Shown one piece after another: positions 1-64,000 of a stretch of 64,000 nucleotides of DNA. Every line of letters starts with the position of its first letter. Position 1 is the first letter of the stretch. The stretch spans positions 124,001 to 188,000 of the forward strand of contig NZ_JAAKGP010000006.1 in NCBI RefSeq assembly GCF_011043545.1, written 5' to 3'. The DNA is from Rhodobacter sp. SGA-6-6. GTDB taxonomy: Bacteria > Pseudomonadota > Alphaproteobacteria > Rhodobacterales > Rhodobacteraceae. A program made the position numbers and the translations under genes. The notes beneath the pieces are model-generated. The model made no database searches. It was given only the letters and a program-made list of their open reading frames with translations, and was not told the DNA's origin.

Positions 1-2
1 CG

Positions 3-299
3 CCCGCGCTGGACGGCGCGGCGGTGACGGACCAGAGCGACGGTTGGGCCGGGTTCGGGCTGTCGGGGCCGGGGGCCGAGGCGGTGCTGGCCCGGCTGGT
101 GCCGCTGGACCTGCGCGCCGCGGCTTTTCCGGTGGGACGGGCGGCAAGGGCGGCGCTGAACCACATGTCGCTGGTGCTGCTGCGCACCGGCCCCGAGGCC
201 TTCGAGCTTTACACCTTCCGCTCGATGGCCCGCACCGCCTGGCACGAACTGGTCGAGGCGATGGAGAAGCTGGAGGCCCGCGCGGCGGTCAAGGGGTAG
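3..299 (+). CDS. soxG: Sarcosine oxidase gamma subunit, 3' part
   Basis: This is the C-terminal part of the gamma subunit of heterotetrameric sarcosine oxidase, the cytoplasmic enzyme that oxidatively demethylates sarcosine to glycine with transfer of the methyl carbon to tetrahydrofolate. The window opens inside the frame, so the start lies upstream and cannot be judged. About 98 codons are visible. They contain the family blocks DQSDGWA, PLDLR, FPVGRAAR and, near the end, FELYTFRSMARTAWHEL. The partner genes soxB, soxD and soxA would be expected just upstream, outside the window. The next gene downstream is unrelated and is separated from this one by repeat copy A1. Family assignment is good; the exact substrate is known only by family. 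Confidence 0.8.
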   Translation, partial: PALDGAAVTDQSDGWAGFGLSGPGAEAVLARLVPLDLRAAAFPVGRAARAALNHMSLVLLRTGPEAFELYTFRSMARTAWHELVEAMEKLEARAAVKG

Positions 300-321
300 G
301 GCGGTCATTCTGCCGATAGCC

Positions 322-533
322 GTGGCGAAGGTCATCGCCTTCGCCACAGCGCACCGTTTCAACTGGACCGGCCGGGCCTCAATGGCCCGGCCAGCGCCCG
401 CCCCGCCCTCGGCGGGCGCTTCTCGCCCGCCGGGTCGGGCGCTGGCCTCTCGGGGTTCTCGTGACTGCCGTTTCTGGGTGATCCGTCGCGCACGGGCGGG
501 GGCGAGGCAGTGCCTCGCCTCTTCCCGCCCGCC
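322..533 (+). repeat. Dispersed structured repeat, family A, copy A1
   Basis: First of five related copies of a roughly 212-base intergenic element. Four hairpins can be drawn. P1 is 322-331 with 338-347 (arm GTGGCGAAGG). P2 lies at about 369-391 (GGCCGGGCC, loop tcaat, GGCCCGGCC). P3 is a long stem closing AGCGCCCG against CGGGCGCT at about 392-446, with an inner GGCGGGCG/CGCCCGCC hairpin. P4 lies at about 494-531, where GGCGAGGCA pairs with TGCCTCGCC inside GGGCGGG/CCCGCCC. The element fills most of the 376-base gap between soxG and the aminotransferase gene. Open frames across it are stop-poor because of base composition and are not genes. Confidence 0.85.
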
Positions 534-675
534 GAGGGTGACCCAGTTGGAAGTCTGGCAGGACCCGAAACCTTTCCAAACCGGCAAATTCCGGCCCATC
601 GGCCGAATTGTCGCTGGAATGTCACCCTCCGCATGTCTACACACTTCCTGAAGCATACTTTCAGGAAAGCTGAAC

Positions 676-1863
676 ATGGCGCCCGACGGTCAGATCCTCG
701 CCCCCAATGTCCACGAGGCCGAATCCATCCCCGAAGCCGCAAAGGCCGAGATCGACCGGCTGCTGGCCTCGGGCGACCTGTTCCGCTACACCGCGCCCTC
801 GGACGCGCCGGTCGCCCTGCTGGAACAGGAATTCGCCGACCTGCTGGGCGCGCGCTATGCGCTGGCGGTCTCCTCCTGTTCCGCCGCGCTGTTCCTGTCG
901 CTGAAGGCGCTGGACCTGCCGAAGGGCGCCAAGGTGCTGATCCCGGCCTTCACCTTCGCCGCCGTCCCCTCCAGCGTCGTCCATGCCGATTGCGTGCCGG
1001 TGCTGGTCGAGGTGGGCGACAACTATCGCGTCGACATGGCGGATTTCGCCGCCAAGCTGCCGGGGGCGGATGCGGTGATGATCAGCCACATGCGCGGCCA
1101 TACCAGCGACATGGACGCGATCATGGCGTTGTGCGACGCCGCCGGCATTCCGGTGATCGAGGATGCGGCGCATAGCCTCGGCACCGTCTGGGGCGGGCGC
1201 AGGATCGGCACCATCGGCAAGGTCGGCTGCTTCTCCTTCCAGTCCTACAAGCTGGTGAACGCCGGCGAGGGCGGGATCATGGTCACCGACGACTCCGAGA
1301 TCGCCGCCCGCGCCATCATCATGTCCGGCGCCTACGAGGAGAACTGGAAGAAGCATCCGGGCCTGTCGAACTCCTGCGCGCATTGGCAGAACAAGCTGCC
1401 GCTCTACAACCTGCGGATGCAGAACCTGTCCGCCGCGGTGATCCGGCCGCAGCTGCCGATGGTGGCCGGGCGGGTGGAGAAGGGCAGGGCGAACCACGAC
1501 CATGTGGCGGCACAGCTCAACGCCTGCGCGCATCTTCGGGTGCCCGATCCGCTGGGGCCGGAGGAGCGCGCGCCGGATTCGATCCAGTTCAACCTTGTGG
1601 GCGAGTGGACGGACGACGAGGCGCGGGCGTTCCAGAACGCGGCCAAGGCGCGCGGCGTCTCGGTGCAGGTCTTCGGGCTGAGCGAGGGCAATGCCCGGGC
1701 GTTCTGGAACTGGCAGTTCCTCGGGCCGCAGCCCGATCTGCCGCAGACCCGCGCCATGCTGATGCGCGCCTGCGACGTGCGGCTGCCGACCCGGCTGAAC
1801 CTGGGAGAGCTGGATTTCATCGCCGGGGCGATCCTCGGCGCGGTGGCGGATGTGAAGGGCTGA
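676..1863 (+). CDS. DegT/DnrJ/EryC1-type PLP aminotransferase
   Basis: A 395-residue fold-type I PLP enzyme of the DegT/DnrJ/EryC1/StrS family, which typically aminates keto-sugars or related carbonyl compounds in the cytoplasm. The visible motifs fit: an SSCSAAL phosphate-binding turn near residue 67, IEDAAHSLG with the ring-binding Asp163, and FSFQSYKLVNAGEGG, where Lys192 should form the Schiff base. The length is usual for the family. No sugar-biosynthesis genes accompany it, so the substrate is unknown; DegT-like proteins without such neighbours may also act in amino acid or cofactor metabolism. Translation probably starts at the ATG at 676, after a weak AGGAAAGC-like ribosome site. Repeat A1 lies upstream and a convergent hairpin (C1) follows the stop. 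Confidence 0.8.
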   Translation: MAPDGQILAPNVHEAESIPEAAKAEIDRLLASGDLFRYTAPSDAPVALLEQEFADLLGARYALAVSSCSAALFLSLKALDLPKGAKVLIPAFTFAAVPSSVVHADCVPVLVEVGDNYRVDMADFAAKLPGADAVMISHMRGHTSDMDAIMALCDAAGIPVIEDAAHSLGTVWGGRRIGTIGKVGCFSFQSYKLVNAGEGGIMVTDDSEIAARAIIMSGAYEENWKKHPGLSNSCAHWQNKLPLYNLRMQNLSAAVIRPQLPMVAGRVEKGRANHDHVAAQLNACAHLRVPDPLGPEERAPDSIQFNLVGEWTDDEARAFQNAAKARGVSVQVFGLSEGNARAFWNWQFLGPQPDLPQTRAMLMRACDVRLPTRLNLGELDFIAGAILGAVADVKG

Positions 1864-1870
1864 GGGGCGG

Positions 1871-1939
1871 CGGGCGGCTCTTCGGACACTTCGTGCCTCG
1901 TCGCAGGGCGAGGAGGAGCCGGAGGCGCGCGACGAGCCC
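1871..1939 (-). repeat. Hairpin repeat family C, copy C1
   Basis: Between two convergent genes. On the minus strand it reads GCTCGTCGCGCGCCTCCGGC and then CTCCTCCTCGCCC. The arms CTCGTCGC (1897-1904) and GCGACGAG (1929-1936) form an 8-bp stem. The same module occurs at 10051-10128, 17926-17952 and 28910-28984. Its convergent placement suggests a bidirectional terminator, but there is no T-tract. Confidence 0.55.
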
Positions 1940-2881
1940 TCAGAGAATGCGCAGGCTGTCCCCCAGGAAGGGCAGGGATGCACGCATCGGGTCCACCACC
2001 TCGGCTTGGATAAGCCCCTTCAGCCGTTGGGAAATCTGCCCCGGCACCTCGCGCAGCACGCCTGCGCGGGCCGAAAGCGACAGGGTGCGGTCCAGACCGG
2101 CGAAGGGCAACGGCAGCACGTCCACCCGGTCGCGGAAGCGGCGAGCCTGATGCAGGGCGAGCGGCGTCAGGATCGCCCAGCCGGCCCCCGCCGCCACCAT
2201 GGAAAGGATGGCGTGGTAGCTGTCCAGCTCGAACCGCGAGGCGGGTTTCAGCCCCAGTTTCGCCAGATGGGCGGCGATCTGGCGGCCCATCAGGTGGCGG
2301 GCGGTATACTGGATCAGCGGCAGGCCCTCGGGCGTGCGCCCCTTGGGGCAGACGGCCAGAAAGGGCTCGCGCAGGATCGGATGCACCTCGCGCCAGTCGC
2401 CCTCGGGCGCGCCGGTGTCGGCGGCGACCACCAGGTCCAGCGCCCGGGCCTCCAGCAGGTCCAGCAGCCGATGCGAGGGGCCGGTCTCCAGCAGGAACCG
2501 GCAGCCCTTCAATTCCGCGGCCAGCGCGGACAGCAGCCGCGGGGTCACGTCGGCCTCGAAATCCTCGATCATGCCGAGGCGCAGCGTGGTCAGCCCGGCC
2601 AGATCGGCCAGCGCCAGTTCGGCCCGCGCTTCCTCGGCGGCGTTGAGGATGGTCTGGGCGTGGCGGCGGAACATCGTGCCGGCCGGGGTGATCGCCATCG
2701 GCCTTGTGCTGCGGTCCAGCAAAGCCGCCCCGAGCGCCGATTCCAGCCCGGTCAGTTGCTGCGACACGGCGGAGGGACTGACCCCAAGCCGCCGCGCCGC
2801 GGCGGAAATGGCGCCCTCTTCCGCGGCGGCAAGGAAGACCTCGATCCCCCAGAGCGTGACGCGGCCTTCCGTCTCGGCCAT
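1940..2881 (-). CDS. LysR-family transcriptional regulator
   Basis: A 313-residue LysR-type regulator. The N-terminal winged helix-turn-helix covers about residues 8-67 (ISAAARRLGVSPSAVSQQLTGLE) and is followed by a linker helix and a periplasmic-binding-protein-like effector domain to about residue 290. The start at 2881 lies 3 bases beyond the phaR stop (2885-2887), so the two genes are almost certainly co-transcribed, phaR first. That position suggests a link to storage-polymer or carbon control, but the effector and targets are not visible. LysR regulators are usually transcribed away from a target gene; here the downstream neighbour is convergent, so there is no obvious divergent target. 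Confidence 0.85.
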   Translation of the reverse strand: MAETEGRVTLWGIEVFLAAAEEGAISAAARRLGVSPSAVSQQLTGLESALGAALLDRSTRPMAITPAGTMFRRHAQTILNAAEEARAELALADLAGLTTLRLGMIEDFEADVTPRLLSALAAELKGCRFLLETGPSHRLLDLLEARALDLVVAADTGAPEGDWREVHPILREPFLAVCPKGRTPEGLPLIQYTARHLMGRQIAAHLAKLGLKPASRFELDSYHAILSMVAAGAGWAILTPLALHQARRFRDRVDVLPLPFAGLDRTLSLSARAGVLREVPGQISQRLKGLIQAEVVDPMRASLPFLGDSLRIL

Positions 2882-2884
2882 GGA

Positions 2885-3439
2885 TCAGAGCTTCGAGAGC
2901 TTCGACTGCAATTCGGCCAGCTGGCGCTTGATCTCGGCGATGTCGTCGCCCTTGGCCGGGTTCTCGGCCTCGGGCGCGGGGCCGGAGCCGCCCCAGCCGG
3001 GCATTCCGCCCATCATCGACTTCAGGAAGGCTTCCTGCTGCTTGCGCAAAGCCTCGAACCCCGGCACGGCGGCCATGGGGTTGGGGAAATGCGCCATGTT
3101 CTCCAGCATCTTGGCCTGGCTGTTGCGCAGCATCTCGAAGCTGGAGGCCAGGAACTGCGGCATCACCGACTGCATTCCGGTGGCATAGCTGCGCACCAGA
3201 TCGGTCAGCACGTCGACGGGCAGCACGTTCTCGCCCTTCGATTCATGCTCGGCCACGATCTGCAGAAGGTATTGCCGGGTCAGGTCGTCGCCGGTCTTCA
3301 GGTCGACGATCTGCACCTCGCGGCCCTGGCGGATGAAGCCGGCAATGTCTTCCAGCGTCACGTAATCCGAGGTCTCGGTGTTGTAGAGACGCCGGCTGGC
3401 ATAGCGCTTGATCAGAAGCGGCTTGTCGGTATCGGCCAT
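2885..3439 (-). CDS. phaR: PHA synthesis repressor PhaR
   Basis: PhaR senses PHA granules and represses the phasin gene and its own regulon until polymer forms. The 184-residue product opens with the PHB/PHA accumulation regulator DNA-binding domain, with LIKRYASRRLYNTE at residues 8-21 and TLEDIAGFIRQGR after it. A central region follows with several Met and Phe residues and a PGWGG stretch, and the C-terminus is a predicted coiled coil (AEIKRQLAELQSKLSKL). I place the start at the ATG at 3439 because it directly precedes the conserved domain; an in-frame ATG at 3454 is the alternative. Two CTGC/GCAG operators lie in the phaP promoter and one lies between phaC and phaZ. The LysR gene follows after 3 bases. 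Confidence 0.92.
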   Translation of the reverse strand: MADTDKPLLIKRYASRRLYNTETSDYVTLEDIAGFIRQGREVQIVDLKTGDDLTRQYLLQIVAEHESKGENVLPVDVLTDLVRSYATGMQSVMPQFLASSFEMLRNSQAKMLENMAHFPNPMAAVPGFEALRKQQEAFLKSMMGGMPGWGGSGPAPEAENPAKGDDIAEIKRQLAELQSKLSKL

Positions 3440-3491
3440 CCGCGGCACCCCCATGGCTTTGCGCTTGCAGAGAAGCTTAAGGCGCGCGCCG

Positions 3492-3527
3492 CACAAAAAG
3501 CAAGGGCGGGCCGCAAAGGGCCCGCCC
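3492..3527 (-). terminator. Rho-independent terminator of phaP
   Basis: On the minus strand, after the phaP stop, GGGCGGGCC (3519-3527 read in reverse) pairs with GGCCCGCCC (3504-3512) around a short loop. It is followed by TTGCTTTTTGTGC, a T-rich tract at 3491-3503. It separates phaP from phaR, so phaR is likely to have its own promoter or to depend on read-through. Confidence 0.75.
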
Positions 3528-3578
3528 GAGGCGTCCGTCCGACAGGGAGGAGGCGGAGAACGCCCTGATCCCGAAGGA

Positions 3579-4028
3579 TTACTTCGCGGCAGCGGCGGCT
3601 TTCTTGGCCGCAGCGGTCACGTCCGCGGTGGCTTTCTGCACGGCGGCGGTGGCATCGGCCGAGGCTTCCTTGCCGGCGGCCAGCATCAGCTCGACGGTTT
3701 CCATCTGCACCTTCTTCGCCACTTCGGCGAAGGCGGCCAGGTTCTCGGCGGCGATCTCGGCGGCGGCCGAGGCGAAGTCGGTCACCGACTTGGTGTATTC
3801 GGTCGGCTCGGCCTTGGCCTTGGCGACGTCGCTCATGCGGGCGATCGAGTCCTTGGCCCATTTGGCGCTGATCTCGGTCGATTTCTCGGCGGCTTCCAGC
3901 GCGACCTTGGCAAGCTTCTCGCCGAAGGCGGCCTGGGTCTTGAACGCGTTCTGGAACGCCGAGGCGTCAACGGGGAACTGGGCCATCATGTCCTGCACGA
4001 CTTTGGTGAAATCCGTGGTCTTGGTCAT
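3579..4028 (-). CDS. phaP: Phasin (PHA granule-associated protein)
   Basis: A 149-residue phasin that coats PHA granules in the cytoplasm and controls their size and number. The protein is almost entirely alpha-helical and Ala/Lys/Glu-rich, with the phasin-family core between residues 10 and 110 (FTKVVQDMMAQF, then AFGEKLAKVALEAAEKSTE, then AAENLAAFAEVAKK). The C-terminal tail is a Lys/Ala-rich repeat (TAAAKKAAAAAK). The start at 4028 is supported by the strong AAAGGAG ribosome site 6 bases upstream; the open frame runs further upstream but crosses the promoter. The promoter at 4087-4137 has two PhaR boxes, so expression should rise when PhaR is titrated by polymer. A T-tailed terminator follows. 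Confidence 0.92.
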   Translation of the reverse strand: MTKTTDFTKVVQDMMAQFPVDASAFQNAFKTQAAFGEKLAKVALEAAEKSTEISAKWAKDSIARMSDVAKAKAEPTEYTKSVTDFASAAAEIAAENLAAFAEVAKKVQMETVELMLAAGKEASADATAAVQKATADVTAAAKKAAAAAK

Positions 4029-4086
4029 TTCATCTCTCCTTTGTCCGGGTGTCTGCCGGCTGTCCGGGGCCCGTTTCATGGGCAAG

Positions 4087-4137
4087 GATATACATGCTGC
4101 AGTGCAGAAATTCAAGACAGTTTCTGCAATGCAGCAT
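4087..4137 (-). promoter_or_regulatory. phaP promoter with two PhaR operators
   Basis: Read on the minus strand there is a -35 TTGAAT (4110-4115), a 17-base spacer and a -10 TATATC (4087-4092). One CTGC-N3-GCAG box (CTGCACTGCAG) sits inside the spacer, and a second (CTGCATTGCAG, about 4124-4134) lies upstream of the -35. PhaR of Paracoccus and Rhodobacter is known to bind such CTGC/GCAG sequences. Repression by promoter occlusion is the natural inference. Confidence 0.75.
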
Positions 4138-4367
4138 TACCGTGGGCGCATGACAGGGACATGACGCTCGCCCTGTGGGAGAGTGACGCTACGGAAACCC
4201 GGAAGCGGTTGAGAATGCGGGATTTACCATGGTGCGGCGGGCGGGGAATCCTTGCCCGGAAGGCATCCGGTCTCCGTCTGCGGCGAAATGGAAGCTGCCG
4301 GCGCCATGTGGCGACCTCCCCCTTTCCTGGCCGGGAAAGCGAATCGCTGCGCTGCGGCGGATTTGTC

Positions 4368-4580
4368 TGGCGAAGGCCATCGCCTTCGCCACGGAGCAAC
4401 GCTTCCCCTTGTCCGGCCGGGCCTCAAAGGCCCGGCCAGCGCCCGCCCCGCCCTCGGCGGGCGCTTCTCGCTCGGCCTCGGTCGGGCGCTGGCCTCTCGG
4501 GGTCTCGTGCCACGACCGTCTCTTGGTGCACCCGCCGCGCACGGGCGGGGCGAGGCAGTGCCTCGCCTGCTCCCGCCCGG
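4368..4580 (+). repeat. Dispersed structured repeat, family A, copy A2
   Basis: Second copy, in the 608-base gap between the phaP start and the phaC stop. It shows the same order of hairpins as A1: P1 (TGGCGAAGG/CCTTCGCCA), the linker GCAACGCTTCCCCTTG, P2 (GGCCGGGCC, loop tcaaa, GGCCCGGCC), P3 and P4. The apical part of P3 is altered (CTCGGCCTC instead of CCCGCCGGG). It lies antisense to phaC and phaP. I see nothing gene-like in 4138-4367. Confidence 0.85.
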
Positions 4581-4636
4581 GGAGGCCGGGGAGCGTCCTG
4601 CACGGATGTCGATCCGGCTGGAACAAAGGTCAGGCG

Positions 4637-6439
4637 TCAGGCCGCCGGAGTCTCCGGCCCGGCCACCACATAGGTGCCGGGGGCGGGGGCCAGCACCTCG
4701 GCCCCGTCGCCGGGCTGGCGCGCCTTCACCATCGGGCCGGAGCGGTCCGCCAGCCATTCCCCCCAGCGGGGCCACCAGCTGCCCGGGGTCTTCCCGGCCC
4801 CGGCCAGCCAGTCCTCGGGGGCGCCGGCCACCGGGGCGGAGCTGGTGTAATGGCCGTATTTGCCCTTGGACGGCGGGTTGATGATCCCGGCGATATGGCC
4901 CGACTCGGACAGGATGAAGGTCTTGTCCTTCGATCCCATCTGCTTCACCCCGTTGAACGAGCCCTTCCAATGGGCGATGTGGTCGGTCTCGCAGGCCACC
5001 GCGCAGACCGGCAGCCTGATGTCCGACAGGCTGACCGGCTCGCCGAAGACCGGGAACTGGCCCCGCGCGAAGCCGTCCTGCTGGCAAAGCCCGCGCAGGT
5101 ATTCCACCGCCATCTTCGCCGGCAGGTTGGTGGCGTCGCCGTTCCAGAACAGGAGGTCGAAGGCGGGCGGCGCCTCGCCCATCATGTAGCTTTTGATCGC
5201 GGGGGTGTAGATCAGGTCGTTCGAGCGCAGGAAGGAGAAGGTGCGGGACATGAAGAAGGACGACAGGATGCCGTCCTGCGCCGTCTGCCGCTCGATCCCG
5301 TCGACGAAATCGTCGGCCAGAAAGACGCCCACCTCGCCCGGGTCGGAGAAATCGGTCAGGGTGGTGAAGAAGGTGGCGCAGTTCACCGATCTGTCGCCGG
5401 CCTTCTGCAGATGCGCCAGCGTCAGGCCCAGGGTGGTGCCGGCGATGCAATAGCCGACGGCGTTGATCTGCTTCTCGCCGGTGATCCGCCGCACCTCGGC
5501 CATGGCGCGCAGGTAGCCGTCGCGGATGTAGTCGTCCATGCCGACACCGGCATAACTGGGATCGGGGTTGACCCAGCTGACCACGAACAGCGTGAAGCCC
5601 TGGTCCACGATCCACTTGATCAGCGAATTCTGCGGCTTCAGGTCCATGATGTAGAACTTGTTGATCCAGGGCGGGAAGATCAGCAGCGGGGTCTTGTGGA
5701 CCTTCTCCGTCGTCGGCGCATACTGGATCAGCTCCAGCATCCGGTTGCGGTAGACCACCGAACCGGGCGTGGTGGCGATGTTCTGGCCGACGTGGAAGGC
5801 CTCCTTGTCGGCCAGTGTCACCAGGAGGTCGCCCTGGTTGGCCTCGATGTCGCGGACCAGGTTCTCCAGCCCCTGCACCAGGCTTTCGCCATCGGTCGCC
5901 ACCGCCTTTTCCAGCGCGTCGGGGTTGGTGCCGAGGAAGTTGGTGGGGGCGAACATGTCGACGATCTGGCGGGTGAAATATTCCACCCGGCGGCGGTCCT
6001 CGGCCGGCAGCGTCTCCATGTCGCCGACGGCGGTGGAGATCGCCTCGGCGTTCAGAAGATATTGCTGCTTGAGGAAATTGAAGAAGGGATGGCTGTCCCA
6101 GAGCGGGTTCTGGAAGCGGCGGTCCTTCGGGCCGGGGTCGGGCGGGGCCTTGAACTCGCCCTTGGCCAGCACCTGCTGCGCCTCGACGTAATGCTTCAGC
6201 GTCTTGCCCCAATAGCCGATCTGATGCTCCAGCACCTTGGCGGGATTCTGCATCATCTCGGCCAGATAGGCGGCGGCGGCCTTCATGTAGACATCCGACG
6301 AGGGGCCGGCCAGCGCCGGATCGGCCGGGCGGCGCTGCGCCAAGGCGGAAGCGAGGCGTTTCGACAACTCTTCGACGCGGGCGAGGTTGGCGTTGAGACG
6401 GTCCTGCCTTGCACCCGGATCGTCGGATTCAGTTGCCAT
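4637..6439 (-). CDS. phaC: Class I polyhydroxyalkanoate synthase
   Basis: A 600-residue class I PHA synthase that polymerises hydroxyacyl-CoA, mainly (R)-3-hydroxybutyryl-CoA, on the granule surface. The N-terminal domain covers about residues 1-230 and the alpha/beta-hydrolase catalytic domain follows. The lipase-like box GYCIAG places the catalytic Cys at 331. The conserved Asp is at 486 (ACETDHIAHW) and His at 515 (SESGHIAG). The length matches class I enzymes, and no phaE or phaR-subunit gene is needed. The ATG at 6439 follows GGGGGAACGATTAAC. A CTGC/GCAG PhaR box lies in the 99-base divergent gap shared with phaZ. Copy A2 sits directly beyond the stop. Confidence 0.95.
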   Translation of the reverse strand: MATESDDPGARQDRLNANLARVEELSKRLASALAQRRPADPALAGPSSDVYMKAAAAYLAEMMQNPAKVLEHQIGYWGKTLKHYVEAQQVLAKGEFKAPPDPGPKDRRFQNPLWDSHPFFNFLKQQYLLNAEAISTAVGDMETLPAEDRRRVEYFTRQIVDMFAPTNFLGTNPDALEKAVATDGESLVQGLENLVRDIEANQGDLLVTLADKEAFHVGQNIATTPGSVVYRNRMLELIQYAPTTEKVHKTPLLIFPPWINKFYIMDLKPQNSLIKWIVDQGFTLFVVSWVNPDPSYAGVGMDDYIRDGYLRAMAEVRRITGEKQINAVGYCIAGTTLGLTLAHLQKAGDRSVNCATFFTTLTDFSDPGEVGVFLADDFVDGIERQTAQDGILSSFFMSRTFSFLRSNDLIYTPAIKSYMMGEAPPAFDLLFWNGDATNLPAKMAVEYLRGLCQQDGFARGQFPVFGEPVSLSDIRLPVCAVACETDHIAHWKGSFNGVKQMGSKDKTFILSESGHIAGIINPPSKGKYGHYTSSAPVAGAPEDWLAGAGKTPGSWWPRWGEWLADRSGPMVKARQPGDGAEVLAPAPGTYVVAGPETPAA

Positions 6440-6460
6440 GTTAATCGTTCCCCCCTATTT

Positions 6461-6475
6461 TGCTGCCATGCAGCA
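6461..6475. promoter_or_regulatory. PhaR-type operator between phaC and phaZ
   Basis: The palindrome TGCTGCCATGCAGCA contains the CTGC-N3-GCAG core seen twice upstream of phaP. It lies in the divergent intergenic region, 22 bases from the phaC start and 64 from the phaZ start, so it could control either gene or both. Binding by PhaR is inferred from motif identity. Confidence 0.65.
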
Positions 6476-6538
6476 TTCGTCGTCGGCCATTGGGGGGGCC
6501 GCGGCCAGGGTGCCGGTACCCGCCCGAAGGAGACGCCT

Positions 6539-7819
6539 GTGAAGTATATGGCCACCTACGACCTGATGGAAAGCGCCCGCAATACCAATGAGTGGCTGGG
6601 CGCCTCGGCACGGGCCTTCGCCCGCTATCCGCTGTTCGCGCTGTCGATGAACCCCTTCCTACCGCTGATGGCGGCCTGGGGCGACGTGGCCGAGCGCAGC
6701 TTCAGCCGGATGATCATCAAGCCGGACTGGGGCATCCGCTCCATCGTCGGGCCGGACGGGCAGGACCACCTGGTCGACGTGAAGACGCTGGTGGAGCGGC
6801 CCTTCGGCAACCTGGTGCAGTTCTTCGTCCGCCGCCGCCCGCCGATGGCGCGGCGCATCCTGCTGGTGGCGCCGATGTCGGGCCACTACGCCACGCTGCT
6901 GCGGTCCACCGTCGCCAGCCTGCTGCCCGATGCCGATGTCTTCGTGACCGACTGGCACAACGCCCGCGACATCCCGGTCAGCGCCGGCAAGTTCGATGTC
7001 GAGGATTACACGCTCTACCTGGTGGATTTCATGCGCCACCTGGGCGCGGACATCCATGTGATCGCCATCTGCCAGCCGGCGCCGCTGACCCTGGCCGCCA
7101 CCGCCTATCTGGCGGGCGAGGAGCCGGCGGCGCAGCCGCGCACGCTGACGCTGATCGGCGGGCCGATCGACCCCGACGCCGCCGCGACCGAGGTCACCGA
7201 TTTCGGCCGCCGGGTGACCATGGGCCAGCTGGAGCATCTGGTGATCCAGCGCGTCGGCTTCAGCTACAAGGGCGCCGGGCGGCTGGTCTACCCCGGGCTG
7301 ATGCAGCTGGCGGGCTTCATCTCGATGAACCTCGACCGCCATTCGCGGGCCTTCAGCGAGCAGATCCTGAAGGCCGCCCGCGGCGAGGCGGCGGACCACG
7401 ACGCGCACAACCGCTTCTACGACGAATACCTCGCCGTGATGGACATGACGGCCGAGTTCTACCTGTCCACGGTGGAGCGCATCTTCAAGAATCGCGAGAT
7501 CGCGCTGAACGAATTCGTGGTGGCGGGCAAGAAGGTGGACATCGCCGCGATCACCGAAGTGGCGGTGATGACGGTGGAGGGGACCGAGGACGACATCTCC
7601 GCCCCCGGCCAGTGCATCGCGGCGCTGAACCTGCTGACCGGGCTGCCGGAGGCGAAGAAGGCCAACCACCTGGAGCCGGGGGCGGGCCATTACGGCATCT
7701 TCGCCGGCAAGAGCTGGCGGCTGAACATCCGGCCGCTGGTGCTGGATTTCATCGACGCCAATTCCGCCGCGCCGCGCCCGGCGCGGAAACCGGCGGTGCG
7801 GCTGGCGGCGGCGAAGTAA
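6539..7819 (+). CDS. phaZ: Intracellular PHB depolymerase
   Basis: A 426-residue intracellular polyhydroxybutyrate depolymerase that mobilises stored polymer inside the cell. The N-terminus (MKYMATYDLMESARNTNEWL) and the long PHB_depo_C region match the PhaZ1 type of Cupriavidus and Paracoccus. HVIAICQPAP places the probable nucleophilic Cys at 178. There is no signal peptide, as expected for the intracellular class. I choose the GTG at 6539 because AAGGAG lies 6 bases upstream; an ATG at 6548 is too far from it. The much longer open frame reaching back to 4229 runs antisense to phaC. The gene is divergent from phaC and ends at a double hairpin shared with the convergent hydrolase. Confidence 0.92.
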   Translation: MKYMATYDLMESARNTNEWLGASARAFARYPLFALSMNPFLPLMAAWGDVAERSFSRMIIKPDWGIRSIVGPDGQDHLVDVKTLVERPFGNLVQFFVRRRPPMARRILLVAPMSGHYATLLRSTVASLLPDADVFVTDWHNARDIPVSAGKFDVEDYTLYLVDFMRHLGADIHVIAICQPAPLTLAATAYLAGEEPAAQPRTLTLIGGPIDPDAAATEVTDFGRRVTMGQLEHLVIQRVGFSYKGAGRLVYPGLMQLAGFISMNLDRHSRAFSEQILKAARGEAADHDAHNRFYDEYLAVMDMTAEFYLSTVERIFKNREIALNEFVVAGKKVDIAAITEVAVMTVEGTEDDISAPGQCIAALNLLTGLPEAKKANHLEPGAGHYGIFAGKSWRLNIRPLVLDFIDANSAAPRPARKPAVRLAAAK

Positions 7820-7869
7820 CGGGTTTTCGCCGAAAACCCGTGATTTCACGATTTTTCGGCGAAAAATCG
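7820..7869. terminator. Double hairpin between convergent genes (family D, D1)
   Basis: Two adjacent perfect hairpins: CGGGTTTTC/GAAAACCCG at 7820-7840 and CGATTTTTCG/CGAAAAATCG at 7849-7869. The first starts one base after the phaZ stop and the second ends six bases from the stop of the convergent hydrolase. Each has a T-run in its left arm and an A-run in its right arm, so it can work as a terminator on both strands. Confidence 0.65.
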
Positions 7870-7874
7870 GGCCC

Positions 7875-8582
7875 CTAGCGCAGCAGCATCGGCCCGGCCA
7901 GGAAGTCGCGCAGCGCCGCGGTGACGGCTTCGGGCTGTTCCAGCTGCGGCATGTGGCCGGCCTCGGCCACCAGATACAGCCGGCCGAAGGGCATCAGCTC
8001 GGCCAGGAACTCCTGCCGCCGCAGCGGCACCAGCGGGTCGGCCTCGCCCGCAACGATCAGCGCCGGCACCCGCACCTTGCGCAGGGTCTTCTGCTGGTCC
8101 GGGCGGCGCTGCATGGCGCGGGTCTGGCGGACATAGGAGTCGATGTCCAGCCCGGCCGCCATGTCCTGCACCAGCGCCATCACCTCGCCGCGCCAGTCGG
8201 TGGCGGCGAAGGCGGTCTCGGGGTATTCGCCCGCCGCGGCCTCGGCCAGCCGGCCCGCCCGCGCCGCGACCAGCCGGGTCTCGCGCGAGGCGGCGGTGGC
8301 GGGCGGCTCGGCCAGCGGGTCGGTGGAGACCAGGACGATCCGCGTCACTGCCTCGGGCAGGCGGCGCAGGATGTCGATGGCGACCTGCCCGCCGAGCCCG
8401 TGGCCCAGGAGGGCGAAGCGGCGGGGCAGGTCGCGGATGGCGTTCAGGCTCATCTGCTCGACGGTATCGCCGGTCAGATGCGGCAGCACCACCTGCCGGT
8501 CGGCCCCGAGATGCACGATCTGCGGCAGGAAGCCCCGCGCATCCGACAGGAAGCCGGGCAGGATGACCAGCGGCTCGGTCAT
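7875..8582 (-). CDS. Alpha/beta-hydrolase fold protein lacking the nucleophile serine
   Basis: A 235-residue alpha/beta-hydrolase fold protein. The opening (LVILPGFLSDARGFLPQI) and the C-terminal half (LIVAGEADPLVP with the acid, AEAGHMPQLEQPE with the His) match small esterase-like proteins of this family. Where the family has G-x-S-x-G, this protein reads ALLGHGLGGQ, so the nucleophile position (residue 62) is Gly, coded GGG. It may be a non-catalytic relative. The start overlaps the stop of the upstream hydrolase by 4 bases (ATGA), indicating translational coupling. The open frame continues far upstream, but only through the neighbouring genes in another frame. Confidence 0.7.
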   Translation of the reverse strand: MTEPLVILPGFLSDARGFLPQIVHLGADRQVVLPHLTGDTVEQMSLNAIRDLPRRFALLGHGLGGQVAIDILRRLPEAVTRIVLVSTDPLAEPPATAASRETRLVAARAGRLAEAAAGEYPETAFAATDWRGEVMALVQDMAAGLDIDSYVRQTRAMQRRPDQQKTLRKVRVPALIVAGEADPLVPLRRQEFLAELMPFGRLYLVAEAGHMPQLEQPEAVTAALRDFLAGPMLLR

Positions 8583-9325
8583 GCCCGCCCCAGGACGTCT
8601 TCGATGGCCGCAGCAATCAGCGCCAGGCAGTCGGGGGTGGAGAAGCGATGGTCGGCGCCCTTGACCAGCAGCAGCCGGATGTCGGGGCCGCTGGCGTGGT
8701 TCAGCAGGTCGATGGCCACCTGCGGCAGCACGTCCGCATCGGCGGTGCCTTGCAGCAGGCGGGTGGGGAAGGGCAGGGGCAGCGGCCGGTCCATCACCCG
8801 CTGGTTTGCGCCATCCTCGAACAGTCGGGCGGTGAAGACATAGGGATTGTCGGCGTAGCCCGATTCCATTTCGGTGCGGCCGGTGCGGCGGACCTCCTCG
8901 CGCTGCGCCTCGGTCAGTTCGTGGTCCCAGGTGGTGACGGTGAAATCCGGCGCGGCGGCGATGGTGACGAGGCCGGCGATACGCTCCGGCCTTTCGCGGG
9001 CAAGGAGCAGAGAAATCCAGCCGCCCATCGAGGAGCCGACGAGGACCTGCGGCCCCTCGGTCAGCGCGTCGAGGACGGCGCGGGCGTCGTCGCGCCAGTC
9101 GCCGATGCAGCCCTGCTCGAAATCGCCGCCGGAGGTGCCATGGCCGGAATAGTCGAAGCGCAGGAAGGCGCGGCCCTGCGCGCGGGCCCAATCCTCCAGG
9201 AAGCGGGCCTTCGACCCCTCCATGTCCGACTTGAAACCGCCGAGGAAGACCACGCCCGGGCCGGTGCCGGGCAGGCGGTTGCAGGCGAGGCGGCGGCCCT
9301 GCGGGCTGGTCAGGTATTCGGTCAT
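8579..9325 (-). CDS. Alpha/beta hydrolase (acyl esterase/thioesterase-like)
   Basis: A 248-residue serine hydrolase with an intact elbow GSSMGG (nucleophile Ser99) and oxyanion-side motifs VVFLGGFKSDMEGSKA and RFDYSGHGTSGG. A late Asp (TADADV) and His (KGADHRFSTP) complete the catalytic triad. The pattern resembles ABHD10-like esterases that cleave acyl-thioester or glucuronide substrates; the natural substrate is unknown. It has no signal peptide. The gene lies in a minus-strand run with the glycosylase gene 27 bases upstream, and its stop overlaps the next hydrolase. The start at 9325 follows an AAGGACTCCCCTG-like leader with a usable ribosome site. Confidence 0.75.
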   Translation of the reverse strand: MTEYLTSPQGRRLACNRLPGTGPGVVFLGGFKSDMEGSKARFLEDWARAQGRAFLRFDYSGHGTSGGDFEQGCIGDWRDDARAVLDALTEGPQVLVGSSMGGWISLLLARERPERIAGLVTIAAAPDFTVTTWDHELTEAQREEVRRTGRTEMESGYADNPYVFTARLFEDGANQRVMDRPLPLPFPTRLLQGTADADVLPQVAIDLLNHASGPDIRLLLVKGADHRFSTPDCLALIAAAIEDVLGRA

Positions 9326-9352
9326 CAGGGGAGTCCTTCTGGCGCCGCGACC

Positions 9353-10015
9353 CTAGCCTGCGTCGATGGATTGCGCCAGCACCCGGCCGATCTGGTTCAG
9401 CGTCAGGCCGGATTCCGCCTTCCAGGTATTGAACGCCGCCTGCACCTTCTGCAGCGCCTTGGCCGAGGTCGCGAGGCCGTCGATCACCCCTTCGGCCTGC
9501 AGCCGCGCCACAACGTCGCGGGAGAGGATGAAGCTCTCCTTGCCCATGAAACGCATCAGATATTGGCCGGTGGTGCCGCCCAGCCGGCTGAAATCGCGGG
9601 CCAGTCCGCCGACCAGCCCGACGAAATCCTCTGCCGGCCAGTCGGCGACCTTGCGGCCCATCCCCGGGTTGGCCCGCAGCACGGCGGCATTGTCGCGGAT
9701 GGCGGCGATCTTGGCGCCGGAGCGGATGACGCGCGGGTCGGAAAGGAGGGCGTCGAAGGCCTCGCCCTCGATCATCGAGGCGCGGCCGGGGTCGAAGCCG
9801 TGGAAGGCCGCCTCGATGCCGGGCCATTTCGTCTCGACCACCGCCCAGCTGATCCCGGCCTGGAAGATGCCCTTCGCCATCTGCGAAAGCCAGCGGTCGT
9901 CGGGGATGGCGGCCAGTTCCTCGGGCGTCTTCACCGGGGCGGCGCCGGCGAGGAGGACGGCGAGGCTGCCCTTGCGGGCCTCGGCGATGGCGGCGATCTC
10001 GGCGAAGGGGCGCAT
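9353..10015 (-). CDS. tag: DNA-3-methyladenine glycosylase I family protein
   Basis: A 220-residue protein of the Tag (adenine glycosylase) family, which excises 3-methyladenine from alkylated DNA. Family blocks visible are PEELAAIPDDRWLSQMAKGIFQAGISWAVVE in overlapping segments, the central FDALLSDPRVIRSGAKI, and RLGGTTGQYLMRFMGK near residue 165. It differs from E. coli Tag at the N-terminus and belongs to the proteobacterial subgroup that lacks the early Cys/His cluster. The start at 10015 has no strong ribosome site. It heads a three-gene minus-strand group with two alpha/beta hydrolases. The divergent thrS gene is separated from it by hairpin C2. Confidence 0.75.
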   Translation of the reverse strand: MRPFAEIAAIAEARKGSLAVLLAGAAPVKTPEELAAIPDDRWLSQMAKGIFQAGISWAVVETKWPGIEAAFHGFDPGRASMIEGEAFDALLSDPRVIRSGAKIAAIRDNAAVLRANPGMGRKVADWPAEDFVGLVGGLARDFSRLGGTTGQYLMRFMGKESFILSRDVVARLQAEGVIDGLATSAKALQKVQAAFNTWKAESGLTLNQIGRVLAQSIDAG

Positions 10016-10050
10016 GGGGGCAGGCTAGCAGGGCGGAGCAGGGCTGTCAC

Positions 10051-10128
10051 CGGGGGCTCCTCGTTGTCTTCGACACTCGTCGCGGGACACAGTGCGAGGA
10101 GAAGCCGAAGGCGCCCGACGAGCCCCCG
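10051..10128 (-). repeat. Hairpin repeat family C, copy C2
   Basis: Arms CGGGGGCTC (10051-10059) and GAGCCCCCG (10120-10128) close a long imperfect hairpin. On the minus strand it contains the module CGTCGGGCGCCTTCGGCTT followed by CTCCTCG. Unlike the other copies it lies between divergent genes (tag and thrS), so a pure terminator role does not fit here. Confidence 0.55.
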
Positions 10129-10217
10129 TTGACTTCGCCGCGCCGCGGGCGCAAGAGGCGCGGACATAACCCGCAACCGGGCGTTCCGTGGGCGCCAGAC
10201 AGACGAGGAGCAGGCCG

Positions 10218-12164
10218 ATGGCCCAGATTTCCCTGACATTTCCCGATGGCAACAAACGCAGCTTCGACGCGGGCGTGACCCCGGCCGAGGTGGCGGCCTC
10301 CATCGCGCCCAGCCTCGCCAAGGCGGCGATCTCGGCGCAGGTCAACGGCCAGCACTGGGACCTGCAATGGCCGATCCTGTCCGATGCCACCGTCTCCATC
10401 AACACGATGAAGGACGACGGCCCGGCGCTGGAGCTGATCCGCCACGACTGCGCCCATATCATGGCCCGCGCGGTGCAGGAGATCTGGCCCGACGTGAAGG
10501 TCACCATCGGCCCGGTGCGCGATTACGGCTGGTTCTACGACTTCGACCGGGCCGAGCCGTTCACGCCGGAAGACCTCGGCCAGATCGAGGCGCGGATGAA
10601 GCAGATCATCAACGCCCGCGATCCGGTGCGCACCGAGGTCTGGGACCGCGCGCGCGCCCGGAAATACTATGAGGACCAGGGCGAGCCCTACAAGATCGAG
10701 CTTCTGGACCGCATCCCCGCCGATCAGGACATCCGCATGTATTGGCACGGGAACTGGCAGGACCTCTGCCGCGGCCCGCATTTCCAGCACACCGGGCAGG
10801 TGCCCGCGGATGCCTTCAAGCTGACCCATGTCGCCGGGGCCTACTGGCTGGGCGATTCCTCGCGGCCGATGCTGCAACGGATCTACGGCCTTGCCTTCAA
10901 GAACCGCGAGGACCTGAAGGCCCACATGCACATGCTGGAGGAGGCCGCCAAGCGCGACCACCGCAAGCTGGGCCGCGAGATGGGCCTTTTCCACATGCAG
11001 GAGGAAGCCCCGGGCCAGGTGTTCTGGCACCCGAACGGCTGGACGATCTACACGACGCTGCAGGACTACATGCGCCGCCGCCAGCGCGCCGACGGCTATG
11101 TCGAGGTGAACACGCCGCAGGTGGTGAACCGCAAGCTCTGGGAAGCCTCGGGGCATTGGGAGAACTACCGCGAGAACATGTTCATCGTCGAGGTCGACGA
11201 GGAGGGCGCGAAGGACAAGGTGATCAACGCGCTGAAGCCGATGAACTGCCCCTGCCATGTGCAGATCTTCAACCAGGGCATCAAGAGCTACCGCGACCTG
11301 CCGCTGCGGATCGCCGAATTCGGCTCCTGCGCGCGGTATGAGCCCTCGGGGGCGCTGCACGGCATCATGCGGGTGCGCGGCTTCACCCAGGACGACGCGC
11401 ATATCTTCTGCACGCTGGACCAGGTGGAGGCCGAGAGCCAGAAGTTCATCGAATTCCTGGCCCGGATCTACGCGGACCTCGGCTTCGACAAGTGGCGGAT
11501 CAAGCTGTCGACCCGGCCGGAGAAGCGGGTGGGCAGCGAGGAGATGTGGGACCGGATGGAGGCGGCGATGGCCAATGCCGTCACCGCGGCCGGCCATGCC
11601 TACGAGATCTTCCCCGGCGAGGGGGCCTTCTACGCGCCGAAGCTGGAATTCGTGCTGACCGATGCCATCGGCCGCGACTGGCAATGCGGCACCCTGCAGC
11701 TGGACCCCAACCTGCCCGAACGGCTGGACGCGGCCTATATCGGCGAGGACGGCGCCCGGCACCGGCCCTTCATGTTGCACCGCGCGGTGCTCGGGTCGTT
11801 CGAGCGCTTCATCGGCATCCTGATCGAGAACCATGCCGGCAAGCTGCCGTTCTGGCTGGCGCCGCGGCAGGTGGTGGTGGCCTCGATCGTCTCGGACGCC
11901 GATCCCTTCGTGGAAGAGGTGACAGCGGCGCTGGTGGCGGCGGGGGTGCGGGCCGAGGCCGACCTGCGCAACGAGAAGATCAACTACAAGGTGCGCGAGC
12001 ATTCGGTCGGCAAGGTGCCGGCGATCCTGGCCGTCGGCATGAAGGAGGTCGAGGAGCGCACGGTCTCCGTCCGCCGCCTCGGCGAGACCCGGACCGAAAC
12101 CATGTCGCTCGAGGCCGCGGTGGCCGAGTTCGGCCGGCTGGCGCTGCCCCCGGACATGGGCTGA
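10218..12164 (+). CDS. thrS: Threonyl-tRNA synthetase
   Basis: A 648-residue class II aminoacyl-tRNA synthetase that charges tRNA-Thr in the cytoplasm. Domain order is the usual one. A TGS domain occupies residues 1-61. An editing domain follows with HxxxH at His76-His80 (RHDCAHIMA). The catalytic core has the zinc-ligand Cys344 ([11 protein letters not shown]) and [17 protein letters not shown]. The C-terminal anticodon-binding domain begins near residue 550 ([12 protein letters not shown]). The ATG at 10218 follows GAGGAG at 10205-10210. A G+C-rich hairpin with GTTTTGCTT follows the stop. No T-box or other leader structure is evident, as expected outside Firmicutes. Confidence 0.97.
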
Positions 12165-12196
12165 CACGGCCCGGCATATCTGCCCGGTTTCCACGC

Positions 12197-12232
12197 AGTC
12201 CGGCGCGCTTGCGCCGGGCTGTTTTGCTTGCT
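12197..12232 (+). terminator. Rho-independent terminator of thrS
   Basis: The stem CCGGCGC / GCGCCGG with loop gctt lies at about 12200-12217 and is followed by GTTTTGCTTGCTTC. It begins 33 bases after the thrS stop. Confidence 0.75.
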
Positions 12233-12375
12233 TCTTGATTTTCGGCGGCGGGATGGCATCATATTCCCGTGACCACAGAATTCCGACTGCCTCTCTCTGA
12301 CGGAAGGCCCTGGAAGACCTGGCGGCTACACCCTGCCGGCAATGGTGCCGCGGGGGATCAGAATGGGAGAGACGA

Positions 12376-12582
12376 ATGCCGACCGGCACCGTGAAGTGGT
12401 TCAATTCGACCAAGGGTTACGGTTTCATCGCCCCCGACGACGGGGGCAAGGACGTGTTCGTCCATATCTCGGCGGTGGAGCGCGCCGGACTCAAGGGGCT
12501 GAACGACAACCAGAAGATCTCGTATGAACTGCTGTCGGGCCGGGACGGACGGTCCTCGGCCGGGGATTTGCAGCTTCTGTAA
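12376..12582 (+). CDS. Cold-shock domain protein (CspA family)
   Basis: A 68-residue single cold-shock domain (OB-fold) that binds single-stranded RNA and DNA. RNP1 (KGYGFIAP) and RNP2 (VFVHISAV) are both present. The body is typical up to residue 50; the last 18 residues (SGRDGRSSAGDLQLL) are less standard. The ATG at 12376 is preceded by GGGAGA at a good distance. About 140 bases lie between the thrS terminator and the start, a length consistent with the long structured 5' leaders of cold-shock mRNAs; I cannot identify a specific thermosensor fold. The ArsC/Spx-like gene converges on it, with 18 bases between the stops. Confidence 0.9.
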   Translation: MPTGTVKWFNSTKGYGFIAPDDGGKDVFVHISAVERAGLKGLNDNQKISYELLSGRDGRSSAGDLQLL

Positions 12583-12600
12583 GGGGCGTGGGGGGGGTCC

Positions 12601-12921
12601 CTACGTCAGCGCCGCTTCGGTGGCCGCGTCCCAGCCGAGATACCAGCGGTCCGCCTTGATGACGGGCCGCTTCATCACCGTCGGCTGGGCCTTGATCTGT
12701 GCCTCGGGTTCCGAGGCCTTCAGGAAATCGCTGAAGGAGCGGTAGGTGGTGGACTGGGTGTTCACCGCCTTCGAGCCGAACTCCCCGACGATCTCGGCGA
12801 TCTCGGCATCGCTCAGCGGCTCGGCGCGGATGTCGCGGAAGGTCACCTCCCTGCCGGCGGCTTGCAGGGTCTTCAGCGCGCGCTTGCAGGTGTCGCAGGT
12901 GGGGATGCCGTAGAGGATCAT
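12601..12921 (-). CDS. ArsC/Spx family thioredoxin-fold protein
   Basis: A 106-residue member of the ArsC/Spx/YffB thioredoxin-fold superfamily. The N-terminus MILYGIPTCDTCKRAL shows a CxxC pair (Cys9, Cys12), and KAQPTVMKRPVI is the conserved cis-Pro/basic region found in YffB- and ArsC-like proteins. No ars regulator or arsenite exporter is nearby, so arsenate reduction is not supported; a glutathione-linked reductase or Spx-like role is equally possible. I start at 12921 because GAAAGG lies just upstream and the fold begins there; the frame extends to 13005 without homology. Confidence 0.75.
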   Translation of the reverse strand: MILYGIPTCDTCKRALKTLQAAGREVTFRDIRAEPLSDAEIAEIVGEFGSKAVNTQSTTYRSFSDFLKASEPEAQIKAQPTVMKRPVIKADRWYLGWDAATEAALT

Positions 12922-13028
12922 GGCGGGCCTTTCGGGATGCGCCCGGAACGGGCGGCGATGGAATATCAAGGGGTTGGCCGTGGCGGGTCGATCTTTTCCC
13001 AACATTGGTCGGGAGCAGGTGCAAAGGA

Positions 13029-13262
13029 TTACGCTGTCCGGTCTTGCAGCCCAACTGTCGCGAACACTTCATCCCACGATCCGTAGCCGGGATGGTCAGG
13101 ATCAGCCCATTCGGGATGGGCGAGTTCGGCAGGTATGAAATAGGCCACGACTTCGGACTTCCGCAGGATCGCCACCGGCTTGCCGCCGGAGCGTTCTAGC
13201 ACCTTATGCGGCTCGCGCAGTTCGGTCATGGTGGCGATATGGGGGGTAAGAAGGCGGGTCAT
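13029..13262 (-). CDS. Phd/StbD-type antitoxin, apparently orphan
   Basis: A 77-residue protein resembling StbD/Phd-family antitoxins. TATMTEL-like spacing is seen as HIATMTELREPHKVLERSGG, followed by KPVAILRKSEVVAYFIPAEL, the compact DNA-binding half. The tail (HPEWADPDHPGYGSWDEVF) would be the toxin-binding part. No toxin gene is visible: only 107 bases lie between this gene and the next one downstream, and the gene upstream encodes an exported protein. The start at 13262 follows CAGGATCC. The upstream sequence is A+T-richer than the surroundings (TATATTTTC near 13288). Its product may be a stand-alone regulator or the remnant of a lost pair. Confidence 0.65.
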   Translation of the reverse strand: MTRLLTPHIATMTELREPHKVLERSGGKPVAILRKSEVVAYFIPAELAHPEWADPDHPGYGSWDEVFATVGLQDRTA

Positions 13263-13401
13263 GGCCGTGGATCCTGTGATGCGCTAGAAAATATATTAGA
13301 ATAGGTGCTCTGGCAAGATGGGATGCAAACGATGGTAAATGACATCGCCCTGCACGTGCTGCATGGCTGGGTTCCAAGTGCGCCTATAGTGGAGTTCAGA
13401 A

Positions 13402-13986
13402 CTACGGAGTGTAGCCAACCTGCTCCCAAAGCAACCGTCGCGTCTTTTTCCACAATTCACGATCTTCGATGCCAATTGAAATGAACTCGAGAGCACGAAA
13501 AAGCCTTACCAATCCCTCGTCTTTCTGACCATTCTTAATCAGGCACTCGGCCTCCATAACCCAAGCTGCGTTGCGCTTTCTGACAAGCTTGTTGAATTCT
13601 GTCTCTACGCTCACCAACTCGCGGAACTCTGCACTTAAGTCTGCTTCATCTCGATCCTTGTAGCCAGCACTGTAATAGGGTTCCAAGCCCTGCTTCAACA
13701 CATTCCCGAGCGTGTTCGCCTTTGTGTAGAACTCAACGATTATCGGTAGCGCCGTAGTGCAATCACCACTCTTGAAGGCTTCGTTGGCTCGAACTTCAAG
13801 GACGTTCACCTCTTCAACTGTAGGAAAACCCTCATCATTCATCATTTCCTCGTATCGTGAAAGATCCAAAGGATCAGTCACGGAGCTTTCTGTTGATGTA
13901 TCTTGGGTATATCCGGGAACACAGAGCATCATCGAAATGGTCATGGCGTAGATCGCACGTGAGGTGCTCAGCTTGATTTTCTTCAT
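13402..13986 (-). CDS. Exported protein of unknown function, A+T-rich gene
   Basis: I do not recognise this 194-residue protein. It has a signal peptide (MKKIKLSTSRAIYAMTISMM, then LCVPGYTQD, cleavage near residue 28). The mature part is mostly helical and acidic, with two Cys (SGDCTTALPI and EAECLIKNG) and a spacing that could be tetratricopeptide-like helices. The ATG at 13986 is supported by GGAGG 8 bases upstream. Base composition is clearly different: 29 of 60 bases are G or C at 13501-13560, far below the neighbouring genes, and codons ending in A or T are common. Together with the adjacent orphan antitoxin it looks recently acquired. Confidence 0.7.
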   Translation of the reverse strand: MKKIKLSTSRAIYAMTISMMLCVPGYTQDTSTESSVTDPLDLSRYEEMMNDEGFPTVEEVNVLEVRANEAFKSGDCTTALPIIVEFYTKANTLGNVLKQGLEPYYSAGYKDRDEADLSAEFRELVSVETEFNKLVRKRNAAWVMEAECLIKNGQKDEGLVRLFRALEFISIGIEDRELWKKTRRLLWEQVGYTP

Positions 13987-14022
13987 TCTACTTACCTCCA
14001 AGCATTGAATGCCGATATCGCC

Positions 14023-14928
14023 TTACCCCCAGACCTCCACGAACTCCCGCCATTCGCCCTTGGACATGCCGGAGTCTTCCTGCCCGACCGCCTCCCCGGC
14101 CAGCCGCCGTTTCAGCACCGTGATCGCCTTCGCCGACAGCGTCACCCCGCCCATCCGATAGTCCTCGAAGGCCGCGAAGGCGATCGGGACCCAGTCGCGG
14201 ACGGTGGCGGCGATGGCCTCGGCATAGACGCGGATCTCGTATTGGGCGTGGGTGTCGGCGCGCAGGCGGAGGAAGTGGAAGAGGTTGTGCAGGTCGGTCT
14301 TCCAATACCATTGCGTATAGATGTTCATCGGCAGGTTCATCCGCGCCAGTTCCCGCGCCAGGCCCTGCTGGCCCTCCTGCGACAGCATCTCCTCGTAATG
14401 GTCGTAGGATGTGGCGGCGTCGCGCTTCAGGGTCTCCAGCACCCGCGCGGCCTCGGCCCCCTCCAGCACCGCGCCGCGGCCCTGGTTGTTGACGGTGGAC
14501 TGCGCCGCCAGCTGGGCGGGTTCGGGGATATAGAACTCGCGGTCGAGGATCGAATAACGGGCGGAGTATTCGTTGACGTTGGCGGTGCGGTGCCTGATCC
14601 ACTGCCGCGCCACGAAGACCGGCAGCTTCACATGCAGCTTGACCTCGCACATCTCGAAGGGGGTCGAATGCCAGTGCCGCATAAGGTAGCGGATCAGCCC
14701 CTCGTCGTTGGAGACATGTTTCGTCCCCGCGCCGTAGGATACGCGGGCGGCCTGCACGATGGCGGCATCGTCGCCCATGTAGTCGATCACCCGGACGAAG
14801 CCGTGGTCCAGCACCGGATGGGCGCGGTAGAGATGCGCCTCCATCCCCTCGGAGACCGCGCGCAGGGTCTGCCGCGGCGTGGTGCGGGCGGCGTCGATCT
14901 CGGCCAACTGGTCGGGGGTGAGGGGCAT
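14023..14928 (-). CDS. thyX: Flavin-dependent thymidylate synthase
   Basis: A 301-residue FAD-dependent thymidylate synthase that methylates dUMP to dTMP with methylenetetrahydrofolate and NADPH. The ThyX signature RHR-x7-S is exact (Arg112-His-Arg114 to Ser122, in [12 protein letters not shown]). Other hallmarks are [12 protein letters not shown] near residue 60, the [17 protein letters not shown] block and, later, [22 protein letters not shown] in two pieces. The length is at the upper end for the family, as in other alphaproteobacteria. The ATG at 14928 is preceded by AAAGGCC. It is divergent from the lipoprotein gene, with a 199-base gap. Confidence 0.95.
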
Positions 14929-15063
14929 GGGCTTGGCCTTTCGGTCGGACGGATGAGTCGGGAGGGACTATATCTTGGGGCGGCCACCGGGGGAACCGCG
15001 ACATGAAGCGTGATGCGGGGGCGCAACGGAATGGGGCGGAATTGAGGCGAAACGGGTTCTGTT

Positions 15064-15101
15064 TTGACTTTCAAGGGGTTTGCGGGCATTGCTGATGCAA
15101 T
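15064..15101 (+). promoter_or_regulatory. Possible promoter/operator of the lipoprotein-Slam pair
   Basis: A TTGACT hexamer (15064-15069) is followed about 17-20 bases later by CATTGC/ATTGCT. The segment TTGCTGATGCAA (15090-15101) is an inverted repeat (TTGC-N4-GCAA). It is the only promoter-like arrangement between thyX and the lipoprotein start at 15128. The repressor, if any, is unknown. Confidence 0.35.
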
Positions 15102-15127
15102 TGTTTTCAAGATCGGGTGAAGTTCTC

Positions 15128-16063
15128 ATGGCGCTGCGCACCACCACCACCGCCCTTGTCCTGACGCTGATGCTCATGGGGTGCGGCGGAAACCCGTTCG
15201 CGCCGGTGGTGCCCGAGCCGGTGAACCCCGATCCGCCGCCGGATGTGCCGGATAACTTCATGCCCGAGGATGCCGTGTCGGGCGCGGTCGAGGGTGCAGA
15301 ATTGGCACAATGGTCGGCTGGGGCAGGGGTGATCCGCGTCCGCATGGATGCGCAGGTGTTGCCTGGTGTGACCGGCGATTTCACCCGCGATGCCGCCTTC
15401 GACGTGGTCCGTGACGGCATGACCTACTATGGCTACAGCTTCCAGAGCACTTCGCTGAACCGGAAGGCCGTGGTTCTCGTGCGCGGTGAAGGCAGCGTGA
15501 AGGCGATGGTGGCCATGGAGCCGGGCCAGTTCGCCAACGGCGCGCCCGACATGTATCACTCGGGCGGGGCGATCTATCGGGCCAGTGTTTTCACCCGGCC
15601 GAGCGGTGGCGGCCTGTTCAACTATCAGGGCAGCTATGCCGGCCTGCTGAACGTCGGCCCCGCAGCGGGCTCGCCGCCCGGGAGTCTGGCCCCGACCGAG
15701 CCTTATCGGACCTCGGGCACCGCGTTGATCACGGCGGATTTCACCCGCATGAAGGTTTCGGGCGGCGTGACCGGGCGGCAGGTCGTGGATACCGGCACTG
15801 CGCTGCCCGACATCGCCTTGTGGACGACCGGGATCGAAACCACTGGCGACTTCAGCGGCGTGGTCTATCGCGGGGACACCGTTCCGCCGGCGAATCCAGG
15901 CCAACCTCAGGACTGGACGGCTGCGGGGCGATATGACGGCGTCTTCGGAGGCAACGGCAGCGAAGTGGGAATCATCATGCTGTTCGATCCGGTCGGCGAC
16001 ATGATGGAACAGGGCATCATCGTCGCGCCCTGCGCCCTGACCTCTTCGGGTGCATGTCCGTGA
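15128..16063 (+). CDS. TbpB-like surface lipoprotein, candidate Slam substrate
   Basis: A 311-residue lipoprotein. The signal peptide ends in a lipobox (LMLMGC, lipidated Cys19) followed by a Pro-rich linker (PVVPEPVNPDPPPDVPD). The rest is beta-rich with many aromatic/Gly pairs (YRTSGTALITADFTRMKVSG, DFSGVVYRGD) and ends with AGRYDGVFGGNGSEVGIIM, similar to the closing strands of transferrin-binding-protein-B-like eight-stranded barrels. Two Cys flank the tail (APCALTSSGACP). The next gene overlaps it and encodes a Slam-like translocator, the usual partner of such lipoproteins. The ligand is unknown. The start at 15128 is chosen because the signal peptide begins there. Confidence 0.65.
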   Translation: MALRTTTTALVLTLMLMGCGGNPFAPVVPEPVNPDPPPDVPDNFMPEDAVSGAVEGAELAQWSAGAGVIRVRMDAQVLPGVTGDFTRDAAFDVVRDGMTYYGYSFQSTSLNRKAVVLVRGEGSVKAMVAMEPGQFANGAPDMYHSGGAIYRASVFTRPSGGGLFNYQGSYAGLLNVGPAAGSPPGSLAPTEPYRTSGTALITADFTRMKVSGGVTGRQVVDTGTALPDIALWTTGIETTGDFSGVVYRGDTVPPANPGQPQDWTAAGRYDGVFGGNGSEVGIIMLFDPVGDMMEQGIIVAPCALTSSGACP

Positions 16064-17418
16064 GGCAGCTGCTCCCGCTCGTGCTGGCGGGGGCGCTCTG
16101 CACGGGGGAGGGGGCGCTGCCTTGGTCTACGGCTGCTGCCCAATCCGGCGAAGAGGCGGGTGTCTCCACCGACCTGGCCGGTGCGGTCGAGATGGCGCGC
16201 AGGGCGCTGGCGATCGGCCGGGCCGATGTAGCGGTCTCCATTGCCCGGCAAATCCTCGCTCAGGCACCCGGCGATCCCGGCGCACATATGATCCTCGCGG
16301 CGGCGCTGACCCGGAGCGGGGCGCCCGATCAGGCGGTTCCGGTGGCGAAGCGCGGGTTCCGGCTGGCCGGGAGCAAGGAGGCCCGGTTCGAGGGCGCCTA
16401 TCTGACCGCCGAGGCGCTGGCCGCGGCGGGCCGTCCCTGGGCGGCGAAGCTGTGGCTGCGGCGGGCCGATCTCTATGCGCCCACCAGGGACCATGAAGCG
16501 GTGCTGTCCTACGCCTATCGCTCCGTCTCGGCGCAGAGCCGGCTGGGGATCGCGGTCTCGCTGTTCGGCGGACCGTCGGACAATGTCAACGGCGGCAGCC
16601 TGCACGACACCTTCTGGTTCTATGGCATCCCGATCCCGATCACCCAGGCGATCCCGGGGCAGGTCTACGGAGTCTCGACCCAGCTGAGCTACGGCCTGTC
16701 GCCGCGGACCCGGGCGGTGCTGGTCTGGTCGCACCGCGAGGTGGTGCTGGGCGACAGGGCGCGGGCGATGGACCCTTCGGCCCGGGCCAGCGATTACCGG
16801 CAGGATCAGCTGTCGCTGGGGCTGGACCATGTCTGGCAGGACGGGAAGGGACGGTTCGCCGTGCTGACCTCTGGCTCCATCGGGCGGCGCTGGAACGGCG
16901 GCGAGGTCGGCGCCGACATCCTGCGCGGGTCGGTGGAGCTGCGCCGGGGCCTGAGCGAGGACTGGGTGGTCGCGGGCCGCCTGCTGCTGGAGGCGGTGGA
17001 CATTCCCGGCGATGCGGTAGCGGACAGCCTGACCGGCCGGGTTTCGGTCTCGGCCAGCCATCGGGCGGACTGGCTGGGGGCGCTGACCGCCGAGGCCGGG
17101 ACGGTGCGGGTGGAATCGGATGCCGCAGGCATCGCCTGGCGTGGTCCGGCGCTGGCACTGTCCTGGCGCCCGCCGGTCCGCAGCGAATCCTTCGGCCTGA
17201 CCGTCGATCTGGAGGCCGAGCGGCGCGACTACTGGCGGACCCCCAGCTTCGATGCCGACAAATGGCTGTCGATGGCGGTCACGGCCGAGTTGCCCTCGCT
17301 GGAAGTGATGGGATTCAACCCCACGGTCACCCTGTCGGCGGCGCGGACCTGGTCCGACGTGGTAGTGCGGGATACCGAGGAGATCGGCATCTCCTTCGGC
17401 ATTTCCAGCCAGTTCTGA
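16054..17418 (+). CDS. Slam-like outer-membrane protein (DUF560 barrel with N-terminal TPR)
   Basis: A 454-residue outer-membrane protein. A signal peptide (cleavage after STAAA, near residue 29) is followed by helical tetratricopeptide-type repeats at about residues 38-140 (AVEMARRALAIGRADVAVSI, AQAPGDPGAHMILAAAL). A long beta-barrel region then runs to a terminal Phe (FGISSQF). The entry to the barrel, SLFGGPSDNVNGGS, matches the NVN-Gly/Ser motif of surface lipoprotein assembly modifiers, which move lipoproteins across the outer membrane (type XI secretion). The start overlaps the lipoprotein gene by 10 bases; a GTG at 16060 would give a 4-base overlap. Either way the two are translationally coupled. 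Confidence 0.7.
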   Translation: MSVRQLLPLVLAGALCTGEGALPWSTAAAQSGEEAGVSTDLAGAVEMARRALAIGRADVAVSIARQILAQAPGDPGAHMILAAALTRSGAPDQAVPVAKRGFRLAGSKEARFEGAYLTAEALAAAGRPWAAKLWLRRADLYAPTRDHEAVLSYAYRSVSAQSRLGIAVSLFGGPSDNVNGGSLHDTFWFYGIPIPITQAIPGQVYGVSTQLSYGLSPRTRAVLVWSHREVVLGDRARAMDPSARASDYRQDQLSLGLDHVWQDGKGRFAVLTSGSIGRRWNGGEVGADILRGSVELRRGLSEDWVVAGRLLLEAVDIPGDAVADSLTGRVSVSASHRADWLGALTAEAGTVRVESDAAGIAWRGPALALSWRPPVRSESFGLTVDLEAERRDYWRTPSFDADKWLSMAVTAELPSLEVMGFNPTVTLSAARTWSDVVVRDTEEIGISFGISSQF

Positions 17419-17493
17419 ACGGCGGGGCGAACCCGGCCCTACCGCCTGCCCGGCCCGCGCGGTAAGCTGGCCTCCGCACAAGGAGGTTTCCCG

Positions 17494-17922
17494 ATGACGA
17501 TACGCTATCTGCACACCATGGTCCGGGTGCTGGATCTGGAGAAGTCCATGGCCTTCTACCGGCTTCTGGGGCTGGAGGAGATCCGGCGCTACGATAACGA
17601 GGGCGGGCGGTTCTCGCTGGTGTTCATGGCGCCTCCGGGGCAGCCGGACTGTCCGGTGGAGCTGACCTGGAACTGGGACGGCGACGACGGCTTGCCCAGC
17701 GACAGCCGGCATTTCGGGCATCTGGCCTATGAGGTCGACGACATCTACGCGACCTGCGCGCATCTGCAGGCCAACGGGGTGATGATCAACCGGCCGCCGC
17801 GCGACGGGCACATGGCCTTCGTGCGCAGCCCCGACAACGTGTCGGTGGAGCTGTTGCAGGCCGGAGAGGCGAAGGCGCCGGCAGAGCCCTGGGCCTCGAT
17901 GCCGAACACAGGGCATTGGTGA
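17494..17922 (+). CDS. gloA: Lactoylglutathione lyase (glyoxalase I)
   Basis: A 142-residue VOC-fold enzyme that isomerises the hemithioacetal of methylglyoxal and glutathione to S-lactoylglutathione. The four metal ligands are in the expected places: His7, Glu56 (CPVELTWN), His76 (RHFGHLAYEV) and Glu119 (DNVSVELLQ). The length fits the short bacterial Ni-dependent type. A near-ideal AAGGAGG lies 7 bases before the ATG at 17494. It stands alone between the Slam-like gene and ribD, with a hairpin (C3) after the stop. Two later window genes, glutathione reductase and glutathione peroxidase, belong to the same thiol system. Confidence 0.92.
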   Translation: MTIRYLHTMVRVLDLEKSMAFYRLLGLEEIRRYDNEGGRFSLVFMAPPGQPDCPVELTWNWDGDDGLPSDSRHFGHLAYEVDDIYATCAHLQANGVMINRPPRDGHMAFVRSPDNVSVELLQAGEAKAPAEPWASMPNTGHW

Positions 17923-17925
17923 GCG

Positions 17926-17952
17926 GCCTCGTCGTTCGCCTTCGGCTTCTCC
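17926..17952 (+). repeat. Hairpin repeat family C, copy C3
   Basis: The module TCGTCGTTCGCCTTCGGCTT followed by CTCCTCG, four bases beyond the gloA stop and 40 bases before the convergent ribD stop. It is a shorter copy of the module at 28910-28984. Confidence 0.5.
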
Positions 17953-17991
17953 TCGGGCGAGCAGCGTAGAAGGCAGCGACGGGCAGGCCGG

Positions 17992-19098
17992 TCAGAAGCG
18001 CCAGAGGCTGAAGCTGTCCGGGCCCAGAGTTCGCGTTTCCGTCAGCGTCAGCCTCGGTGCATTCTTCAGTGCGGTCAGGCCGAGTGGGCCGAGCGCCGGG
18101 ATGCCGTCGGTGCCGATCAGGCAGCCGGCGGAGTAAAGCGCGAGGTCGTCGGCGAGGTCGGCGGCAACCAGCCCGGCGGCCAGCGTGCCGCCGCCTTCGC
18201 AGAGGATGCGGGTCAGACCTTCCTCGCCGAGGCGGCGGAAGGCGGCGGGCAGGTCGACATGGCCTGCCGTTTCGGGGCATTCGATCAGCCGCGCGCCGGC
18301 GGCGTCCCAGGCCTTGCGGGCCGCGGCAGGGGCCTCGGCGGTGTGGAGCAGCCAGACCGGCACCTCCCGCGCCGTCCGCCCGAGCCGGCTGTCGGGGCTG
18401 TGGCTCAGCCGGCTGTCGATCACGATCCGCAGCGGCTGGCGCGGGGCGCCCAGGCCGCGGACGGTCAGCTCCGGGTCGTCGGCGCGGGCGGTGCCGGAGC
18501 CGACCAGCACCGCGTCATGGGTCAGCCGCAGCAGGTGAACATGGGCGCGGGCCTGCGCCCCGGTGATCCAGCGCGACTCGCCCGCGGCGGTGGCGATGCG
18601 GCCGTCCAGCGTGGCGGCGAGCTTCAGCGTGACCTGCGGCAGGCCGCGGGTGACGCGCTTGAGGAAGCCGGCGGCGATCCGCCGCGCCTCTGCGGCGAGG
18701 ATGCCCTCGGTCACCCCGATCCCGGCCGCGCGCAGGATCGCATGGCCGCGCCCGGCGGTGCGGGGATCGGGATCGGTCAGCGCGGTGACGACGCGGGCGA
18801 CTCCGGCCGCCACCAGGGCCTCGGCGCAGGGCGAGGTCTTGCCGTGATGGGCGCAGGGCTCCAGCGTGACATAGGCGGTGGCGCCGTTTGCTTCCCCGGC
18901 CTGCGCCAGCGCCACCCGCTCGGCATGGGGGCGGCCGCCCGGTTGCGTGGTGCCGCGGCCGATGACAAGCCCGTCCCGCACCAGCACGCAGCCGACCGCA
19001 GGATTGGGCCAGGTCGCGCCCAGGCCCCGCGCGGCCAGGCGCAGGGCATGGGCCATGTGGACCTCATCCGCGGCCCGATCTGCCGGGCCGGGGCTCAC
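17992..19098 (-). CDS. ribD: Bifunctional riboflavin biosynthesis deaminase/reductase
   Basis: A 368-residue fusion of a pyrimidine deaminase (residues 1-150) and a reductase (about 155-368), the second and third steps of riboflavin synthesis after GTP cyclohydrolase II. The deaminase zinc site is complete: His58-Ala-Glu60 ([10 protein letters not shown]) and Cys82/Cys91 ([13 protein letters not shown]). The reductase part shows [13 protein letters not shown], a [15 protein letters not shown] substrate loop and [12 protein letters not shown]. The start is a GTG at 19098 overlapping the nrdR stop by 4 bases (GTGA), so the two are coupled. The nrdR-ribD order is common in alphaproteobacteria. 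The other rib genes are outside the window. Confidence 0.93.
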
Positions 19099-19562
19099 TC
19101 GTCCGTCTTGTCGCCGGGCCGCAGCTCGCTGACGAAGCGGTCGAAGTCGTCGGCGGCCTGGAAGTTCTTGTAGACGCTGGCGAAACGGACATAGGCCACG
19201 GTGTCGATCCGGGCCAGGCTTTCCATCACGATCTCGCCGATCTGCTTCGAGGGAATGTCGGTCTCGCCCAGGCTCTCCAGCCGGCGGACGATGCCGGAGA
19301 TCATCTGGTCGATCCGCTCCGGGTCGATCGGCCGCTTCTGCATGGCGATGCGGATCGAGCGTTCCAGCTTGTCGCGGTCGAAATCCTCGCGCTTGCCCGA
19401 GGATTTGATCACCACCAGGTCGCGCAGCTGGACCCGTTCATAGGTGGTGAAGCGCCCGCCGCAGGCCGGGCAGAAGCGCCGGCGGCGGATGGAGACATGG
19501 TCCTCGGCCGGGCGCGAGTCCTTCACCTGGGTGTCGATATTGCCGCAGAATGGGCAGCGCAT
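19095..19562 (-). CDS. nrdR: Ribonucleotide reductase regulator NrdR
   Basis: A 155-residue repressor of ribonucleotide reductase genes. An N-terminal zinc ribbon has Cys3, Cys6, Cys31 and Cys34. An ATP-cone domain follows from about residue 49 ([20 protein letters not shown]), which senses dATP/ATP. The length is standard. The ATG at 19562 has AAGGAGG 5 bases upstream. A TATAGT -10-like hexamer can be read on the minus strand at 19631-19636. No nrd genes are in the window, so its targets are elsewhere. Translation continues into ribD by a GTGA overlap. Confidence 0.95.
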
Positions 19563-19598
19563 CGCGCCCTCCTTGCTTGTTGTTGTCGGCCTGCCTCA

Positions 19599-19692
19599 AG
19601 CCCGGGTGTCGCCCCCGGGTCTTTGCGCCGACTATAGGGGCGGGGCGAGGATATGGGCCAGAGCGAAGTTGCACCCCCTGCATCTGGGGGGC
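19599..19692. other. Intergenic hairpins upstream of nrdR
   Basis: In the 165-base gap there are CCCGGG...CCCGGG at about 19601-19619, in the nrdR leader, and CCCCC-tgcatct-GGGGG at 19674-19690, which follows the stop of the exported protein gene on the minus strand and may terminate it. I see no NrdR box. Confidence 0.35.
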
Positions 19693-19727
19693 AATGTGTG
19701 GCGTCGGGGACTCACGCCTTCGTGTGG

Positions 19728-20210
19728 TCAGTTGCAGGTCGTGGCCCAGCTGCGGCTGTCGAAGTCCCAGCACTGGCCGATGGATTCCTTGAGGCCGAAG
19801 ATCGCGTCCAGCGATTGGCTGGCGGTGCCGGGATCGCAGGTCAATTGCGCCTGCAACGCCTCGCCCTTCAGCACGTTGATGCCGCCTTGCAGGCCGCCGG
19901 TCGCCTCGGGATCACGCTCGACGGCGGTCCAGACCTCATAGGTATAGCCCTGGTTCGGGAAGGCGATGCTTTCCCAGATGGTGCTGCCGACACCGGGCCA
20001 AGGGGTGAAGGCGACGGCCGCCAGCGGCTGGGTGAGGGTGAGGTCGGGGGCGCCCGGCGGGCCGAAGCTGTAGGTCAGCGCGTTCTGCCGGTGGCAGATT
20101 TCCAGGGCCTTCTTGCCGATGGTGCAGGAGAACACCTCCGCGCCGCCGGGGCAGTCGGCCAAGGCGGCGGTGGGAAGGAGGAAGGCGAGGGTCAGGAGGG
20201 ATATGCGCAT
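19728..20210 (-). CDS. Exported Cys-containing protein of unknown function
   Basis: A 160-residue secreted or periplasmic protein I cannot name. A clear signal peptide (MRISLLTLAFLLPTAALA, cleavage before DCPGG) precedes a mature domain with six Cys: two at the N-terminus (DCPGGAEVFSC), one in LEICHRQ, one in LTCDPG, and two near the end (QCWDF and the terminal TTCN), consistent with disulfides. The central part is beta-rich (ALTYSFGPPGAPDLTLTQPL, GYTYEVWTAVERD). The ATG at 20210 follows AAAGGA. The gene lies between the YoeB gene and nrdR with no obvious operon partner. Its composition is normal for the genome. Confidence 0.7.
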   Translation of the reverse strand: MRISLLTLAFLLPTAALADCPGGAEVFSCTIGKKALEICHRQNALTYSFGPPGAPDLTLTQPLAAVAFTPWPGVGSTIWESIAFPNQGYTYEVWTAVERDPEATGGLQGGINVLKGEALQAQLTCDPGTASQSLDAIFGLKESIGQCWDFDSRSWATTCN

Positions 20211-20277
20211 GGGATGTCCTTTGCGCGCGAGTGTGCGGCGGAGAGGGGGCGGGGCGCAAGGTCGGGGAAGGCGGAGG

Positions 20278-20532
20278 TCAGTAGTGGTAGCGGCACTGGA
20301 TGATGATCAGGGCGTCACCTTCGACCCGATACACCAGCCGATGCTCGCGGTCGATGCGGCGGGACCACCAGCCGGAGTAATCGTTCTTCAATGGCTCGGG
20401 CTTGCCGGTGCCCTCGAAAGGGTGCCGTCGACATTCCTCGATCAAGCGATTCAGTTTGACCAGACCTTTCCGGTCACGGTCCTGCCAATGGACATACTGG
20501 CCGAAGGCATCAGACAGGAAGACGACTTTCAT
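20278..20532 (-). CDS. yoeB: YoeB mRNA interferase toxin
   Basis: An 84-residue Txe/YoeB-family toxin that cleaves mRNA in the ribosomal A site. It is full length, and the catalytic residues known from E. coli YoeB fall on exactly the same numbers: Glu46 (KPEPLKN), Arg65 (REHRLVYRV) and His83 (the terminal RYHY). GYSGWWSRRI-type sequence before Arg65 is also conserved (DYSGWWSRRIDREH). The start overlaps the antitoxin stop by 4 bases, the usual antitoxin-first arrangement. Nothing suggests it is inactive. Confidence 0.93.
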   Translation of the reverse strand: MKVVFLSDAFGQYVHWQDRDRKGLVKLNRLIEECRRHPFEGTGKPEPLKNDYSGWWSRRIDREHRLVYRVEGDALIIIQCRYHY

Positions 20533-20804
20533 TCGTCCTCATAGGCCCGGAGTTCTTCCATGGTCTTGACGATGCCGGGCGCCCCCGCCTTCCATTCGGC
20601 AATCGCCTTGTCCAGCGCCGCCTTGTTGGCCGGCGAGGCCAGCAGATAGGTCGTCTCGTCCATGCTGGCCCAGTCTTCCAGCGAGACCATGACCACGGGC
20701 TTGCCCTTGGCGCGGGTGACGATGACCGGTTCATGATCGTCGTTCACCCGGTCCATGACTTTGGAGAGGTTCTGGCGGAGGTCGGTGGAGGAGAGGGTGC
20801 GCAT
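20529..20804 (-). CDS. yefM: YefM antitoxin
   Basis: A 91-residue YefM/Phd-type antitoxin that binds and neutralises YoeB and represses the pair. The N-terminal DNA-binding part (MRTLSSTDLRQNLSKVMDRV, then DDHEPVIVTRAKGKPVVM) and the acidic C-terminal part (VSLEDWASMDETTYLLASPA, later MEELRAYEDE) are both intact. It precedes and overlaps yoeB. An inverted repeat upstream (20816-20834) is a good operator candidate. The ATG at 20804 has only a weak ribosome site. Confidence 0.92.
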   Translation of the reverse strand: MRTLSSTDLRQNLSKVMDRVNDDHEPVIVTRAKGKPVVMVSLEDWASMDETTYLLASPANKAALDKAIAEWKAGAPGIVKTMEELRAYEDE

Positions 20805-20815
20805 GATGGGCAGAA

Positions 20816-20834
20816 TGTACGCGATTGCGTAACA
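20816..20834 (-). promoter_or_regulatory. Likely yefM-yoeB operator
   Basis: TGTACGC-gatt-GCGTAACA is an inverted repeat 12 bases upstream of the yefM start, with ACGC/GCGT perfect and TGT/ACA flanks. YefM complexes elsewhere bind palindromes with a TGTACA core close to the start. Autoregulation is inferred. Confidence 0.5.
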
Positions 20835-20849
20835 TGTGGCAAGGGGGAC

Positions 20850-21209
20850 CTATGCCACCGCCCGGATCATCTCCAGCCAGCGCGCCGCGGTCGCCGCGTC
20901 GCGGATGCGCAGGATGATCTCGCCCTTGTTGTTCAGGCGGGCCTCCGGAAAGGCCGCCATCACGCTTTCGGGCGTCAACTGCCCCCGCCGCAGTTCCGGC
21001 CTGCGGATATAGGCCAGAACCCATTCGTCGTTGGGGATGGCGGCGAAGCAGAAATCGTCCCCCCGCCTGATCCGCAGGCTGTTCAGGAATCCCTGCTCAT
21101 GGGCCTGGACCGAGAAGCCGGCAAGCGCCGCAAAGCCGTCGACCAGCACGTCGAAGGCGGCTTTCGCCTCCGCCGCAACGATCTCGTCGCGCAAATCGGC
21201 GATCTTCAC
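20850..21209 (-). CDS. Unknown 119-residue protein coupled to rpoD
   Basis: I do not recognise this cytoplasmic 119-residue protein. It has an N-terminal amphipathic helix (MKIADLRDEIVAAEAKAAFD), a mixed central part (LRIRRGDDFCFAAIPNDEWV) and a C-terminal helix (DAATAARWLEMIRAVA), with no signal peptide or membrane segment. The start is a GTG at 21209, separated from the rpoD stop by a single base (TGA-a-GTG), so it is probably translated by ribosomes finishing rpoD. Composition matches the neighbours. It could be lineage-specific; a role linked to sigma-70 or replication is only a guess from position. Confidence 0.65.
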   Translation of the reverse strand: MKIADLRDEIVAAEAKAAFDVLVDGFAALAGFSVQAHEQGFLNSLRIRRGDDFCFAAIPNDEWVLAYIRRPELRRGQLTPESVMAAFPEARLNNKGEIILRIRDAATAARWLEMIRAVA

Positions 21210-21210
21210 T

Positions 21211-23202
21211 TCACTGATCCAGGAAGCTGCGCAGCTTCCGGCTCCGCGACGGGTGCTTCAGCTTCCGCAGCGCCTTGGCCTCGATCTGCCGGATGCGTTC
21301 CCGGGTCACGCTGAACTGCTGGCCCACTTCCTCCAGCGTGTGGTCGGTGTTCATACCGATGCCGAAGCGCATCCGCAGCACCCGTTCCTCGCGCGGGGTC
21401 AGGGAGGCCAGCACCCGGGTCGTGGTCTCCTTCAGGTTCTCCTGAATGGCGGAATCCAGCGGCAGGATCGCGTTCTTGTCCTCGATGAAGTCGCCGAGCT
21501 GCGAATCCTCCTCGTCGCCGATCGGGGTCTCCAGCGAGATCGGCTCCTTGGCGATCTTCATCACCTTGCGGACCTTCTCCAGCGGCATCTGCAGCTTCTC
21601 GGCCAGTTCCTCCGGCGTCGGCTCGCGGCCGATCTCGTGCAGCATCTGGCGGCCGGTGCGGACCAGCTTGTTGATCGTCTCGATCATGTGGACCGGGATG
21701 CGGATCGTGCGGGCCTGGTCGGCGATGCTGCGCGTGATCGCCTGCCGGATCCACCATGTCGCATAAGTGGAAAACTTGTAGCCGCGGCGATACTCGAACT
21801 TGTCCACCGCCTTCATCAGGCCGATGTTGCCTTCCTGAATGAGATCAAGGAATTGCAGCCCGCGGTTGGTATATTTCTTGGCGATGGAGATCACCAGCCG
21901 AAGGTTCGCTTCGACCATTTCCTTCTTTGCCTGCCGCGCCTCTTTTTCGCCCTTCTGGACCTGGTTCACGATCCGGCGGAATTCGCTGATGTCGACGCCG
22001 ACATATTGCCCGACCTGCGCCATCTCGGCCCGCAGATCCTCGATCTGCGCCCGTGAGCGTTCCAGCAGCGCCTGCCAGCCGCGGCCCGACTTCGCCGCCA
22101 TGCGGTCCAGCCAGGTCGGGTCCAGTTCGTAGCCCTGGTATTCGTCGATGAACTCGCGCCGGTTGATCCGGGCGGCGTCGGCCAGCTTCACCATGCCGGA
22201 ATTGATCGACATGATGCGTTTGTTGATGCCGTAAAGCTGGTCGATCAGCGCCTCGATGCGCGAATTGTTCAAGTGCAGCTCGTTCACCAGCAGCACGATC
22301 TCGGACCGCAGCTTCTGGTAAGCGGCCTCTTCCGAGGTGGAGAAGCGGCTCGACGACGACAGCGCGGCGTTCATCCGGCTGTCCTGCATCTCGGCCAAGC
22401 GGCCGTAGTCGCGGGCGATGATCTCCAGCGTCTCCAGCACCTTCGGCTTCAGCGCGGCCTCCATCGCCGCCAGCGACATGTTCGAGGCCTCGTCGTCCTC
22501 GTCGCCGTCATCCTCGCGCAGGATCGGATTGCCGTCGGCGTCCAGCTCCGGCTCCTCGCCGGCGCGGCGGGGGGCGGGGCCGCCCACGGCCATCTCGTCC
22601 AGCTGCGGGCCTTCCAACTCCTCGTCGCCGTCCAGGCTGCGGCCGAAGGTGGCCTCCAGGTCGATCACGTCGCGCAGGAGGATTTCCTCGGACAGCAGTT
22701 CGTCGCGCCAGATGGTGATGGCCTGGAAGGTCAGCGGGCTTTCGCAGAGGCCCGCGATCATGGTGTTGCGGCCGGCCTCGATCCGCTTGGCGATGGCGAT
22801 CTCGCCCTCGCGGCTCAGCAGCTCGACCGAGCCCATCTCGCGCAGATACATCCGCACCGGGTCGTCGGTGCGGTCCAGCGTCTCGGAGGCGGTGCCGGCG
22901 ATGGCGACCTCGCGCGAGGTGGAGGTTTCCACCAGCTCGCCCGCGGCGGCAGGCTCGCCCTCCTCGATCTCTTCATCCTCGATGACGTTGATGCCCATCT
23001 CCGACAGCATCGACATCACGTCCTCGATCTGTTCCGAGGACACCTGCTCGGGCGGCATGTGCTGGTTCAACTGGTCGTAGGTGATGTAGCCGCGCTCCTT
23101 GGCGTCGGCGATCATCTTCTTGACGGCGGCCTGGCTCATGTCCAGCGAGACATCCGGTTCCTCGGTGTCGGGCTTGGCGTCGTCGGCGTCCTTGAGGGCC
23201 AT
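21211..23202 (-). CDS. rpoD: Primary sigma factor RpoD (sigma-70)
   Basis: The 663-residue housekeeping sigma factor. Region 1.1 begins near residue 20 ([20 protein letters not shown]). Region 1.2 follows ([20 protein letters not shown]), then a long non-conserved insert with an acidic stretch. Regions 2.1-2.4 are at about 430-490 ([38 protein letters not shown]). Region 3 follows, and region 4.2 is at about 615-650 ([20 protein letters not shown]). The length matches alphaproteobacterial sigma-70. The ATG at 23202 has AGGAG 6 bases upstream. dnaG lies 91 bases upstream, the conserved dnaG-rpoD macromolecular-synthesis arrangement. A GTG-started small gene follows one base after the stop. Confidence 0.97.
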
Positions 23203-23293
23203 GCTTGCTCCTGCAGGTGCGAATCAGGTTCGGGTGACGGATCAATAACGCGAATCACAGGCGGGGGCATCCCGAATCACCCCAGCGAACGGT

Positions 23294-25249
23294 TCAAAAC
23301 CGGGCTTTGCCGCCCCGGGTGAAGTCGATCTGCTCGCGCAGGCGGCGGGCGCGGTCCAGTTCCTCGCGGTCCAGTTCGACTCCGTTCGGGGCAACTATCG
23401 CCTCGGACTTCTGTTCCTGCGGCCCTCGGGCGGCGCTGGCGCGGGCCTCGGCGGCCTTGCCGATGCGCCAGGTCAGGCCCTCGTCGGCCAGACCCTCCAC
23501 ATCCTGCTGCGCCTCGGCCAGTTCCGCGCGGTGGGCGCGGTCGGCCTGCAGGCGGGCCAGCGCCTCCTCGATGCAGGCGGCGGCGAAATCCTCGTCGGCG
23601 CGCGGCTGGAGGGCGGGGTTGATCCGCACATGGGGATTGGCCATCAGCCGGTCAAGGGCGCCGGGGCTGTCGGCGCGGACCAGATCGGCGCAGTCCTGCG
23701 CAGGGCCGTGGGTGAGGATGAGGTTCAGCAGCCGGTTGTGGTCCTCGGTGGAAAACTCCAGCCGTTCCAATGCGGACTCGAAGCGGGCGATCAGAGCGGG
23801 CCGCTGCAGAAGGGCGGCCAGGATCACCGCCTCGCGCAGCGCATCCTCGGGCGCCGGCGCGGTGGCGAGCCAGGAGGCGCGGGTGCCCTCGGTCGGCATC
23901 GGTTCGGGCTGGAAGCGTTTCTGACCCGGGGTCCAGGGCCGGTCCCGGCGCGGGGCGGGGCGACGGGTGCCGAAGAGCTGCCAGCGCAGCTCCTTGATCT
24001 CCTCGCCGTAATGGGCGCGGATCGAGGGGTCGGCGATGCGCTTCAGCGTGGCGCGCAGCGCCTTGTCCAGCGCGGCCTTGCGCTCGGGACTGTCGAAGAC
24101 CCGGCCCTCGGTCTCGCGTTGCCAGAGCAGGCGCACCATCGGCTGCGCCTCGTCCAGCACCTTCTGCATCGCCGGCGCGCCATGGGCCTTGATCAGGTCG
24201 TCCGGGTCCTGCCCGCCGGGCAGCAGCGCGAAGCGCAGCGCCTTGCCGGCCTCCAGCAGCGGCAGGGCCAGGTCCACCACCCGCAGCCCCGCCCGCAGCC
24301 CGGCGGTATCGCCGTCCAGCGCGATCACCGGCTCGTCGGCGATGCGCCAGATCAGCCGCAGCTGGTCCTCGGTGACGGCGGTGCCGAGCGGGGCGACGGC
24401 GGCGGTGAAGCCGGCCTCGGACAGCGCGATCACGTCCATGTAGCCTTCGGCGACGATCAGCGGCTTGCCCTTGCCCGCCGCCTCGCGCGCCGGGCCCTGG
24501 TTGAACAGGTTGCGGCCCTTGTCGAAGAGGTCCGTCTCCGGCCCGTTCAGGTATTTCGCCCGGGCGTTGGGGTCGAGGCTGCGGCCGCCGAGGGAGATCG
24601 CCCGGCCGCGGGCGTCGCGGATCGGGAAGATGATGCGGCTGTGGAAGCGGTCGTAGACCCTCCCCGAGTCGGTCTTCGCCACCACGCCGGAGGCGATCAT
24701 CAGCTCCTGCGAAAACCCCTTGGCCGCCAGCGCCTCGATGACCGCCTGCGCGTTGTCGGGGGACCAGCCGATTTCCCAGCGATCCCAGGCGGCCTCGGAC
24801 AGCCGGCGTTTTTCAAGCAGATAACGCCGCGCCTCGGCCCCGGCGCCGGTCTTCAGTTGCAGGCGGTAGAAGCGGATCGCCTCTTCCACCACCTGCGCCA
24901 GCTGGGCGCGGCGGTCGGCCTTCTCGGCGGCCTTTGGGTCGCGGGCGGGCATGGTCATGCCGGCCTCGCGCGCCAGTTCCTCCACCGCCTCCATGAAGGA
25001 CAGATTGGCGGTCTCCTTCACGAAGGTGACGGCATCGCCCTTCGCCTGGCAGCCGAAGCAGTAGTAATAGCCCTTGCGGTCGTCGACGTGGAAGCTGGCC
25101 GACTTTTCCTGATGGAAGGGGCAGGGCGCCCACCAGTCGCCCTTGGCCATGTTCGACTTGCGCATGTCCCAGGTGACCTTCCGCCCGACGACGGCGGAAA
25201 GCGAGACGCGGGTGCGCAACTCGTCGAGGAAACCGGGGGGCAGCGACAT
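23294..25249 (-). CDS. dnaG: DNA primase
   Basis: A 651-residue primase that makes RNA primers at the replication fork. A CHC2 zinc-binding domain uses Cys43, His46, Cys64 and Cys67 (CPFHQEKSASF and YYYCFGCQAKGDAV). The TOPRIM core shows LIVAEGYMDVIAL near residue 260 and VIALDGDTAGLRA near 310. The C-terminal DnaB-interacting helical domain ends near residue 600. I place the start at the ATG at 25249, where conserved sequence begins (MSLPPGFLDELR). The frame continues upstream only through repeat B1. No strong ribosome site is visible. rpoD follows in the same orientation. Confidence 0.96.
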   Translation of the reverse strand: MSLPPGFLDELRTRVSLSAVVGRKVTWDMRKSNMAKGDWWAPCPFHQEKSASFHVDDRKGYYYCFGCQAKGDAVTFVKETANLSFMEAVEELAREAGMTMPARDPKAAEKADRRAQLAQVVEEAIRFYRLQLKTGAGAEARRYLLEKRRLSEAAWDRWEIGWSPDNAQAVIEALAAKGFSQELMIASGVVAKTDSGRVYDRFHSRIIFPIRDARGRAISLGGRSLDPNARAKYLNGPETDLFDKGRNLFNQGPAREAAGKGKPLIVAEGYMDVIALSEAGFTAAVAPLGTAVTEDQLRLIWRIADEPVIALDGDTAGLRAGLRVVDLALPLLEAGKALRFALLPGGQDPDDLIKAHGAPAMQKVLDEAQPMVRLLWQRETEGRVFDSPERKAALDKALRATLKRIADPSIRAHYGEEIKELRWQLFGTRRPAPRRDRPWTPGQKRFQPEPMPTEGTRASWLATAPAPEDALREAVILAALLQRPALIARFESALERLEFSTEDHNRLLNLILTHGPAQDCADLVRADSPGALDRLMANPHVRINPALQPRADEDFAAACIEEALARLQADRAHRAELAEAQQDVEGLADEGLTWRIGKAAEARASAARGPQEQKSEAIVAPNGVELDREELDRARRLREQIDFTRGGKARF

Positions 25250-25296
25250 GGTGAAGATATGGGCCTTCGTGGGTCCCGAGTCGAGTCGGACCAGCC

Positions 25297-25410
25297 CCGG
25301 GGGCGCTTCGCCCCCCGGACCCCCGAGAGTATTTGGGGCCAAGATGAAGCAGCTTAGACTTCATCTTGGCAGAAATACTCCACGGGGGTGCGGGGGTGTG
25401 AAACCCCCGC
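25297..25410 (+). repeat. Variable-arm hairpin repeat, family B, copy B1
   Basis: Three hairpins lie in the dnaG-puuB gap. The first is GGGGGCG/CGCCCCC at about 25299-25315. The second is a long nested hairpin: ACCCCC (25319-25324) pairs with GGGGGT (25384-25389), GAGTATTT (25327-25334) with AAATACTC (25373-25380), and CCAAGATGAAG (25339-25349) with CTTCATCTTGG (25359-25369). The third is GCGGGGGT/ACCCCCGC at 25390-25410. It lies 9 bases after the puuB stop and may terminate that operon. It lacks the conserved right-hand tail of B2-B4. Confidence 0.7.
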
Positions 25411-25419
25411 TGCGACGTT

Positions 25420-26730
25420 TCAGAAGCCGATGCGGTCGCGGGTGGAGAACCAGGTCATCGCCAGCACCAGGAGCGGCCAGCGCAGCATCGCGCCGCCCGG
25501 GAAGCCGCGCTGAGGCAGCCCGGCCATCAGGTCGAAGCCGGCGGAGCGGCCGGCGGCGGCCTCGGCCAGCAGCTTGCCGGCCAGCGTCGCCAGCGCCACG
25601 CCATGGCCGGAATAACCCGAGGCCGACAGCACGTTCGGCTGCGGGCGGGCGAAGCAGGGCATCCGGTTCAGGGTGATGGCCAGGGTGCCGCCCCAAGCAT
25701 AGTCGATGCGGGCGCCCTTCAGCTGGGGATAGACCTCCAGCATCGGCTTCGACACCGTCCTGACCAGATCGGGGAAGCGGTAGCCGTAGCTCTCGCCGCC
25801 GCCGAACAGCAGCCGGTTGTCCTCGGAGAGCCGCCAGTAGTTGACGACGAATTTGGTGTCATGGGCGGCGACAGGTTCCGAGAGGATCTCCTTCGCCCGT
25901 TCGCCCAGGGGTTCGGTGGCGAGGATGAAGTTGTTGATCGGCATCACCCGCGCCGCCACCTTCGGCTCCAGCCCGCCGAGATAGCCGTTGCCCGCCAGCA
26001 GGATGGTGGAGCAGGTGACGGCGCCTTCGGCGGTGACGACGCGGGGCCTGGCGCCCTGGCGGATTTCCAGCACCTCGCTGCCTTCGTGCAGCCGCGCCCC
26101 CGCGGCGGCGGCGGCCTTCGCCAGCCCGATGGCGTAGTTCAGCGGGTGGAGATGCGCCGCGCCGCGGTCGATCTCGCCGCCCTTGTAGACCTCGGAGCCG
26201 ATCAGCGCCCTTATGCCGTCGCGGTCCAGCGGCTCCAGCTGCTCGTAGCCGTAGTCGCGGCGCAGCTTCTCGGCGTAAAGGTGCAGGTCGCGGACCTCGG
26301 CATCGGACCAGCAGGCATGGGCGATGCCGGGGCGCCAATGCACCCCCTCCATCGCGTGGGCCTCGATCAGGTCGCGGACCAGCGCCTTGGCGTCCTCGGC
26401 CATGTCCCACAGCCGGCGGGCGTCTTCGCGGCCCACGGCCTTCTCGATCCAGATCTGGTCCTGCCGCTGGCCGGACCCCACCTGGCCGCCGTTGCGTCCC
26501 GAGGCGCCGAAGCCGACGCGATGCGCTTCCAGCAGCACCACGCTGAGGCCCTTCTGCGCCACGTGCAGCGCGGCGGAGAGGCCGGTATAGCCGCCGCCGA
26601 CGATGCAGACATCCGCCGTCGTCTCGCCTTGCAGCGGCGCGAAGGGCTCCAGCGGCACCGCGGTGGCGGCGTAGTAGCTGGCGGGGTATTCCCCCGCCCG
26701 GTCGTTGGCGTGGAGAAGGTTCAGGCCCAT
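25420..26730 (-). CDS. puuB: FAD-dependent oxidoreductase, gamma-glutamylputrescine oxidase-like
   Basis: A 436-residue DAO-family flavoprotein similar to PuuB, which oxidises gamma-glutamylputrescine to the aldehyde with release of ammonia and H2O2. The dinucleotide-binding motif VCIVGGGYTGLSAALHVA is at residues 41-58, FGASGRNGGQV at about 75-85, and ASGYSGHGVALATLAGK near the C-terminus contacts FAD. It may be membrane-associated through the hydrophobic tail (GAMLRWPLLVLAMTW). The ATG overlaps the stop of the PuuA-like gene by 1 base, so the pair is co-translated. Assignment to polyamine degradation rests on this pairing; oxidation of another gamma-glutamyl amine is possible. Confidence 0.75.
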   Translation of the reverse strand: MGLNLLHANDRAGEYPASYYAATAVPLEPFAPLQGETTADVCIVGGGYTGLSAALHVAQKGLSVVLLEAHRVGFGASGRNGGQVGSGQRQDQIWIEKAVGREDARRLWDMAEDAKALVRDLIEAHAMEGVHWRPGIAHACWSDAEVRDLHLYAEKLRRDYGYEQLEPLDRDGIRALIGSEVYKGGEIDRGAAHLHPLNYAIGLAKAAAAAGARLHEGSEVLEIRQGARPRVVTAEGAVTCSTILLAGNGYLGGLEPKVAARVMPINNFILATEPLGERAKEILSEPVAAHDTKFVVNYWRLSEDNRLLFGGGESYGYRFPDLVRTVSKPMLEVYPQLKGARIDYAWGGTLAITLNRMPCFARPQPNVLSASGYSGHGVALATLAGKLLAEAAAGRSAGFDLMAGLPQRGFPGGAMLRWPLLVLAMTWFSTRDRIGF

Positions 26731-28085
26731 CAGACGTTCAGGAGCAGGTGCTCGCGCTCCCAGGGGCTGATGACTTGCAGGAACTCCTTGTATTCGTTGC
26801 GCTTCACCGAGTCGTAGACCTTGGCGAACTCCTGCCCCATCACATCCTTCAGCGCCTCGTCCTCGTCCAGCAGGTCCAGCGCGTCGCCGAGGTTGATCGG
26901 GATCTCGGCAGAGTCGAAATAGGCGTCGCCCTTGCATTCCGGCCGCGGCGCGACCTTGTTCATCAGGCCGAGATAGCCGCAGGCCAGGGTCGAGGCGATG
27001 CCGAGATAGGGGTTGCAGTCCATCCCCGGCAGCCGGTTCTCCACCCGCCGCGCGGCGGAGCCGGAGATCGGGATGCGCAGCCCGGTGGTGCGGTTGTCGC
27101 GGCCCCATTCCAGGTTGATCGGCGCCGCGAAGTCGGGGACATAGCGGCGGTAGCTGTTCACGTAGGGCGCGAACAGCGCCACCGCGGCGCCGAGGTGCTT
27201 CTGCATCCCGCCGATGAAATGCAGGAAGGCCTCGGTCTCCACCCCCTTCGGGCCGGAGAAGATGTTCTTGCCGGTCTTCGTGTCCACCACCGAGGTGTGG
27301 ATGTGCATGGCGCTGCCGGGTTCGTCGGCGATCGGCTTGGCCATGAAGGTGGCGAAGCAGTCGTGGCGCAGCGCCGCCTCGCGGATCAGCCGCTTGAAGA
27401 AGAACACATGGTCGGCCAGTTCCAGCGGGTCGCCATGGGCGAGGTTCAACTCCACCTGCCCGGCGCCGCCTTCCTGCAGGATGCCGTCGATCTCCAGCCC
27501 CTGCGCCTCGGCGAAGTCGTAGATGTCGTCGATGACCTTGCCGTATTCGTCCACCGCCGACATCGAATAGGCCTGCTTGCCCGCCGCCCGGCGGCCCGAG
27601 CGGCCCATCGGCGGGATCACCGGCATGTTGGGGTCGGTGTTGCGGGCGGTCAGGAAGAACTCCATCTCCGGCGCGACCACGGGGCGCCAGCCCTGCGCCT
27701 CGTAGAGCGCCAGGACGCGGCGCAGCACGTTGCGCGGCGAGAAGGGGACCAGGTTGCCCTCCTGGTCCTTGGCGTCGTGGATCACCTGCAGGGTGATGTC
27801 GGCGGTCCAGGGCGCGGCGGTGGCGGTGGACCAGTCCGGCTCCAGGATCATGTCGGGTTCGGTGAAGGCGTCGAACGGGTTGTCGGCCCATTCGCCGGTG
27901 ATGGTCTGAAGGAAGATCGAGTTGGGCAGGAAATAATTGGTCTGCTTGGCGAATTTCGCGGCGGGCATCGCCTTGCCGCGCGCCACCCCGGCGATGTCGC
28001 CGATGATGCATTCCACTTCGTCCACCCGGCGGTTGCCGATGTAGTCGCGCGCCGCCTCGGGCAGCTGTTCGGTCCATTTGGACAT
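26730..28085 (-). CDS. puuA: Glutamine synthetase family, gamma-glutamylputrescine synthetase-like
   Basis: A 451-residue glutamine-synthetase fold ligase. The PuuA-type N-terminus (VECIIGDIAGVARGKAMP) replaces the glutamine-synthetase beta-grasp start. The active-site blocks are PEMEFFLTA, GQVELNLAHGDPLELADH, FMAKPIADEPGSAMHIHTS and GRDNRTTGLRIPI, so both metal sites look intact. PuuA enzymes join glutamate to putrescine or another amine at the cost of ATP. The oxidoreductase follows with a 1-base overlap and a class I amidotransferase precedes it by 40 bases, matching the gamma-glutamyl pathway. PuuC (aldehyde dehydrogenase) is not in the window. The ribosome site at 28085 is weak. Confidence 0.8.
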   Translation of the reverse strand: MSKWTEQLPEAARDYIGNRRVDEVECIIGDIAGVARGKAMPAAKFAKQTNYFLPNSIFLQTITGEWADNPFDAFTEPDMILEPDWSTATAAPWTADITLQVIHDAKDQEGNLVPFSPRNVLRRVLALYEAQGWRPVVAPEMEFFLTARNTDPNMPVIPPMGRSGRRAAGKQAYSMSAVDEYGKVIDDIYDFAEAQGLEIDGILQEGGAGQVELNLAHGDPLELADHVFFFKRLIREAALRHDCFATFMAKPIADEPGSAMHIHTSVVDTKTGKNIFSGPKGVETEAFLHFIGGMQKHLGAAVALFAPYVNSYRRYVPDFAAPINLEWGRDNRTTGLRIPISGSAARRVENRLPGMDCNPYLGIASTLACGYLGLMNKVAPRPECKGDAYFDSAEIPINLGDALDLLDEDEALKDVMGQEFAKVYDSVKRNEYKEFLQVISPWEREHLLLNV

Positions 28086-28125
28086 GGGTCACACTATGGT
28101 TGGGGGTGGCCCCCGCGGCCCGGGA

Positions 28126-28848
28126 TCAGGCGCGGAGCTTCTCGGCCCCAGTGGGCTTGGCTTTGGTTTTGGTCTGGTGGTCAAGGAAGAACCGGGCGAT
28201 CCGGTCCGCCATCTTCGGGCTGTCCAGCGGCGTGTCGATCCGGGCCTTGGCCTCGGCCAGGGTGCCATCGGGCACCAGGCCGGGGCCGCGATACTTGATC
28301 AGCCCTTCCATGAATTCCTTGCGGAATTCCGGGTGCGGCTGGACCGAGAACATCCGGTCGTCGTAGAGAAGGGCGGCGTTCTCGCAGAAGGGGGTGGAGG
28401 CCACCACCTGCGCGCCTTCCGGCTTTTCCACCACCTGGTCCTGGTGCCAGGCGTTCAGCGTGATCTTCTCGTCGCCGAAGTCGTATTCGGTGGGGCCGAC
28501 CGACCAGCCGCCGCCGTATTTCTGCACCTTGCCGCCCATGGCCTGGGCGATGATCTGGTGGCCGAAGCAGATGCCGACCACCGGGACGCGGGCGGCATAG
28601 GCCTTGCGGATGAAGTCTTCCAAGGGCGGAATCCAGGGATGGTCCTCATAGGCGCCGAAGCGCGAGCCGGTGATCAGCCAACCCTCGCATTCCGTCACGC
28701 TGTCGGGGAAGTCGTTCCGCAGCACCGGCCAGCGGCGGAAGGTCAGGCCGCGGCCCGCCAGCAGGGTCTCGAAGAAATCCGGGTAGTCGCCCATGTCGGC
28801 GCGCAGGGCGTCGGGGGATTCGCCGGTCTGGAGGATGCCGATCTGCAT
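28126..28848 (-). CDS. Class I glutamine amidotransferase-like hydrolase
   Basis: A 240-residue class I amidotransferase domain with the complete triad: Cys94 (VVGICFGHQII), His172 and Glu174 (SVQPHPEFR). It stands alone without a synthetase domain. Between two glutamine-synthetase-like genes it may hydrolyse a gamma-glutamyl intermediate, the job PuuD does in E. coli, although its sequence is closer to the GMP-synthase-like type than to PuuD. The C-terminal tail is Lys-rich (KTKAKPTGAEKLRA). The ATG at 28848 follows AGGGAAAC. It is probably the first gene of the amidotransferase-puuA-puuB transcript, since hairpin C4 lies upstream of it. Confidence 0.75.
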   Translation of the reverse strand: MQIGILQTGESPDALRADMGDYPDFFETLLAGRGLTFRRWPVLRNDFPDSVTECEGWLITGSRFGAYEDHPWIPPLEDFIRKAYAARVPVVGICFGHQIIAQAMGGKVQKYGGGWSVGPTEYDFGDEKITLNAWHQDQVVEKPEGAQVVASTPFCENAALLYDDRMFSVQPHPEFRKEFMEGLIKYRGPGLVPDGTLAEAKARIDTPLDSPKMADRIARFFLDHQTKTKAKPTGAEKLRA

Positions 28849-28909
28849 CTTTGTTTCCCTGGTTTTTCTTCAAGGTGGGTCGTGTGGGGGGCGGCGGTCA
28901 AGAGGGATT

Positions 28910-28984
28910 GAGCGGGCGCGTCGTTCGCCTTCGGCTTCTCCTCGCGCGGGCGACGACAAGCCGAAGGCGCCGGAAGAGCCGCTC
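28910..28984 (+). repeat. Hairpin repeat family C, copy C4
   Basis: CGCCTTCGGCTT (28926-28937) pairs perfectly over 12 bases with AAGCCGAAGGCG (28958-28969), and an outer GAGCGG/CCGCTC closes it. It overlaps the stop codon region of the second glutamine-synthetase-like gene and could terminate it on the minus strand. Confidence 0.65.
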
Positions 28985-30320
28985 AGACCGTGTCGAGATA
29001 GAGTTCCACCCGCTCCTCGGGGGTCAGCTCGGCGATGTAATGCACCTCCTGCCGCTTGGTCTGCACCAGGTTGCGGATGATCTCCTTGGGCAGGAAGCGG
29101 TAGAGGATGTCCGAGTTCTCGAAGGCGTCGATGGCGGCTTCCCAAGTGGCGGGAATCTGCGGCAGGTCCATCGCATAGGCGTTGCCGGTGACCGGCGGCG
29201 GCGGCTCGACCGCATCCTCCAGCCCGGTCAGCGCGGCGCCCAGGATGGCGGCCAGCATCAGATAGGGGTTCACGTCGCCGCCCGCGACCCGGTGCTCGAT
29301 CCGCCGCGCCGCCGGATTTCCGGCGGGGATGCGGATGGCCGAGGTGCGGTTCTCGTAGCCCCAGCTGATGGCGGTGGGGGCGTGCTTGTCGGGCACCAGC
29401 CGCTCGTAGCTGTTGAAATGCGGCGCGAACAGCAGGGTGGAATCGTGCATCGCCGACAGGCATCCGGCGATGGCATGACGCAGCTGCGCGGTGCCCTTGG
29501 GGCCGCCCGAGTCGAAGATGTTCTCGCCCTTCTCGTCGAGGATCGAGAAATGGGTGTGCAGGCCCGAGCCGGAGTAATCGGCATAGGGCTTGGCCATGAA
29601 GCTGGCGGCGAAGCCGTGGCGGCGCGCCAGCCCCTTGACCAGCATCTTGAACAGCCAGGCATCGTCGGCGGCGCGCAAGGCGTCGTCGCAATGCATCAGG
29701 TTGACCTCGAACTGCCCGAGTCCGGTTTCCGATGTGGTGGTGTCGGCCGGGATGTCCATCGCCTCGCAGGCGTCGTAGAGATCGGTGAAGAAGGTGTCGA
29801 AGGCGTCCAGCGCCCGGATCGACAGCGTTTCCGCCGCCTTGCGCCGCTTGCCCGACCGCGGCGAGGCGGGGACCTGCATGGTCTTGCCGCTGTCGTCGAT
29901 CAGGAAGAATTCCAGCTCCATCGCGCAGACCGGGGTCAGGCCGCGGGCCTTGTAGCGGTCGACCACGGCGCGCAGCGCGTGGCGGGGATCGCCCTCGTAG
30001 GGCTGGCCGTTCTCGCGGAACATCCAGATCGGCAGCAGGGCGGTCGGCGCCTCCAGCCAGGGCATTGGCATGAAGCCGCGTTCGGTGGGTTTCAGCACGC
30101 CGTCCTGGTCGCCCTGTTCGAACACCAGCGGGCTGTCGTCGATGTCCTCGCCCCAGATGTCGAGGTTCAGGACGGAGAAGGGGAAGCGGGTTCCGTCCTT
30201 CACCACCTTGTCGGCGAAGCGGGCGGGGACGCGCTTGCCGCGGGCCTGTCCGTTGAGATCGGCGGCGGCCACGCGAATGGTCCGCACGTCGGGGTGCTTT
30301 CTGAGCCAGTCCTTCATCAT
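28983..30320 (-). CDS. Second glutamine synthetase family ligase
   Basis: A 445-residue paralogue of the PuuA-like protein, again with an atypical N-terminus (TIRVAAADLNGQARGKRVPA). The glutamine-synthetase active-site blocks are present: AMELEFFLID, LGQFEVNLMHCDDALRAADD, FMAKPYADYSGSGLHTHFS and GYENRTSAIRIPAGN. It probably ligates glutamate to an amine or amino compound rather than to ammonia. It follows the ABC transporter operon in the same orientation after a 192-base gap and precedes the amidotransferase-puuA-puuB group, so the import and processing steps may be linked. Start codons at 30320 and 30317 are both ATG. Confidence 0.8.
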   Translation of the reverse strand: MMKDWLRKHPDVRTIRVAAADLNGQARGKRVPARFADKVVKDGTRFPFSVLNLDIWGEDIDDSPLVFEQGDQDGVLKPTERGFMPMPWLEAPTALLPIWMFRENGQPYEGDPRHALRAVVDRYKARGLTPVCAMELEFFLIDDSGKTMQVPASPRSGKRRKAAETLSIRALDAFDTFFTDLYDACEAMDIPADTTTSETGLGQFEVNLMHCDDALRAADDAWLFKMLVKGLARRHGFAASFMAKPYADYSGSGLHTHFSILDEKGENIFDSGGPKGTAQLRHAIAGCLSAMHDSTLLFAPHFNSYERLVPDKHAPTAISWGYENRTSAIRIPAGNPAARRIEHRVAGGDVNPYLMLAAILGAALTGLEDAVEPPPPVTGNAYAMDLPQIPATWEAAIDAFENSDILYRFLPKEIIRNLVQTKRQEVHYIAELTPEERVELYLDTV

Positions 30321-30409
30321 GTCAAATCAGGAAAGGCACGGTCCCCGCGCCCGCAGCCGCCGGTGGTTTCACCGCGGCCCGCCTGATGCGCAAGTTCGGA
30401 CCATGCCCT

Positions 30410-30504
30410 TGGTCCTTCCCTTGGTTTCGATCGCCTTCCCGCGGGGCCCTGGTTTTCGGCTTTGCCCGTGGGTCCGGGCGGGTGCCCGGATAATTTGATC
30501 AAAA
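30410..30504 (-). promoter_or_regulatory. Intergenic region with terminator-like hairpin and palindrome
   Basis: Downstream of the ABC operon on the minus strand, TCCGGGC (30473-30479) pairs with GCCCGGA (30484-30490), a likely transcript end though it lacks a T-tract. ATTTGATCAAA (30494-30504) is a palindrome, and GGACCA/TGGTCC forms a hairpin at about 30410-30427. The promoter of the second glutamine-synthetase-like gene should lie in 30321-30470, but I cannot place it. Confidence 0.4.
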
Positions 30505-30512
30505 GTAACCTA

Positions 30513-31340
30513 CTACCGGATCAGGTTCGGACGCAAGCGGATTCTCTGCCGCCGGTTCGAGGGCAGGTGCCGGTTCAGCCGCGTGTTGACCGCGCCATAG
30601 ACCGCCGTCACCGCCAGCGTCAGCAGGATGAAGTAGAAGGCGACGATGGGGTAGGGCACGAAGGGGTTGAAGGTCTTGTCGGCGAAGTAGTTGGCGTAAT
30701 AGAGCGCGTCGCCCTTCTGCGCGAAGGCCGGGAAGCCCGAGAAGAACACCAGCGTGGTGGCGTGGAACAGGAAGATCGCCTCGTTGGTATAGGCCGGCCA
30801 GCCGAGCCGCAGCATGGTCGGCCATTCGATGCGGATGAACCTGTTCCAGCCGGTCAGGCCATAGGCCTCGGCGGCCTCCAGGTCGCCCTTCGGAATGGAT
30901 TTCAGCGCGCCGTAGAAGATTTCGGCCGAATAGGCGGCGGTGTTGAGGAACAGCACGAACAGCGCCCCCGCCCAGGCCCTTGTGGTCCAGGAGGTGTTGA
31001 CGTGCAGGCCGAGGATGTCGATCCCGGCCTTGGGCAGCAGCACCAGCGCCTCGTAGGCCAGGAAGAACTGGATGAAGAGCGGCGAGCCGCGGAAGACGAA
31101 GACGAACCATTCGGCCGGCTTGCGGACCCAGGGGTTGCGCGCCGCCTTGGCCAGCGCCACCGCATTGGCCAGGAAGAAGCCGAAGAACAGCGCCAGCGCG
31201 CCGAAATAGATGTTCCAGATCAGGCCCGAGCCGATCAGGGTGAACTGCTGGCACAGGGTGAAGTCGGTCTTCGGCAACAGGTTCTCGCCGATGCCGATGG
31301 AGCGCAGGCCATAGGCCTGGATGGTTTCCCAGCAGGTCAT
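30513..31340 (-). CDS. Polar amino acid ABC transporter permease (second)
   Basis: A 275-residue inner-membrane permease of the His/Glu/Gln/Arg/opine family. Several transmembrane segments are visible (LIWNIYFGALALFFGFFLAN, AWAGALFVLFLNTAAYSAEI, VAFYFILLTLAVTAVYGAVN). The ABC-coupling EAA loop is present (DLEAAEAYGLTGWNRFIRIE). It forms a heterodimer with the preceding permease; the start overlaps that gene's stop by 4 bases. It is the last gene of the operon ATPase, binding protein 1, binding protein 2, permease 1, permease 2. Substrate specificity cannot be read from the permease. Confidence 0.88.
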   Translation of the reverse strand: MTCWETIQAYGLRSIGIGENLLPKTDFTLCQQFTLIGSGLIWNIYFGALALFFGFFLANAVALAKAARNPWVRKPAEWFVFVFRGSPLFIQFFLAYEALVLLPKAGIDILGLHVNTSWTTRAWAGALFVLFLNTAAYSAEIFYGALKSIPKGDLEAAEAYGLTGWNRFIRIEWPTMLRLGWPAYTNEAIFLFHATTLVFFSGFPAFAQKGDALYYANYFADKTFNPFVPYPIVAFYFILLTLAVTAVYGAVNTRLNRHLPSNRRQRIRLRPNLIR

Positions 31341-32218
31341 GCGGCGGCCTTCCTCAGCGCTTCGCCTGCCGCGGTGGCCTGGCCGTGGCTCAGCCGCCGG
31401 GTCAGCCGGGCGAGGCCGATCTCGGACAGGCGGGTGCAGCAGAGATAGAACACCATCAACCCGAGGAAATACCACAGCCGCCAGTCGCCATGCGGGTATT
31501 CGTAGGCCTGGGTCTTCGATCCGCCCAACTCGCGGGCGTAGTAGACGATGTCCTTGACGCCCAGCAGGAACAGCAAGGGCGTGGCCTTGATCAGGATCAT
31601 CCACAGGTTGCCGAGGCCCGGCAGCGCATAGACCCACATCTGCGGCACCAGCACGCGGCGGAACACCTGGCGGTGGCTCATGCCATAGGCCTCGGCGGTT
31701 TCCAGCTGCGCCCGCGGCACCGCGTTCATCGCGCCGTAAAGCACGTTGGCGGCGAAGGCGCCGAAGACGATGGCGAAGGTGACGACGGCCAGCAGGAAGC
31801 CATAGGCCTGGTGCCAGATCTGCGCCGAGGCGCCGAGCGGCACCTTGGCCTGCGGGCAGACCTTGAATTCAAGGCCCTGGCGGATCGGCTCGGACCAGTC
31901 GGGGCAGACGAACTGGTGCTTGGTCCATTCGATCATCTGGTCCAGCGCGATGACGAAGAACAGGAAGAACACGATGTCCGGCACCCCGCGCACCATCCAG
32001 ATATAGGTGCGGCCCAGCCAACTGACCGGCGGGATATGCGACCGCGCCGCGGTGGCGCCGGCGAAGCCCATGGCAAGGGCGACGGGCGCGGTGATGGCGA
32101 GAAGCGCGATCACGGTCAGGAAGGAACGGTAGAAGTCCAGATGCTTGGCCGAAGTCAGGTAGCAGAAGGCCCAGGTCAGGCCCTCGATGGATTTCGGATC
32201 GGCGCAGGCATCGAACAT
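31337..32218 (-). CDS. Polar amino acid ABC transporter permease (first)
   Basis: A 293-residue permease of the same family, with the characteristic early segment FLTVIALLAITAPVALAMGF and the EAA loop QLETAEAYGMSHRQVFRRVL at about residues 170-190. An extended periplasmic loop holds a Cys pair (HQFVCPDWSEP and EFKVCPQAK) that could form a disulfide; this insert is longer than in HisQ. It lies 107 bases after the second binding-protein gene, with a family-D hairpin (32239-32259) in the gap, and is translationally coupled to the second permease. Confidence 0.88.
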   Translation of the reverse strand: MFDACADPKSIEGLTWAFCYLTSAKHLDFYRSFLTVIALLAITAPVALAMGFAGATAARSHIPPVSWLGRTYIWMVRGVPDIVFFLFFVIALDQMIEWTKHQFVCPDWSEPIRQGLEFKVCPQAKVPLGASAQIWHQAYGFLLAVVTFAIVFGAFAANVLYGAMNAVPRAQLETAEAYGMSHRQVFRRVLVPQMWVYALPGLGNLWMILIKATPLLFLLGVKDIVYYARELGGSKTQAYEYPHGDWRLWYFLGLMVFYLCCTRLSEIGLARLTRRLSHGQATAAGEALRKAAA

Positions 32219-32238
32219 CGGCGGGTCCGTTCGGCAGG

Positions 32239-32259
32239 CGGATTTTCGACGAAAATCCG
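32239..32259 (-). terminator. Family D hairpin inside the ABC operon (D2)
   Basis: A perfect hairpin, CGGATTTTC / GAAAATCCG, between the binding-protein gene and the permease gene. In this position it may partly terminate or stabilise the upstream message, giving more binding protein than permease, a common device in such operons. Confidence 0.5.
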
Positions 32260-32325
32260 TGGGTCAGGAGGTTCGGCGAAGACAAGGGGGCCGGGGCGGA
32301 CAGCGCCGCCCCGGCCCCGGCAGGC

Positions 32326-33078
32326 TCAGCAGCCCTGCTTGCCTTCTTCGCCCCAGTGGATGGACTCGGGGCCGAAATATTCCGGCTTCAGGATCATCGC
32401 ATCCAGCGTGCCGTCGCATTTCATCGACTTGATCGCCGCGTCGAACTTGCCGCGCAGCTCGCCGTCCGACTTGCGGAAGCCGATGCCGATGCCGCCGCCG
32501 ATGGATTCCTCCTTCTCCAGCAGCACCAGCTCGCCGCCGGATTCAGCCGCCACCGGGGCGAGATAGTCCTTGTCGGCCAGCACGGCCACGGCCTCGCCGT
32601 TCTTCACCGCGGCGACGGTTTCCTCGGGCGTGGCGTATTCCACCACCTGCATCCCGTTCTCGGCCACGAAGGCGGCCTGGATGGTGCCGGTCTGCGCGGC
32701 GATCGGGCCGGAGGTCAGGTCGACATCCGGCGTCAGCGCCAGATAGGCCGAGGGCGAGTTCGGCAGGTAGGGCTCGCTGAAGTCGATCACCGCCTTGCGC
32801 TCGTCGGTGACGCTCATCCCGGCGATGATCAGGTCGTAGTTGCCCGATTGCAGGTTGGGGATGATCGAATCCCAGTCGTTGGTCGCCCAGGTGCAGGTCA
32901 GCCCGGCGCGCTTGCAGAGTTCATCCCCCAGCTCGCGCTCGAAACCGGCGACCTCGCCGGCGTCGTTGATGAAGTTGTAGGGAGGGTAGGCGCCCTCGGT
33001 GCCCATGCGGACGACATCCTGGGCCAGGGCGGAGGTGCCGAGCGTCAGCACGGCGGCGGTGAGAAGCAGCTTTTTCAT
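32326..33078 (-). CDS. Amino acid ABC transporter substrate-binding protein
   Basis: A 250-residue periplasmic binding protein of the SBP_bac_3 family. The signal peptide MKKLLLTAAVLTLGTSALA is cleaved before QD. The start of the mature fold is typical (VVRMGTEGAYPPYNFIND), with a conserved Asp-rich hinge (SGNYDLIIAGMSVTDERK) and binding-site segments LPNSPSAYLAL and QTGTIQAAFV. Two Cys pairs may form disulfides (LCKRAGLTC, and MKCDG with the terminal KQGC). The ATG at 33078 follows GGGAGA. It is the second of two binding proteins in the operon. Lysine/arginine/ornithine- or histidine-type ligands are usual for the family; the true ligand is unknown. Confidence 0.88.
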   Translation of the reverse strand: MKKLLLTAAVLTLGTSALAQDVVRMGTEGAYPPYNFINDAGEVAGFERELGDELCKRAGLTCTWATNDWDSIIPNLQSGNYDLIIAGMSVTDERKAVIDFSEPYLPNSPSAYLALTPDVDLTSGPIAAQTGTIQAAFVAENGMQVVEYATPEETVAAVKNGEAVAVLADKDYLAPVAAESGGELVLLEKEESIGGGIGIGFRKSDGELRGKFDAAIKSMKCDGTLDAMILKPEYFGPESIHWGEEGKQGC

Positions 33079-33128
33079 CAGGGTCTCCCGTTGGTTTGCT
33101 TCGGTTGTCGCGGCCGCCGGTTCCATCT

Positions 33129-33839
33129 TCAGAACCAGCGGGATTCGAGTGTGGCGATGGTGCCGTCGGCCTGCATGGCGCGGATCGCGCCGTTCAGCCG
33201 GGCCAGAAGGTCGTCGTTGCCCTTGCAGACCGCCATGGCGGTGCCCTCGTCGCCGATCTGCACCTCATAAAGCAGGTCCAGCCCCCCGGCCGCGAAGCGG
33301 GGCGCGAGGTCGGGGCGGATCTCGAAGGGGCCGAAGGCCAGGTCGGCGGCGCCGCCCTCCACCGCCCGCAGGGTCTGGTCCTCGGTGGTGTAGGCGCGGT
33401 AGTCCAGCCCCTCGTCGCGCAGCCAGGCTTCGTGCAGGGTGCCGGACTGCACGGCGATATGGGCGCTGTCCGGCGCGGGCGCGCCGGGGGGACCGACGAA
33501 CCATTCGGTGTCGTCGGTCTGCTGGTAGGGGATGGTGAAGTCGACCAGCGCCCGCCGTTCCGGGGTGATCGCCATGCCGCCCAGGACCACGTCGAAACGG
33601 CCGTCCATCACCCCGGGGATCAGCTCCTCGAAGGCCACCCGCCGCCAGTCGCAGGCCAGATGCTCGCGGCTGCAGATCTCCGCCATCAGCTGCTGCTCGA
33701 AGCCGGTCAGGCCGCCGTTCTCATCCACGATCATGTAGGGCGGGAAGGGGGCGTCGGTGCCGATGGTCACATGCCCGTCGCCCGCCGCCGCAAGGGTCAG
33801 CGTGGCGCCGAGGGCAGAGACGGAGGCGAAGCAGCCCAT
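33129..33839 (-). CDS. Second substrate-binding protein of the ABC operon
   Basis: A 236-residue SBP_bac_3-family protein with a short N-terminal export signal (MGCFASVSALGATLTLAAAG). The mature fold starts VTIGTDAPFPPYMIVDENGG and continues with GRFDVVLGGMAITPERRALV, similar to but clearly diverged from the neighbouring binding protein. The Cys at residue 3 is too early for a standard lipobox, so it is probably periplasmic and soluble. The start is 4 bases after the ATPase stop. Two binding proteins sharing one ATPase and one permease pair suggests the transporter handles two ligands, as with HisJ and ArgT. Confidence 0.8.
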   Translation of the reverse strand: MGCFASVSALGATLTLAAAGDGHVTIGTDAPFPPYMIVDENGGLTGFEQQLMAEICSREHLACDWRRVAFEELIPGVMDGRFDVVLGGMAITPERRALVDFTIPYQQTDDTEWFVGPPGAPAPDSAHIAVQSGTLHEAWLRDEGLDYRAYTTEDQTLRAVEGGAADLAFGPFEIRPDLAPRFAAGGLDLLYEVQIGDEGTAMAVCKGNDDLLARLNGAIRAMQADGTIATLESRWF

Positions 33840-33843
33840 CGGA

Positions 33844-34614
33844 TCAGGCCGCCGTGGCCGACAGGAAGCCGCGCAGCCGTTCGGTCTGCGGGTTGCCGAA
33901 CAGGGTGGCGGGCGCGCCCTCTTCCTCGATCCTGCCCTTGTGCAGGAAGATCACGTGGTCGCTGCAATCGGCGGCCAGCTTCATGTCGTGGGTGACCAGC
34001 AGCATGGTGCGGCCCTCGTCGGCCAGCGCCTTGATGACCCGGACGACCTCCTGCTCCAGCTCGGGGTCCAGCGCCGAGGTCGGCTCGTCGAACAAGAGCG
34101 CCCGGGGCTCCATGCACAGCGCCCGGGCGATGGCGGCGCGCTGCTGCTGGCCGCCCGACAGCTGCGCCGGCCAGGCATCGGCCTTGTCGGCGATGCCGAC
34201 CTTGGCAAGGTATTCCCGCGCCTTGGCCTCCACCTCCTTCGGGTCGCGCCGCAGCACCGTCACCGGCGCCTCCATCACGTTCTGCAGGATGGTCATGTGG
34301 GCCCAGAGGTTGAACTGCTGGAACACCATCGACAGGTTGGTGCGGATGCGCGTCACCTGCGCCCGGTCGGCCGGGTGGCGGTGGTGGCCCGCGCCCTTCC
34401 AGTGCACCTCCTCGCCCTCGAAGCGGATGGTGCCCTGCTGGCTGTCCTCCAGGAGGTTGCAACAGCGCAGCAGCGTGGACTTGCCCGACCCGGAGGAGCC
34501 GATCAGCGAGATCACGTTGCCGCGCGGCGCCACCAGGTCGACGCCCTTCAGCACCTCGAGGTTGCCGTAGGACTTGTGCAGGTCGCGAATTTCGATGACG
34601 GGGGTGTCGGCCAT
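33844..34614 (-). CDS. Polar amino acid ABC transporter ATPase
   Basis: A 256-residue ATP-binding subunit. Walker A is at residues 39-47 (GSSGSGKST), the Q-loop at MVFQQFN (97-102), the signature LSGGQQQR at 152-159, Walker B LLFDEP at 173-178 and the H-loop VTHDMK. It resembles HisP/GlnQ and drives the two permeases downstream. The ATG at 34614 is preceded by AAGGGGAG and is the first start in the family's usual place; the frame runs on to 34713 without homology. It is the promoter-proximal gene of the five-gene transporter operon. Confidence 0.92.
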   Translation of the reverse strand: MADTPVIEIRDLHKSYGNLEVLKGVDLVAPRGNVISLIGSSGSGKSTLLRCCNLLEDSQQGTIRFEGEEVHWKGAGHHRHPADRAQVTRIRTNLSMVFQQFNLWAHMTILQNVMEAPVTVLRRDPKEVEAKAREYLAKVGIADKADAWPAQLSGGQQQRAAIARALCMEPRALLFDEPTSALDPELEQEVVRVIKALADEGRTMLLVTHDMKLAADCSDHVIFLHKGRIEEEGAPATLFGNPQTERLRGFLSATAA

Positions 34615-34682
34615 GGCTCCCCTTCGGTTCCCCTGATGGTCCGGCGGCGTTCTGATGCGCCTGTCCGGGTGCTGTCTTTGGT

Positions 34683-34713
34683 TCAATAGGGCGCAGTTTT
34701 CGCCGCATTGCAA
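34683..34713 (-). promoter_or_regulatory. Possible promoter of the ABC operon
   Basis: On the minus strand TTGCAA (34708-34713) and TATTGA (34683-34688) are 19 bases apart, about 69 bases upstream of the ATPase start. The spacing is slightly long and the call is tentative. Confidence 0.3.
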
Positions 34714-34755
34714 CGGAGATTCAGCCCGGAAAAGCCTGCCGTGGCGTCGATTTGA

Positions 34756-35526
34756 TCAATTCGTCATGCCGAAGTGCCGGGGCGGCGGCGGGGTGGGAAC
34801 CGCCAGATAGGCCGCGGCGGGAATCGCCACCAGCCCGCGCAGGTGCAGGGTTGCGCGGTCCTCCGGCGCCAGCGCGGCGATGGCCCCTTGCAGCGCGGCG
34901 AAGAGCGACGGGCCATCGGCGCCGGCGGCGGAGATATAGGGCAGGGCGGGGGTCGGCGCGGTCTCGGCGACGACCTTCAGCCGGTCGGCGGCGGGCTCCT
35001 GCCCCTGCAGCATCGCCCAGGTCAGCGCGTCCACCCCGGCCAGGTCGGCCCGCCCCTCCGCCACCGCCTGCACCGAGAGCCGGTGGCCGCCGCTGCGCAG
35101 CGCGGGGCGCGGCGTCAGGCCCAGCGACAGCAGGTGCTGCGCCGGCCCGGCCCAGCCGGATTGCGACAGGTCCTCGTTGAAGGCCATCGGGGCATCCGCG
35201 AAGTCCCGCAGGGTTTCGCGCGGGTCCTCCCGGCGGGCGACGAAGACGGAGAGGTAATGCCCGGGCGGGCAGCCGGGCAGGCCGTAGTCGGGGGTGCCGA
35301 CCAGCGTGACATGCCCGTGCAGCCGGGCGCGGTAGGGATAGCCGCAGGTCTGCGACAGCACCAGGCCGGGGTCTTCCCAGGCCGGCCAATAGGCGCCCTC
35401 GCCGCGGGTCAGCGCCTCGGGCGCCCGATGCCCCGCCGCCCGCAGGGCATCGCGGGTCAGCGCCCAGAGCCGGTCGTTCGCCGCTTGCGCCGGGCCGAAG
35501 TCATACATGCCGAGGCTGGCGATCAT
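34756..35526 (-). CDS. PhnD-like periplasmic-binding-fold protein without signal peptide
   Basis: A 256-residue protein of the phosphate/phosphonate binding-protein-like (PhnD) fold. It begins directly with the first strand of the fold (MIASLGMYDFGPAQAANDRL). TCGYPYRARL, TPDYGLPGCPPGHYLSVFVA, FNEDLSQSGW and AGVDALTWAML follow the usual order of ligand-binding segments. No signal peptide is present, so it may act in the cytoplasm, or a start may be missing; no transporter genes accompany it. It overlaps the TerB-like gene by 4 bases. The ligand is unknown. Confidence 0.7.
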   Translation of the reverse strand: MIASLGMYDFGPAQAANDRLWALTRDALRAAGHRAPEALTRGEGAYWPAWEDPGLVLSQTCGYPYRARLHGHVTLVGTPDYGLPGCPPGHYLSVFVARREDPRETLRDFADAPMAFNEDLSQSGWAGPAQHLLSLGLTPRPALRSGGHRLSVQAVAEGRADLAGVDALTWAMLQGQEPAADRLKVVAETAPTPALPYISAAGADGPSLFAALQGAIAALAPEDRATLHLRGLVAIPAAAYLAVPTPPPPRHFGMTN

Positions 35527-35972
35527 TCCCGCCCCATCGCCCGTTCGGCGGCCTGCCGCGCCTGCGCGTTCTCGACATCGGACAGGCCCAGCAGGTTCGC
35601 CACCAGCCGCATCAGCCGGTCCTCCTCGGCCTCGCGCAGGCCGTCGGCCAGCGCCACCGACCACAGCGCCTGCACCAGCCGGGCGCGGTCCTCCAGCGCC
35701 GTCGCCGCCTTCAGGGCGCGGGTGAAGCGCACGGTGTCGGGGGCCTCGGCCTCCAGCACCTCGGCCTCGGCCCGCAGCCTGGCCGCCTCGAAGGGGCCGA
35801 TCGACAGGTCCTGCATCAGCACCCGGTCGATCCGCTCCACCTCCTCGGCGGCGTAAAGCCCGTCGGTGCGGGCGGCGCGCACCATCAGCGCGGCCAGCGC
35901 CAGATGCGCCTCGGCCTCGGGCAGGGCGGGCGGTTCGGGGGCGAGGAGACGGCGGAGGAAATTCTCGAACAT
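35523..35972 (-). CDS. TerB-like tellurite-resistance-family protein
   Basis: A 149-residue all-helical cytoplasmic protein with the TerB-like core. LALAALMVRAARTDGLYAAE and ALWSVALADGLREAEEDRLM are two related acidic half-sites (ARTDG.Y..EE and ALADG...AEED) characteristic of the family, which are thought to bind metal. TerB-like proteins occur in stress and membrane-associated complexes as well as in tellurite resistance; no other ter gene is present. It is the first gene of a two-gene unit with the PhnD-like protein (4-base overlap). Export to the membrane is not indicated. Confidence 0.75.
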   Translation of the reverse strand: MFENFLRRLLAPEPPALPEAEAHLALAALMVRAARTDGLYAAEEVERIDRVLMQDLSIGPFEAARLRAEAEVLEAEAPDTVRFTRALKAATALEDRARLVQALWSVALADGLREAEEDRLMRLVANLLGLSDVENAQARQAAERAMGRE

Positions 35973-36011
35973 GGGCGGAAGATAGGGGCTTTGCGCTGCG
36001 CGCGCCAGCCG

Positions 36012-36896
36012 TCACGGCAGCCGCAAGCGCCCTTCGCCGATCCGCACCGCGCTGCCGGCGATGCGGACGCGGGTGAGCGCGCCGCCCGCCGCTTCGATGG
36101 TCAGCCGCAGCAGGGAGGGGCGGCCCATCTCTACCCCCTGGTGCAGCGTCAGGACCGTGGTTCCGTCCGCAATCGCGCCGTTGGCCAGAAGCTGCGCGGC
36201 CAGGATCGCGGTGGCCGATCCGGTCGCCGGGTCCTCCGGGATGCCGGCTGTGGGGCTGAACATGCGGGCGCGGTAGTCGCAATCCGCGCCCGGCGCGTAG
36301 AGATAGGCGCTGTCGACGCCATGGGCCGCCATCAGCCGCGACCAGTGCGGCTCCACCGGCCTGGCCCGGGCCAAGGCGTCCAGACTGCGGACGGGGGCAT
36401 AGAGGAAGCGCGGCCCGCCCTCGTGACAGCCGGGGGAGTGCGGGCCGAGGTCTTCCGGCGCAAGGTCCAGCGCCGCGGCCATAAGCGCCGGATCGGGCGC
36501 GGCGCCGGCGGGGAAAGGGACCACCGGGGCGGTCAGTTCCGCGAGGGTCCGCCCGCCCTGCCGGGTGACGGCGACAGGGACCAGCCCCGCCTCTTCCTCC
36601 AGCGTGATCGTGGCGGAGAAGTCGCCTTGATGCGCCTCTTCCGCCAGCAGGATGGCGCAGCCGATGGTCGGGTGGCCGGCGAAGGGGATCTCGGCGGTGG
36701 GGAAGAAGATGCGGACCCGGGCGGTATTGCCTGCGTCGCGCGGGGCCATGACGAAGATGGTCTCCGACAGGTTGAACTCGCGCGCGATGGTCTGCATCTG
36801 CGCCGCGGTCAGGCTGTCCGCCCCCGGCACCACCGCCAGCGGGTTGCCGGCGAAAGGCGTCTCGGTGAAGACATCCAGGGTGTGGAAGCGGATCAT
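36012..36896 (-). CDS. PhzF-family isomerase-like protein
   Basis: A 294-residue PhzF-fold protein (two similar diaminopimelate-epimerase-like halves). The catalytic acid of PhzF is conserved as Glu45 (EFNLSETIFV). IPFAGHPTIGCA and GIPEDPATGSATA are the paired active-site loops. Most bacterial members are housekeeping proteins of unknown substrate rather than phenazine enzymes, and no phz genes are nearby. The start overlaps the rlmJ stop by 4 bases. It is cytoplasmic and of the usual length. Confidence 0.82.
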   Translation of the reverse strand: MIRFHTLDVFTETPFAGNPLAVVPGADSLTAAQMQTIAREFNLSETIFVMAPRDAGNTARVRIFFPTAEIPFAGHPTIGCAILLAEEAHQGDFSATITLEEEAGLVPVAVTRQGGRTLAELTAPVVPFPAGAAPDPALMAAALDLAPEDLGPHSPGCHEGGPRFLYAPVRSLDALARARPVEPHWSRLMAAHGVDSAYLYAPGADCDYRARMFSPTAGIPEDPATGSATAILAAQLLANGAIADGTTVLTLHQGVEMGRPSLLRLTIEAAGGALTRVRIAGSAVRIGEGRLRLP

Positions 36897-37672
36897 CTCA
36901 GGCCCTCGTAAAGCGCGCTCAGCCGGGCGGCCTCCTCCGCCAGCCCCCAAGGCGGGTTGACGAAGAAGAGGCCCGAGCCCTCCATCCGGTGCCCCTCGCG
37001 CGCCGGGGGGAAGCGGACCTCGTGGCGCAGGTGGCCGGGATGCTGCGCCTCCAGCGCGCGCAGCATCGGCAGGTGCGGCGCCCCGCGCAGGATCGGATAC
37101 CACAGGATCAGGATGCCGACGTTCCATTTCCGCGCGACTTGCGCGAAGACCCTGGGGATGCGGTCGTAATCCTCCTTCACCTCGTATGAGGGATCGCAGA
37201 GCAGGAGGCCGCGGCGCGGCGTCGGCGGGCAGATCGCCAGCGCCAGGTCCAGCCCGTCCGCCTTGTGGACATGCGCCCCCCAGGAGGAGAGCGTCTCGGC
37301 CAATGCCGCGTGTTCCTGCGGATGCAACTCCGCCAGATGCAGGCTGTCGCTTTCCCGCAGCCCGAGCGCGGCGATCAGCGGCGAGCCGGGATAGGCGTCG
37401 GCGCCATACATCGCCCGCACCTCGTCCAGCCGCTCGCGGTAGGGATGGCCCTCGGCGAACCAGCCGCCGTGCTTGAGGATGCCCTGCGCCGCCTCCCCGG
37501 TCTTCTGCGCTTCCGGCCCGCCCAGCCGGTAGAGCCCCCGCCCGGCATGGGTCTCGATATAGCTGAGCGGCTTCTCCTTGCGCGTCAGGTAATCCAGCAC
37601 CCAGGCCAGCAGCGCGTGCTTCTGGACATCGGCCAGGTTCCCGGCGTGATAGGCGTGCTGGTAGGAGAGCAT
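36893..37672 (-). CDS. rlmJ: 23S rRNA (adenine-2030-N6)-methyltransferase
   Basis: A 259-residue RlmJ/YhiR family enzyme that methylates A2030 of 23S rRNA. MLSYQHAYHAGNLADVQKHA is the family's invariant start. YIETHAGRGLY carries the S-adenosylmethionine-binding loop, and CDPSYEVKEDYDR (Asp160-Pro-Ser-Tyr163) is the N6-adenine methyltransferase motif IV in its DPSY form. GSGLFFVNPPWGL closes the fold. Its stop overlaps the PhzF-like gene. The downstream-facing unknown gene ends only 3 bases upstream of this start. Confidence 0.93.
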   Translation of the reverse strand: MLSYQHAYHAGNLADVQKHALLAWVLDYLTRKEKPLSYIETHAGRGLYRLGGPEAQKTGEAAQGILKHGGWFAEGHPYRERLDEVRAMYGADAYPGSPLIAALGLRESDSLHLAELHPQEHAALAETLSSWGAHVHKADGLDLALAICPPTPRRGLLLCDPSYEVKEDYDRIPRVFAQVARKWNVGILILWYPILRGAPHLPMLRALEAQHPGHLRHEVRFPPAREGHRMEGSGLFFVNPPWGLAEEAARLSALYEGLR

Positions 37673-37675
37673 GGG

Positions 37676-38518
37676 TTATCTCTGGGCTTGCCTGCGCACC
37701 GACTCGACGAACTGGGCGCGTTGCCCCTTGATTTTCGCAAGGCCTGCGTCATCGAAGCGGCCGCTGCCGATCAGATACAGAACCTTGTCGAACGTGTAGG
37801 GGGTTACGTCTGCCTCTTTCGCCAGTTCGATCAGTCGCCGCTGGACCACATAATCCGGCGCATCCCGTGGGCAAAGCTCCAGGTCGAAGAGAAGGTTGCG
37901 GATATGGGTATCCGGTTTACCATAGCCGGGAAATCCGGATTCCTTGATGAAATCGCATGCAAGGGTATAGCCGAGGCCGAAGACCTCCTGCGAGATGACA
38001 AGGGGCAAAGCGGCAGAGTTGCGCGGGTCTTCGATCAACTGTTCTGCCCAGCGATAGAAATCGCCAACCTCGGGAAAGCTTTCGACAAATGCTGCCGCCG
38101 AAAGGGTGGATTTGGCGAACTGGAGCCAGATACTTCGATCACCGCTGTCCCGGGCATCTTTGGCCCGCGTAACGCCTTTCTTGAGGTGTTCCAGCAGGGC
38201 TTCGTGTCCTGCCCCCCATTTCTTCAGCACTTCGGATGCGTCATAATCCAACAGTGCTTTCCTCAATTCGTTAGCGGTCTGTTGGATGGTCGCACCCGAT
38301 CCCCAAATGACCTTCGCCTTCATGTTGGCATTTGTCACCGAACCTAGAAGTCGGAAAAACAGCGCTTTTTTTGTCTCATGACGCGAGTGGACCGTCATGG
38401 CTGTTGCATGGGCAAGAATTTTCTCTCTGTGCCCGTCGGTTATCTTATCTGCAAAGTCACAGGCACGATCAAAAAGCTCTTTCCCGGTGATGGGTCCCAC
38501 GTCACTCTCCTGTCTCAT
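37676..38518 (-). CDS. HhH-GPD-like protein of unknown function, probably acquired
   Basis: A 280-residue protein I cannot name. Residues 176-207 (SQEVFGLGYTLACDFIKES, then GFPGYGKPDTHIRNLL) look like the helix-hairpin-helix/GPD signature of endonuclease III-type glycosylases. The spacing from the Lys120-equivalent position (here Thr185) to the catalytic Asp equivalent (Asp203, in PDTHI) is 18, as in endonuclease III. Lys is absent, as in monofunctional glycosylases. The N-terminal 170 residues are helical and match nothing I know. Composition is foreign: 28 of 60 bases are G or C at 38221-38280. The ATG at 38518 follows GAGGGAG closely; a GTG at 38500 after AGGAG is an equal candidate. Confidence 0.6.
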   Translation of the reverse strand: MRQESDVGPITGKELFDRACDFADKITDGHREKILAHATAMTVHSRHETKKALFFRLLGSVTNANMKAKVIWGSGATIQQTANELRKALLDYDASEVLKKWGAGHEALLEHLKKGVTRAKDARDSGDRSIWLQFAKSTLSAAAFVESFPEVGDFYRWAEQLIEDPRNSAALPLVISQEVFGLGYTLACDFIKESGFPGYGKPDTHIRNLLFDLELCPRDAPDYVVQRRLIELAKEADVTPYTFDKVLYLIGSGRFDDAGLAKIKGQRAQFVESVRRQAQR

Positions 38519-38523
38519 CTCCC

Positions 38524-40167
38524 TCACACCAACCTTGCCCCCTCCACCGCCGCCCGCACGAAATCCGCGAACAGCGGGTGGGGGGCGAAGGGTTTCGACT
38601 TCAGTTCCGGGTGGAACTGGACGCCGATGAACCAGGGGTGGTCCTTGACCTCGACGATCTCGGGCAGGCGGCCGTTCGGGCTCATGCCCGAGAAGATCAG
38701 GCCACAGCGCTCCAGCTGGTCCCTGTAGCGGATGTCCACCTCGTAGCGGTGGCGGTGGCGTTCCTCGATCACCGTGGCGCCGTAGATCCGGGCCACCGCC
38801 GAGCCGTCCTTCAGGTTGGCGGTATAGGCCCCCAGCCGCATGGTGCCGCCCTTGGCGTCGTCGGCCTTGCGGCGGACGGTGTGGTTGCCCTGCACCCATT
38901 CCTTCAGGTGGTAGACCACCGGGGTGAAGCGCTTGCCGCCGCGCTCGTGGTCGAATTCCTCCGATCCGGCGTCGGACAGCCCGGCCAGGGTGCGGGCGGC
39001 CTCGATCACCGCCATCTGCATCCCGAGGCAGATGCCCAGGTAGGGCACCTTCTTTTCCCGCGCGAAACGGGCGGCCTTGATCTTGCCCTCGGTGCCGCGC
39101 TCGCCGAAGCCGCCGGGGACCAGGATGGCGTGGAAGCCCTCCAGCCAGGGGGCGGGGTCCTCGCGCTCGAAGATCTCGCTGTCGATCCATTCGGCGCGGA
39201 CCTTGGTCCGGTTCGCCATGCCGCCATGGGTCAGCGCCTCGGCGATGCTCTTGTAGGCGTCTTCCAGCTGGGTGTATTTGCCGACCACGGCGACGCGGAC
39301 CTCGCCCTCCGGGTGCTGGATGCGGTCCATCACGTCTTCCCAGCGGGCAAGGTTGGGCTTCGGTGCGGGGGTGATGCCGAAGGCGTCCAGCACCGCCTGG
39401 TCGAGCCCGGCGCGATGATAGGCCAGGGGCGCCTCGTAGATGGTGGACAGGTCGTAGGCCGGGATCACCGCCTCCTTCCGCACGTTGCAGAAGAGGGCGA
39501 TCTTCTCGCGCTCCCGCTCCGGGATCGGGTGTTCCGAGCGGCAGACCAGCACGTCGGGGGCAAGGCCGATGCTTTGCAGCTCCTTCACCGAATGCTGGGT
39601 CGGCTTGGTCTTCAACTCGCCGCTGGCGGCCAGGTAAGGGAGCAGCGTCAGGTGCATCAGGATCGACTGGCCGCGCGGGCGTTCGTGGATGAACTGGCGG
39701 ATCGCCTCGAAGAAGGGCAGGCCCTCGATGTCGCCGACGGTGCCGCCGATCTCGCAGAGCATGAAGTCGACCTCCTCGTCGCCGATGCGGAGGAAGTCCT
39801 TGATCTCGTTGGTGACGTGGGGGATGACCTGGATGGTCTTGCCGAGGTAGTCGCCCCGCCGCTCCTTCTCCAGCACGTTGGAATAGATCCGGCCGGAGGA
39901 GATGGAATCGGTCTGCCGGGCCGAGACCCCGGTGAAGCGCTCGTAATGGCCGAGGTCGAGGTCGGTCTCGGCGCCGTCGTCGGTGACGAAGACCTCGCCA
40001 TGCTCGAAGGGCGACATCGTGCCGGGGTCGACGTTCAGGTAGGGGTCGAGCTTCCTCAGCCGGACGGTATAGCCGCGGGCTTGCAGCAATGCGCCGAGCG
40101 CGGCGGAGGCCAGGCCCTTGCCGAGGGAGGAGACGACGCCGCCGGTGATGAAGATGTAACGCGCCAC
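38524..40167 (-). CDS. pyrG: CTP synthase
   Basis: A 547-residue CTP synthase that aminates UTP with glutamine-derived ammonia. The synthetase domain (residues 1-270) starts with [19 protein letters not shown] and contains the conserved [10 protein letters not shown]. The class I amidotransferase domain carries Cys380 ([10 protein letters not shown]), His519 and Glu521 ([10 protein letters not shown]). The start is a GTG at 40167 after GGGGGCC; no better ATG exists before the invariant N-terminus. secG lies 146 bases upstream in the same orientation, the usual secG-pyrG order. The HhH-GPD-like gene begins 5 bases beyond its stop. Confidence 0.97.
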
Positions 40168-40313
40168 GCAGGCCCCCGTGTTTCAAGCGCGATTCGGAGC
40201 GGTGGAATCGCTGCACCACGGGAGTCGGGATATACCCTGTCCCGGCGATCTGCACAACCCGGGCCCCGCAAGATGATGTTTGCGGGGGCGGGGCTGCGAC
40301 AAAAGGTTGTGGA

Positions 40314-40718
40314 TCAGTTGGCCTCGGTGTCGGCGGGGGCGGGAGCAGGCGCTTCCGCCGGGGCGGGTTCGCCGGCCGGCGGCGGGGTCAGCGCCTCGTC
40401 GGCGGGCGCGGGCGGCAGCAGGCTGTCGGCATCCGCGGGCGCCGGCGCGGTTTCGGCCGGGGCCGCCGCCTCGGGCGTGGTGTCGACGACCGAACCGCCG
40501 CCGCTGTTGCGCGCCGCCATCACCGCCAGCACGATCGAGGTGCAGATGAAGGCGGTGGCGAAGATCCAGGTCAGCTTGGTCAGCCCGGTGGCCTGGCCGC
40601 GGGCCTGCATGTTGCCGCCGCCGGAAAGAAGCGCGCCACCCTCGTTGCGCTGCAGCAGCACGACGCCGATCAGCAGAAGGGCGAGGATCAGGTGGATGGT
40701 AAGGACGACGGTTTCCAT
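40314..40718 (-). CDS. secG: Preprotein translocase subunit SecG
   Basis: A 134-residue SecG, the small inner-membrane partner of SecYE. Two transmembrane helices are clear (VVLTIHLILALLLIGVVLLQ and TWIFATAFICTSIVLAVMAA) around the conserved cytoplasmic loop RNEGGALLSGGG. After residue 75 there is a long Pro/Ala/Glu tail (PAEAPAPAPADTEAN), longer than in E. coli but common in this family of bacteria. It precedes pyrG. The start at 40718 is the only ATG before the first helix. Repeat B2 fills the divergent gap upstream. Confidence 0.93.
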   Translation of the reverse strand: METVVLTIHLILALLLIGVVLLQRNEGGALLSGGGNMQARGQATGLTKLTWIFATAFICTSIVLAVMAARNSGGGSVVDTTPEAAAPAETAPAPADADSLLPPAPADEALTPPPAGEPAPAEAPAPAPADTEAN

Positions 40719-40911
40719 GGAGGCGCTGTTCCCGGGGCCAAGTCTTGCGCGGCCATTTAGGCGCAAGCGGCGGGCGGCGCAAGGCATGATGCGGGAAAGC
40801 CGGCGGGGAGGAGCCGCCTCGGGGGGCTTCGAGCCCCCGCTCGGCGGCGCTGCCGCGGAAAGCAGCGGCTGCCGGTCTCCCGGCCCCGCCCGGCGGATGC
40901 GCGCCGCGCGG

Positions 40912-41110
40912 GGATATTTGGGGCAGGTGAATGGAGAAGAGGTCTTCTTCAAATTCACCTGCTCCAAATATCCTCGGGGGTATGCCAGCGGTTTCGCCAT
41001 CGGTTCGAGAAACCGATGGCATGGGGGGCAGAATGCCCCCATCAGCCGACAGCAGCCGCAGGAGACTCCGCCGGCCGCAACGATAAAGGCTTGCGGCGGC
41101 AGCCGCGCCT
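40912..41110 (+). repeat. Variable-arm hairpin repeat, family B, copy B2
   Basis: The long hairpin pairs GGATATTTGG (40912-40921) with CCAAATATCC (40964-40973) and GCAGGTGAAT (40923-40932) with ATTCACCTGC (40953-40962). GCCATCGGTT/AACCGATGGC follows at 40996-41020 and GGGGGCA/TGCCCCC at 41024-41040. The conserved tail to 41110 contains GACAGCAGCCGC, AACGATAAAGGC and GGCGGCAGCCGCGCC. The 456-base gap separates the divergent secG and DMT genes and holds no gene. Confidence 0.8.
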
Positions 41111-41174
41111 TTGCTTCGCCGGCGATGTCGCTTTCGGGATGGCGGGGCGGCGGCCGGGCGGCTAGCCATGGGGC

Positions 41175-42122
41175 ATGAGCATCGCCGCCCCCTCCGCCCA
41201 GACCGACCGCATCCTGCCCGGCATCCTGTTGATGCTGGCCTTCTGCGTCCTCGCCCCACTTCTGGACGTCTGCTCCAAGCTGGCGGCCGAGGGCGGCATC
41301 CCGGTGGGCCAGGTCACCGCCGCGCGCTTCCTGGTGCAATGCGCGCTGATGCTGCCGGTCGCCTGGATCATGGGCCTGTCGCTGCGGCTGGCCGGCCGGG
41401 CGCTGGCGCTGGTGACGCTGCGGGCGGCGCTGCTGGTGTTCTCCACCTTCTCCTTCGTCTCGGGCATCGCCGTCATGCCGCTGGCCGATGCGCTGGCCAT
41501 CGCCTTCGTCGAGCCCTTCATCCTGCTGATCCTGGGCTATTTCCTGTTCGGCGACCAGGTCGGCCCGCGGCGGATCGCCGCCTGCGTGGTGGGCTTCGGC
41601 GGCGCGCTGCTGGTCATCCAGCCCTCGTTGCAGGCCTTCGGGCTGATCGCGCTCTGGCCGCTCGGCACCGCCTTCTCTTTCGCCTTCTACATGCTGGTGA
41701 CACGACGGGTGTCCACGATGATGCATCCGGTCGTCATGCAGGTGCACACCAGCTGGACCGGCATCCTGATCTGCCTGCCGATCCTCTTGGCGATGAACGA
41801 CGGGCCGATCCCCGACCTCGACAGCGTGATGCCGCAGGGCTGGCAATGGCTCTGGCTGTTCGGCGTCGGCTTCTGGGCGGCGGTCAGCCACATGTGCATG
41901 ACCCAGGCGCTGGCCTGGGCGCCCGCCGCCACGCTGGCGCCGCTGCATTACTTCGAGATCGTCGTCGCCGTCCTGCTGGGCTTCCTGATCTTCGGCGACC
42001 TGCCGAACAGCCTGACCATCGCCGGCATCGTGATCATCGTCGGCTCCGGTCTCTACATCATCCACCGCGAGCGGCTGGCGCATAAGGTGCGGACCACGCT
42101 GGTGCTGCCAGAAGAGCCGTGA
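41175..42122 (+). CDS. DMT-superfamily (EamA) transporter
   Basis: A 315-residue inner-membrane protein with ten predicted helices in two EamA repeats (first about residues 15-145, second about 155-295). Typical repeat ends are seen: ALAIAFVEPFILLILGYFLF and PLHYFEIVVAVLLGFLIFGD, each with the conserved Pro/Glu. Such carriers export or import amino acids, nucleotides or other small metabolites; the substrate is not predictable. The gene is divergent from secG. Its last 65 bases overlap the convergent thiamine pyrophosphokinase gene. The ATG at 41175 follows GGGGC. Confidence 0.85.
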   Translation: MSIAAPSAQTDRILPGILLMLAFCVLAPLLDVCSKLAAEGGIPVGQVTAARFLVQCALMLPVAWIMGLSLRLAGRALALVTLRAALLVFSTFSFVSGIAVMPLADALAIAFVEPFILLILGYFLFGDQVGPRRIAACVVGFGGALLVIQPSLQAFGLIALWPLGTAFSFAFYMLVTRRVSTMMHPVVMQVHTSWTGILICLPILLAMNDGPIPDLDSVMPQGWQWLWLFGVGFWAAVSHMCMTQALAWAPAATLAPLHYFEIVVAVLLGFLIFGDLPNSLTIAGIVIIVGSGLYIIHRERLAHKVRTTLVLPEEP

Positions 42123-42765
42123 TCGCCCGGTCCAGCCGCGCCCGCGGCAGGATCGCCAGCATTCCGGGCCGGTCGAAGGCCAGTTGCACCCGCGGCGCGG
42201 TGACGCGGTTCGAGGTGCCGATCATCCCCCAGGGCGCGAAGTCGAGGCCGTGCAAGGGCCAGTGCAGCCCCTCGCTTGTCCCCGCCACCCGCGCCAGCGG
42301 GAACAGCGACAGCAGATCGCCCGGCCGCAGCCGCAGGCTCAGCCGCGGCGGGGCGGCGAAGGCGATGTCCTTCGGGCCGATCACGATGCAGCGCCGGTGC
42401 GGCAGCCGGGCCAGCGCGTTCATCACCGCCAGCCCGTGGTCCAGCCGCGCCCCGGTGAAGCCGACGGCCAGGATCAGCGGCGCCTCGATCACCTGCAGCG
42501 CCTTGTCGAAGTCGCTGCGGTCCTGGTCCGGGGTGGGATGCATCCGGCCGGGTGGAATCGCCGCCCGCGCCGCTGCCGAGATCGAGTCGAAATCGCCGAC
42601 CACCGCCTCGGGCATCACGCCCGCGGCCAAGAGCTGGTCGGCGCCGCTGTCCGCCGCCACGGCCACCGGAGCCCGCGCGAGGGCCAGTTTCAGGTCGCGG
42701 GCGGGAAGCGCGCCGCCTCCGGCCAGGGTAACGGCGGTGCGGGATTGGACAATCGGCGGATTCAT
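42058..42765 (-). CDS. Thiamine pyrophosphokinase
   Basis: A 235-residue thiamine diphosphokinase that makes thiamine diphosphate from thiamine and ATP. Conserved ATP/Mg motifs are AADSGADQLLAAGV (about residues 37-50), VVGDFDSI (56-63) and DQDRSDFDKAL (80-90). VGFTGARLDHGLAVMNAL and LLSLFPL complete the family pattern. It lacks an obvious ribosome site at 42765. The last residues (APAWSAPYAPAARGG) are coded antisense to the end of the DMT gene, an unusual 65-base tail-to-tail overlap. The divergent neighbour is the 792-residue Ala/Glu-rich protein. Confidence 0.88.
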   Translation of the reverse strand: MNPPIVQSRTAVTLAGGGALPARDLKLALARAPVAVAADSGADQLLAAGVMPEAVVGDFDSISAAARAAIPPGRMHPTPDQDRSDFDKALQVIEAPLILAVGFTGARLDHGLAVMNALARLPHRRCIVIGPKDIAFAAPPRLSLRLRPGDLLSLFPLARVAGTSEGLHWPLHGLDFAPWGMIGTSNRVTAPRVQLAFDRPGMLAILPRARLDRAITALLAAPAWSAPYAPAARGG

Positions 42766-42902
42766 GCGGATACTGTTCGAAATATGGCAATCGGATGGCT
42801 GCGGGCCACAATCAATCCTTCAAATTACCCCGGTCTGTCCATGGATTCGGACAACCGGCCGATAGGATGGCGGGAACGAGTAGTGCGAGAGGCAGACAGC
42901 CG

Positions 42903-45281
42903 ATGAATGGTGCAAGCAAGATCCTGACCGTGTCCTACGGAACCTTCAGCTGCACGCTGGAAGGTTTCGATGACCCGTTCAACACCATGAAGGCGATTGC
43001 GGAATATTTCCGCGACCTGGCTGCCGAGGACCGCTATTTCGGCGCCGAGCCGCCCACCCCCGACGCCGCGATGCTGCACCGGATCGCCGAGCGCGAGGTC
43101 CAGCGCCGGGTCGAGGCCCGGGTGCAGGACAACGGCGTGATTCTCCGCGCGGCCGAGGAGCCGGCGGTGGCGGCGCCCGTCGCCGCGCCGGTGGAGACAC
43201 CGGCCGCGGTCGAGCGGGCGGAAATCGTGGCGGAGCCCGAGGCTGCCGCGCCCGAGCCCGTCGAGGATGTCGCCGAGGTTGCGCCCGAGGCGGAGGCCGA
43301 GCCCGAAACCGCCGCCGAGCCCGAACTTGCCGGGAGCGCCGAAGGGAATGCGCCGGCGGAGGAGTTCTTCGCGACGGAAGACCCCGCCGAAGAGCCGCCC
43401 GAGGAAGACCTGACCCCGCGGCCCGCCCTGGCCGCCGCCATGCCCGAAGGCGTGGCGGCCAAGCTGGCGCGGCTGCGGCAGGCGGTCTCGGCCGCCGGCG
43501 GCGAGGCGCTCGCGCCCGTGGCTGCGGCCGCGGCGATGCCCGAGCATTTCGAGGACGAACATGCCGGCGCGGTCGGCGGGACGGAGGGCCTCGCCGAAGC
43601 CTTCGCCGCGGCGGAGGATTACCTGCCGGAGGCGCTGGACGAGGCTGCCGCCGAACCGGCGGCGGAGGAGGCGCCCGCCGAGATCGCGGCTGCCGGGGAC
43701 GACGATGCCGGCGTTCTGGAACGGCTGGGCGGGCTGCTGGTCGATGAGGAAGAGGTCCTGACTTCGGTCGAGGCCGAGGACGAGGAGGAGGCCGTTGCCG
43801 GGCCGGAAGCGTCCGAGCCCGCACCTGCGGAGGAAGACGACGGGCTGGCCGGCCTGATCGCCTCGCTGTCCGGCGGGGCCGGGGCGGAGGCCGATGTGGT
43901 CGCGCCCGCGCAGGCCGAAGACCCGGAGGAGGCTGCCGATCCCTTCGCCGAGGATCTGGAGTTGATCGACGAGGAGTTGTTCGAACTGGCAGAGGCGCCG
44001 GAAGTGCCCGAGCCGGTGGTGACCGGCGACCTGAACGACGACCTGCCGGAAGAACTGCTGGGCGGCTGGGACGACGAGCCCGCCGCAGAGGAACCGGCTG
44101 CGGAGCCCGTGGCCGCCGAGGCTGCGGAAGAGACGGAGGCCGAGGCGGCCGAAGAGCCCGCTCCCGTGGCCGAGGTTTCCCCCGAGCTTCCTGCCGAAGC
44201 CGCTGAAGCGCCTGCGCCGCCTGCTGCCGAGGCTGCGCCCGAAGCCGTGGCGGAGGAGACCTCCGCCGCCGCGCCGGGAATCGCCGAGAAGGCGCAGCGC
44301 GCCCGTGCCCGGGTGATCAAGATCCGCCGCGCCGATGCGCTGCCGCCGGCTGCGGAGGCTCCGGCCGCCGCGGAGGCGCCGCAGGCCCCGCCCGAAAGCC
44401 CCGACGAGGACATGGCCCGGCTGATGCGCCAGGCCGACGACGAGATGTCCGAGCCGGAGAACCGCCGCCGTCTGGCCGCGATCCAGCACCTGAAGGCCGC
44501 CGTCGCCGCCACCGTGGCCGAGCGCCGCGCCGGGGTGAAGGAGCCCTCGGACGAGGAGCGCGCCGATCCCTATCGCGCCGACCTCGCCCGCGCCGTGCGC
44601 CCGGTGCGCCCGCGCCATGCAGAAGGCGGCGTCCGCCCGGCCCGTCCCGCCCGCGAGCCGGCGGCCGAAGCCGCCCCGGGCGACCGTCCGGCGCCGCTGG
44701 TGCTGGTCTCGGAACAGCGGATTGACCGCACGTCCCCCGCGCCCGCCCGCATCGCCCCGGTCCGCCCGCGCCGGGTGGCCGGCGGTGCGGCGGCGATGGC
44801 GGCGGCGGAGACCGATGCCGATCTGGAGGCCGAGTTGCAGGCGATGATGCGCGGCGACGACACCGCTTCGGCGGCGGAGGAGGCCGGCCTGGCCGCCGAT
44901 GCCGCGCTGGTCGCCGCGCTTGCCGACGACGAGGCGGATGCGGCCGAGGATGCGGCAGACTCGGGGCCGGGCAACATCTTCGACGACAGCCGCGGCTTCG
45001 CCGAATTCGCCGAACGGCTGGGCGCGACCGGCCTGCCGCAGATGCTGGAGGCGGCCGCGGCCTATGCGACCTGCGTCGAGAAGCGCGACCATTTCACCCG
45101 TCCCTTCCTGATGCGGCAGGTCGAGGCCGGTCGGCTGGGGGCGGGCTTCACCCGCGAGGATGGGCTGCGCGGTTTCGGCACGCTGTTGCGCGAGGGCCGG
45201 ATCGCCAAGGTCGGGCGCGGGCATTTCGTGCTGGCGGGCGATTCCGGCTACCTGGCCGAGGCGCGCAAGCTGGCGCGCTGA
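42903..45281 (+). CDS. Large Ala/Glu-rich protein with conserved ends, unknown function
   Basis: A 792-residue cytoplasmic protein I cannot assign. Residues 1-80 form a compact, clearly folded N-terminal domain (ILTVSYGTFSCTLEGFDDPF, AIAEYFRDLAAEDRYFGAEP). Residues 85-520 are low-complexity, acidic and rich in Ala, Glu and Pro. Residues 520-690 are mixed with several Arg/Pro stretches. The last 100 residues (SRGFAEFAERLGATGLPQML, FLMRQVEAGRLGAGFTRED, FGTLLREGRIAKVGRGHFVL) form a second folded domain with a winged-helix-like pattern. The layout suggests a scaffold with a flexible linker. The start at 42903 follows GAGAGGCAG. It is divergent from thiamine pyrophosphokinase. Confidence 0.75.
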   Translation: MNGASKILTVSYGTFSCTLEGFDDPFNTMKAIAEYFRDLAAEDRYFGAEPPTPDAAMLHRIAEREVQRRVEARVQDNGVILRAAEEPAVAAPVAAPVETPAAVERAEIVAEPEAAAPEPVEDVAEVAPEAEAEPETAAEPELAGSAEGNAPAEEFFATEDPAEEPPEEDLTPRPALAAAMPEGVAAKLARLRQAVSAAGGEALAPVAAAAAMPEHFEDEHAGAVGGTEGLAEAFAAAEDYLPEALDEAAAEPAAEEAPAEIAAAGDDDAGVLERLGGLLVDEEEVLTSVEAEDEEEAVAGPEASEPAPAEEDDGLAGLIASLSGGAGAEADVVAPAQAEDPEEAADPFAEDLELIDEELFELAEAPEVPEPVVTGDLNDDLPEELLGGWDDEPAAEEPAAEPVAAEAAEETEAEAAEEPAPVAEVSPELPAEAAEAPAPPAAEAAPEAVAEETSAAAPGIAEKAQRARARVIKIRRADALPPAAEAPAAAEAPQAPPESPDEDMARLMRQADDEMSEPENRRRLAAIQHLKAAVAATVAERRAGVKEPSDEERADPYRADLARAVRPVRPRHAEGGVRPARPAREPAAEAAPGDRPAPLVLVSEQRIDRTSPAPARIAPVRPRRVAGGAAAMAAAETDADLEAELQAMMRGDDTASAAEEAGLAADAALVAALADDEADAAEDAADSGPGNIFDDSRGFAEFAERLGATGLPQMLEAAAAYATCVEKRDHFTRPFLMRQVEAGRLGAGFTREDGLRGFGTLLREGRIAKVGRGHFVLAGDSGYLAEARKLAR

Positions 45282-45297
45282 GGCTGGGAGAGGAGGA

Positions 45298-45555
45298 TCA
45301 GGAGGGCGGGTCCTCGGGGCCCGCCTTTTCCTTGTCCGGGTCCTCCTGGCCGATGCCGCGGAAGATGCCGCGGAACGGCAGCGCCCAAAGGAGGCCGAGG
45401 CCGACATAGACCGCGAACTCGCCCCAGAGCGGCAGCCGGCCCCAGCGGGCATCGGCCCAGTTGACCAGGCTGACCGCGGCGATGACGTAAAGCGGCATTC
45501 CGACCAGGAGGATCAGCAATGCCAGCCGCTTGCGGGTCTTGTAGCTCAGGGCCAT
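45298..45555 (-). CDS. DUF2842 small membrane protein
   Basis: An 85-residue protein of the DUF2842 family, typical of alphaproteobacteria. The N-terminus MALSYKTRKRLALLILLVGM and two membrane segments (ALLILLVGMPLYVIAAVSLV and EFAVYVGLGLLWALPF) are characteristic, and a short charged tail (GQEDPDKEKAGPEDPPS) follows. Function is unknown. GGAGGAG stands directly before the ATG at 45555. It ends 16 bases from the convergent stop of the 792-residue protein gene and is followed upstream by purA in the same direction, possibly in one transcript. Confidence 0.85.
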   Translation of the reverse strand: MALSYKTRKRLALLILLVGMPLYVIAAVSLVNWADARWGRLPLWGEFAVYVGLGLLWALPFRGIFRGIGQEDPDKEKAGPEDPPS

Positions 45556-45624
45556 GGGCTCCTCCGGTCCGCTCCTCCTTCGCCTCCGGCGCGTCGTCGC
45601 GACGCGCGTCGGGGGGAGCAGGGG

Positions 45625-46917
45625 TCAGTCGGCGAAGGGATCGGTCACCAGGATGGTGTCGTCGCGTTCCGGGCTGGTCGACAGCAGCGCCACCGGGCAC
45701 TGGATCAGCTCCTCGATCCGGCGGACATACTTGATCGCCGCGCCGGGCAGCTCGGCCCAGGACCGCGCGCCGGCGGTCGACTCGCTCCAGCCCTTCATCT
45801 CCTCGTAGACCGGGGTGACGCGGGCCTGCAGGTTGGCGGCGGTGGGCAGGTAGTCCAGCTTCTCGCCGTCCAGCATGTAGCCGGTGCAGATCTTCAGCGT
45901 CTCGAACCCGTCCAGCACGTCCAGCTTGGTCAGCGCGATGCCCGAGACGCCCGAGGTGGCGCAGGTCTGCCGCACCAGCACGGCGTCGAACCAGCCGCAG
46001 CGGCGCTTGCGCCCGGTGACGGTGCCGAATTCATGCCCGCGTTCCCCGAGCCGCTGGCCATCGGCGTCGTGCAGCTCGGTCGGGAAGGGGCCTTCGCCAA
46101 CCCGGGTGGTATAGGCCTTGACGATGCCGAGCACGAAGTCGATCGAGGTCGGGCCGAGGCCGGTGCCGGTGGCCGCCATGCCGGCCAGGGTGTTGGAACT
46201 GGTCACGTAGGGGTAGGTGCCGAAGTCCACGTCCAGCAGCGAGCCCTGCGCGCCCTCGAACAGGATGCGCTTGCCGGCGCGGCGGGCCTCGGTCAGCACC
46301 TTCCAGACCGGCTGCGCATAGGGCAGGATCTTCGGCGCGATCTCCATCAGCTGCGCCTTCAGCGCCGCCTCGTCCACCGCCGGCAGGCCGAGGCCCGCCC
46401 GCAGCGCGTTGTGGTGGCCGAGCAGCCGGCCGATGCGGGTGTCCAGCGTGGCCTCGTCGGCCAGATCGGCGACGCGGATGGTGCGGCGGCCGACCTTGTC
46501 CTCATAGGCCGGGCCGATGCCGCGGCCGGTGGTGCCGATCTTCGCCACCGCGTTCTGCGATTCGCGGGCGCGGTCCAGCTCGCCATGGACGGGCAGGATC
46601 AGCGGGGTGTTCTCGGCGATGATCAGCGTCTCGGGCGAGACGGCGACGCCCTGCGCCGCCAGCTTGTCGATCTCGGCCAGAAGCGCCCAGGGGTCCAGCA
46701 CCACGCCGTTGCCGATGACGCTCAGCTTGCCGCCGCGGACGATGCCCGAGGGCAGCAGCGACAGCTTGTAGGTCACCCCGTCGATCACCAGCGTATGGCC
46801 GGCGTTGTGGCCGCCCTGGAAGCGGGCGACGATGTCGGCGCGCTCGGAGAGCCAGTCGACGATCTTCCCCTTGCCCTCGTCGCCCCACTGGGCGCCCACG
46901 ACGACTACGTTGGCCAT
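45625..46917 (-). CDS. purA: Adenylosuccinate synthetase
   Basis: A 430-residue GTP-dependent ligase that joins IMP and aspartate in AMP synthesis. The P-loop-like start [14 protein letters not shown] holds catalytic Asp13, and GGHNAGHT holds His41. Further conserved blocks are [37 protein letters not shown] and the GTP-base-binding region [13 protein letters not shown]. The length and order match other bacterial enzymes. The ATG at 46917 is preceded by AAGGACC. Repeat B3 lies in the gap upstream, between this start and the sdaA stop. Confidence 0.97.
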
Positions 46918-47067
46918 GCTGAGGTCCTTCCCCGGTCCAGGAATTGCGCCAGCCCCATAGCGGATGCCGGCGCGGGGGGGAAGGGGGGCCGGGGAAAATG
47001 GAGGGGCGGGGAGGGCGCTTCCCCGGGCGCCGGTCTCCCGGCCCCGCCCGGCGGATGCCTCCGGCGG

Positions 47068-47225
47068 GGATATTTAAGTCCAGAAAGAGGAGAAAGGCCT
47101 GCTCCTCTTTCTGGACTTAAATATCCTCAGGGGGTTTGGGGGCAGAATGCCCCCATCGGACGACAGCAGCCGCAAGAGATTCCGCCAGCCACCACGAAAA
47201 GGAATGCGGCGGCAGCCGCGCCTTC
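47068..47225 (+). repeat. Variable-arm hairpin repeat, family B, copy B3
   Basis: A perfect 25-bp hairpin: left arm 47068-47092 (GGATATTTAAG, TCCAGAAAGAGGAG), 9-base loop, right arm 47102-47126. GGGGGCA/TGCCCCC follows at 47138-47154, then the conserved tail (GACAGCAGCCGCAAGAGATT ... GGCGGCAGCCGCGCCTTCGG). It ends 11 bases before the sdaA stop and may serve as its terminator on the minus strand. The 319-base gap holds no gene. Confidence 0.85.
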
Positions 47226-47236
47226 GGATCGCGGGA

Positions 47237-48616
47237 TCAGCAGTTGGGCACGTTCACCGCAAGGCCGCCGAGGCTGGTTTCCTTGTATTTCTCGTGCATG
47301 TCGTGGCCGGTCTGCCGCATCGTCTCGATGCAGGCGTCCAGCGACACCAGATGCTGCCCGTCGCCGCGCAGGGACAGCGAGGCGGCGGAGACCGCCTTGA
47401 TCGCCCCCAGCCCGTTCCGCTCGATGCAGGGCACCTGCACCAGCCCCTTGATCGGGTCGCAGGTCATGCCGAGGTGGTGCTCCAGCGCGATCTCGGCGGC
47501 GTTCTCCACTTGCTCCGGCGTGCCGCCCAGGACCGCGGCCAGCCCGGCGGCGGCCATGGCCGAGGCCGAGCCGACTTCGGCCTGGCAGCCGCATTCGGCG
47601 CCGGAGATCGAGGCGTTGTGCTTGCAGAGGCCGCCGATGGCGGCGGCGGTCAGCAGGAACTCGCCCACCCGCGCCGGAGTGGCGCCGGGCACATGGTCCA
47701 GCCAGTAGCGGATCACCGCCGGCACCACGCCGGCCGCGCCGTTGGTCGGCGCCGTCACCACCTGGCCGCCAGCGGCATTCTCCTCGTTCACCGCCATGGC
47801 GTAGAGGCTCATCCAGTCGTTGATCGTATGCGGCGGCGCGAGGTTCAGCCCGCGCTCGGCCATCAGCGCGTCGTGGATGCCCTTGGCGCGGCGGCGCACC
47901 TTCAGCCCGCCCGGCAGGATGCCGGTGCCCTCCATCCCGCGCGAGATGCAGGCGTTCATCACTTCCCAGATCCGGGCCATGCCGCGGTCCAGCTCGGCGG
48001 CGGAGCGGAACTTCAGCTCGTTCGCCCGTTTCATCGCGGCGATGGAGAGGCCGGATTTCCGGGCCATCTCCAGCATCTCGGCGCCGGTCTCGAACGGGTA
48101 AGGCACGTCGGCGCGGGCCTTGGCCTTGCCGGCGCCGGCCTCGGCCAGTTCGCTTGCCGTCAGCACGAAGCCGCCGCCGATGGAGTAATAGGTCTCCTCC
48201 AGGATCACGTCGCCCTCGGCGTCGGTGGCCTTCAGGATCATGCCGTTGGCATGGCCGGGCAGGGCGGGGCCGTAGTCGAACAGCAGGTCGGCGTTGGGGT
48301 CGAACTGCAAGGGCGGCAGGCCGGGGGCCTCGATGGTCTTGGTGGCATTGATCCGCGCCAGCGCGGCTTCGGCCTTTTCGGCGTCGTAGGTGTCGGGGGA
48401 GAAGCCGGCGAGGCCGAGAATGGTCGCCCGGTCGGTGGCATGGCCGACCCCGGTGAAGGCGAGGCTGCCGTGCAGCGAGGCCCTCAGCCCCTTCGGGTGG
48501 AAGGGCGAGGCGCGCAGCCGGTCGAGGAAGCGCGCGGCGGCGACCATCGGCCCCATCGTGTGGCTGGAGGAGGGGCCGATGCCCACCTTGAACATGTCGA
48601 AGACGGAAAGGAACAT
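47237..48616 (-). CDS. sdaA: L-serine ammonia-lyase, iron-sulfur type
   Basis: A 459-residue single-chain L-serine dehydratase that converts serine to pyruvate and ammonia with an oxygen-sensitive [4Fe-4S] cluster. The start [20 protein letters not shown] is diagnostic. Cluster Cys are in [20 protein letters not shown] and [16 protein letters not shown], and the protein ends in VNVPNC, whose terminal Cys is the tail ligand known from this family. GSSSHT-type substrate loops are intact. The GST gene is 13 bases upstream in the same orientation, suggesting co-transcription. A family B hairpin follows the stop. Confidence 0.95.
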
Positions 48617-48629
48617 CTGGGCCTGGCTT

Positions 48630-49298
48630 TCAGCGGGCGGGGCGGGTGAAGAGGGTCGGGCCGAGGTCCTCGGCCGCTGCCACCCGGGCCGCGGCCGCGG
48701 TGGTTTCGCAGGCGGCGAGGGTGGCGTGCAGGACGGGATAGTCGGCGGCGCGGATCAGGCCGGGATGGCCGTCGGGCAATTGCCCCAGCCAGCGCATCAG
48801 CGTGCCGATGTAGAGGCCGAGGAGCGAGGGCCGGTCGGCCGGGAACAGCGCCGGCGCGGCTTTCGCCCCGGTCTCCAGCGCGTCCAGCACGGTTTTCGCC
48901 CGGGCGGCGGCCAGCGGGACCAGCGCCTCCGAGGCCGCGGGCCCGGCCACGCGGTCGGAGTAGTAGATCTCCATCACCGGCGGATGCAGGTTTGAGGTGG
49001 CGAAGAACAGCCATTTCAGGAAGGCGCCGCGGTCCCCGGTTCCGGGCGCCGGGGCGAAGCGGCCGGGCGCATGGGTGTCGGCCAGCCACAGCAGGATGGC
49101 GGCGGTCTCGACCAGCGGTCCCTCCGGGGTTTCCAGCACCGGGATCTTCCCCAGCGGATGCAGCACCCGGTAGCCGGGCGAGGCCAGTTCGCCGCCCTCG
49201 CGGTCGACCCGACGGGCGGTGTAGGGCAGGGCCAGCTCTTCCAGCAGGATGCGGACGGGCGTGGCCGCGGTGTCGGGGGTATGGTGGAGGACGAACAT
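48630..49298 (-). CDS. Glutathione S-transferase family protein
   Basis: A 222-residue GST. The thioredoxin-like N-terminal domain (residues 1-78) contains PVRILLEELALPYTARRVDR and the gamma-glutamyl-binding segment GKIPVLETPEGPLVETAAIL with the conserved cis-Pro and an ETAAI turn. The helical C-terminal domain ends near residue 205. Thr, Ser or Cys near the N-terminus (HHTPDTAATP) could take the role of the activating residue. The substrate is unknown. It is followed by sdaA after 13 bases. The divergent gap to rpiA holds repeat A3. Confidence 0.85.
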   Translation of the reverse strand: MFVLHHTPDTAATPVRILLEELALPYTARRVDREGGELASPGYRVLHPLGKIPVLETPEGPLVETAAILLWLADTHAPGRFAPAPGTGDRGAFLKWLFFATSNLHPPVMEIYYSDRVAGPAASEALVPLAAARAKTVLDALETGAKAAPALFPADRPSLLGLYIGTLMRWLGQLPDGHPGLIRAADYPVLHATLAACETTAAAARVAAAEDLGPTLFTRPAR

Positions 49299-49420
49299 CT
49301 CCGGGTGTCTCCTGTGCGCCGGCAGAATATGGGGCGGCGCGGGGGCGCTGAACAGGCGGAAACCGACATAAGGGATGCGGGGATTGACATGGGGGGTGGC
49401 AGCGCGGTGGCGAGGCCTCC

Positions 49421-49633
49421 TTGGCGAAGGCGCGCGCCTTCGCCACGGAGCAACGCTTCCCCTTGTCGCGGCCGGGCCTTTAAGGCCCGGCCAGCGCCCG
49501 CCCCGCCCTCGGCGGGCGCTTCTCGCCCGCCGGGTCGGGCGCTGGCCTCTCCGGGTTTAGCGCTGCCACCGTCTCCGGTTGACATGTCGCGCACGGGCGG
49601 GGGCGAGGCAATGCCTCGCTTTCTCCCGCCCGG
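49421..49633 (+). repeat. Dispersed structured repeat, family A, copy A3
   Basis: Third copy, in the 447-base divergent gap between the GST gene and rpiA. P1 here is GCGAAGGCGC/GCGCCTTCGC. P2 is GGCCGGGCC with loop tttaa and GGCCCGGCC. P3 and P4 are as in A1, except that the P4 loop closes AATG instead of AGTG. The rest of the gap (49299-49420 and 49634-49745) shows no gene. Confidence 0.85.
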
Positions 49634-49745
49634 CCGGGCGGTGGATCGGAACCGCCGGCCCGCGACTGTTTCCCCGATTGCCTCTCGCCCCAGCCGGGGC
49701 TTTGCGCTAATCGGAGGGCGGACGCCAAGGACGGAAGGAAGACCG

Positions 49746-50531
49746 ATGCCCGCCGATCTGAACCCCATCGACAAGGCCAAGTTCATCGCGGCGAAGCGTG
49801 CGGTGGAATTCGTCGAGGACGGGATGAAGCTGGGCCTCGGCACCGGCTCCACCGCCGCCTGGATGGTGCGCTGCCTGGCCGAGCGCATCCGGGAAGAGGG
49901 GCTGCGGGTGGTCGGCGTGCCGACCTCCAGCCGGACGGCGGAGCTGGCGGCCAGCCTCGGTATCCGGCTTTCCACGCTGGACGACGTGAAATGGCTGGAC
50001 CTGACCATCGATGGCGCCGACGAGTTCGACCCCAACCTGAACCTGATCAAGGGCGGCGGCGCCGCGCTGTTGCAGGAGAAGATCGTGGCGACCGCCTCGG
50101 ATCAGATGATCGTGATCGCCGATGCGGCCAAGGAGGTGGTCCAGCTGGGTGCCTTCCCGCTGCCGGTGGAGGTGATCCCCTTCGGCTGGCAGACCACCAA
50201 GGCGCTGGTCGAGGAGACGCTGGTGTCGATGGATGTGCTCGGCCGCGACGTGACCCTGCGGATGAACGGCGACAAGCCGCTGGTGACCGACGAGGCCAAC
50301 TACATCCTCGACCTGCACCTGAACCGGATCGGCAACGCGCGCCAACTGGCGCTGGTGCTGAACCAGATTCCGGGCGTGGTGGAGAACGGGCTTTTCATCG
50401 ACATCTGCGACATCGTGGTGATCGGCCATGCCGACGGCCGGGCCTCGGTGCGCGACATCAACACCGGCAGGGTCGAGGACGACCGGGTGGACTTCGCGCC
50501 GAGCGACAACATCTTCGCCGATCTGGAGTGA
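49746..50531 (+). CDS. rpiA: Ribose-5-phosphate isomerase A
   Basis: A 261-residue isomerase interconverting ribose-5-phosphate and ribulose-5-phosphate in the pentose phosphate pathway. Phosphate-loop motifs KLGLGTGSTAAWMV (about residues 28-41) and GVPTSSRT are present. The catalytic region is LTIDGADEFDPNLNLIKGGG followed by ALLQEKIVA. The C-terminal substrate-proximal segment is VVENGLFIDICDIVVIG. The ATG at 49746 is preceded by GGAAGGAAGACC. Glutathione reductase follows in the same orientation after 344 bases; the pentose phosphate pathway supplies its NADPH, a functional but not necessarily transcriptional link. Confidence 0.95.
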   Translation: MPADLNPIDKAKFIAAKRAVEFVEDGMKLGLGTGSTAAWMVRCLAERIREEGLRVVGVPTSSRTAELAASLGIRLSTLDDVKWLDLTIDGADEFDPNLNLIKGGGAALLQEKIVATASDQMIVIADAAKEVVQLGAFPLPVEVIPFGWQTTKALVEETLVSMDVLGRDVTLRMNGDKPLVTDEANYILDLHLNRIGNARQLALVLNQIPGVVENGLFIDICDIVVIGHADGRASVRDINTGRVEDDRVDFAPSDNIFADLE

Positions 50532-50582
50532 AGTCGGGGCGGGGAAGGCCGCTTCGGACGGAGCTGTCATCGCCGCAACGGA

Positions 50583-50764
50583 GGCCGGCGCCCGACCGCG
50601 GGTGGGCGCTGCCAACGGTGCGTGGGCAGCGCTTCATGGGGCGGCTTCTCCCCCGGATGGAGCGGAGAACCGACGGCGCAGAAGCGCCCGCCCGGGGGGC
50701 GGTCGGGCGCTGGCCGGGGGCGCGTTCCGCGCCTGTTGACCCGGCCGGGACTTCGGTCCGGCGG
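50583..50764. repeat. Structured element related to family A between rpiA and gor
   Basis: GGCCGGCGCCCGACC (50583-50597) pairs over 15 bases (one G-T) with GGTCGGGCGCTGGCC (50701-50715), the same closing stem as P3 of family A. CGCTGCC/GGCAGCG (about 50607-50631) forms one inner hairpin. CAGAAGCGCCCGCC (50679-50692) is P3 sequence in reverse orientation. CCGGGAC-ttcg-GTCCGG (about 50745-50761) is a UUCG-type hairpin. P1, P2 and P4 are not recognisable. The 344-base gap shows no gene. Confidence 0.55.
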
Positions 50765-50875
50765 TGTGCGCAGGTGCTCCTTCCCGATGGCGGCCATGAG
50801 CCTCCTGTTCCCCCCTCTGGCCTTTCCCGGGCCTCCATGGGATACCCTCGGGATAATCTTTCAGGGGGTTCACCA

Positions 50876-52228
50876 ATGTCCTTCGACGTTGATCTTTTCG
50901 TCATCGGCGGCGGCTCGGGCGGGGTGCGGGCGGCGCGGATCGCTGCCGCCGAGGGCGGCGCCAAGGTGGCGCTGGCCGAGGAAAGCCGGATGGGCGGCAC
51001 CTGCGTCATCCGCGGTTGCGTGCCGAAGAAGCTGATGGTGAACGCCAGCGTGCTGGGCGCGGCGGTCGCGGATGCCAAGGCCTATGGCTGGCAGGTGCAG
51101 GCCGGGGGCTTCGACTGGGGCCATTTCCGCAAGGCGCTGGAGGCGGAGCTGGACCGGCTGGAGAATGCCTACCGCAACACCCTCACCGGGGCGGGCGTGA
51201 CCATCCACGATGCCCGCGCGGTGGTGAAGGATGCCCATGCGGTGCGGCTGGCCGATGGAACCCGGATCACCGCCAGGCATATCCTGATCGCCACCGGCGG
51301 CCGGCCCTTCGTGCCCGACATCCCGGGGGCCGACCTCGCCGTCACCTCGAACGCTATGTTCCATCTCGACGCCCTGCCCAAGCGGGCGCTGGTGGTGGGC
51401 GGCGGCTATATCGCATCGGAATTCGCCTGCATCCTCAACGGGCTGGGGGTGGAGGTTACGCAGTATTACCGCGGCCCGCAGATCCTGCGCGGCTTCGATG
51501 CCGAGGCGCGGGAGCATGTGGCGGCGGCGATGCAGGCGCAAGGCATCGCCATCCATTGCAACGCCGACGTGGCCCGGCTGGAGAAGGTCGCGGGCGGCAT
51601 CCGCGCCCATGCCACCGACGGCACGGCCGGCGACTTCGATCTGGTGCTCTACGCTACCGGGCGGGTGCCGAACAGCGCCGGGCTGGGGCTGGAGGCATTG
51701 GGCGTCCGCATCGGCGCGCGCGGGCAGGTGGAGGTGGACGGCTACAGCCAGACCTCGGTGCCCTCGATCTATGCCGTCGGCGATGTGACCGACCGGGTGA
51801 ACCTGACCCCGGTGGCGATCCGCGAGGGCCATGCCTTCGCCGATACCGTCTTCCTCGGCCGCCCGACCAGGGCAGACCACGAGTTGGTGGCCAGCGCCGT
51901 CTTCACCCAGCCGGAACTGGGCACGGTTGGGTTGACGGAAGAGGAGGCGCGGGCGGCCGGGCCGGTGGAGATCTATGCCGCGACCTTCCGGCCGATGAAG
52001 TCGCTCTTCGCCGGGCGGCAGGACCGGATGCTGATGAAGCTGGTGGTCGCCGCCGACAGCCGCCGGGTGCTGGGCTGCCACATCGTCGGCGAGGGCGCGG
52101 GAGAGCTGATCCAGCTGGCGGCGGTGGCGATCCGGATGGGGGCGACGAAAGAGGATTTCGACCGCACTGTCGCCGTGCATCCCACCGTGGCCGAGGAACT
52201 GGTGACCATGCGAAAGCCGGTGCGGTAG
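50876..52228 (+). CDS. gor: Glutathione reductase
   Basis: A 450-residue FAD/NADPH-dependent disulfide oxidoreductase that keeps glutathione reduced. The FAD motif GGGSGGVRAARIA is at residues 11-23, the redox-active disulfide GGTCVIRGCVPKK has Cys43 and Cys48, and the NADPH motif VVGGGYIASEFA lies near residue 178. AVHPTVAEE, about 17 residues from the C-terminus, gives the active-site His-Glu pair of the partner subunit. VNLTPVAIREG and the absence of an extra N-terminal metal domain favour glutathione reductase over mercuric or dihydrolipoamide enzymes. The ATG at 50876 follows AGGGGG. GGCGGGGT/ACCCCGCC after the stop (52261-52278) may terminate it. Confidence 0.92.
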   Translation: MSFDVDLFVIGGGSGGVRAARIAAAEGGAKVALAEESRMGGTCVIRGCVPKKLMVNASVLGAAVADAKAYGWQVQAGGFDWGHFRKALEAELDRLENAYRNTLTGAGVTIHDARAVVKDAHAVRLADGTRITARHILIATGGRPFVPDIPGADLAVTSNAMFHLDALPKRALVVGGGYIASEFACILNGLGVEVTQYYRGPQILRGFDAEAREHVAAAMQAQGIAIHCNADVARLEKVAGGIRAHATDGTAGDFDLVLYATGRVPNSAGLGLEALGVRIGARGQVEVDGYSQTSVPSIYAVGDVTDRVNLTPVAIREGHAFADTVFLGRPTRADHELVASAVFTQPELGTVGLTEEEARAAGPVEIYAATFRPMKSLFAGRQDRMLMKLVVAADSRRVLGCHIVGEGAGELIQLAAVAIRMGATKEDFDRTVAVHPTVAEELVTMRKPVR

Positions 52229-52260
52229 GGGGAAAGGCGACGGCGGGGATGGTCCCGTAG

Positions 52261-52278
52261 GGCGGGGTTCACCCCGCC
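52261..52278 (+). terminator. Hairpin after gor
   Basis: GGCGGGGT-tc-ACCCCGCC is a perfect 8-bp hairpin, 32 bases past the gor stop and 14 bases before repeat A4. There is no T-tract, so intrinsic termination is uncertain. Confidence 0.4.
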
Positions 52279-52292
52279 GCTCCGCCGATGCA

Positions 52293-52508
52293 TTGGCGAA
52301 GGCCATCGCCTTCGCCACGACGCAACGGTTCCCCTTGGCCGGCCGGGTGCTTCACAAGCACCCGGCCAGCGCCCGCCCCGCCCCCGGCGGGCGCTACTCG
52401 CCCGCCGGGTCGGGCGCTGGCCTATGTGGTCTCGGGCTGACAGGTCTACAGGGGGAACCCGCCCCCTCGGGCGGGGGCGAGGCAGCGCCTCGCCTTTTCC
52501 CGCCCGCC
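52293..52508 (+). repeat. Dispersed structured repeat, family A, copy A4
   Basis: Fourth copy, in the 454-base gap between gor and hflK. P2 here is GGCCGGGTGC with loop ttcacaa region and GCACCCGGCC: three positions differ from A1 on both arms and pairing is kept. The region between P3 and P4 also departs from the other copies (GGGGGAACCCGCCCCC). P1, P3 and the P4 core are conserved. The remainder of the gap up to hflK shows no gene. Confidence 0.85.
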
Positions 52509-52682
52509 GCCCCCGCGCCCGTCCCTCGGTTGCGGCCCCCGCCGATCCGGCCTAGGGTAGCTGCGGTGCGGCAAAGCGGCCCGGACCGCCCGCGGGGGCG
52601 GCTTCCGGGGCGGTTTGCGCTTGAATTCGCCGTGCGGATGCACAGGTTAGACGGAACGTAGGAACAGAGAGGAACAGGCCAC

Positions 52683-53852
52683 ATGGCAGGAGGTCCCTGG
52701 GGGGGCGGCGGAGGCGGCGGGCGCGGGCCCGACGACGAGGACCGCCGTGACGACGACGGGCGGCGCGGCGGCGGGCGGCGGCCCGGCGAAGGCCCGCAGA
52801 TCCCCGAGATCGACGAGATCATGCGCAAGGGGCAGGAACAGCTGCGGGTGCTGATGGGCGGCCGCGGCCGCGGCGGCCAGAACGGCGGCGGCGGCCCGCG
52901 CGGGCCCTCCACCGGACCGATCTTCACCAGACAGGGCCTTCTCCTGGGCGCGCTGGCGCTGGTCGCCGGCTGGGCCTTCATGTCCTTCTACTCGGTCCGG
53001 CCCGAGGAACGCTCGGTCGAGCTGACGCTCGGCCGCGCCTCGGGCATCGGCGAGTCGGGTCTGAACTTCGCCCCCTGGCCGATCGTGACCTACGAGAAGG
53101 TGCAGGTCACCGGCGAGCGCACCACCGACATCGGCAGCGCCGACGGCAACACCGGCGCGCTGATGCTGACGCGCGACCAGAACATCGTCGACATCGGCTT
53201 CCAGGTGCAGTGGAACGTCTCGGACCCCGAGGCCTATCTCTTCAACCTCGCCGACCCCGAGGAGACCATCCGCGCCGTCAGCGAAAGCGCCATGCGCGAC
53301 ATCATCGCCCGGTCGGAACTGTCGCCGATCCTCAACCGCGAGCGCGGCGCCATCGCGGCGGACCTGCGCACCGCGGTGCAGGCGACGCTGGACCAGTATA
53401 ACGCCGGCATCCAGGTGATCCGGGTCAACCTGCGGCGGGCGCAGCCCCCCGCGGACGTGGCCGCCGCCTTCCGCGCGGTGCAGGACGCCCAGCAGGAACG
53501 CGACCGGCTGGAGAAGGAGGCCGACGGCTACGCCAACCGCGTCACCGCCGGCGCCCGCGGCGAGGCCGCGCGTCTGGTCGAGGAGGCCGAGGCCTACCGC
53601 GCCCAGGCGATCAACAGCGCCGAGGGCGAGGCCGCGCGCTTCAATTCGGTCTATGCCGAATATGTCAAGGCGCCCGAGATCACCCGCAAGCGGCTGTATC
53701 TGGAGGCGATGGAAACCGTGCTTGGCGGAGTGGACAAGGTGATCCTCGATGGCGTGACCGGCGAGGGGGGCGTGCTGCCCTACCTGCCGCTTGACCGGCT
53801 GGGCGGCCGCGCTCCGGCGCAGGCTCCGGCAGCGACCGGGGGGGCCAACTGA
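52683..53852 (+). CDS. hflK: FtsH protease modulator HflK
   Basis: A 389-residue SPFH/prohibitin-type protein that with HflC forms the periplasm-facing cage around the membrane protease FtsH. A very Gly/Arg/Asp-rich cytoplasmic N-terminus (about residues 1-80) precedes one transmembrane helix (QGLLLGALALVAGWAFMSFY). The SPFH domain starts near residue 105 (VRPEERSVELTLG), and a charged coiled-coil region follows (ERDRLEKEADGYANRVTAGA). The tail is Pro/Ala-rich. hflC follows with a 1-base overlap (TGATG). The ATG at 52683 is preceded by AGAGGAACAGG. Repeat A4 is upstream. Confidence 0.95.
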   Translation: MAGGPWGGGGGGGRGPDDEDRRDDDGRRGGGRRPGEGPQIPEIDEIMRKGQEQLRVLMGGRGRGGQNGGGGPRGPSTGPIFTRQGLLLGALALVAGWAFMSFYSVRPEERSVELTLGRASGIGESGLNFAPWPIVTYEKVQVTGERTTDIGSADGNTGALMLTRDQNIVDIGFQVQWNVSDPEAYLFNLADPEETIRAVSESAMRDIIARSELSPILNRERGAIAADLRTAVQATLDQYNAGIQVIRVNLRRAQPPADVAAAFRAVQDAQQERDRLEKEADGYANRVTAGARGEAARLVEEAEAYRAQAINSAEGEAARFNSVYAEYVKAPEITRKRLYLEAMETVLGGVDKVILDGVTGEGGVLPYLPLDRLGGRAPAQAPAATGGAN

Positions 53853-54763
53853 TGCGTCCGATCTACATCCTTCCCGTCCTCTTCATCCTGCTGGTGCTGT
53901 TCCTGTCCTCGGTCTTCATCGTCGACGAAAGGAAGAAGGCGCTGGTCCTGCAGTTCGGCGAGATCATGCAGGAGAAGGAAACCCCCGGCCTCGGCTGGAA
54001 GATCCCCTTCATCCAGGAGGTGGTCTATTACGAGGACCGCATCCTCGGCCTGCAGACCGCGCCGATCGAGGTGACGCTTCTGGGCGAGCGCCGGCTGGTC
54101 GTCGACGCCTTCGCCCGCTGGCGGATCACCGACCTGAAGGCCTTCCGCCAGGCCACCGGCGCCGGCGGCGAGGAACGGGCGCAGGTGCTGCTGGGCAACA
54201 TCCTGCAACAGGCAATCCCCGAGGTGCTGGGCAAGACCACCCAGGACCGGGTGCTGAGCCAGGACCGCACCGGGCTGATGAACGACATCCGCGACATCGC
54301 CCGCCGCGAGGCCGAGGCGCTTGGCGTGACCGTCATCGACGTGCGGCTGACCCGCACCGACCTGCCCGAGCAGAACCTGAACGCCACCTACGCCCGGATG
54401 CGGGCCGAGCGCGAGCGCGAGGCGGCGGACGAGGTGGCGCGCGGCGGCGAGGCGGCGCAGAGGGTGCGCGCGGCGGCCGACCGGACCGTGGTCGAGGAGA
54501 CCTCGAAGGCGCGGCGGACGGCCGAGACCATCCGCGGCGAGGCCGATGCCGAGCGGAACCGCATCCTGGCCGAGGCCTATGGCCAGGACCCCGAGTTCTT
54601 CGCCTTCATGCGCTCGATGGATGCCTACCGCAAGGCGCTGCGGGGCGAGAATTCCACCATCGTCATGCAGCCCGACAGCGAGTTCTTCGACTATCTGAAC
54701 AGCGAGGCCGGGGCAGCCGGGGCAGCTCCCGCGGCCCCGACAGCCGCGCCCGCGGCGCCGTGA
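53852..54763 (+). CDS. hflC: FtsH protease modulator HflC
   Basis: A 303-residue SPFH protein, partner of HflK. One N-terminal transmembrane helix (YILPVLFILLVLFLSSVFIV) is followed directly by the SPFH domain (VDERKKALVLQFGEIMQEKE). Long helices come after (RMRAEREREAADEVARGGEA, AETIRGEADAERNRILAEAY), with the family's conserved YRKAL near residue 265. The C-terminus is an Ala/Pro tail. The start shares one base with the hflK stop, and the stop overlaps the GTG of the DUF2065 gene, so three genes are translated in series. Confidence 0.95.
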   Translation: MRPIYILPVLFILLVLFLSSVFIVDERKKALVLQFGEIMQEKETPGLGWKIPFIQEVVYYEDRILGLQTAPIEVTLLGERRLVVDAFARWRITDLKAFRQATGAGGEERAQVLLGNILQQAIPEVLGKTTQDRVLSQDRTGLMNDIRDIARREAEALGVTVIDVRLTRTDLPEQNLNATYARMRAEREREAADEVARGGEAAQRVRAAADRTVVEETSKARRTAETIRGEADAERNRILAEAYGQDPEFFAFMRSMDAYRKALRGENSTIVMQPDSEFFDYLNSEAGAAGAAPAAPTAAPAAP

Positions 54764-54954
54764 CCTGGGTGCTGCTGGCCCTCGGGCTGGTGCTTGCGGT
54801 GGAGGGGCTGGCGCTTGCGCTGGCCCCTTCGCGCATGGAGGAGGCGCTGCGGCTGCTTGCGGAGATGGGACCGGAGCGGCGGCGGATGCTGGGCCTGGCC
54901 AGTCTGGCGCTCGGCGTGGCGCTGTGCTGGCTGGCGCGGGGGCTGGCGGGGTAG
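54760..54954 (+). CDS. DUF2065 (YjeT-like) small membrane protein
   Basis: A 64-residue protein starting at a GTG that overlaps the hflC stop (GTGA). Its reading is TWVLLALGLVLAVEGLALAL, then APSRMEEALRLLAEMGPERR and RMLGLASLALGVALCWLARG: two hydrophobic helices around a short amphipathic, charged loop, the DUF2065 pattern. In E. coli the homologue YjeT also follows hflC, so position and sequence agree. Function is unknown; a link to the HflKC-FtsH complex is suggested only by this conserved neighbourhood. The gene is easily missed because it is short and has a GTG start. Confidence 0.8.
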   Translation: MTWVLLALGLVLAVEGLALALAPSRMEEALRLLAEMGPERRRMLGLASLALGVALCWLARGLAG

Positions 54955-54993
54955 GGGGATGCGCTTCCGCGGTCCCAGCCCTCCAAAGTTACC

Positions 54994-55207
54994 ATGGCGA
55001 AGGCCACCGCCTTCGCCACAGCGCAACGCTTCCCCCTGTCCCGGCCGGGACCATAAGTCCCGGCCAGCGCCCGCCCGCCCCTCGGCGGGCGCTTCTCGCC
55101 CGCCCGGTCGGGCGCTGGCCTCTCGGGGTTCAGAGTGACTGCCGTCTCCGGGTGCAACCGCCGCGCACGGGCGGGGGCGAGGCAGTGCCTCGCCTTTTCC
55201 CGCCCGG
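54994..55207 (+). repeat. Dispersed structured repeat, family A, copy A5
   Basis: Fifth copy, in the 443-base gap between the DUF2065 gene and degP. P2 is GGCCGGGAC, loop cataa, GTCCCGGCC: it differs from A1 at the base pairs next to the loop on both arms, pairing kept. P3 also differs slightly (GCCCGCCCCTC and CGCCCGGTC). Beyond it, AATGCC/GGCATT (55260-55277) forms a small separate hairpin in the degP leader. Confidence 0.85.
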
Positions 55208-55397
55208 CTGGCTTTCGCCAAACATACCTTCCACCGTCCTCCGCCACCCCCGGATGACAAATGCCTTCACGAGGCATTGATTCCGCGCGACGGGGTTTGC
55301 ATTGCCTCCGGCTTTGCCCGATTGTTCTGTCATGCCCAAGGCGCCGGCGGGGTCCAGGCCCCCGCGCGCCATGACGGACGATAGAGGAGTTCGACCC

Positions 55398-56873
55398 GTG
55401 CCCGCAGTCCTTTCCCCCCCCGACCGCGCCTGCCACCGCCCCCGCCGCCGCGGCGCGGCCTCGGTGGCCTCCGCCCTCGCGCTGGCGGCCGGCCTTGCGC
55501 TGGCGGCGCCCGCCGCCCCTGTGCTTGCCTACGGCGCCCCCGAAAGCTTTGCCGAACTGGCCGAGAAGATCAGCCCGGCGGTGGTGAACATCACCACCTC
55601 TTCCATCGTCTCCGGCCCCGCCACCGGCGGCCCGATGGTGCCGGAGGGCAGCCCGTTCGAGGATTTCTTCAACCAGTTCGACGACCCGAACGGCGCGCCG
55701 CAGCGCTCCGAGGCGCTCGGCTCCGGCTTCGTGATCAGCGAGGACGGCTATATCGTCACCAACAACCACGTCATCGAGGGCGCCGACGAGATCATGATCG
55801 AGTTCTTCGGCGGCGAGAAGCTGCCGGCGAAGCTGATCGGCACCGACCCCAAGACCGACATCGCGCTTTTGAAGGTGGAGGCGGCGAAGCCGCTGCCCTT
55901 CGTCAGCTTCGGCAATTCCGACCTGATGCGGGTGGGCGACTGGGTGGTGGCCATGGGCAACCCGCTGGGGCAGGGCTTCTCGGTCTCGGCCGGGATCGTC
56001 TCGGCCCGCAACCGCGAACTCTCCGGCACCTATGACGACTACCTGCAGACCGACGCCGCCATCAACCGCGGCAACTCGGGCGGGCCGCTGTTCAACATGG
56101 ACGGGCAGGTGATCGGGGTGAACACCGCGATCCTGTCGCCCAACGGCGGCTCGATCGGCATCGGCTTCTCGATGGCCTCGAACGTGGTGACCAAGGTCGT
56201 CGACCAGCTGAAGGAATTCGGCGAGACCCGGCGCGGCTGGCTGGGCGTGCGCATCCAGGACGTGACGCCCGACATCGCCGAGTCGATGGGCCTGACCGAG
56301 GCCAAGGGCGCGCTGGTCACCGACGTGCCGGACGGGCCGTCGAAGGCCGCGGGTATCGTCGCGGGCGACGTGATCACCATGTTCAACGGCCAGCCGGTCG
56401 GCGATGCCGGCGACCTGACCCGCCGCGTGGCCGACGCCCCGGTGGGCGAGGCGGTGCCGGTGGTGATCCTGCGCGACGGCAAGACCGAGACGCTGCAGGT
56501 CACGCTCGGCCGCCGCGAGGAAGCCGAGGCGCAGACGCTGCCGGCCTCGGGCGCGACGCCGGATGAGCCGAAGCAGATGGACATGCTGGGCCTGACCCTG
56601 CAGCCGCTGACCCCCGAGATCCGCAAGCAACTCGGCCTGCAACCGGGCGACGAGGGGCTGGTGGTCAGCCAGGTCGATCCGTCCTCCGAAGCCTATGTGA
56701 AGGGCCTGCGCGAGGGCGATGTGATCACCGAGGCCGGCCAGCAGCGGGTGACGCGGCTGAAGGACCTGCAGGACCGGGTGCAGGAGGCGCGCGACGCCGG
56801 GCGCAAATCGCTGCTGCTGCTGATCCGCCGCGGCGGCGACCCGCGCTTCGTGGCGCTGTCGGTCGAGGAATAG
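55398..56873 (+). CDS. degP: Periplasmic serine protease DegP/HtrA family
   Basis: A 491-residue HtrA-type protease and chaperone acting on misfolded envelope proteins. From the GTG at 55398, a long Arg-containing signal region (CHRPRRRGAASVASALALAA, then GLALAAPAAPVLAYG) precedes the trypsin-like domain. The triad is His124 (VTNNHVIEG), Asp154 (DPKTDIALL) and Ser227 (INRGNSGGPLFN). Two PDZ domains follow (about 245-345 and 375-475, the second ending LLLLIRRGGDPRFVAL). The GTG is favoured because GAGGAG lies 8 bases before it; upstream ATGs lack ribosome sites. The gene follows hflKC, as in many relatives. Confidence 0.94.
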   Translation: MPAVLSPPDRACHRPRRRGAASVASALALAAGLALAAPAAPVLAYGAPESFAELAEKISPAVVNITTSSIVSGPATGGPMVPEGSPFEDFFNQFDDPNGAPQRSEALGSGFVISEDGYIVTNNHVIEGADEIMIEFFGGEKLPAKLIGTDPKTDIALLKVEAAKPLPFVSFGNSDLMRVGDWVVAMGNPLGQGFSVSAGIVSARNRELSGTYDDYLQTDAAINRGNSGGPLFNMDGQVIGVNTAILSPNGGSIGIGFSMASNVVTKVVDQLKEFGETRRGWLGVRIQDVTPDIAESMGLTEAKGALVTDVPDGPSKAAGIVAGDVITMFNGQPVGDAGDLTRRVADAPVGEAVPVVILRDGKTETLQVTLGRREEAEAQTLPASGATPDEPKQMDMLGLTLQPLTPEIRKQLGLQPGDEGLVVSQVDPSSEAYVKGLREGDVITEAGQQRVTRLKDLQDRVQEARDAGRKSLLLLIRRGGDPRFVALSVEE

Positions 56874-56894
56874 GCCCCCTCACAGGGCAGGGGC

Positions 56895-56977
56895 GGGCGG
56901 CGGGGCGACCTGCCGCCCGTTTGCCGTTGCAGGCGGATTTCGCGCGAAATCCGCTGCGATTTCCGCGCGGAAATCGC
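56895..56977. terminator. Terminator cluster between convergent degP and lipoprotein (family D, D3)
   Basis: GGGCGGC (56895-56901) pairs with GCCGCCC (56912-56918) and is followed by GTTTGCC, ending degP. Two further perfect hairpins are GCGGATTTCG/CGAAATCCGC (56933-56954) and GCGATTTCCG/CGGAAATCGC (56956-56977). Their T/A arms suit termination on either strand. Confidence 0.6.
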
Positions 56978-56982
56978 TTTGC

Positions 56983-57516
56983 CTACAGCCGCGCGGGGTC
57001 CGCCGCCACGATCCCCAGTTCGCGCGCCGCGGCCAGCGACAGGTGGTCGCTGTCCAGCCCCCGGCTGCTCTGGTAGCGGCGGATCGCGTCGCGGGTGGGG
57101 CCGTCCAGCACCCCGGTCAGCGGCAGCAGGTAGAAGCCGCGCGCCTTCAGCGCCCGTTGCAGCGTGGCGATGAACTCGGGCGTCATCTCGGCCGGGCAAG
57201 GGGCACGGAACCAGACCGTGGCGCGGTCCGAGACGATGCGCTGGCGGGTCTCGGTGCCGTAGACCGCCGGGATCGGGGTGCCGTCCGGGCCGGGCCGCTC
57301 GGGCTCCAGCAGCACCTGCTCGGTGACGGTCTCGATCACCGCCGGGCGGATGTCGGCCTGCCAGCAGGCGCCCTTCGGGCCGGGCGGCGGCCCCGGCTCC
57401 TTGCGGACGATCAGGTCGGCCGAGAAATCGCCGCGGCCGGGGGGCTGCGCCGACGGATCGACGCAGCCGGCCAGCGCCAGCGCCAGAAGGACTGCGGGGA
57501 AGGCTCGCTCGTTCAT
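56983..57516 (-). CDS. Lipoprotein with C-terminal peptidoglycan-binding domain
   Basis: A 177-residue lipoprotein. The signal peptide MNERAFPAVLLALALAGC ends in a lipobox with Cys18. A central region rich in Pro (RKEPGPPPGPKGACWQADIR) has two Cys (Cys52-type and the later FRAPCPAEM). The C-terminal 65 residues match the PG_binding_1 fold (FIATLQRALKARGFYLLPLT, then GVLDGPTRDAIRRYQSSRG). It probably sits in the outer or inner membrane and contacts the cell wall. The start is chosen at 57516, where the signal peptide begins. It converges on degP across the hairpin cluster and is divergent from the ferredoxin gene. Confidence 0.8.
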   Translation of the reverse strand: MNERAFPAVLLALALAGCVDPSAQPPGRGDFSADLIVRKEPGPPPGPKGACWQADIRPAVIETVTEQVLLEPERPGPDGTPIPAVYGTETRQRIVSDRATVWFRAPCPAEMTPEFIATLQRALKARGFYLLPLTGVLDGPTRDAIRRYQSSRGLDSDHLSLAAARELGIVAADPARL

Positions 57517-57580
57517 CTGCCCGTGCCGGAGCGGCGGTTGCGCCCGGTCTGCCGCCGGGCCTGTCAGGGCGGGACCATAG

Positions 57581-58039
<459 letters not shown>

Positions 58040-58058
58040 GACACCCGGCATAAGGGCA

Positions 58059-58079
58059 CGATTTTTCGGCGAAAAATCG
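58059..58079. terminator. Hairpin between convergent genes (family D, D4)
   Basis: CGATTTTTCG-g-CGAAAAATCG is identical in its stem to the second hairpin at 7849-7869. It lies between the ferredoxin stop and the stop of the next minus-strand gene, five bases from the latter. Confidence 0.65.
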
Positions 58080-58084
58080 GATCC

Positions 58085-58498
58085 CTATTCCGCCGCCTCG
58101 CCCTTCGTCAGCCGCTCGGCCTTCTTGCGCACCAGCACCAAGCGCAGGTCGTGCATCGCCAGCAGCAGCGTGTCGGTCACTTCCTCCAGCTGCGCCTCCG
58201 AGGCCCGCGACTGCACCCATTGCGCGGTCAGGTTCAGGTGGTCCACCGTGCGCAGGATGTCGTCCACGTCCCGCGCCTCCAGGAGCGCGCGGCGCTTGGC
58301 CAGCCAGTCCCCGATCACCTTCAGGTCTTCGGGCGTCAGCTTCACCTCGCCATGCGGCTTGATGTTGCCGTTCTTGACGTTGACGGTGGCGATCTCTTCC
58401 AGCTCGATCCGGCGCTGGCGGTTCTCGGTGTCCACCCGGAACACCGCGGCGCCGTTCTCGCGGATGCGGAAGTAGTAGTCCGGCAGCTCAGCCGACAT
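58085..58498 (-). CDS. Conserved-looking protein of unknown function
   Basis: A 137-residue cytoplasmic protein without a recognisable name. Its first half is beta-rich and ordered (LPDYYFRIRENGAAVFRVDT, RRIELEEIATVNVKNGNIKP), and its second half helical (LTPEDLKVIGDWLAKRRALL, EEVTDTLLLAMHDLRLVLVR) with a Lys/Arg-rich end. No signal peptide is present. The start overlaps the end of the bleomycin-resistance-like gene by 11 bases, so the two are likely translated together. The composition is normal for the genome, which argues for an old resident gene. Confidence 0.7.
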   Translation of the reverse strand: MSAELPDYYFRIRENGAAVFRVDTENRQRRIELEEIATVNVKNGNIKPHGEVKLTPEDLKVIGDWLAKRRALLEARDVDDILRTVDHLNLTAQWVQSRASEAQLEEVTDTLLLAMHDLRLVLVRKKAERLTKGEAAE

Positions 58499-58880
58499 CT
58501 GGCACCTCGCCGGCGTCGCGGTTGTCGATCACCCGCAGGAGAGAGCCGTCCGGGTCCACCAGCGCGAACATCCGCGGCGCGCCTGCGTGCTTGAAGAAGC
58601 CGGTCAGTCGGGGGATCGCCTTGTGGTCCGCGGGCAAGCCCGAGGTTTCGCGCCATTCGGCCAGCAGCGCGTCGGGGTCGTCGATCCGGATGCAGGCCGA
58701 GAACCAGCTGGACCAGGGGTCCACCCCGGGATGCGGGAAGAACTCCAGCACCAGCCCGCCGCGGCGCAGGATCATCCAGCCCTCGTCGCGGAAGGTCTCG
58801 GCGAACCCCAGGGCGCCGTAAAAGGCCGAGGTCGCCGCGAAGTCGCGGGCGGGCAGGTTGGCGGTGATCCGGTCGGCCAT
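58488..58880 (-). CDS. VOC-family protein (bleomycin-resistance/glyoxalase-like)
   Basis: A 130-residue VOC-fold protein of the bleomycin-resistance type. The first beta-alpha-beta module is ITANLPARDFAATSAFYGAL, with GLVLEFFPHPGVDP next; the second is ACIRIDDPDALLAEW, and PRMFALVDPDGSLLRVIDN closes the fold. Binding drug or another small ligand without chemistry is usual for this branch, and true resistance is not implied. AAGGGGGACC precedes the ATG at 58880. The aminotransferase gene lies 9 bases upstream in the same orientation, so three genes probably share a transcript. Confidence 0.78.
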   Translation of the reverse strand: MADRITANLPARDFAATSAFYGALGFAETFRDEGWMILRRGGLVLEFFPHPGVDPWSSWFSACIRIDDPDALLAEWRETSGLPADHKAIPRLTGFFKHAGAPRMFALVDPDGSLLRVIDNRDAGEVPDVG

Positions 58881-58889
58881 GGTCCCCCT

Positions 58890-60137
<1,248 letters not shown>

Positions 60138-60189
60138 TTAGGCTTGCCGCCCCGTTCATACAAGCGATATCGAGAGAAGGAGAGGCCGG

Positions 60190-60579
60190 ATGGCGGAAAG
60201 CGGCAAGTGGTTCGCGGCGGATGTGGCGACTTTCGGAGACCGGCTGGCCGGCGCGCGCGAGGCGGCCGGGCTGACGCAGGAAGAGATGGCGCAGCGGCTG
60301 GGCGTGCGGCTCACCACGGTGCAGGCCTGGGAGGAAGACATGGCCGAACCCAGGGGCAACCGGCTGCAGATGCTGGCCGGGATGCTGAACGTCTCGCTGA
60401 CCTGGCTCCTGACGGCCGAGGGCGACGGGCTGGACACCCCGGCGGATGGCGGCGCGCGCGGCGCGGCGGAGGCGCTGGCCGAGCTGCGGCGCCTGCGTGC
60501 CCGTGCCGCAGGGCTTGCGGAAGACCTGGCGCGGGTGGAAAAGCAGCTTCTGGACGCGATGCAGAGAGAGGTCGCATGA
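60190..60579 (+). CDS. XRE-family helix-turn-helix regulator
   Basis: A 129-residue transcription factor. The Cro/CI-type helix-turn-helix spans residues 14-70 (FGDRLAGAREAAGLTQEEMA, QRLGVRLTTVQAWEEDMAEP, RLQMLAGMLNVSLTWLL). After it come a short linker and a predicted coiled coil (ALAELRRLRARAAGLAEDLA, RVEKQLLDAM) that would dimerise. AAGGAGAGG precedes the ATG at 60190. Its stop overlaps the sdhE start by 4 bases (ATGA), so it is coupled to a respiratory assembly factor, an informative association whose meaning is unknown. Confidence 0.85.
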   Translation: MAESGKWFAADVATFGDRLAGAREAAGLTQEEMAQRLGVRLTTVQAWEEDMAEPRGNRLQMLAGMLNVSLTWLLTAEGDGLDTPADGGARGAAEALAELRRLRARAAGLAEDLARVEKQLLDAMQREVA

Positions 60580-60839
60580 CGGGCGAGACGGCGGAGGCGC
60601 GGCTGAAGCGGATGCGGATGCGCAGCTGGCGGCGCGGCACCAAGGAGATGGACATCGTGCTCGGCCCCTTCGCCGACGCCCGCCTTGCCGCGATGGACGC
60701 GGCGGGGCTGGCGCTCTACGACCGGCTGCTGGAAGAGAACGACCAGGACCTGATGGCCTGGCTGCTGGGGCAGGTGCCCACGCCGGACTGGGCGGCGGGG
60801 CTCCTGGCCGAGATCGCCGCCTTCGCCCGCGCCCGCTGA
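60576..60839 (+). CDS. sdhE: FAD assembly factor SdhE
   Basis: An 87-residue SdhE/SDHAF2 protein that promotes covalent FAD attachment to succinate dehydrogenase. The invariant RGxxE motif is present (Arg20-Gly-Thr-Lys-Glu24, in RRGTKEMDIVLG), followed by LYDRLLEENDQDLMAWLLGQ and the family's helical end. Succinate dehydrogenase genes are not in the window. Translation begins inside the stop of the XRE gene. TTTGCCGC/GCGGCAAA at 60856-60877 follows and may terminate the pair. Confidence 0.92.
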   Translation: MTGETAEARLKRMRMRSWRRGTKEMDIVLGPFADARLAAMDAAGLALYDRLLEENDQDLMAWLLGQVPTPDWAAGLLAEIAAFARAR

Positions 60840-60855
60840 GGACGGGCGCCGAGGA

Positions 60856-60877
60856 TTTGCCGCGCATTTGCGGCAAA
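60856..60877 (+). terminator. Hairpin after sdhE
   Basis: A perfect 8-bp stem, TTTGCCGC / GCGGCAAA, with loop gcattt, 17 bases past the sdhE stop. A-richness after the stem (AACC) rather than a T-run leaves the direction uncertain. Confidence 0.4.
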
Positions 60878-60951
60878 ACCGGCGCGGGTTTACCGGATGT
60901 TTGGGCTTTGCGCCGATTCTCCCCCCGTTCCCAACGAGGTGGAGTTTCACG

Positions 60952-61449
60952 ATGTCGGTTCACCAGCCCCTTCTCGATGGTTCGCAGAAAGCGTTCCTTG
61001 CCTGCTATCTGGAAAACCTGTCGCTGGTGGAACGCCTGCACAGGCTGCTGCTCGACGTGATCAAGGACGAATTCGAGCGGTTGCAGATCCTGGAGATCAA
61101 CCCGGTCCAGGCGCTGCTGCTGTTCAACATCGGCGAGAACGAGGTGACCGCCGGAGAACTGAAATCGCGCGGCTACTACCAGGGCTCGAACGTCAGCTAC
61201 AACCTGAAGAAGCTGGTAGACCTCGGCTACATGCACCACCAGCGGTCCGAGATCGACCGCCGCTCGGTCCGGGTGAAACTGACCGAGAAGGGCCGCCGGG
61301 TCCGCAGCCACCTGGCCGGGCTGTTCGCCCGCCACGCCGAGGCGATCGAACGGCGGGCGCTGGTCGGCCTGAACGGCATGGACGAGATCAACGTGGCGCT
61401 GAAACGGATGGAGCGGTTCTGGACCGAACAGATCCGGTATATCTACTGA
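60952..61449 (+). CDS. ldtR: LdtR-type MarR-family regulator
   Basis: A 165-residue MarR-family regulator closely matching the LdtR subgroup of alphaproteobacteria, which controls L,D-transpeptidase and cell-wall stress genes. The family start (MSVHQPLLDGSQKAFLACYL, ENLSLVERLHRLLLDVIKDE), the recognition region (SRGYYQGSNVSYNLKKLVDL) and the wing (HHQRSEIDRRSVRVKLTEKG) are characteristic. No transpeptidase gene is in the window. GAGGTGGAG lies upstream of the ATG at 60952. The gene converges on the DUF1178 gene across repeat B4. Confidence 0.85.
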   Translation: MSVHQPLLDGSQKAFLACYLENLSLVERLHRLLLDVIKDEFERLQILEINPVQALLLFNIGENEVTAGELKSRGYYQGSNVSYNLKKLVDLGYMHHQRSEIDRRSVRVKLTEKGRRVRSHLAGLFARHAEAIERRALVGLNGMDEINVALKRMERFWTEQIRYIY

Positions 61450-61546
61450 CCTGTCGGAAAGCGCAGCCGCGCAGGCGCGCGGCTGCAAACCTTTCCTCTC
61501 GCCTCTGCGCGCAAGCGCGCAACCGGCTCGGACGCGCCTCCGGCGG

Positions 61547-61715
61547 GGATATTTGAGTCCAGAAAGAGGAGGAAGGTCCGCTCCTCTTTCTGGATGAAAA
61601 ATATCCTCAGGGGGTTTGGGGGCAGAATGCCCCCATCAGTCGACGGCAGCCCCAAGCGACTCCGCCGGCCACAACGATAAAGGCTTGCGGCGGCAGCCGC
61701 GCCTTCGGATCCCGC
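61547..61715 (+). repeat. Variable-arm hairpin repeat, family B, copy B4
   Basis: GGATATTT (61547-61554) pairs with AAATATCC (61599-61606) and TCCAGAAAGAGGAG (61558-61571) with CTCCTCTTTCTGGA (61581-61594), separated by an unpaired gag/tgaa. GGGGGCA/TGCCCCC and the conserved tail (GGCAGCCCCAAGCGACTCCG ... AACGATAAAGGCTTGCGGCG) follow. It lies between two convergent genes and ends 2 bases before the DUF1178 stop. Confidence 0.85.
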
Positions 61716-61717
61716 CC

Positions 61718-62164
61718 TCAGTTCGCCTTCCGGCTGGGCAGGAAGGGCAGGGGGGCGACGGGGACGCCCTCTTCCAGCAGTTTCCGCGCCTCCTCCGGCC
61801 TGGCCTCGCCGTAGATCGACCGTTCCGGCGCCTCGCCCTCGTGCATCGCCCTCGCCTCGGCGACGAAGTTCATGCCGACATATTCGGAATTGGCCTCCAC
61901 CCGGCGGCGGATTTCGGCCAGCGCCTCCTCCAGTTCCGAGGCCGGGGCGGTCAGGCCCGGCTTCCCGGCCGCGACCGCCTGCGCCGCCTCGGCCTTGCGG
62001 GCCGGGGTGACCGAGGGCGCCATCAGCCCCTTCTCCACCGCCGTGTCGCCGCAGACCGGGCAGGCCAGCTGTCCGGCGCGGGCCAGCGCGTCGAAGGCAT
62101 CGGCGTTCTGGAACCAGCTGTCGAAGCCGTGTCCCTTGCCGCAATGGAGGCTGTAGCGGATCAT
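61718..62164 (-). CDS. DUF1178 protein with N-terminal zinc-ribbon residues
   Basis: A 148-residue protein of the DUF1178 family, common in alphaproteobacteria. The N-terminus MIRYSLHCGKGHGFDSWFQN and the later ACPVCGD provide Cys8, His12, Cys35 and Cys38, a likely metal site. The C-terminal half is typical (VEANSEYVGMNFVAEARAMH, EGEAPERSIYGEARPEEARK). Function is unknown. The ATG at 62164 is preceded by GGAGGG. The NUDIX gene lies 87 bases upstream in the same orientation and the pair may be co-transcribed. Confidence 0.85.
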   Translation of the reverse strand: MIRYSLHCGKGHGFDSWFQNADAFDALARAGQLACPVCGDTAVEKGLMAPSVTPARKAEAAQAVAAGKPGLTAPASELEEALAEIRRRVEANSEYVGMNFVAEARAMHEGEAPERSIYGEARPEEARKLLEEGVPVAPLPFLPSRKAN

Positions 62165-62251
62165 CCGGGTTTTCCCTCCCGCCGGGCCGGCGGGGATACC
62201 TGCAACCTAAGCCTTGCCGCGCCGGGTTCAAGCCCCGGCCCCGGCCCGTCC

Positions 62252-62758
62252 TCAGCCGGAGGCGGCGCGCTTCGTCGGCTTGCGCCCGTCCTCGACCGGG
62301 GGCGCGAAGGACAGGATCAGCTGCCGCAGTTCCGGCTCGTCCACCTTCTTCGCCGCCTTCTCCGGCCGGAACCACTTGCGCCGCCGCTCGCCCTTCTCGG
62401 GGTAGCGGTCGGTCAGCCGGTCCACTTTCAGCGCGAAGACCTCGACCACGCAGGGGATCGCCCGGCCCTCGTCCAGCCCCTTGCGATAGGCGAAATAGCC
62501 GAGCGCCTGTTCCTCCGGCCGGCCCTCGATCCCGGCCTCTTCCCAGGCCTCGCGCGCGGCCGATCCCGCCGCGGTCAACCCCTGCACCAGCCAGCCCTTG
62601 GGGATGATCCAGCGCCCGGTGTCGCGGCTGGTGATCAGGAGCACCTCGTGCCCCGAGCCATGCGGCCGCCAGCACAGCGCGCCGATCTGGTTGCGCGCCG
62701 CCATGCCGCAAGGCCCCTCGGCGATTGCCGATCTGAGAACTTTGTCCTGCTTGCCCAT
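62252..62758 (-). CDS. NUDIX hydrolase
   Basis: A 168-residue NUDIX-fold hydrolase. The box reads PKGWLVQGLTAAGSAAREAW, then EEAGIEG. The catalytic half REAWEEAG is intact, but the first Glu of G-x5-E is Leu, a variant seen in PKGW-type members related to diphosphoinositol or diadenosine polyphosphate hydrolases. Its substrate is unknown. ITSRDTGRWIIPKGW is the family lead-in. The start at 62758 gives the full N-terminus before IGALCWRP; the frame continues upstream only antisense to the glutathione peroxidase gene. It is divergent from that gene. Confidence 0.82.
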   Translation of the reverse strand: MGKQDKVLRSAIAEGPCGMAARNQIGALCWRPHGSGHEVLLITSRDTGRWIIPKGWLVQGLTAAGSAAREAWEEAGIEGRPEEQALGYFAYRKGLDEGRAIPCVVEVFALKVDRLTDRYPEKGERRRKWFRPEKAAKKVDEPELRQLILSFAPPVEDGRKPTKRAASG

Positions 62759-62956
62759 GTCTTGCCCGCGACCCTGCCCGCATTCCGGCCCCGCATTCGC
62801 GGTGGCCCTGCCTTGACTGGACAGATAATCATGCTTTGGCGAAAAGTCATAGGCCGGGTGGCGAATTTCCGCCCCTTGCGGCCATTCGGGCACGGAATTC
62901 CCCACCCTTGCCTGCGGTTCGGTGGCATTCTGGGACGAAAGCGGGAGGGCAAGGCG

Positions 62957-63472
62957 ATGCGCAACACTGTTCTGGCGGCTTTCATCCTGGCAGTCTCGGC
63001 CGCGCCCGCCTGGGCGGGGTTCAGCTTCTCTTCCATCGACGGCGGCGACATCGCGCTGGACGACTGGGCGGGCAAGCCGGTGCTGGTGGTCAACACCGCC
63101 TCGCTCTGCGGCTTCGCGCCCCAGTTCGAGGAGTTGCAGGCGCTGCATGAGACTTACGGCTCGCGCGGGCTGCTGGTGCTGGCGGTGCCCTCGAACGACT
63201 TCCGGCAGGAGCTGGGGTCGGAGGCCGAGGTGAAGGACTATTGCGCGACGAATTTCGACCTGACCCTGCCGATGACCACGATCTCCCATGTCCGCGGCCC
63301 CGAGGCGCATCCGTTCTACCAGTGGATGAAGGCCGAGCAGGGGTTCGAGCCGGGCTGGAACTTCAACAAGGTGCTGCTCGGGCCGAAGGGAGAGGTGGCC
63401 GGCACTTGGGGCGCCGCGGTCAGCCCCTCGGGCCCGGCGATCACCGGGGCGATCGAGGCGCTGCTGCCGTAA
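62957..63472 (+). CDS. Glutathione peroxidase family protein, exported
   Basis: A 171-residue thiol peroxidase of the glutathione peroxidase family. A signal peptide (MRNTVLAAFILAVSAAPAWA, cleavage before GF) sends it to the periplasm. The catalytic Cys51 is in NTASLCGFAPQFEELQAL, and the Trp-Asn pair is in GWNFNKVLLGPKGEV. The Gln of the usual PCNQFG motif is replaced (VPSNDFRQELGS), so the tetrad is incomplete by the textbook definition. The reductant may be thioredoxin-like rather than glutathione. The ATG at 62957 follows GGGAGGGCAAGG. thpR starts 12 bases beyond the stop. Confidence 0.85.
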   Translation: MRNTVLAAFILAVSAAPAWAGFSFSSIDGGDIALDDWAGKPVLVVNTASLCGFAPQFEELQALHETYGSRGLLVLAVPSNDFRQELGSEAEVKDYCATNFDLTLPMTTISHVRGPEAHPFYQWMKAEQGFEPGWNFNKVLLGPKGEVAGTWGAAVSPSGPAITGAIEALLP

Positions 63473-63483
63473 GGGGCGGGGCG

Positions 63484-64000
63484 ATGATCCGCGCCTTCCT
63501 CGGGCTGGACCTGCCCGGCGACATCCGCTCGGCCCTTGCGGTGCAGCAGTTCCTGCTGCCGCTGCCGCGCCGGGTGGACCCGGCGCTGATGCACCTGACG
63601 CTGGTCTTCCTGGGCGAGGTGCCGGAGCCGGCGCTGGAGGCCGCGCATGAGGGCTTCGCGGCGCTGAAGGTCGCGCCTTTCCCGCTGGCCTTGCAGGGCC
63701 TCGGCCTGTTCGGCGGCACCCGGCCCAAGGTCGCCTGGGCCGGGGTGGCCCCGTCCGAGCCGCTGATGCGCCTCCAGTCCAGGGCCGAGCACGCCGCCCG
63801 CCAGGCCGGCCTCGCGCCCGAGCATCGCCGCTTCGCACCGCACGTCACCCTCGGCCGCTTCCCGCCGCCTGCCTTCGCGCAGGCCGCGGCGCTGGAGCGC
63901 GCGGTGGCGGAGACGCCCTTCGCCGCCGGGCCGTGGCAGGTGCAGGACATGGTGCTGTGGCAAAGCCACCTGTCCCCGAAGGGCCCGCGCTACGAGGAAC
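63484..64000 (+). CDS. thpR: RNA 2',3'-cyclic phosphodiesterase, 5' part
   Basis: The first 172 codons of a 2H-phosphoesterase (LigT/ThpR), cut by the window end. It begins MIRAFLGLDLPGDIRSAL. Both HxTx signatures are present: HLTLVFLGE near residue 38 and HVTLGRFPPP near residue 121. LGLFGGTRPKVAWAGV lies between them. These enzymes open RNA 2',3'-cyclic phosphates to 2'-phosphates. A normal family length is about 180-190 residues, so little is missing. It is only 11 bases from the peroxidase stop, so the two are likely co-transcribed. Confidence 0.88.
   Translation, partial: MIRAFLGLDLPGDIRSALAVQQFLLPLPRRVDPALMHLTLVFLGEVPEPALEAAHEGFAALKVAPFPLALQGLGLFGGTRPKVAWAGVAPSEPLMRLQSRAEHAARQAGLAPEHRRFAPHVTLGRFPPPAFAQAAALERAVAETPFAAGPWQVQDMVLWQSHLSPKGPRYEE

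What the first reader, a model, noticed from the sequence alone, without database searches (positions are those of the whole stretch)
322..55207. Five-copy structured repeat family A, about 215 bp, with four conserved hairpins
Copies at 322-533, 4368-4580, 49421-49633, 52293-52508 and 54994-55207 share the same order: P1 (GCGAAGG/CCTTCGC), linker GCAACGCTTCCCCTTG, P2, P3 (AGCGCCCG/CGGGCGCT with an inner GGCGGGCG/CGCCCGCC) and P4 (GGCGAGGCA/TGCCTCGCC inside GGGCGGG/CCCGCCC). All are intergenic and none encodes protein. I know of no named element with this architecture. Size and structure exceed REP/BIME units. It may be a non-autonomous repeat, a family of small RNAs or a DNA-structure site.
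Basis: partly seen in the sequence, partly recalled or inferred. Interest (0 to 1): 0.78.

Follow-up and report, generated by a model that had tools for sequence, protein, structure and literature searches.

The report
Replication-oriented, freely shuffled palindromic intergenic repeat
Some 225 to 265 copies of a 215-letter, many-hairpin DNA repeat sit just after genes in this Rhodobacteraceae bacterium, mostly pointing the way DNA is probably copied, with nearly unchanging stems and with variable parts mixed among copies as if the copies recombined freely.

Summary
All five copies are real. They belong to a dispersed family of roughly 225-265 copies in a genome near Pseudogemmobacter/Xinfangfangia. 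A 1.66 Mb sample holds 132 strong copies, 131 essentially full length. Rfam has no match. The P2-P3 core occurs in 53 of 248 Rhodobacteraceae genomes, own included.

(2) Copies lie 3' of genes and avoid divergent promoters. (3) 107 of 132 follow the G-rich (presumed leading) strand, also where flanking genes give no direction (49 of 58). (4) Stems hardly vary, yet loop and linker alleles are at linkage equilibrium beyond about 12 b, apart from one covarying pair. Copies must therefore exchange short tracts.

No Y1 (REP/IS200) transposase was found in this genome or 12 congeners, and no target duplication.

Best reading: a large REP-like palindromic DNA element, exposed as single strand at forks, maintained as folding DNA and shuffled by ectopic short-tract gene conversion. 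The spreading enzyme is unknown; an RNA role is less likely, not excluded. New variant of a known kind.

The parts
322..533 (+). copy 1: P1 323-346, P2 370-392, P3 389-447 (A 389-402, A' 411-420, A''' 436-447), P4 493-531
4368..4580 (+). copy 2: P1 4368-4391, P2 4415-4437, P3 4434-4494 (A 4434-4447, A' 4456-4465, A''' 4483-4494), P4 4542-4579
49421..49633 (+). copy 3: P1 49422-49445, P2 49470-49492, P3 49489-49547 (A 49489-49502, A' 49511-49520, A''' 49536-49547), P4 49594-49632
52293..52508 (+). copy 4: P1 52294-52317, P2 52341-52367, P3 52364-52422 (A 52364-52377, A' 52386-52395, A''' 52411-52422), P4 52468-52506
54994..55207 (+). copy 5: P1 54995-55018, P2 55043-55065, P3 55062-55120 (A 55062-55075, A' 55084-55093, A''' 55109-55120), P4 55168-55206

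Best explanation
A family of large (about 215 bp) palindromic intergenic DNA repeats, REP-like in habit but not REPs. SHOWN here: many dispersed copies; placement at gene 3' ends; co-orientation with the G-rich strand; near-invariant stems; two mutually exclusive covarying pairings of the core; linkage equilibrium among copies; absence from the one region compared in congeners; no Y1 transposase found. INFERRED: the G-rich strand is the leading strand, so the P1-to-P4 strand is the lagging-strand template, is exposed as single strand at passing forks and folds there. New copies are laid down in that orientation by a single-strand-dependent route, with an enzyme not identified, lost, or acting in trans. 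Copies recombine with one another: lesions at the hairpins during replication are repaired from other copies, short patches are exchanged, and unlike flanks confine the exchange to the element. This scrambles loop and linker alleles, while selection or templated palindrome correction keeps the stems folding. The A/A'/A''' arrangement lets the core switch between two adjacent hairpins (P2 + A:A') and one long hairpin (A:A''').
For: Strand polarity: 107 of 132 copies follow the G-rich strand; 11 of 12 contigs by majority; rank correlation 0.81, p 0.0013 over 12 contigs; 20 of 20,000 random contig sign assignments do as well; 49 of 58 at convergent or divergent sites, and 22 of 34 copies between lagging-strand genes oppose those genes. 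Shuffling: r2 falls from 0.31 (1-2 b) to the 1/n floor beyond 12 b; 0 of 28 segment pairs at p<0.01 and 128 haplotypes in 131 copies; same in the 66 copies without a 77 b exact match to another copy; trees without recombination give mean r2 0.54, minimum 0.23. Stems: 1.7% of cells differ from consensus v 22% of unpaired ones. Both alternative helices covary, and G.T cells are few (1 of 346 in the far helix). Lagging-strand transposition is documented for IS200/IS605 (PMC6006769, abstract and passages). Evolution of REPs by gene conversion was proposed in 1988 (title seen in a reference list only).
Against: No enzyme or autonomous partner was found: PF01797 0 matches here and in 12 congeners, PF07282 0 of 26 genomes. 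No target duplication or precise empty site was found, so mobility itself is inferred. The bottom strand, not the top, folds slightly better (first 60 of 131 copies). GC skew is a proxy; C44 disagrees (6+/7-), and an earlier test on less sequence gave rho 0.26, p 0.41. Some linkage remains: 6 of 91 segment pairs have z>2.5, three of them inside P3. The second genome tried, G283, had only 10 matches in 400 kb, too few to test polarity or shuffling. Exchange could have taken place before insertion rather than after.
Confidence: 0.45

Rival explanations
1. An RNA element: a bistable 3'-UTR or small RNA whose core switches between near and far pairings, protecting mRNA ends or regulating termination.
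For: Placement downstream of genes (median 32.5 b from gene ends, 119 b from starts); covarying helices; near and far folds within about 5 kcal/mol as RNA; 48 of 74 copies in tandem sites are sense to the genes.
Against: Strand choice follows GC skew more than transcription (22 of 34 copies between lagging-strand genes are antisense). G.T is not in excess over A.C in stems (19 v 46 cells in this genome; 1 v 8 in the far helix across genera). P4 T-run not conserved. No Rfam family.
Confidence: 0.17
2. A chromosome-polarity or recombination signal kept by the host (like Chi or KOPS in logic): copies are under selection in the leading-strand orientation.
For: Polarity and stem constraint in most copies.
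Against: The hfl region sampled in 80 loci of relatives shows copies in one only (L154), and 12 congeners have 0 to 5 core matches, so no general need. Known signals of that kind are short (recalled). Few copies near the parS sites (1 in 120 kb).
Confidence: 0.13
3. An ordinary dead or dying miniature transposon (MITE) family; polarity and constraint are leftovers.
For: Discrete full-length unit; absence at the compared sites in congeners; high copy number in separate genera (own, G241, G283 at the scoring cap).
Against: No target duplication. Stems are spared about 13-fold relative to unpaired positions. No near-identical pairs (maximum identity 0.940 among 88 copies). Tree-like spread cannot give linkage equilibrium.
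Confidence: 0.15
4. Assembly artefact: short reads have mixed up the alleles of repeats.
For: Draft genome in 67 contigs; sequencing method unknown.
Against: Median longest exact match between two copies is 35 b; only 7 of 131 copies share 100 b or more with another; linkage is equally absent in the 66 copies whose longest match is under 77 b.
Confidence: 0.05

Closest known systems
REP / REPIN / BIME repeats with RAYT (PMC3116915 and PMC6006769 passages; PMC3733652 abstract start and one passage)
   Same: Hundreds of intergenic palindromic copies, near gene ends; single-strand DNA thinking; gene conversion proposed for REPs in 1988 (title in a reference list only).
   Different: About 215 b with four hairpins against 20-40 b units; no Y1 transposase found; one-way replication polarity; two-state core; linkage equilibrium measured.
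IS200/IS605 single-strand transposons (PMC6006769 abstract and passages)
   Same: Hairpin-bearing DNA and a bias to the lagging-strand template; no target duplication (recalled).
   Different: No TnpA or TnpB found here; no recognisable left and right ends around a gene.
Rhizobial RIME/ABC mosaic elements, Yersinia YPAL, ERIC (recalled; search listings only)
   Same: 100-200 b intergenic elements built of several palindromes (recalled).
   Different: Not compared by sequence here; replication polarity and free shuffling are not recalled for them.
Structured RNA families of Rfam
   Same: Covarying helices.
   Different: No match at gathering.

Membership tests
REP/RAYT system | Y1 transposase (PF01797) in the genome | tested here: not met
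   0 matches in own genome and 12 congeners; 6 of 40 genomes and 5 of 14 control genomes do ring. A past or foreign enzyme is not excluded.
REP/RAYT system | 20-40 b palindrome with a GTAG- or CGTC-type tag at one end | tested here: not met
   Unit of about 215 b; the upstream consensus in 125 copies is CGG.TTCCT before TGGCGAAGG, no such tag.
MITE of a cut-and-paste transposon | target site duplication | tested here: not met
   No offset gives a clear excess in 88 copies; best 12 observed v 5.4 expected for 3-mers among many offsets tried.
MITE of a cut-and-paste transposon | terminal inverted repeats spanning the unit | tested here: not met
   Inverted repeats found in copy 2 are internal; none joins the two ends.
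IS200/IS605-like element | orientation biased to one replication strand | tested here: met
   107 of 132, by GC-skew proxy.
IS200/IS605-like element | TnpA (Y1) or TnpB present | tested here: not met
Rfam family | score above gathering | tested here: not met
Intrinsic terminator | stem followed by a T-run | tested here: not met
   P4 tail TTTT in 17 of 131 copies; other genera have TGATCC or similar.
RIME/ABC, YPAL, ERIC | sequence homology to the named repeat | not tested
   No reference sequences were fetched.

The most novel reading that the evidence does not exclude
A dispersed bacterial repeat family that behaves as a freely recombining population. Some 250 copies on one chromosome exchange patches of about a dozen bases so often that loop alleles are at linkage equilibrium, while replication exposes them as folded single strands in one orientation and their hairpins seed the exchanges. 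A non-coding element would thus have its own 'sex' through fork-linked gene conversion.
Probability: 0.42. Interest if true: 0.82.

Novelty: new variant of a known kind. Interest (0 to 1): 0.62.

Why it matters
Whether REP-like repeats spread by transposition, are kept by selection or are homogenised by gene conversion is an old question. This family gives a statistical handle on it: discrete alleles, nearly fixed stems, many unlinked copies, a measurable decay of linkage, and strand polarity. It also offers a two-state, covarying nucleic-acid structure spread over Rhodobacteraceae that has no match in Rfam.

Tried and rejected
Partner enzymes: Y1 transposase absent; TnpB domain 0 of 26 genomes; reverse transcriptase one match in the own genome (C13) and none in copy-bearing G011, so no clear partner. 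Loss of SbcCD as the reason palindromes are tolerated: SbcD_C is not found here, but also not in 24 of 26 genomes in all, so it does not single this genome out. Target duplication: no clear excess. Copies close together sharing alleles: no (42 neighbour pairs 0.199 v 0.218 for random pairs). dnaA as polarity switch: the copies seen on either side of it on C1 point the same way; parS sites lie on C67. G.T v A.C asymmetry was first read as a sign of bottom-strand folding; much of the excess lies in A' and A''', where double use of arm A can explain it, so no strand is claimed. Polarity and shuffling could not be tested in G283 for lack of copies. Literature: nine searches, seen as listings with abstract starts, showed no description of this repeat; four papers were searched for terms, one without any occurrence (PMC2267715). 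The library is open-access only.
Full report
WHAT WAS CLAIMED AND WHAT IS THERE. The five copies exist where stated and align over their whole length with 82% mean column identity. blastn of copy 2 on the own genome scored 13 candidates, its cap, and all 13 match at 88-100% over nearly the full unit. In 1,663,023 b (window plus 80 stretches) a profile of 17 copies finds 132 matches of 50 bits or more. One is a 5' part (C1:212086); 131 could be aligned as full units. Ten weaker matches were set aside: four overlap strong copies, six are partial or degenerate, two of these lacking P2-P3. Scaling the 474 genome-wide places of a 15-mer by the 2.106 places per element in the sample gives 225 copies; four contiguous runs of 760 kb with 47 copies give 265. 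Both are rough, since stretches were not drawn at random.

ORGANISM. The window's second Band_7 protein (HflC by recall of the hflKC order; Pfam) is 92% identical to that of Xinfangfangia sp. CPCC 101601 and 82% to Pseudogemmobacter humi. The genome therefore lies in or near that genus of Rhodobacteraceae.

ANATOMY. Order in the P1-to-P4 sense: 10 bp hairpin P1; a variable linker; hairpin P2; core P3; a second variable linker of about 46 b; and P4, a 9 bp palindrome inside an 8 bp clamp. The 3' arm of P2 overlaps the 5' arm of P3. Arm A (GGCCAGCGCCCGCC) can pair with A' nearby or A''' further on, not both; pairing with A''' also opens the base of P2. The consensus core folds at -56.5 (near) and -61.3 (far) kcal/mol as RNA, -35.7 and -37.7 as DNA. 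In 29 cores from several genera the far helix has 96.5% of 346 cells paired, and 6 of 12 pairs are changed on both sides (30 cells; shuffled mean 8.6; 0 of 500 as high). P2 plus near has 13 such cells against 5.3 (0 of 500); P2 carries most of them. The alignment was made without structure, but its copies were found with a model of the far helix, which leans towards that helix. In L172, L154 and L176 the arms A, A' and A''' change together. Within this genome a covarying pair at aligned positions 85 and 113 (r2 0.86) would extend the far helix.

CONSERVATION. Stem cells are consensus in 7105 of 7206 (arm A counted twice, 131 copies). Of 13,100 stem cells 1.7% differ from consensus, gaps included, against 22% of 15,065 unpaired cells. 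120 of 131 copies have at most 3 changes in 100 stem positions. Pairwise identity of 88 copies averages 0.837 with maximum 0.940, so no very recent burst is seen.

PLACE. 1 of 132 overlaps a gene call, although 89% of the sample is called coding (genes called by my own codon-usage script, not a standard caller). 47 lie between convergent, 74 between tandem and 11 between divergent genes; all adjacent pairs number 226, 1071 and 231. Median distance is 32.5 b to gene ends and 119 b to gene starts. The hfl region was compared in 80 loci: only L154 (Pseudorhodobacter sp. PARRP1) holds copies at E<=0.01. The six nearest loci (L076-L081) have none, where the window has three. These sites were gained in this lineage or lost in the others.

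REPLICATION POLARITY. On most contigs sampled copies point one way (C1 28 of 31, C23 20 of 24, C6 8 of 8, C65 11 of 14; C44 is mixed, 6+/7-). The direction matches the sign of GC skew for 107 of 132 copies and for 11 of 12 contigs by majority; C33 rests on 3 v 2. The copy-wise p of 3e-13 treats copies as independent. Contig-wise, the rank correlation is 0.81 (p 0.0013), and 20 of 20,000 random sign assignments reach 107. On less sequence the correlation was 0.26 (p 0.41); the additional sequence changed the skew sign of C65 and C6. Gene direction does not explain it: at convergent and divergent sites 49 of 58 agree, and between two genes on the other strand 22 of 34 copies oppose the genes. 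That the G-rich strand is the leading strand is recalled general knowledge; origin and terminus were not mapped. If so, the P1-to-P4 strand is the lagging-strand template. The 120 kb with the two parS-like sites holds one strong copy.

SHUFFLING. Variable positions fall into recurring alleles (P1 loop CATC 51, GCGT 44 of 131). Among 52 sites with a second allele in at least 20 copies, mean r2 is 0.31 at 1-2 b, 0.20 at 3-5 b, 0.10 at 6-11 b and 0.009-0.021 in the bins beyond 12 b, the floor being about 0.010. Of 28 pairs among eight segments the lowest p is 0.042, and 131 copies carry 128 haplotypes. All four combinations occur at least three times in 1123 of 1156 site pairs more than 12 b apart, against 119 of 170 nearer pairs. 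Against this: among 91 pairs of 14 segments six have z above 2.5, three inside P3 (up to 22, the covarying pair), one between neighbours (P1 loop and the start of linker 1, 3.1) and two others (3.0, 2.7). Constant-size trees without recombination give mean r2 0.54, minimum 0.23 in 200 simulations. Assembly error is a worry in a draft: using the 66 copies with no exact match of 77 b or more to another copy, r2 beyond 12 b is 0.020-0.027 against a floor of 0.020. Copying from few masters should leave linkage; independent mutation should not give the same four-base loop about 50 times. Exchange between copies, before or after insertion, is the simplest remaining account.

SPREAD. The core model matches 13 of 60 genomes, own included. 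In a draw of 248 genomes of the family it matches 53, own included, at E<=1e-5. Only 17 candidates per genome were scored there; own, G241 and G283 reached that cap, G257 had 16 and G231 13. The complete P1-to-P4 unit is seen, with other stem sequences, in G283, Pseudorhodobacter sp. PARRP1, G010 and G024. Most other-genus copies viewed show only P2-P3. High copy number arose more than once or was often lost.

HOW IT MOST LIKELY WORKS. Orientation with the fork, palindromes, gene-end placement and lack of target duplication point to single-stranded DNA at forks, as described for IS200/IS605 (PMC6006769, abstract and passages). No Y1 transposase was found (the control genomes did ring), so membership is not claimed. 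Constraint on stems plus shuffling of the rest points to exchange confined to the element; repair of fork lesions between copies is my inference. Counter-evidence: the bottom strand folds slightly better (60 of 131 copies), no autonomous partner and no precise empty site were found, and G283 could not test polarity or shuffling (10 matches in 400 kb).

VERDICT. The repeat family is real, large, unnamed in Rfam and not seen in the open-access papers searched (nine searches, listings). It is a new variant of interspersed palindromic repeats. The linkage equilibrium is the surprising part.

Noticed in passing
window 41024-41111, 47138-47225, 61618-61705: A second repeat (GGGGGCAGAATGCCCCC...), 19 matches in the 1.66 Mb sample; 15 of 19 also follow the G-rich strand.
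   Followed up: partly
window 47057-47115, 61536-61594: A near-palindromic repeat (GGCGGGGATATTTGAGTCCAGAAAGAGGA...) directly before two of the copies of the second repeat; 53 profile matches in the sample, both strands counted.
   Followed up: partly
window 52257 (+) and 17421 (-): REP-like hairpin GTAGGGCGGGGTTCACCCCGCC, 67 places with up to 3 mismatches in the sample, in a genome where no Y1 transposase was found.
   Followed up: no
14 b before P1 in 125 copies of the own genome: A weaker motif CGG.TTCCT, with G-rich and then C-rich stretches before it, like the tail of a terminator: target preference or a variable part of the element. G283 copies have GGACAAT-like bases there.
   Followed up: no
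G000 C67:1-120000: One strong copy in 120 kb around the parS-like sites, against 46 in the other 640 kb of the four runs counted.
   Followed up: no
G283 C10:132044-132335 (L249): A 5' half copy on + abuts a full copy on -, an inverted pair with no base between.
   Followed up: no
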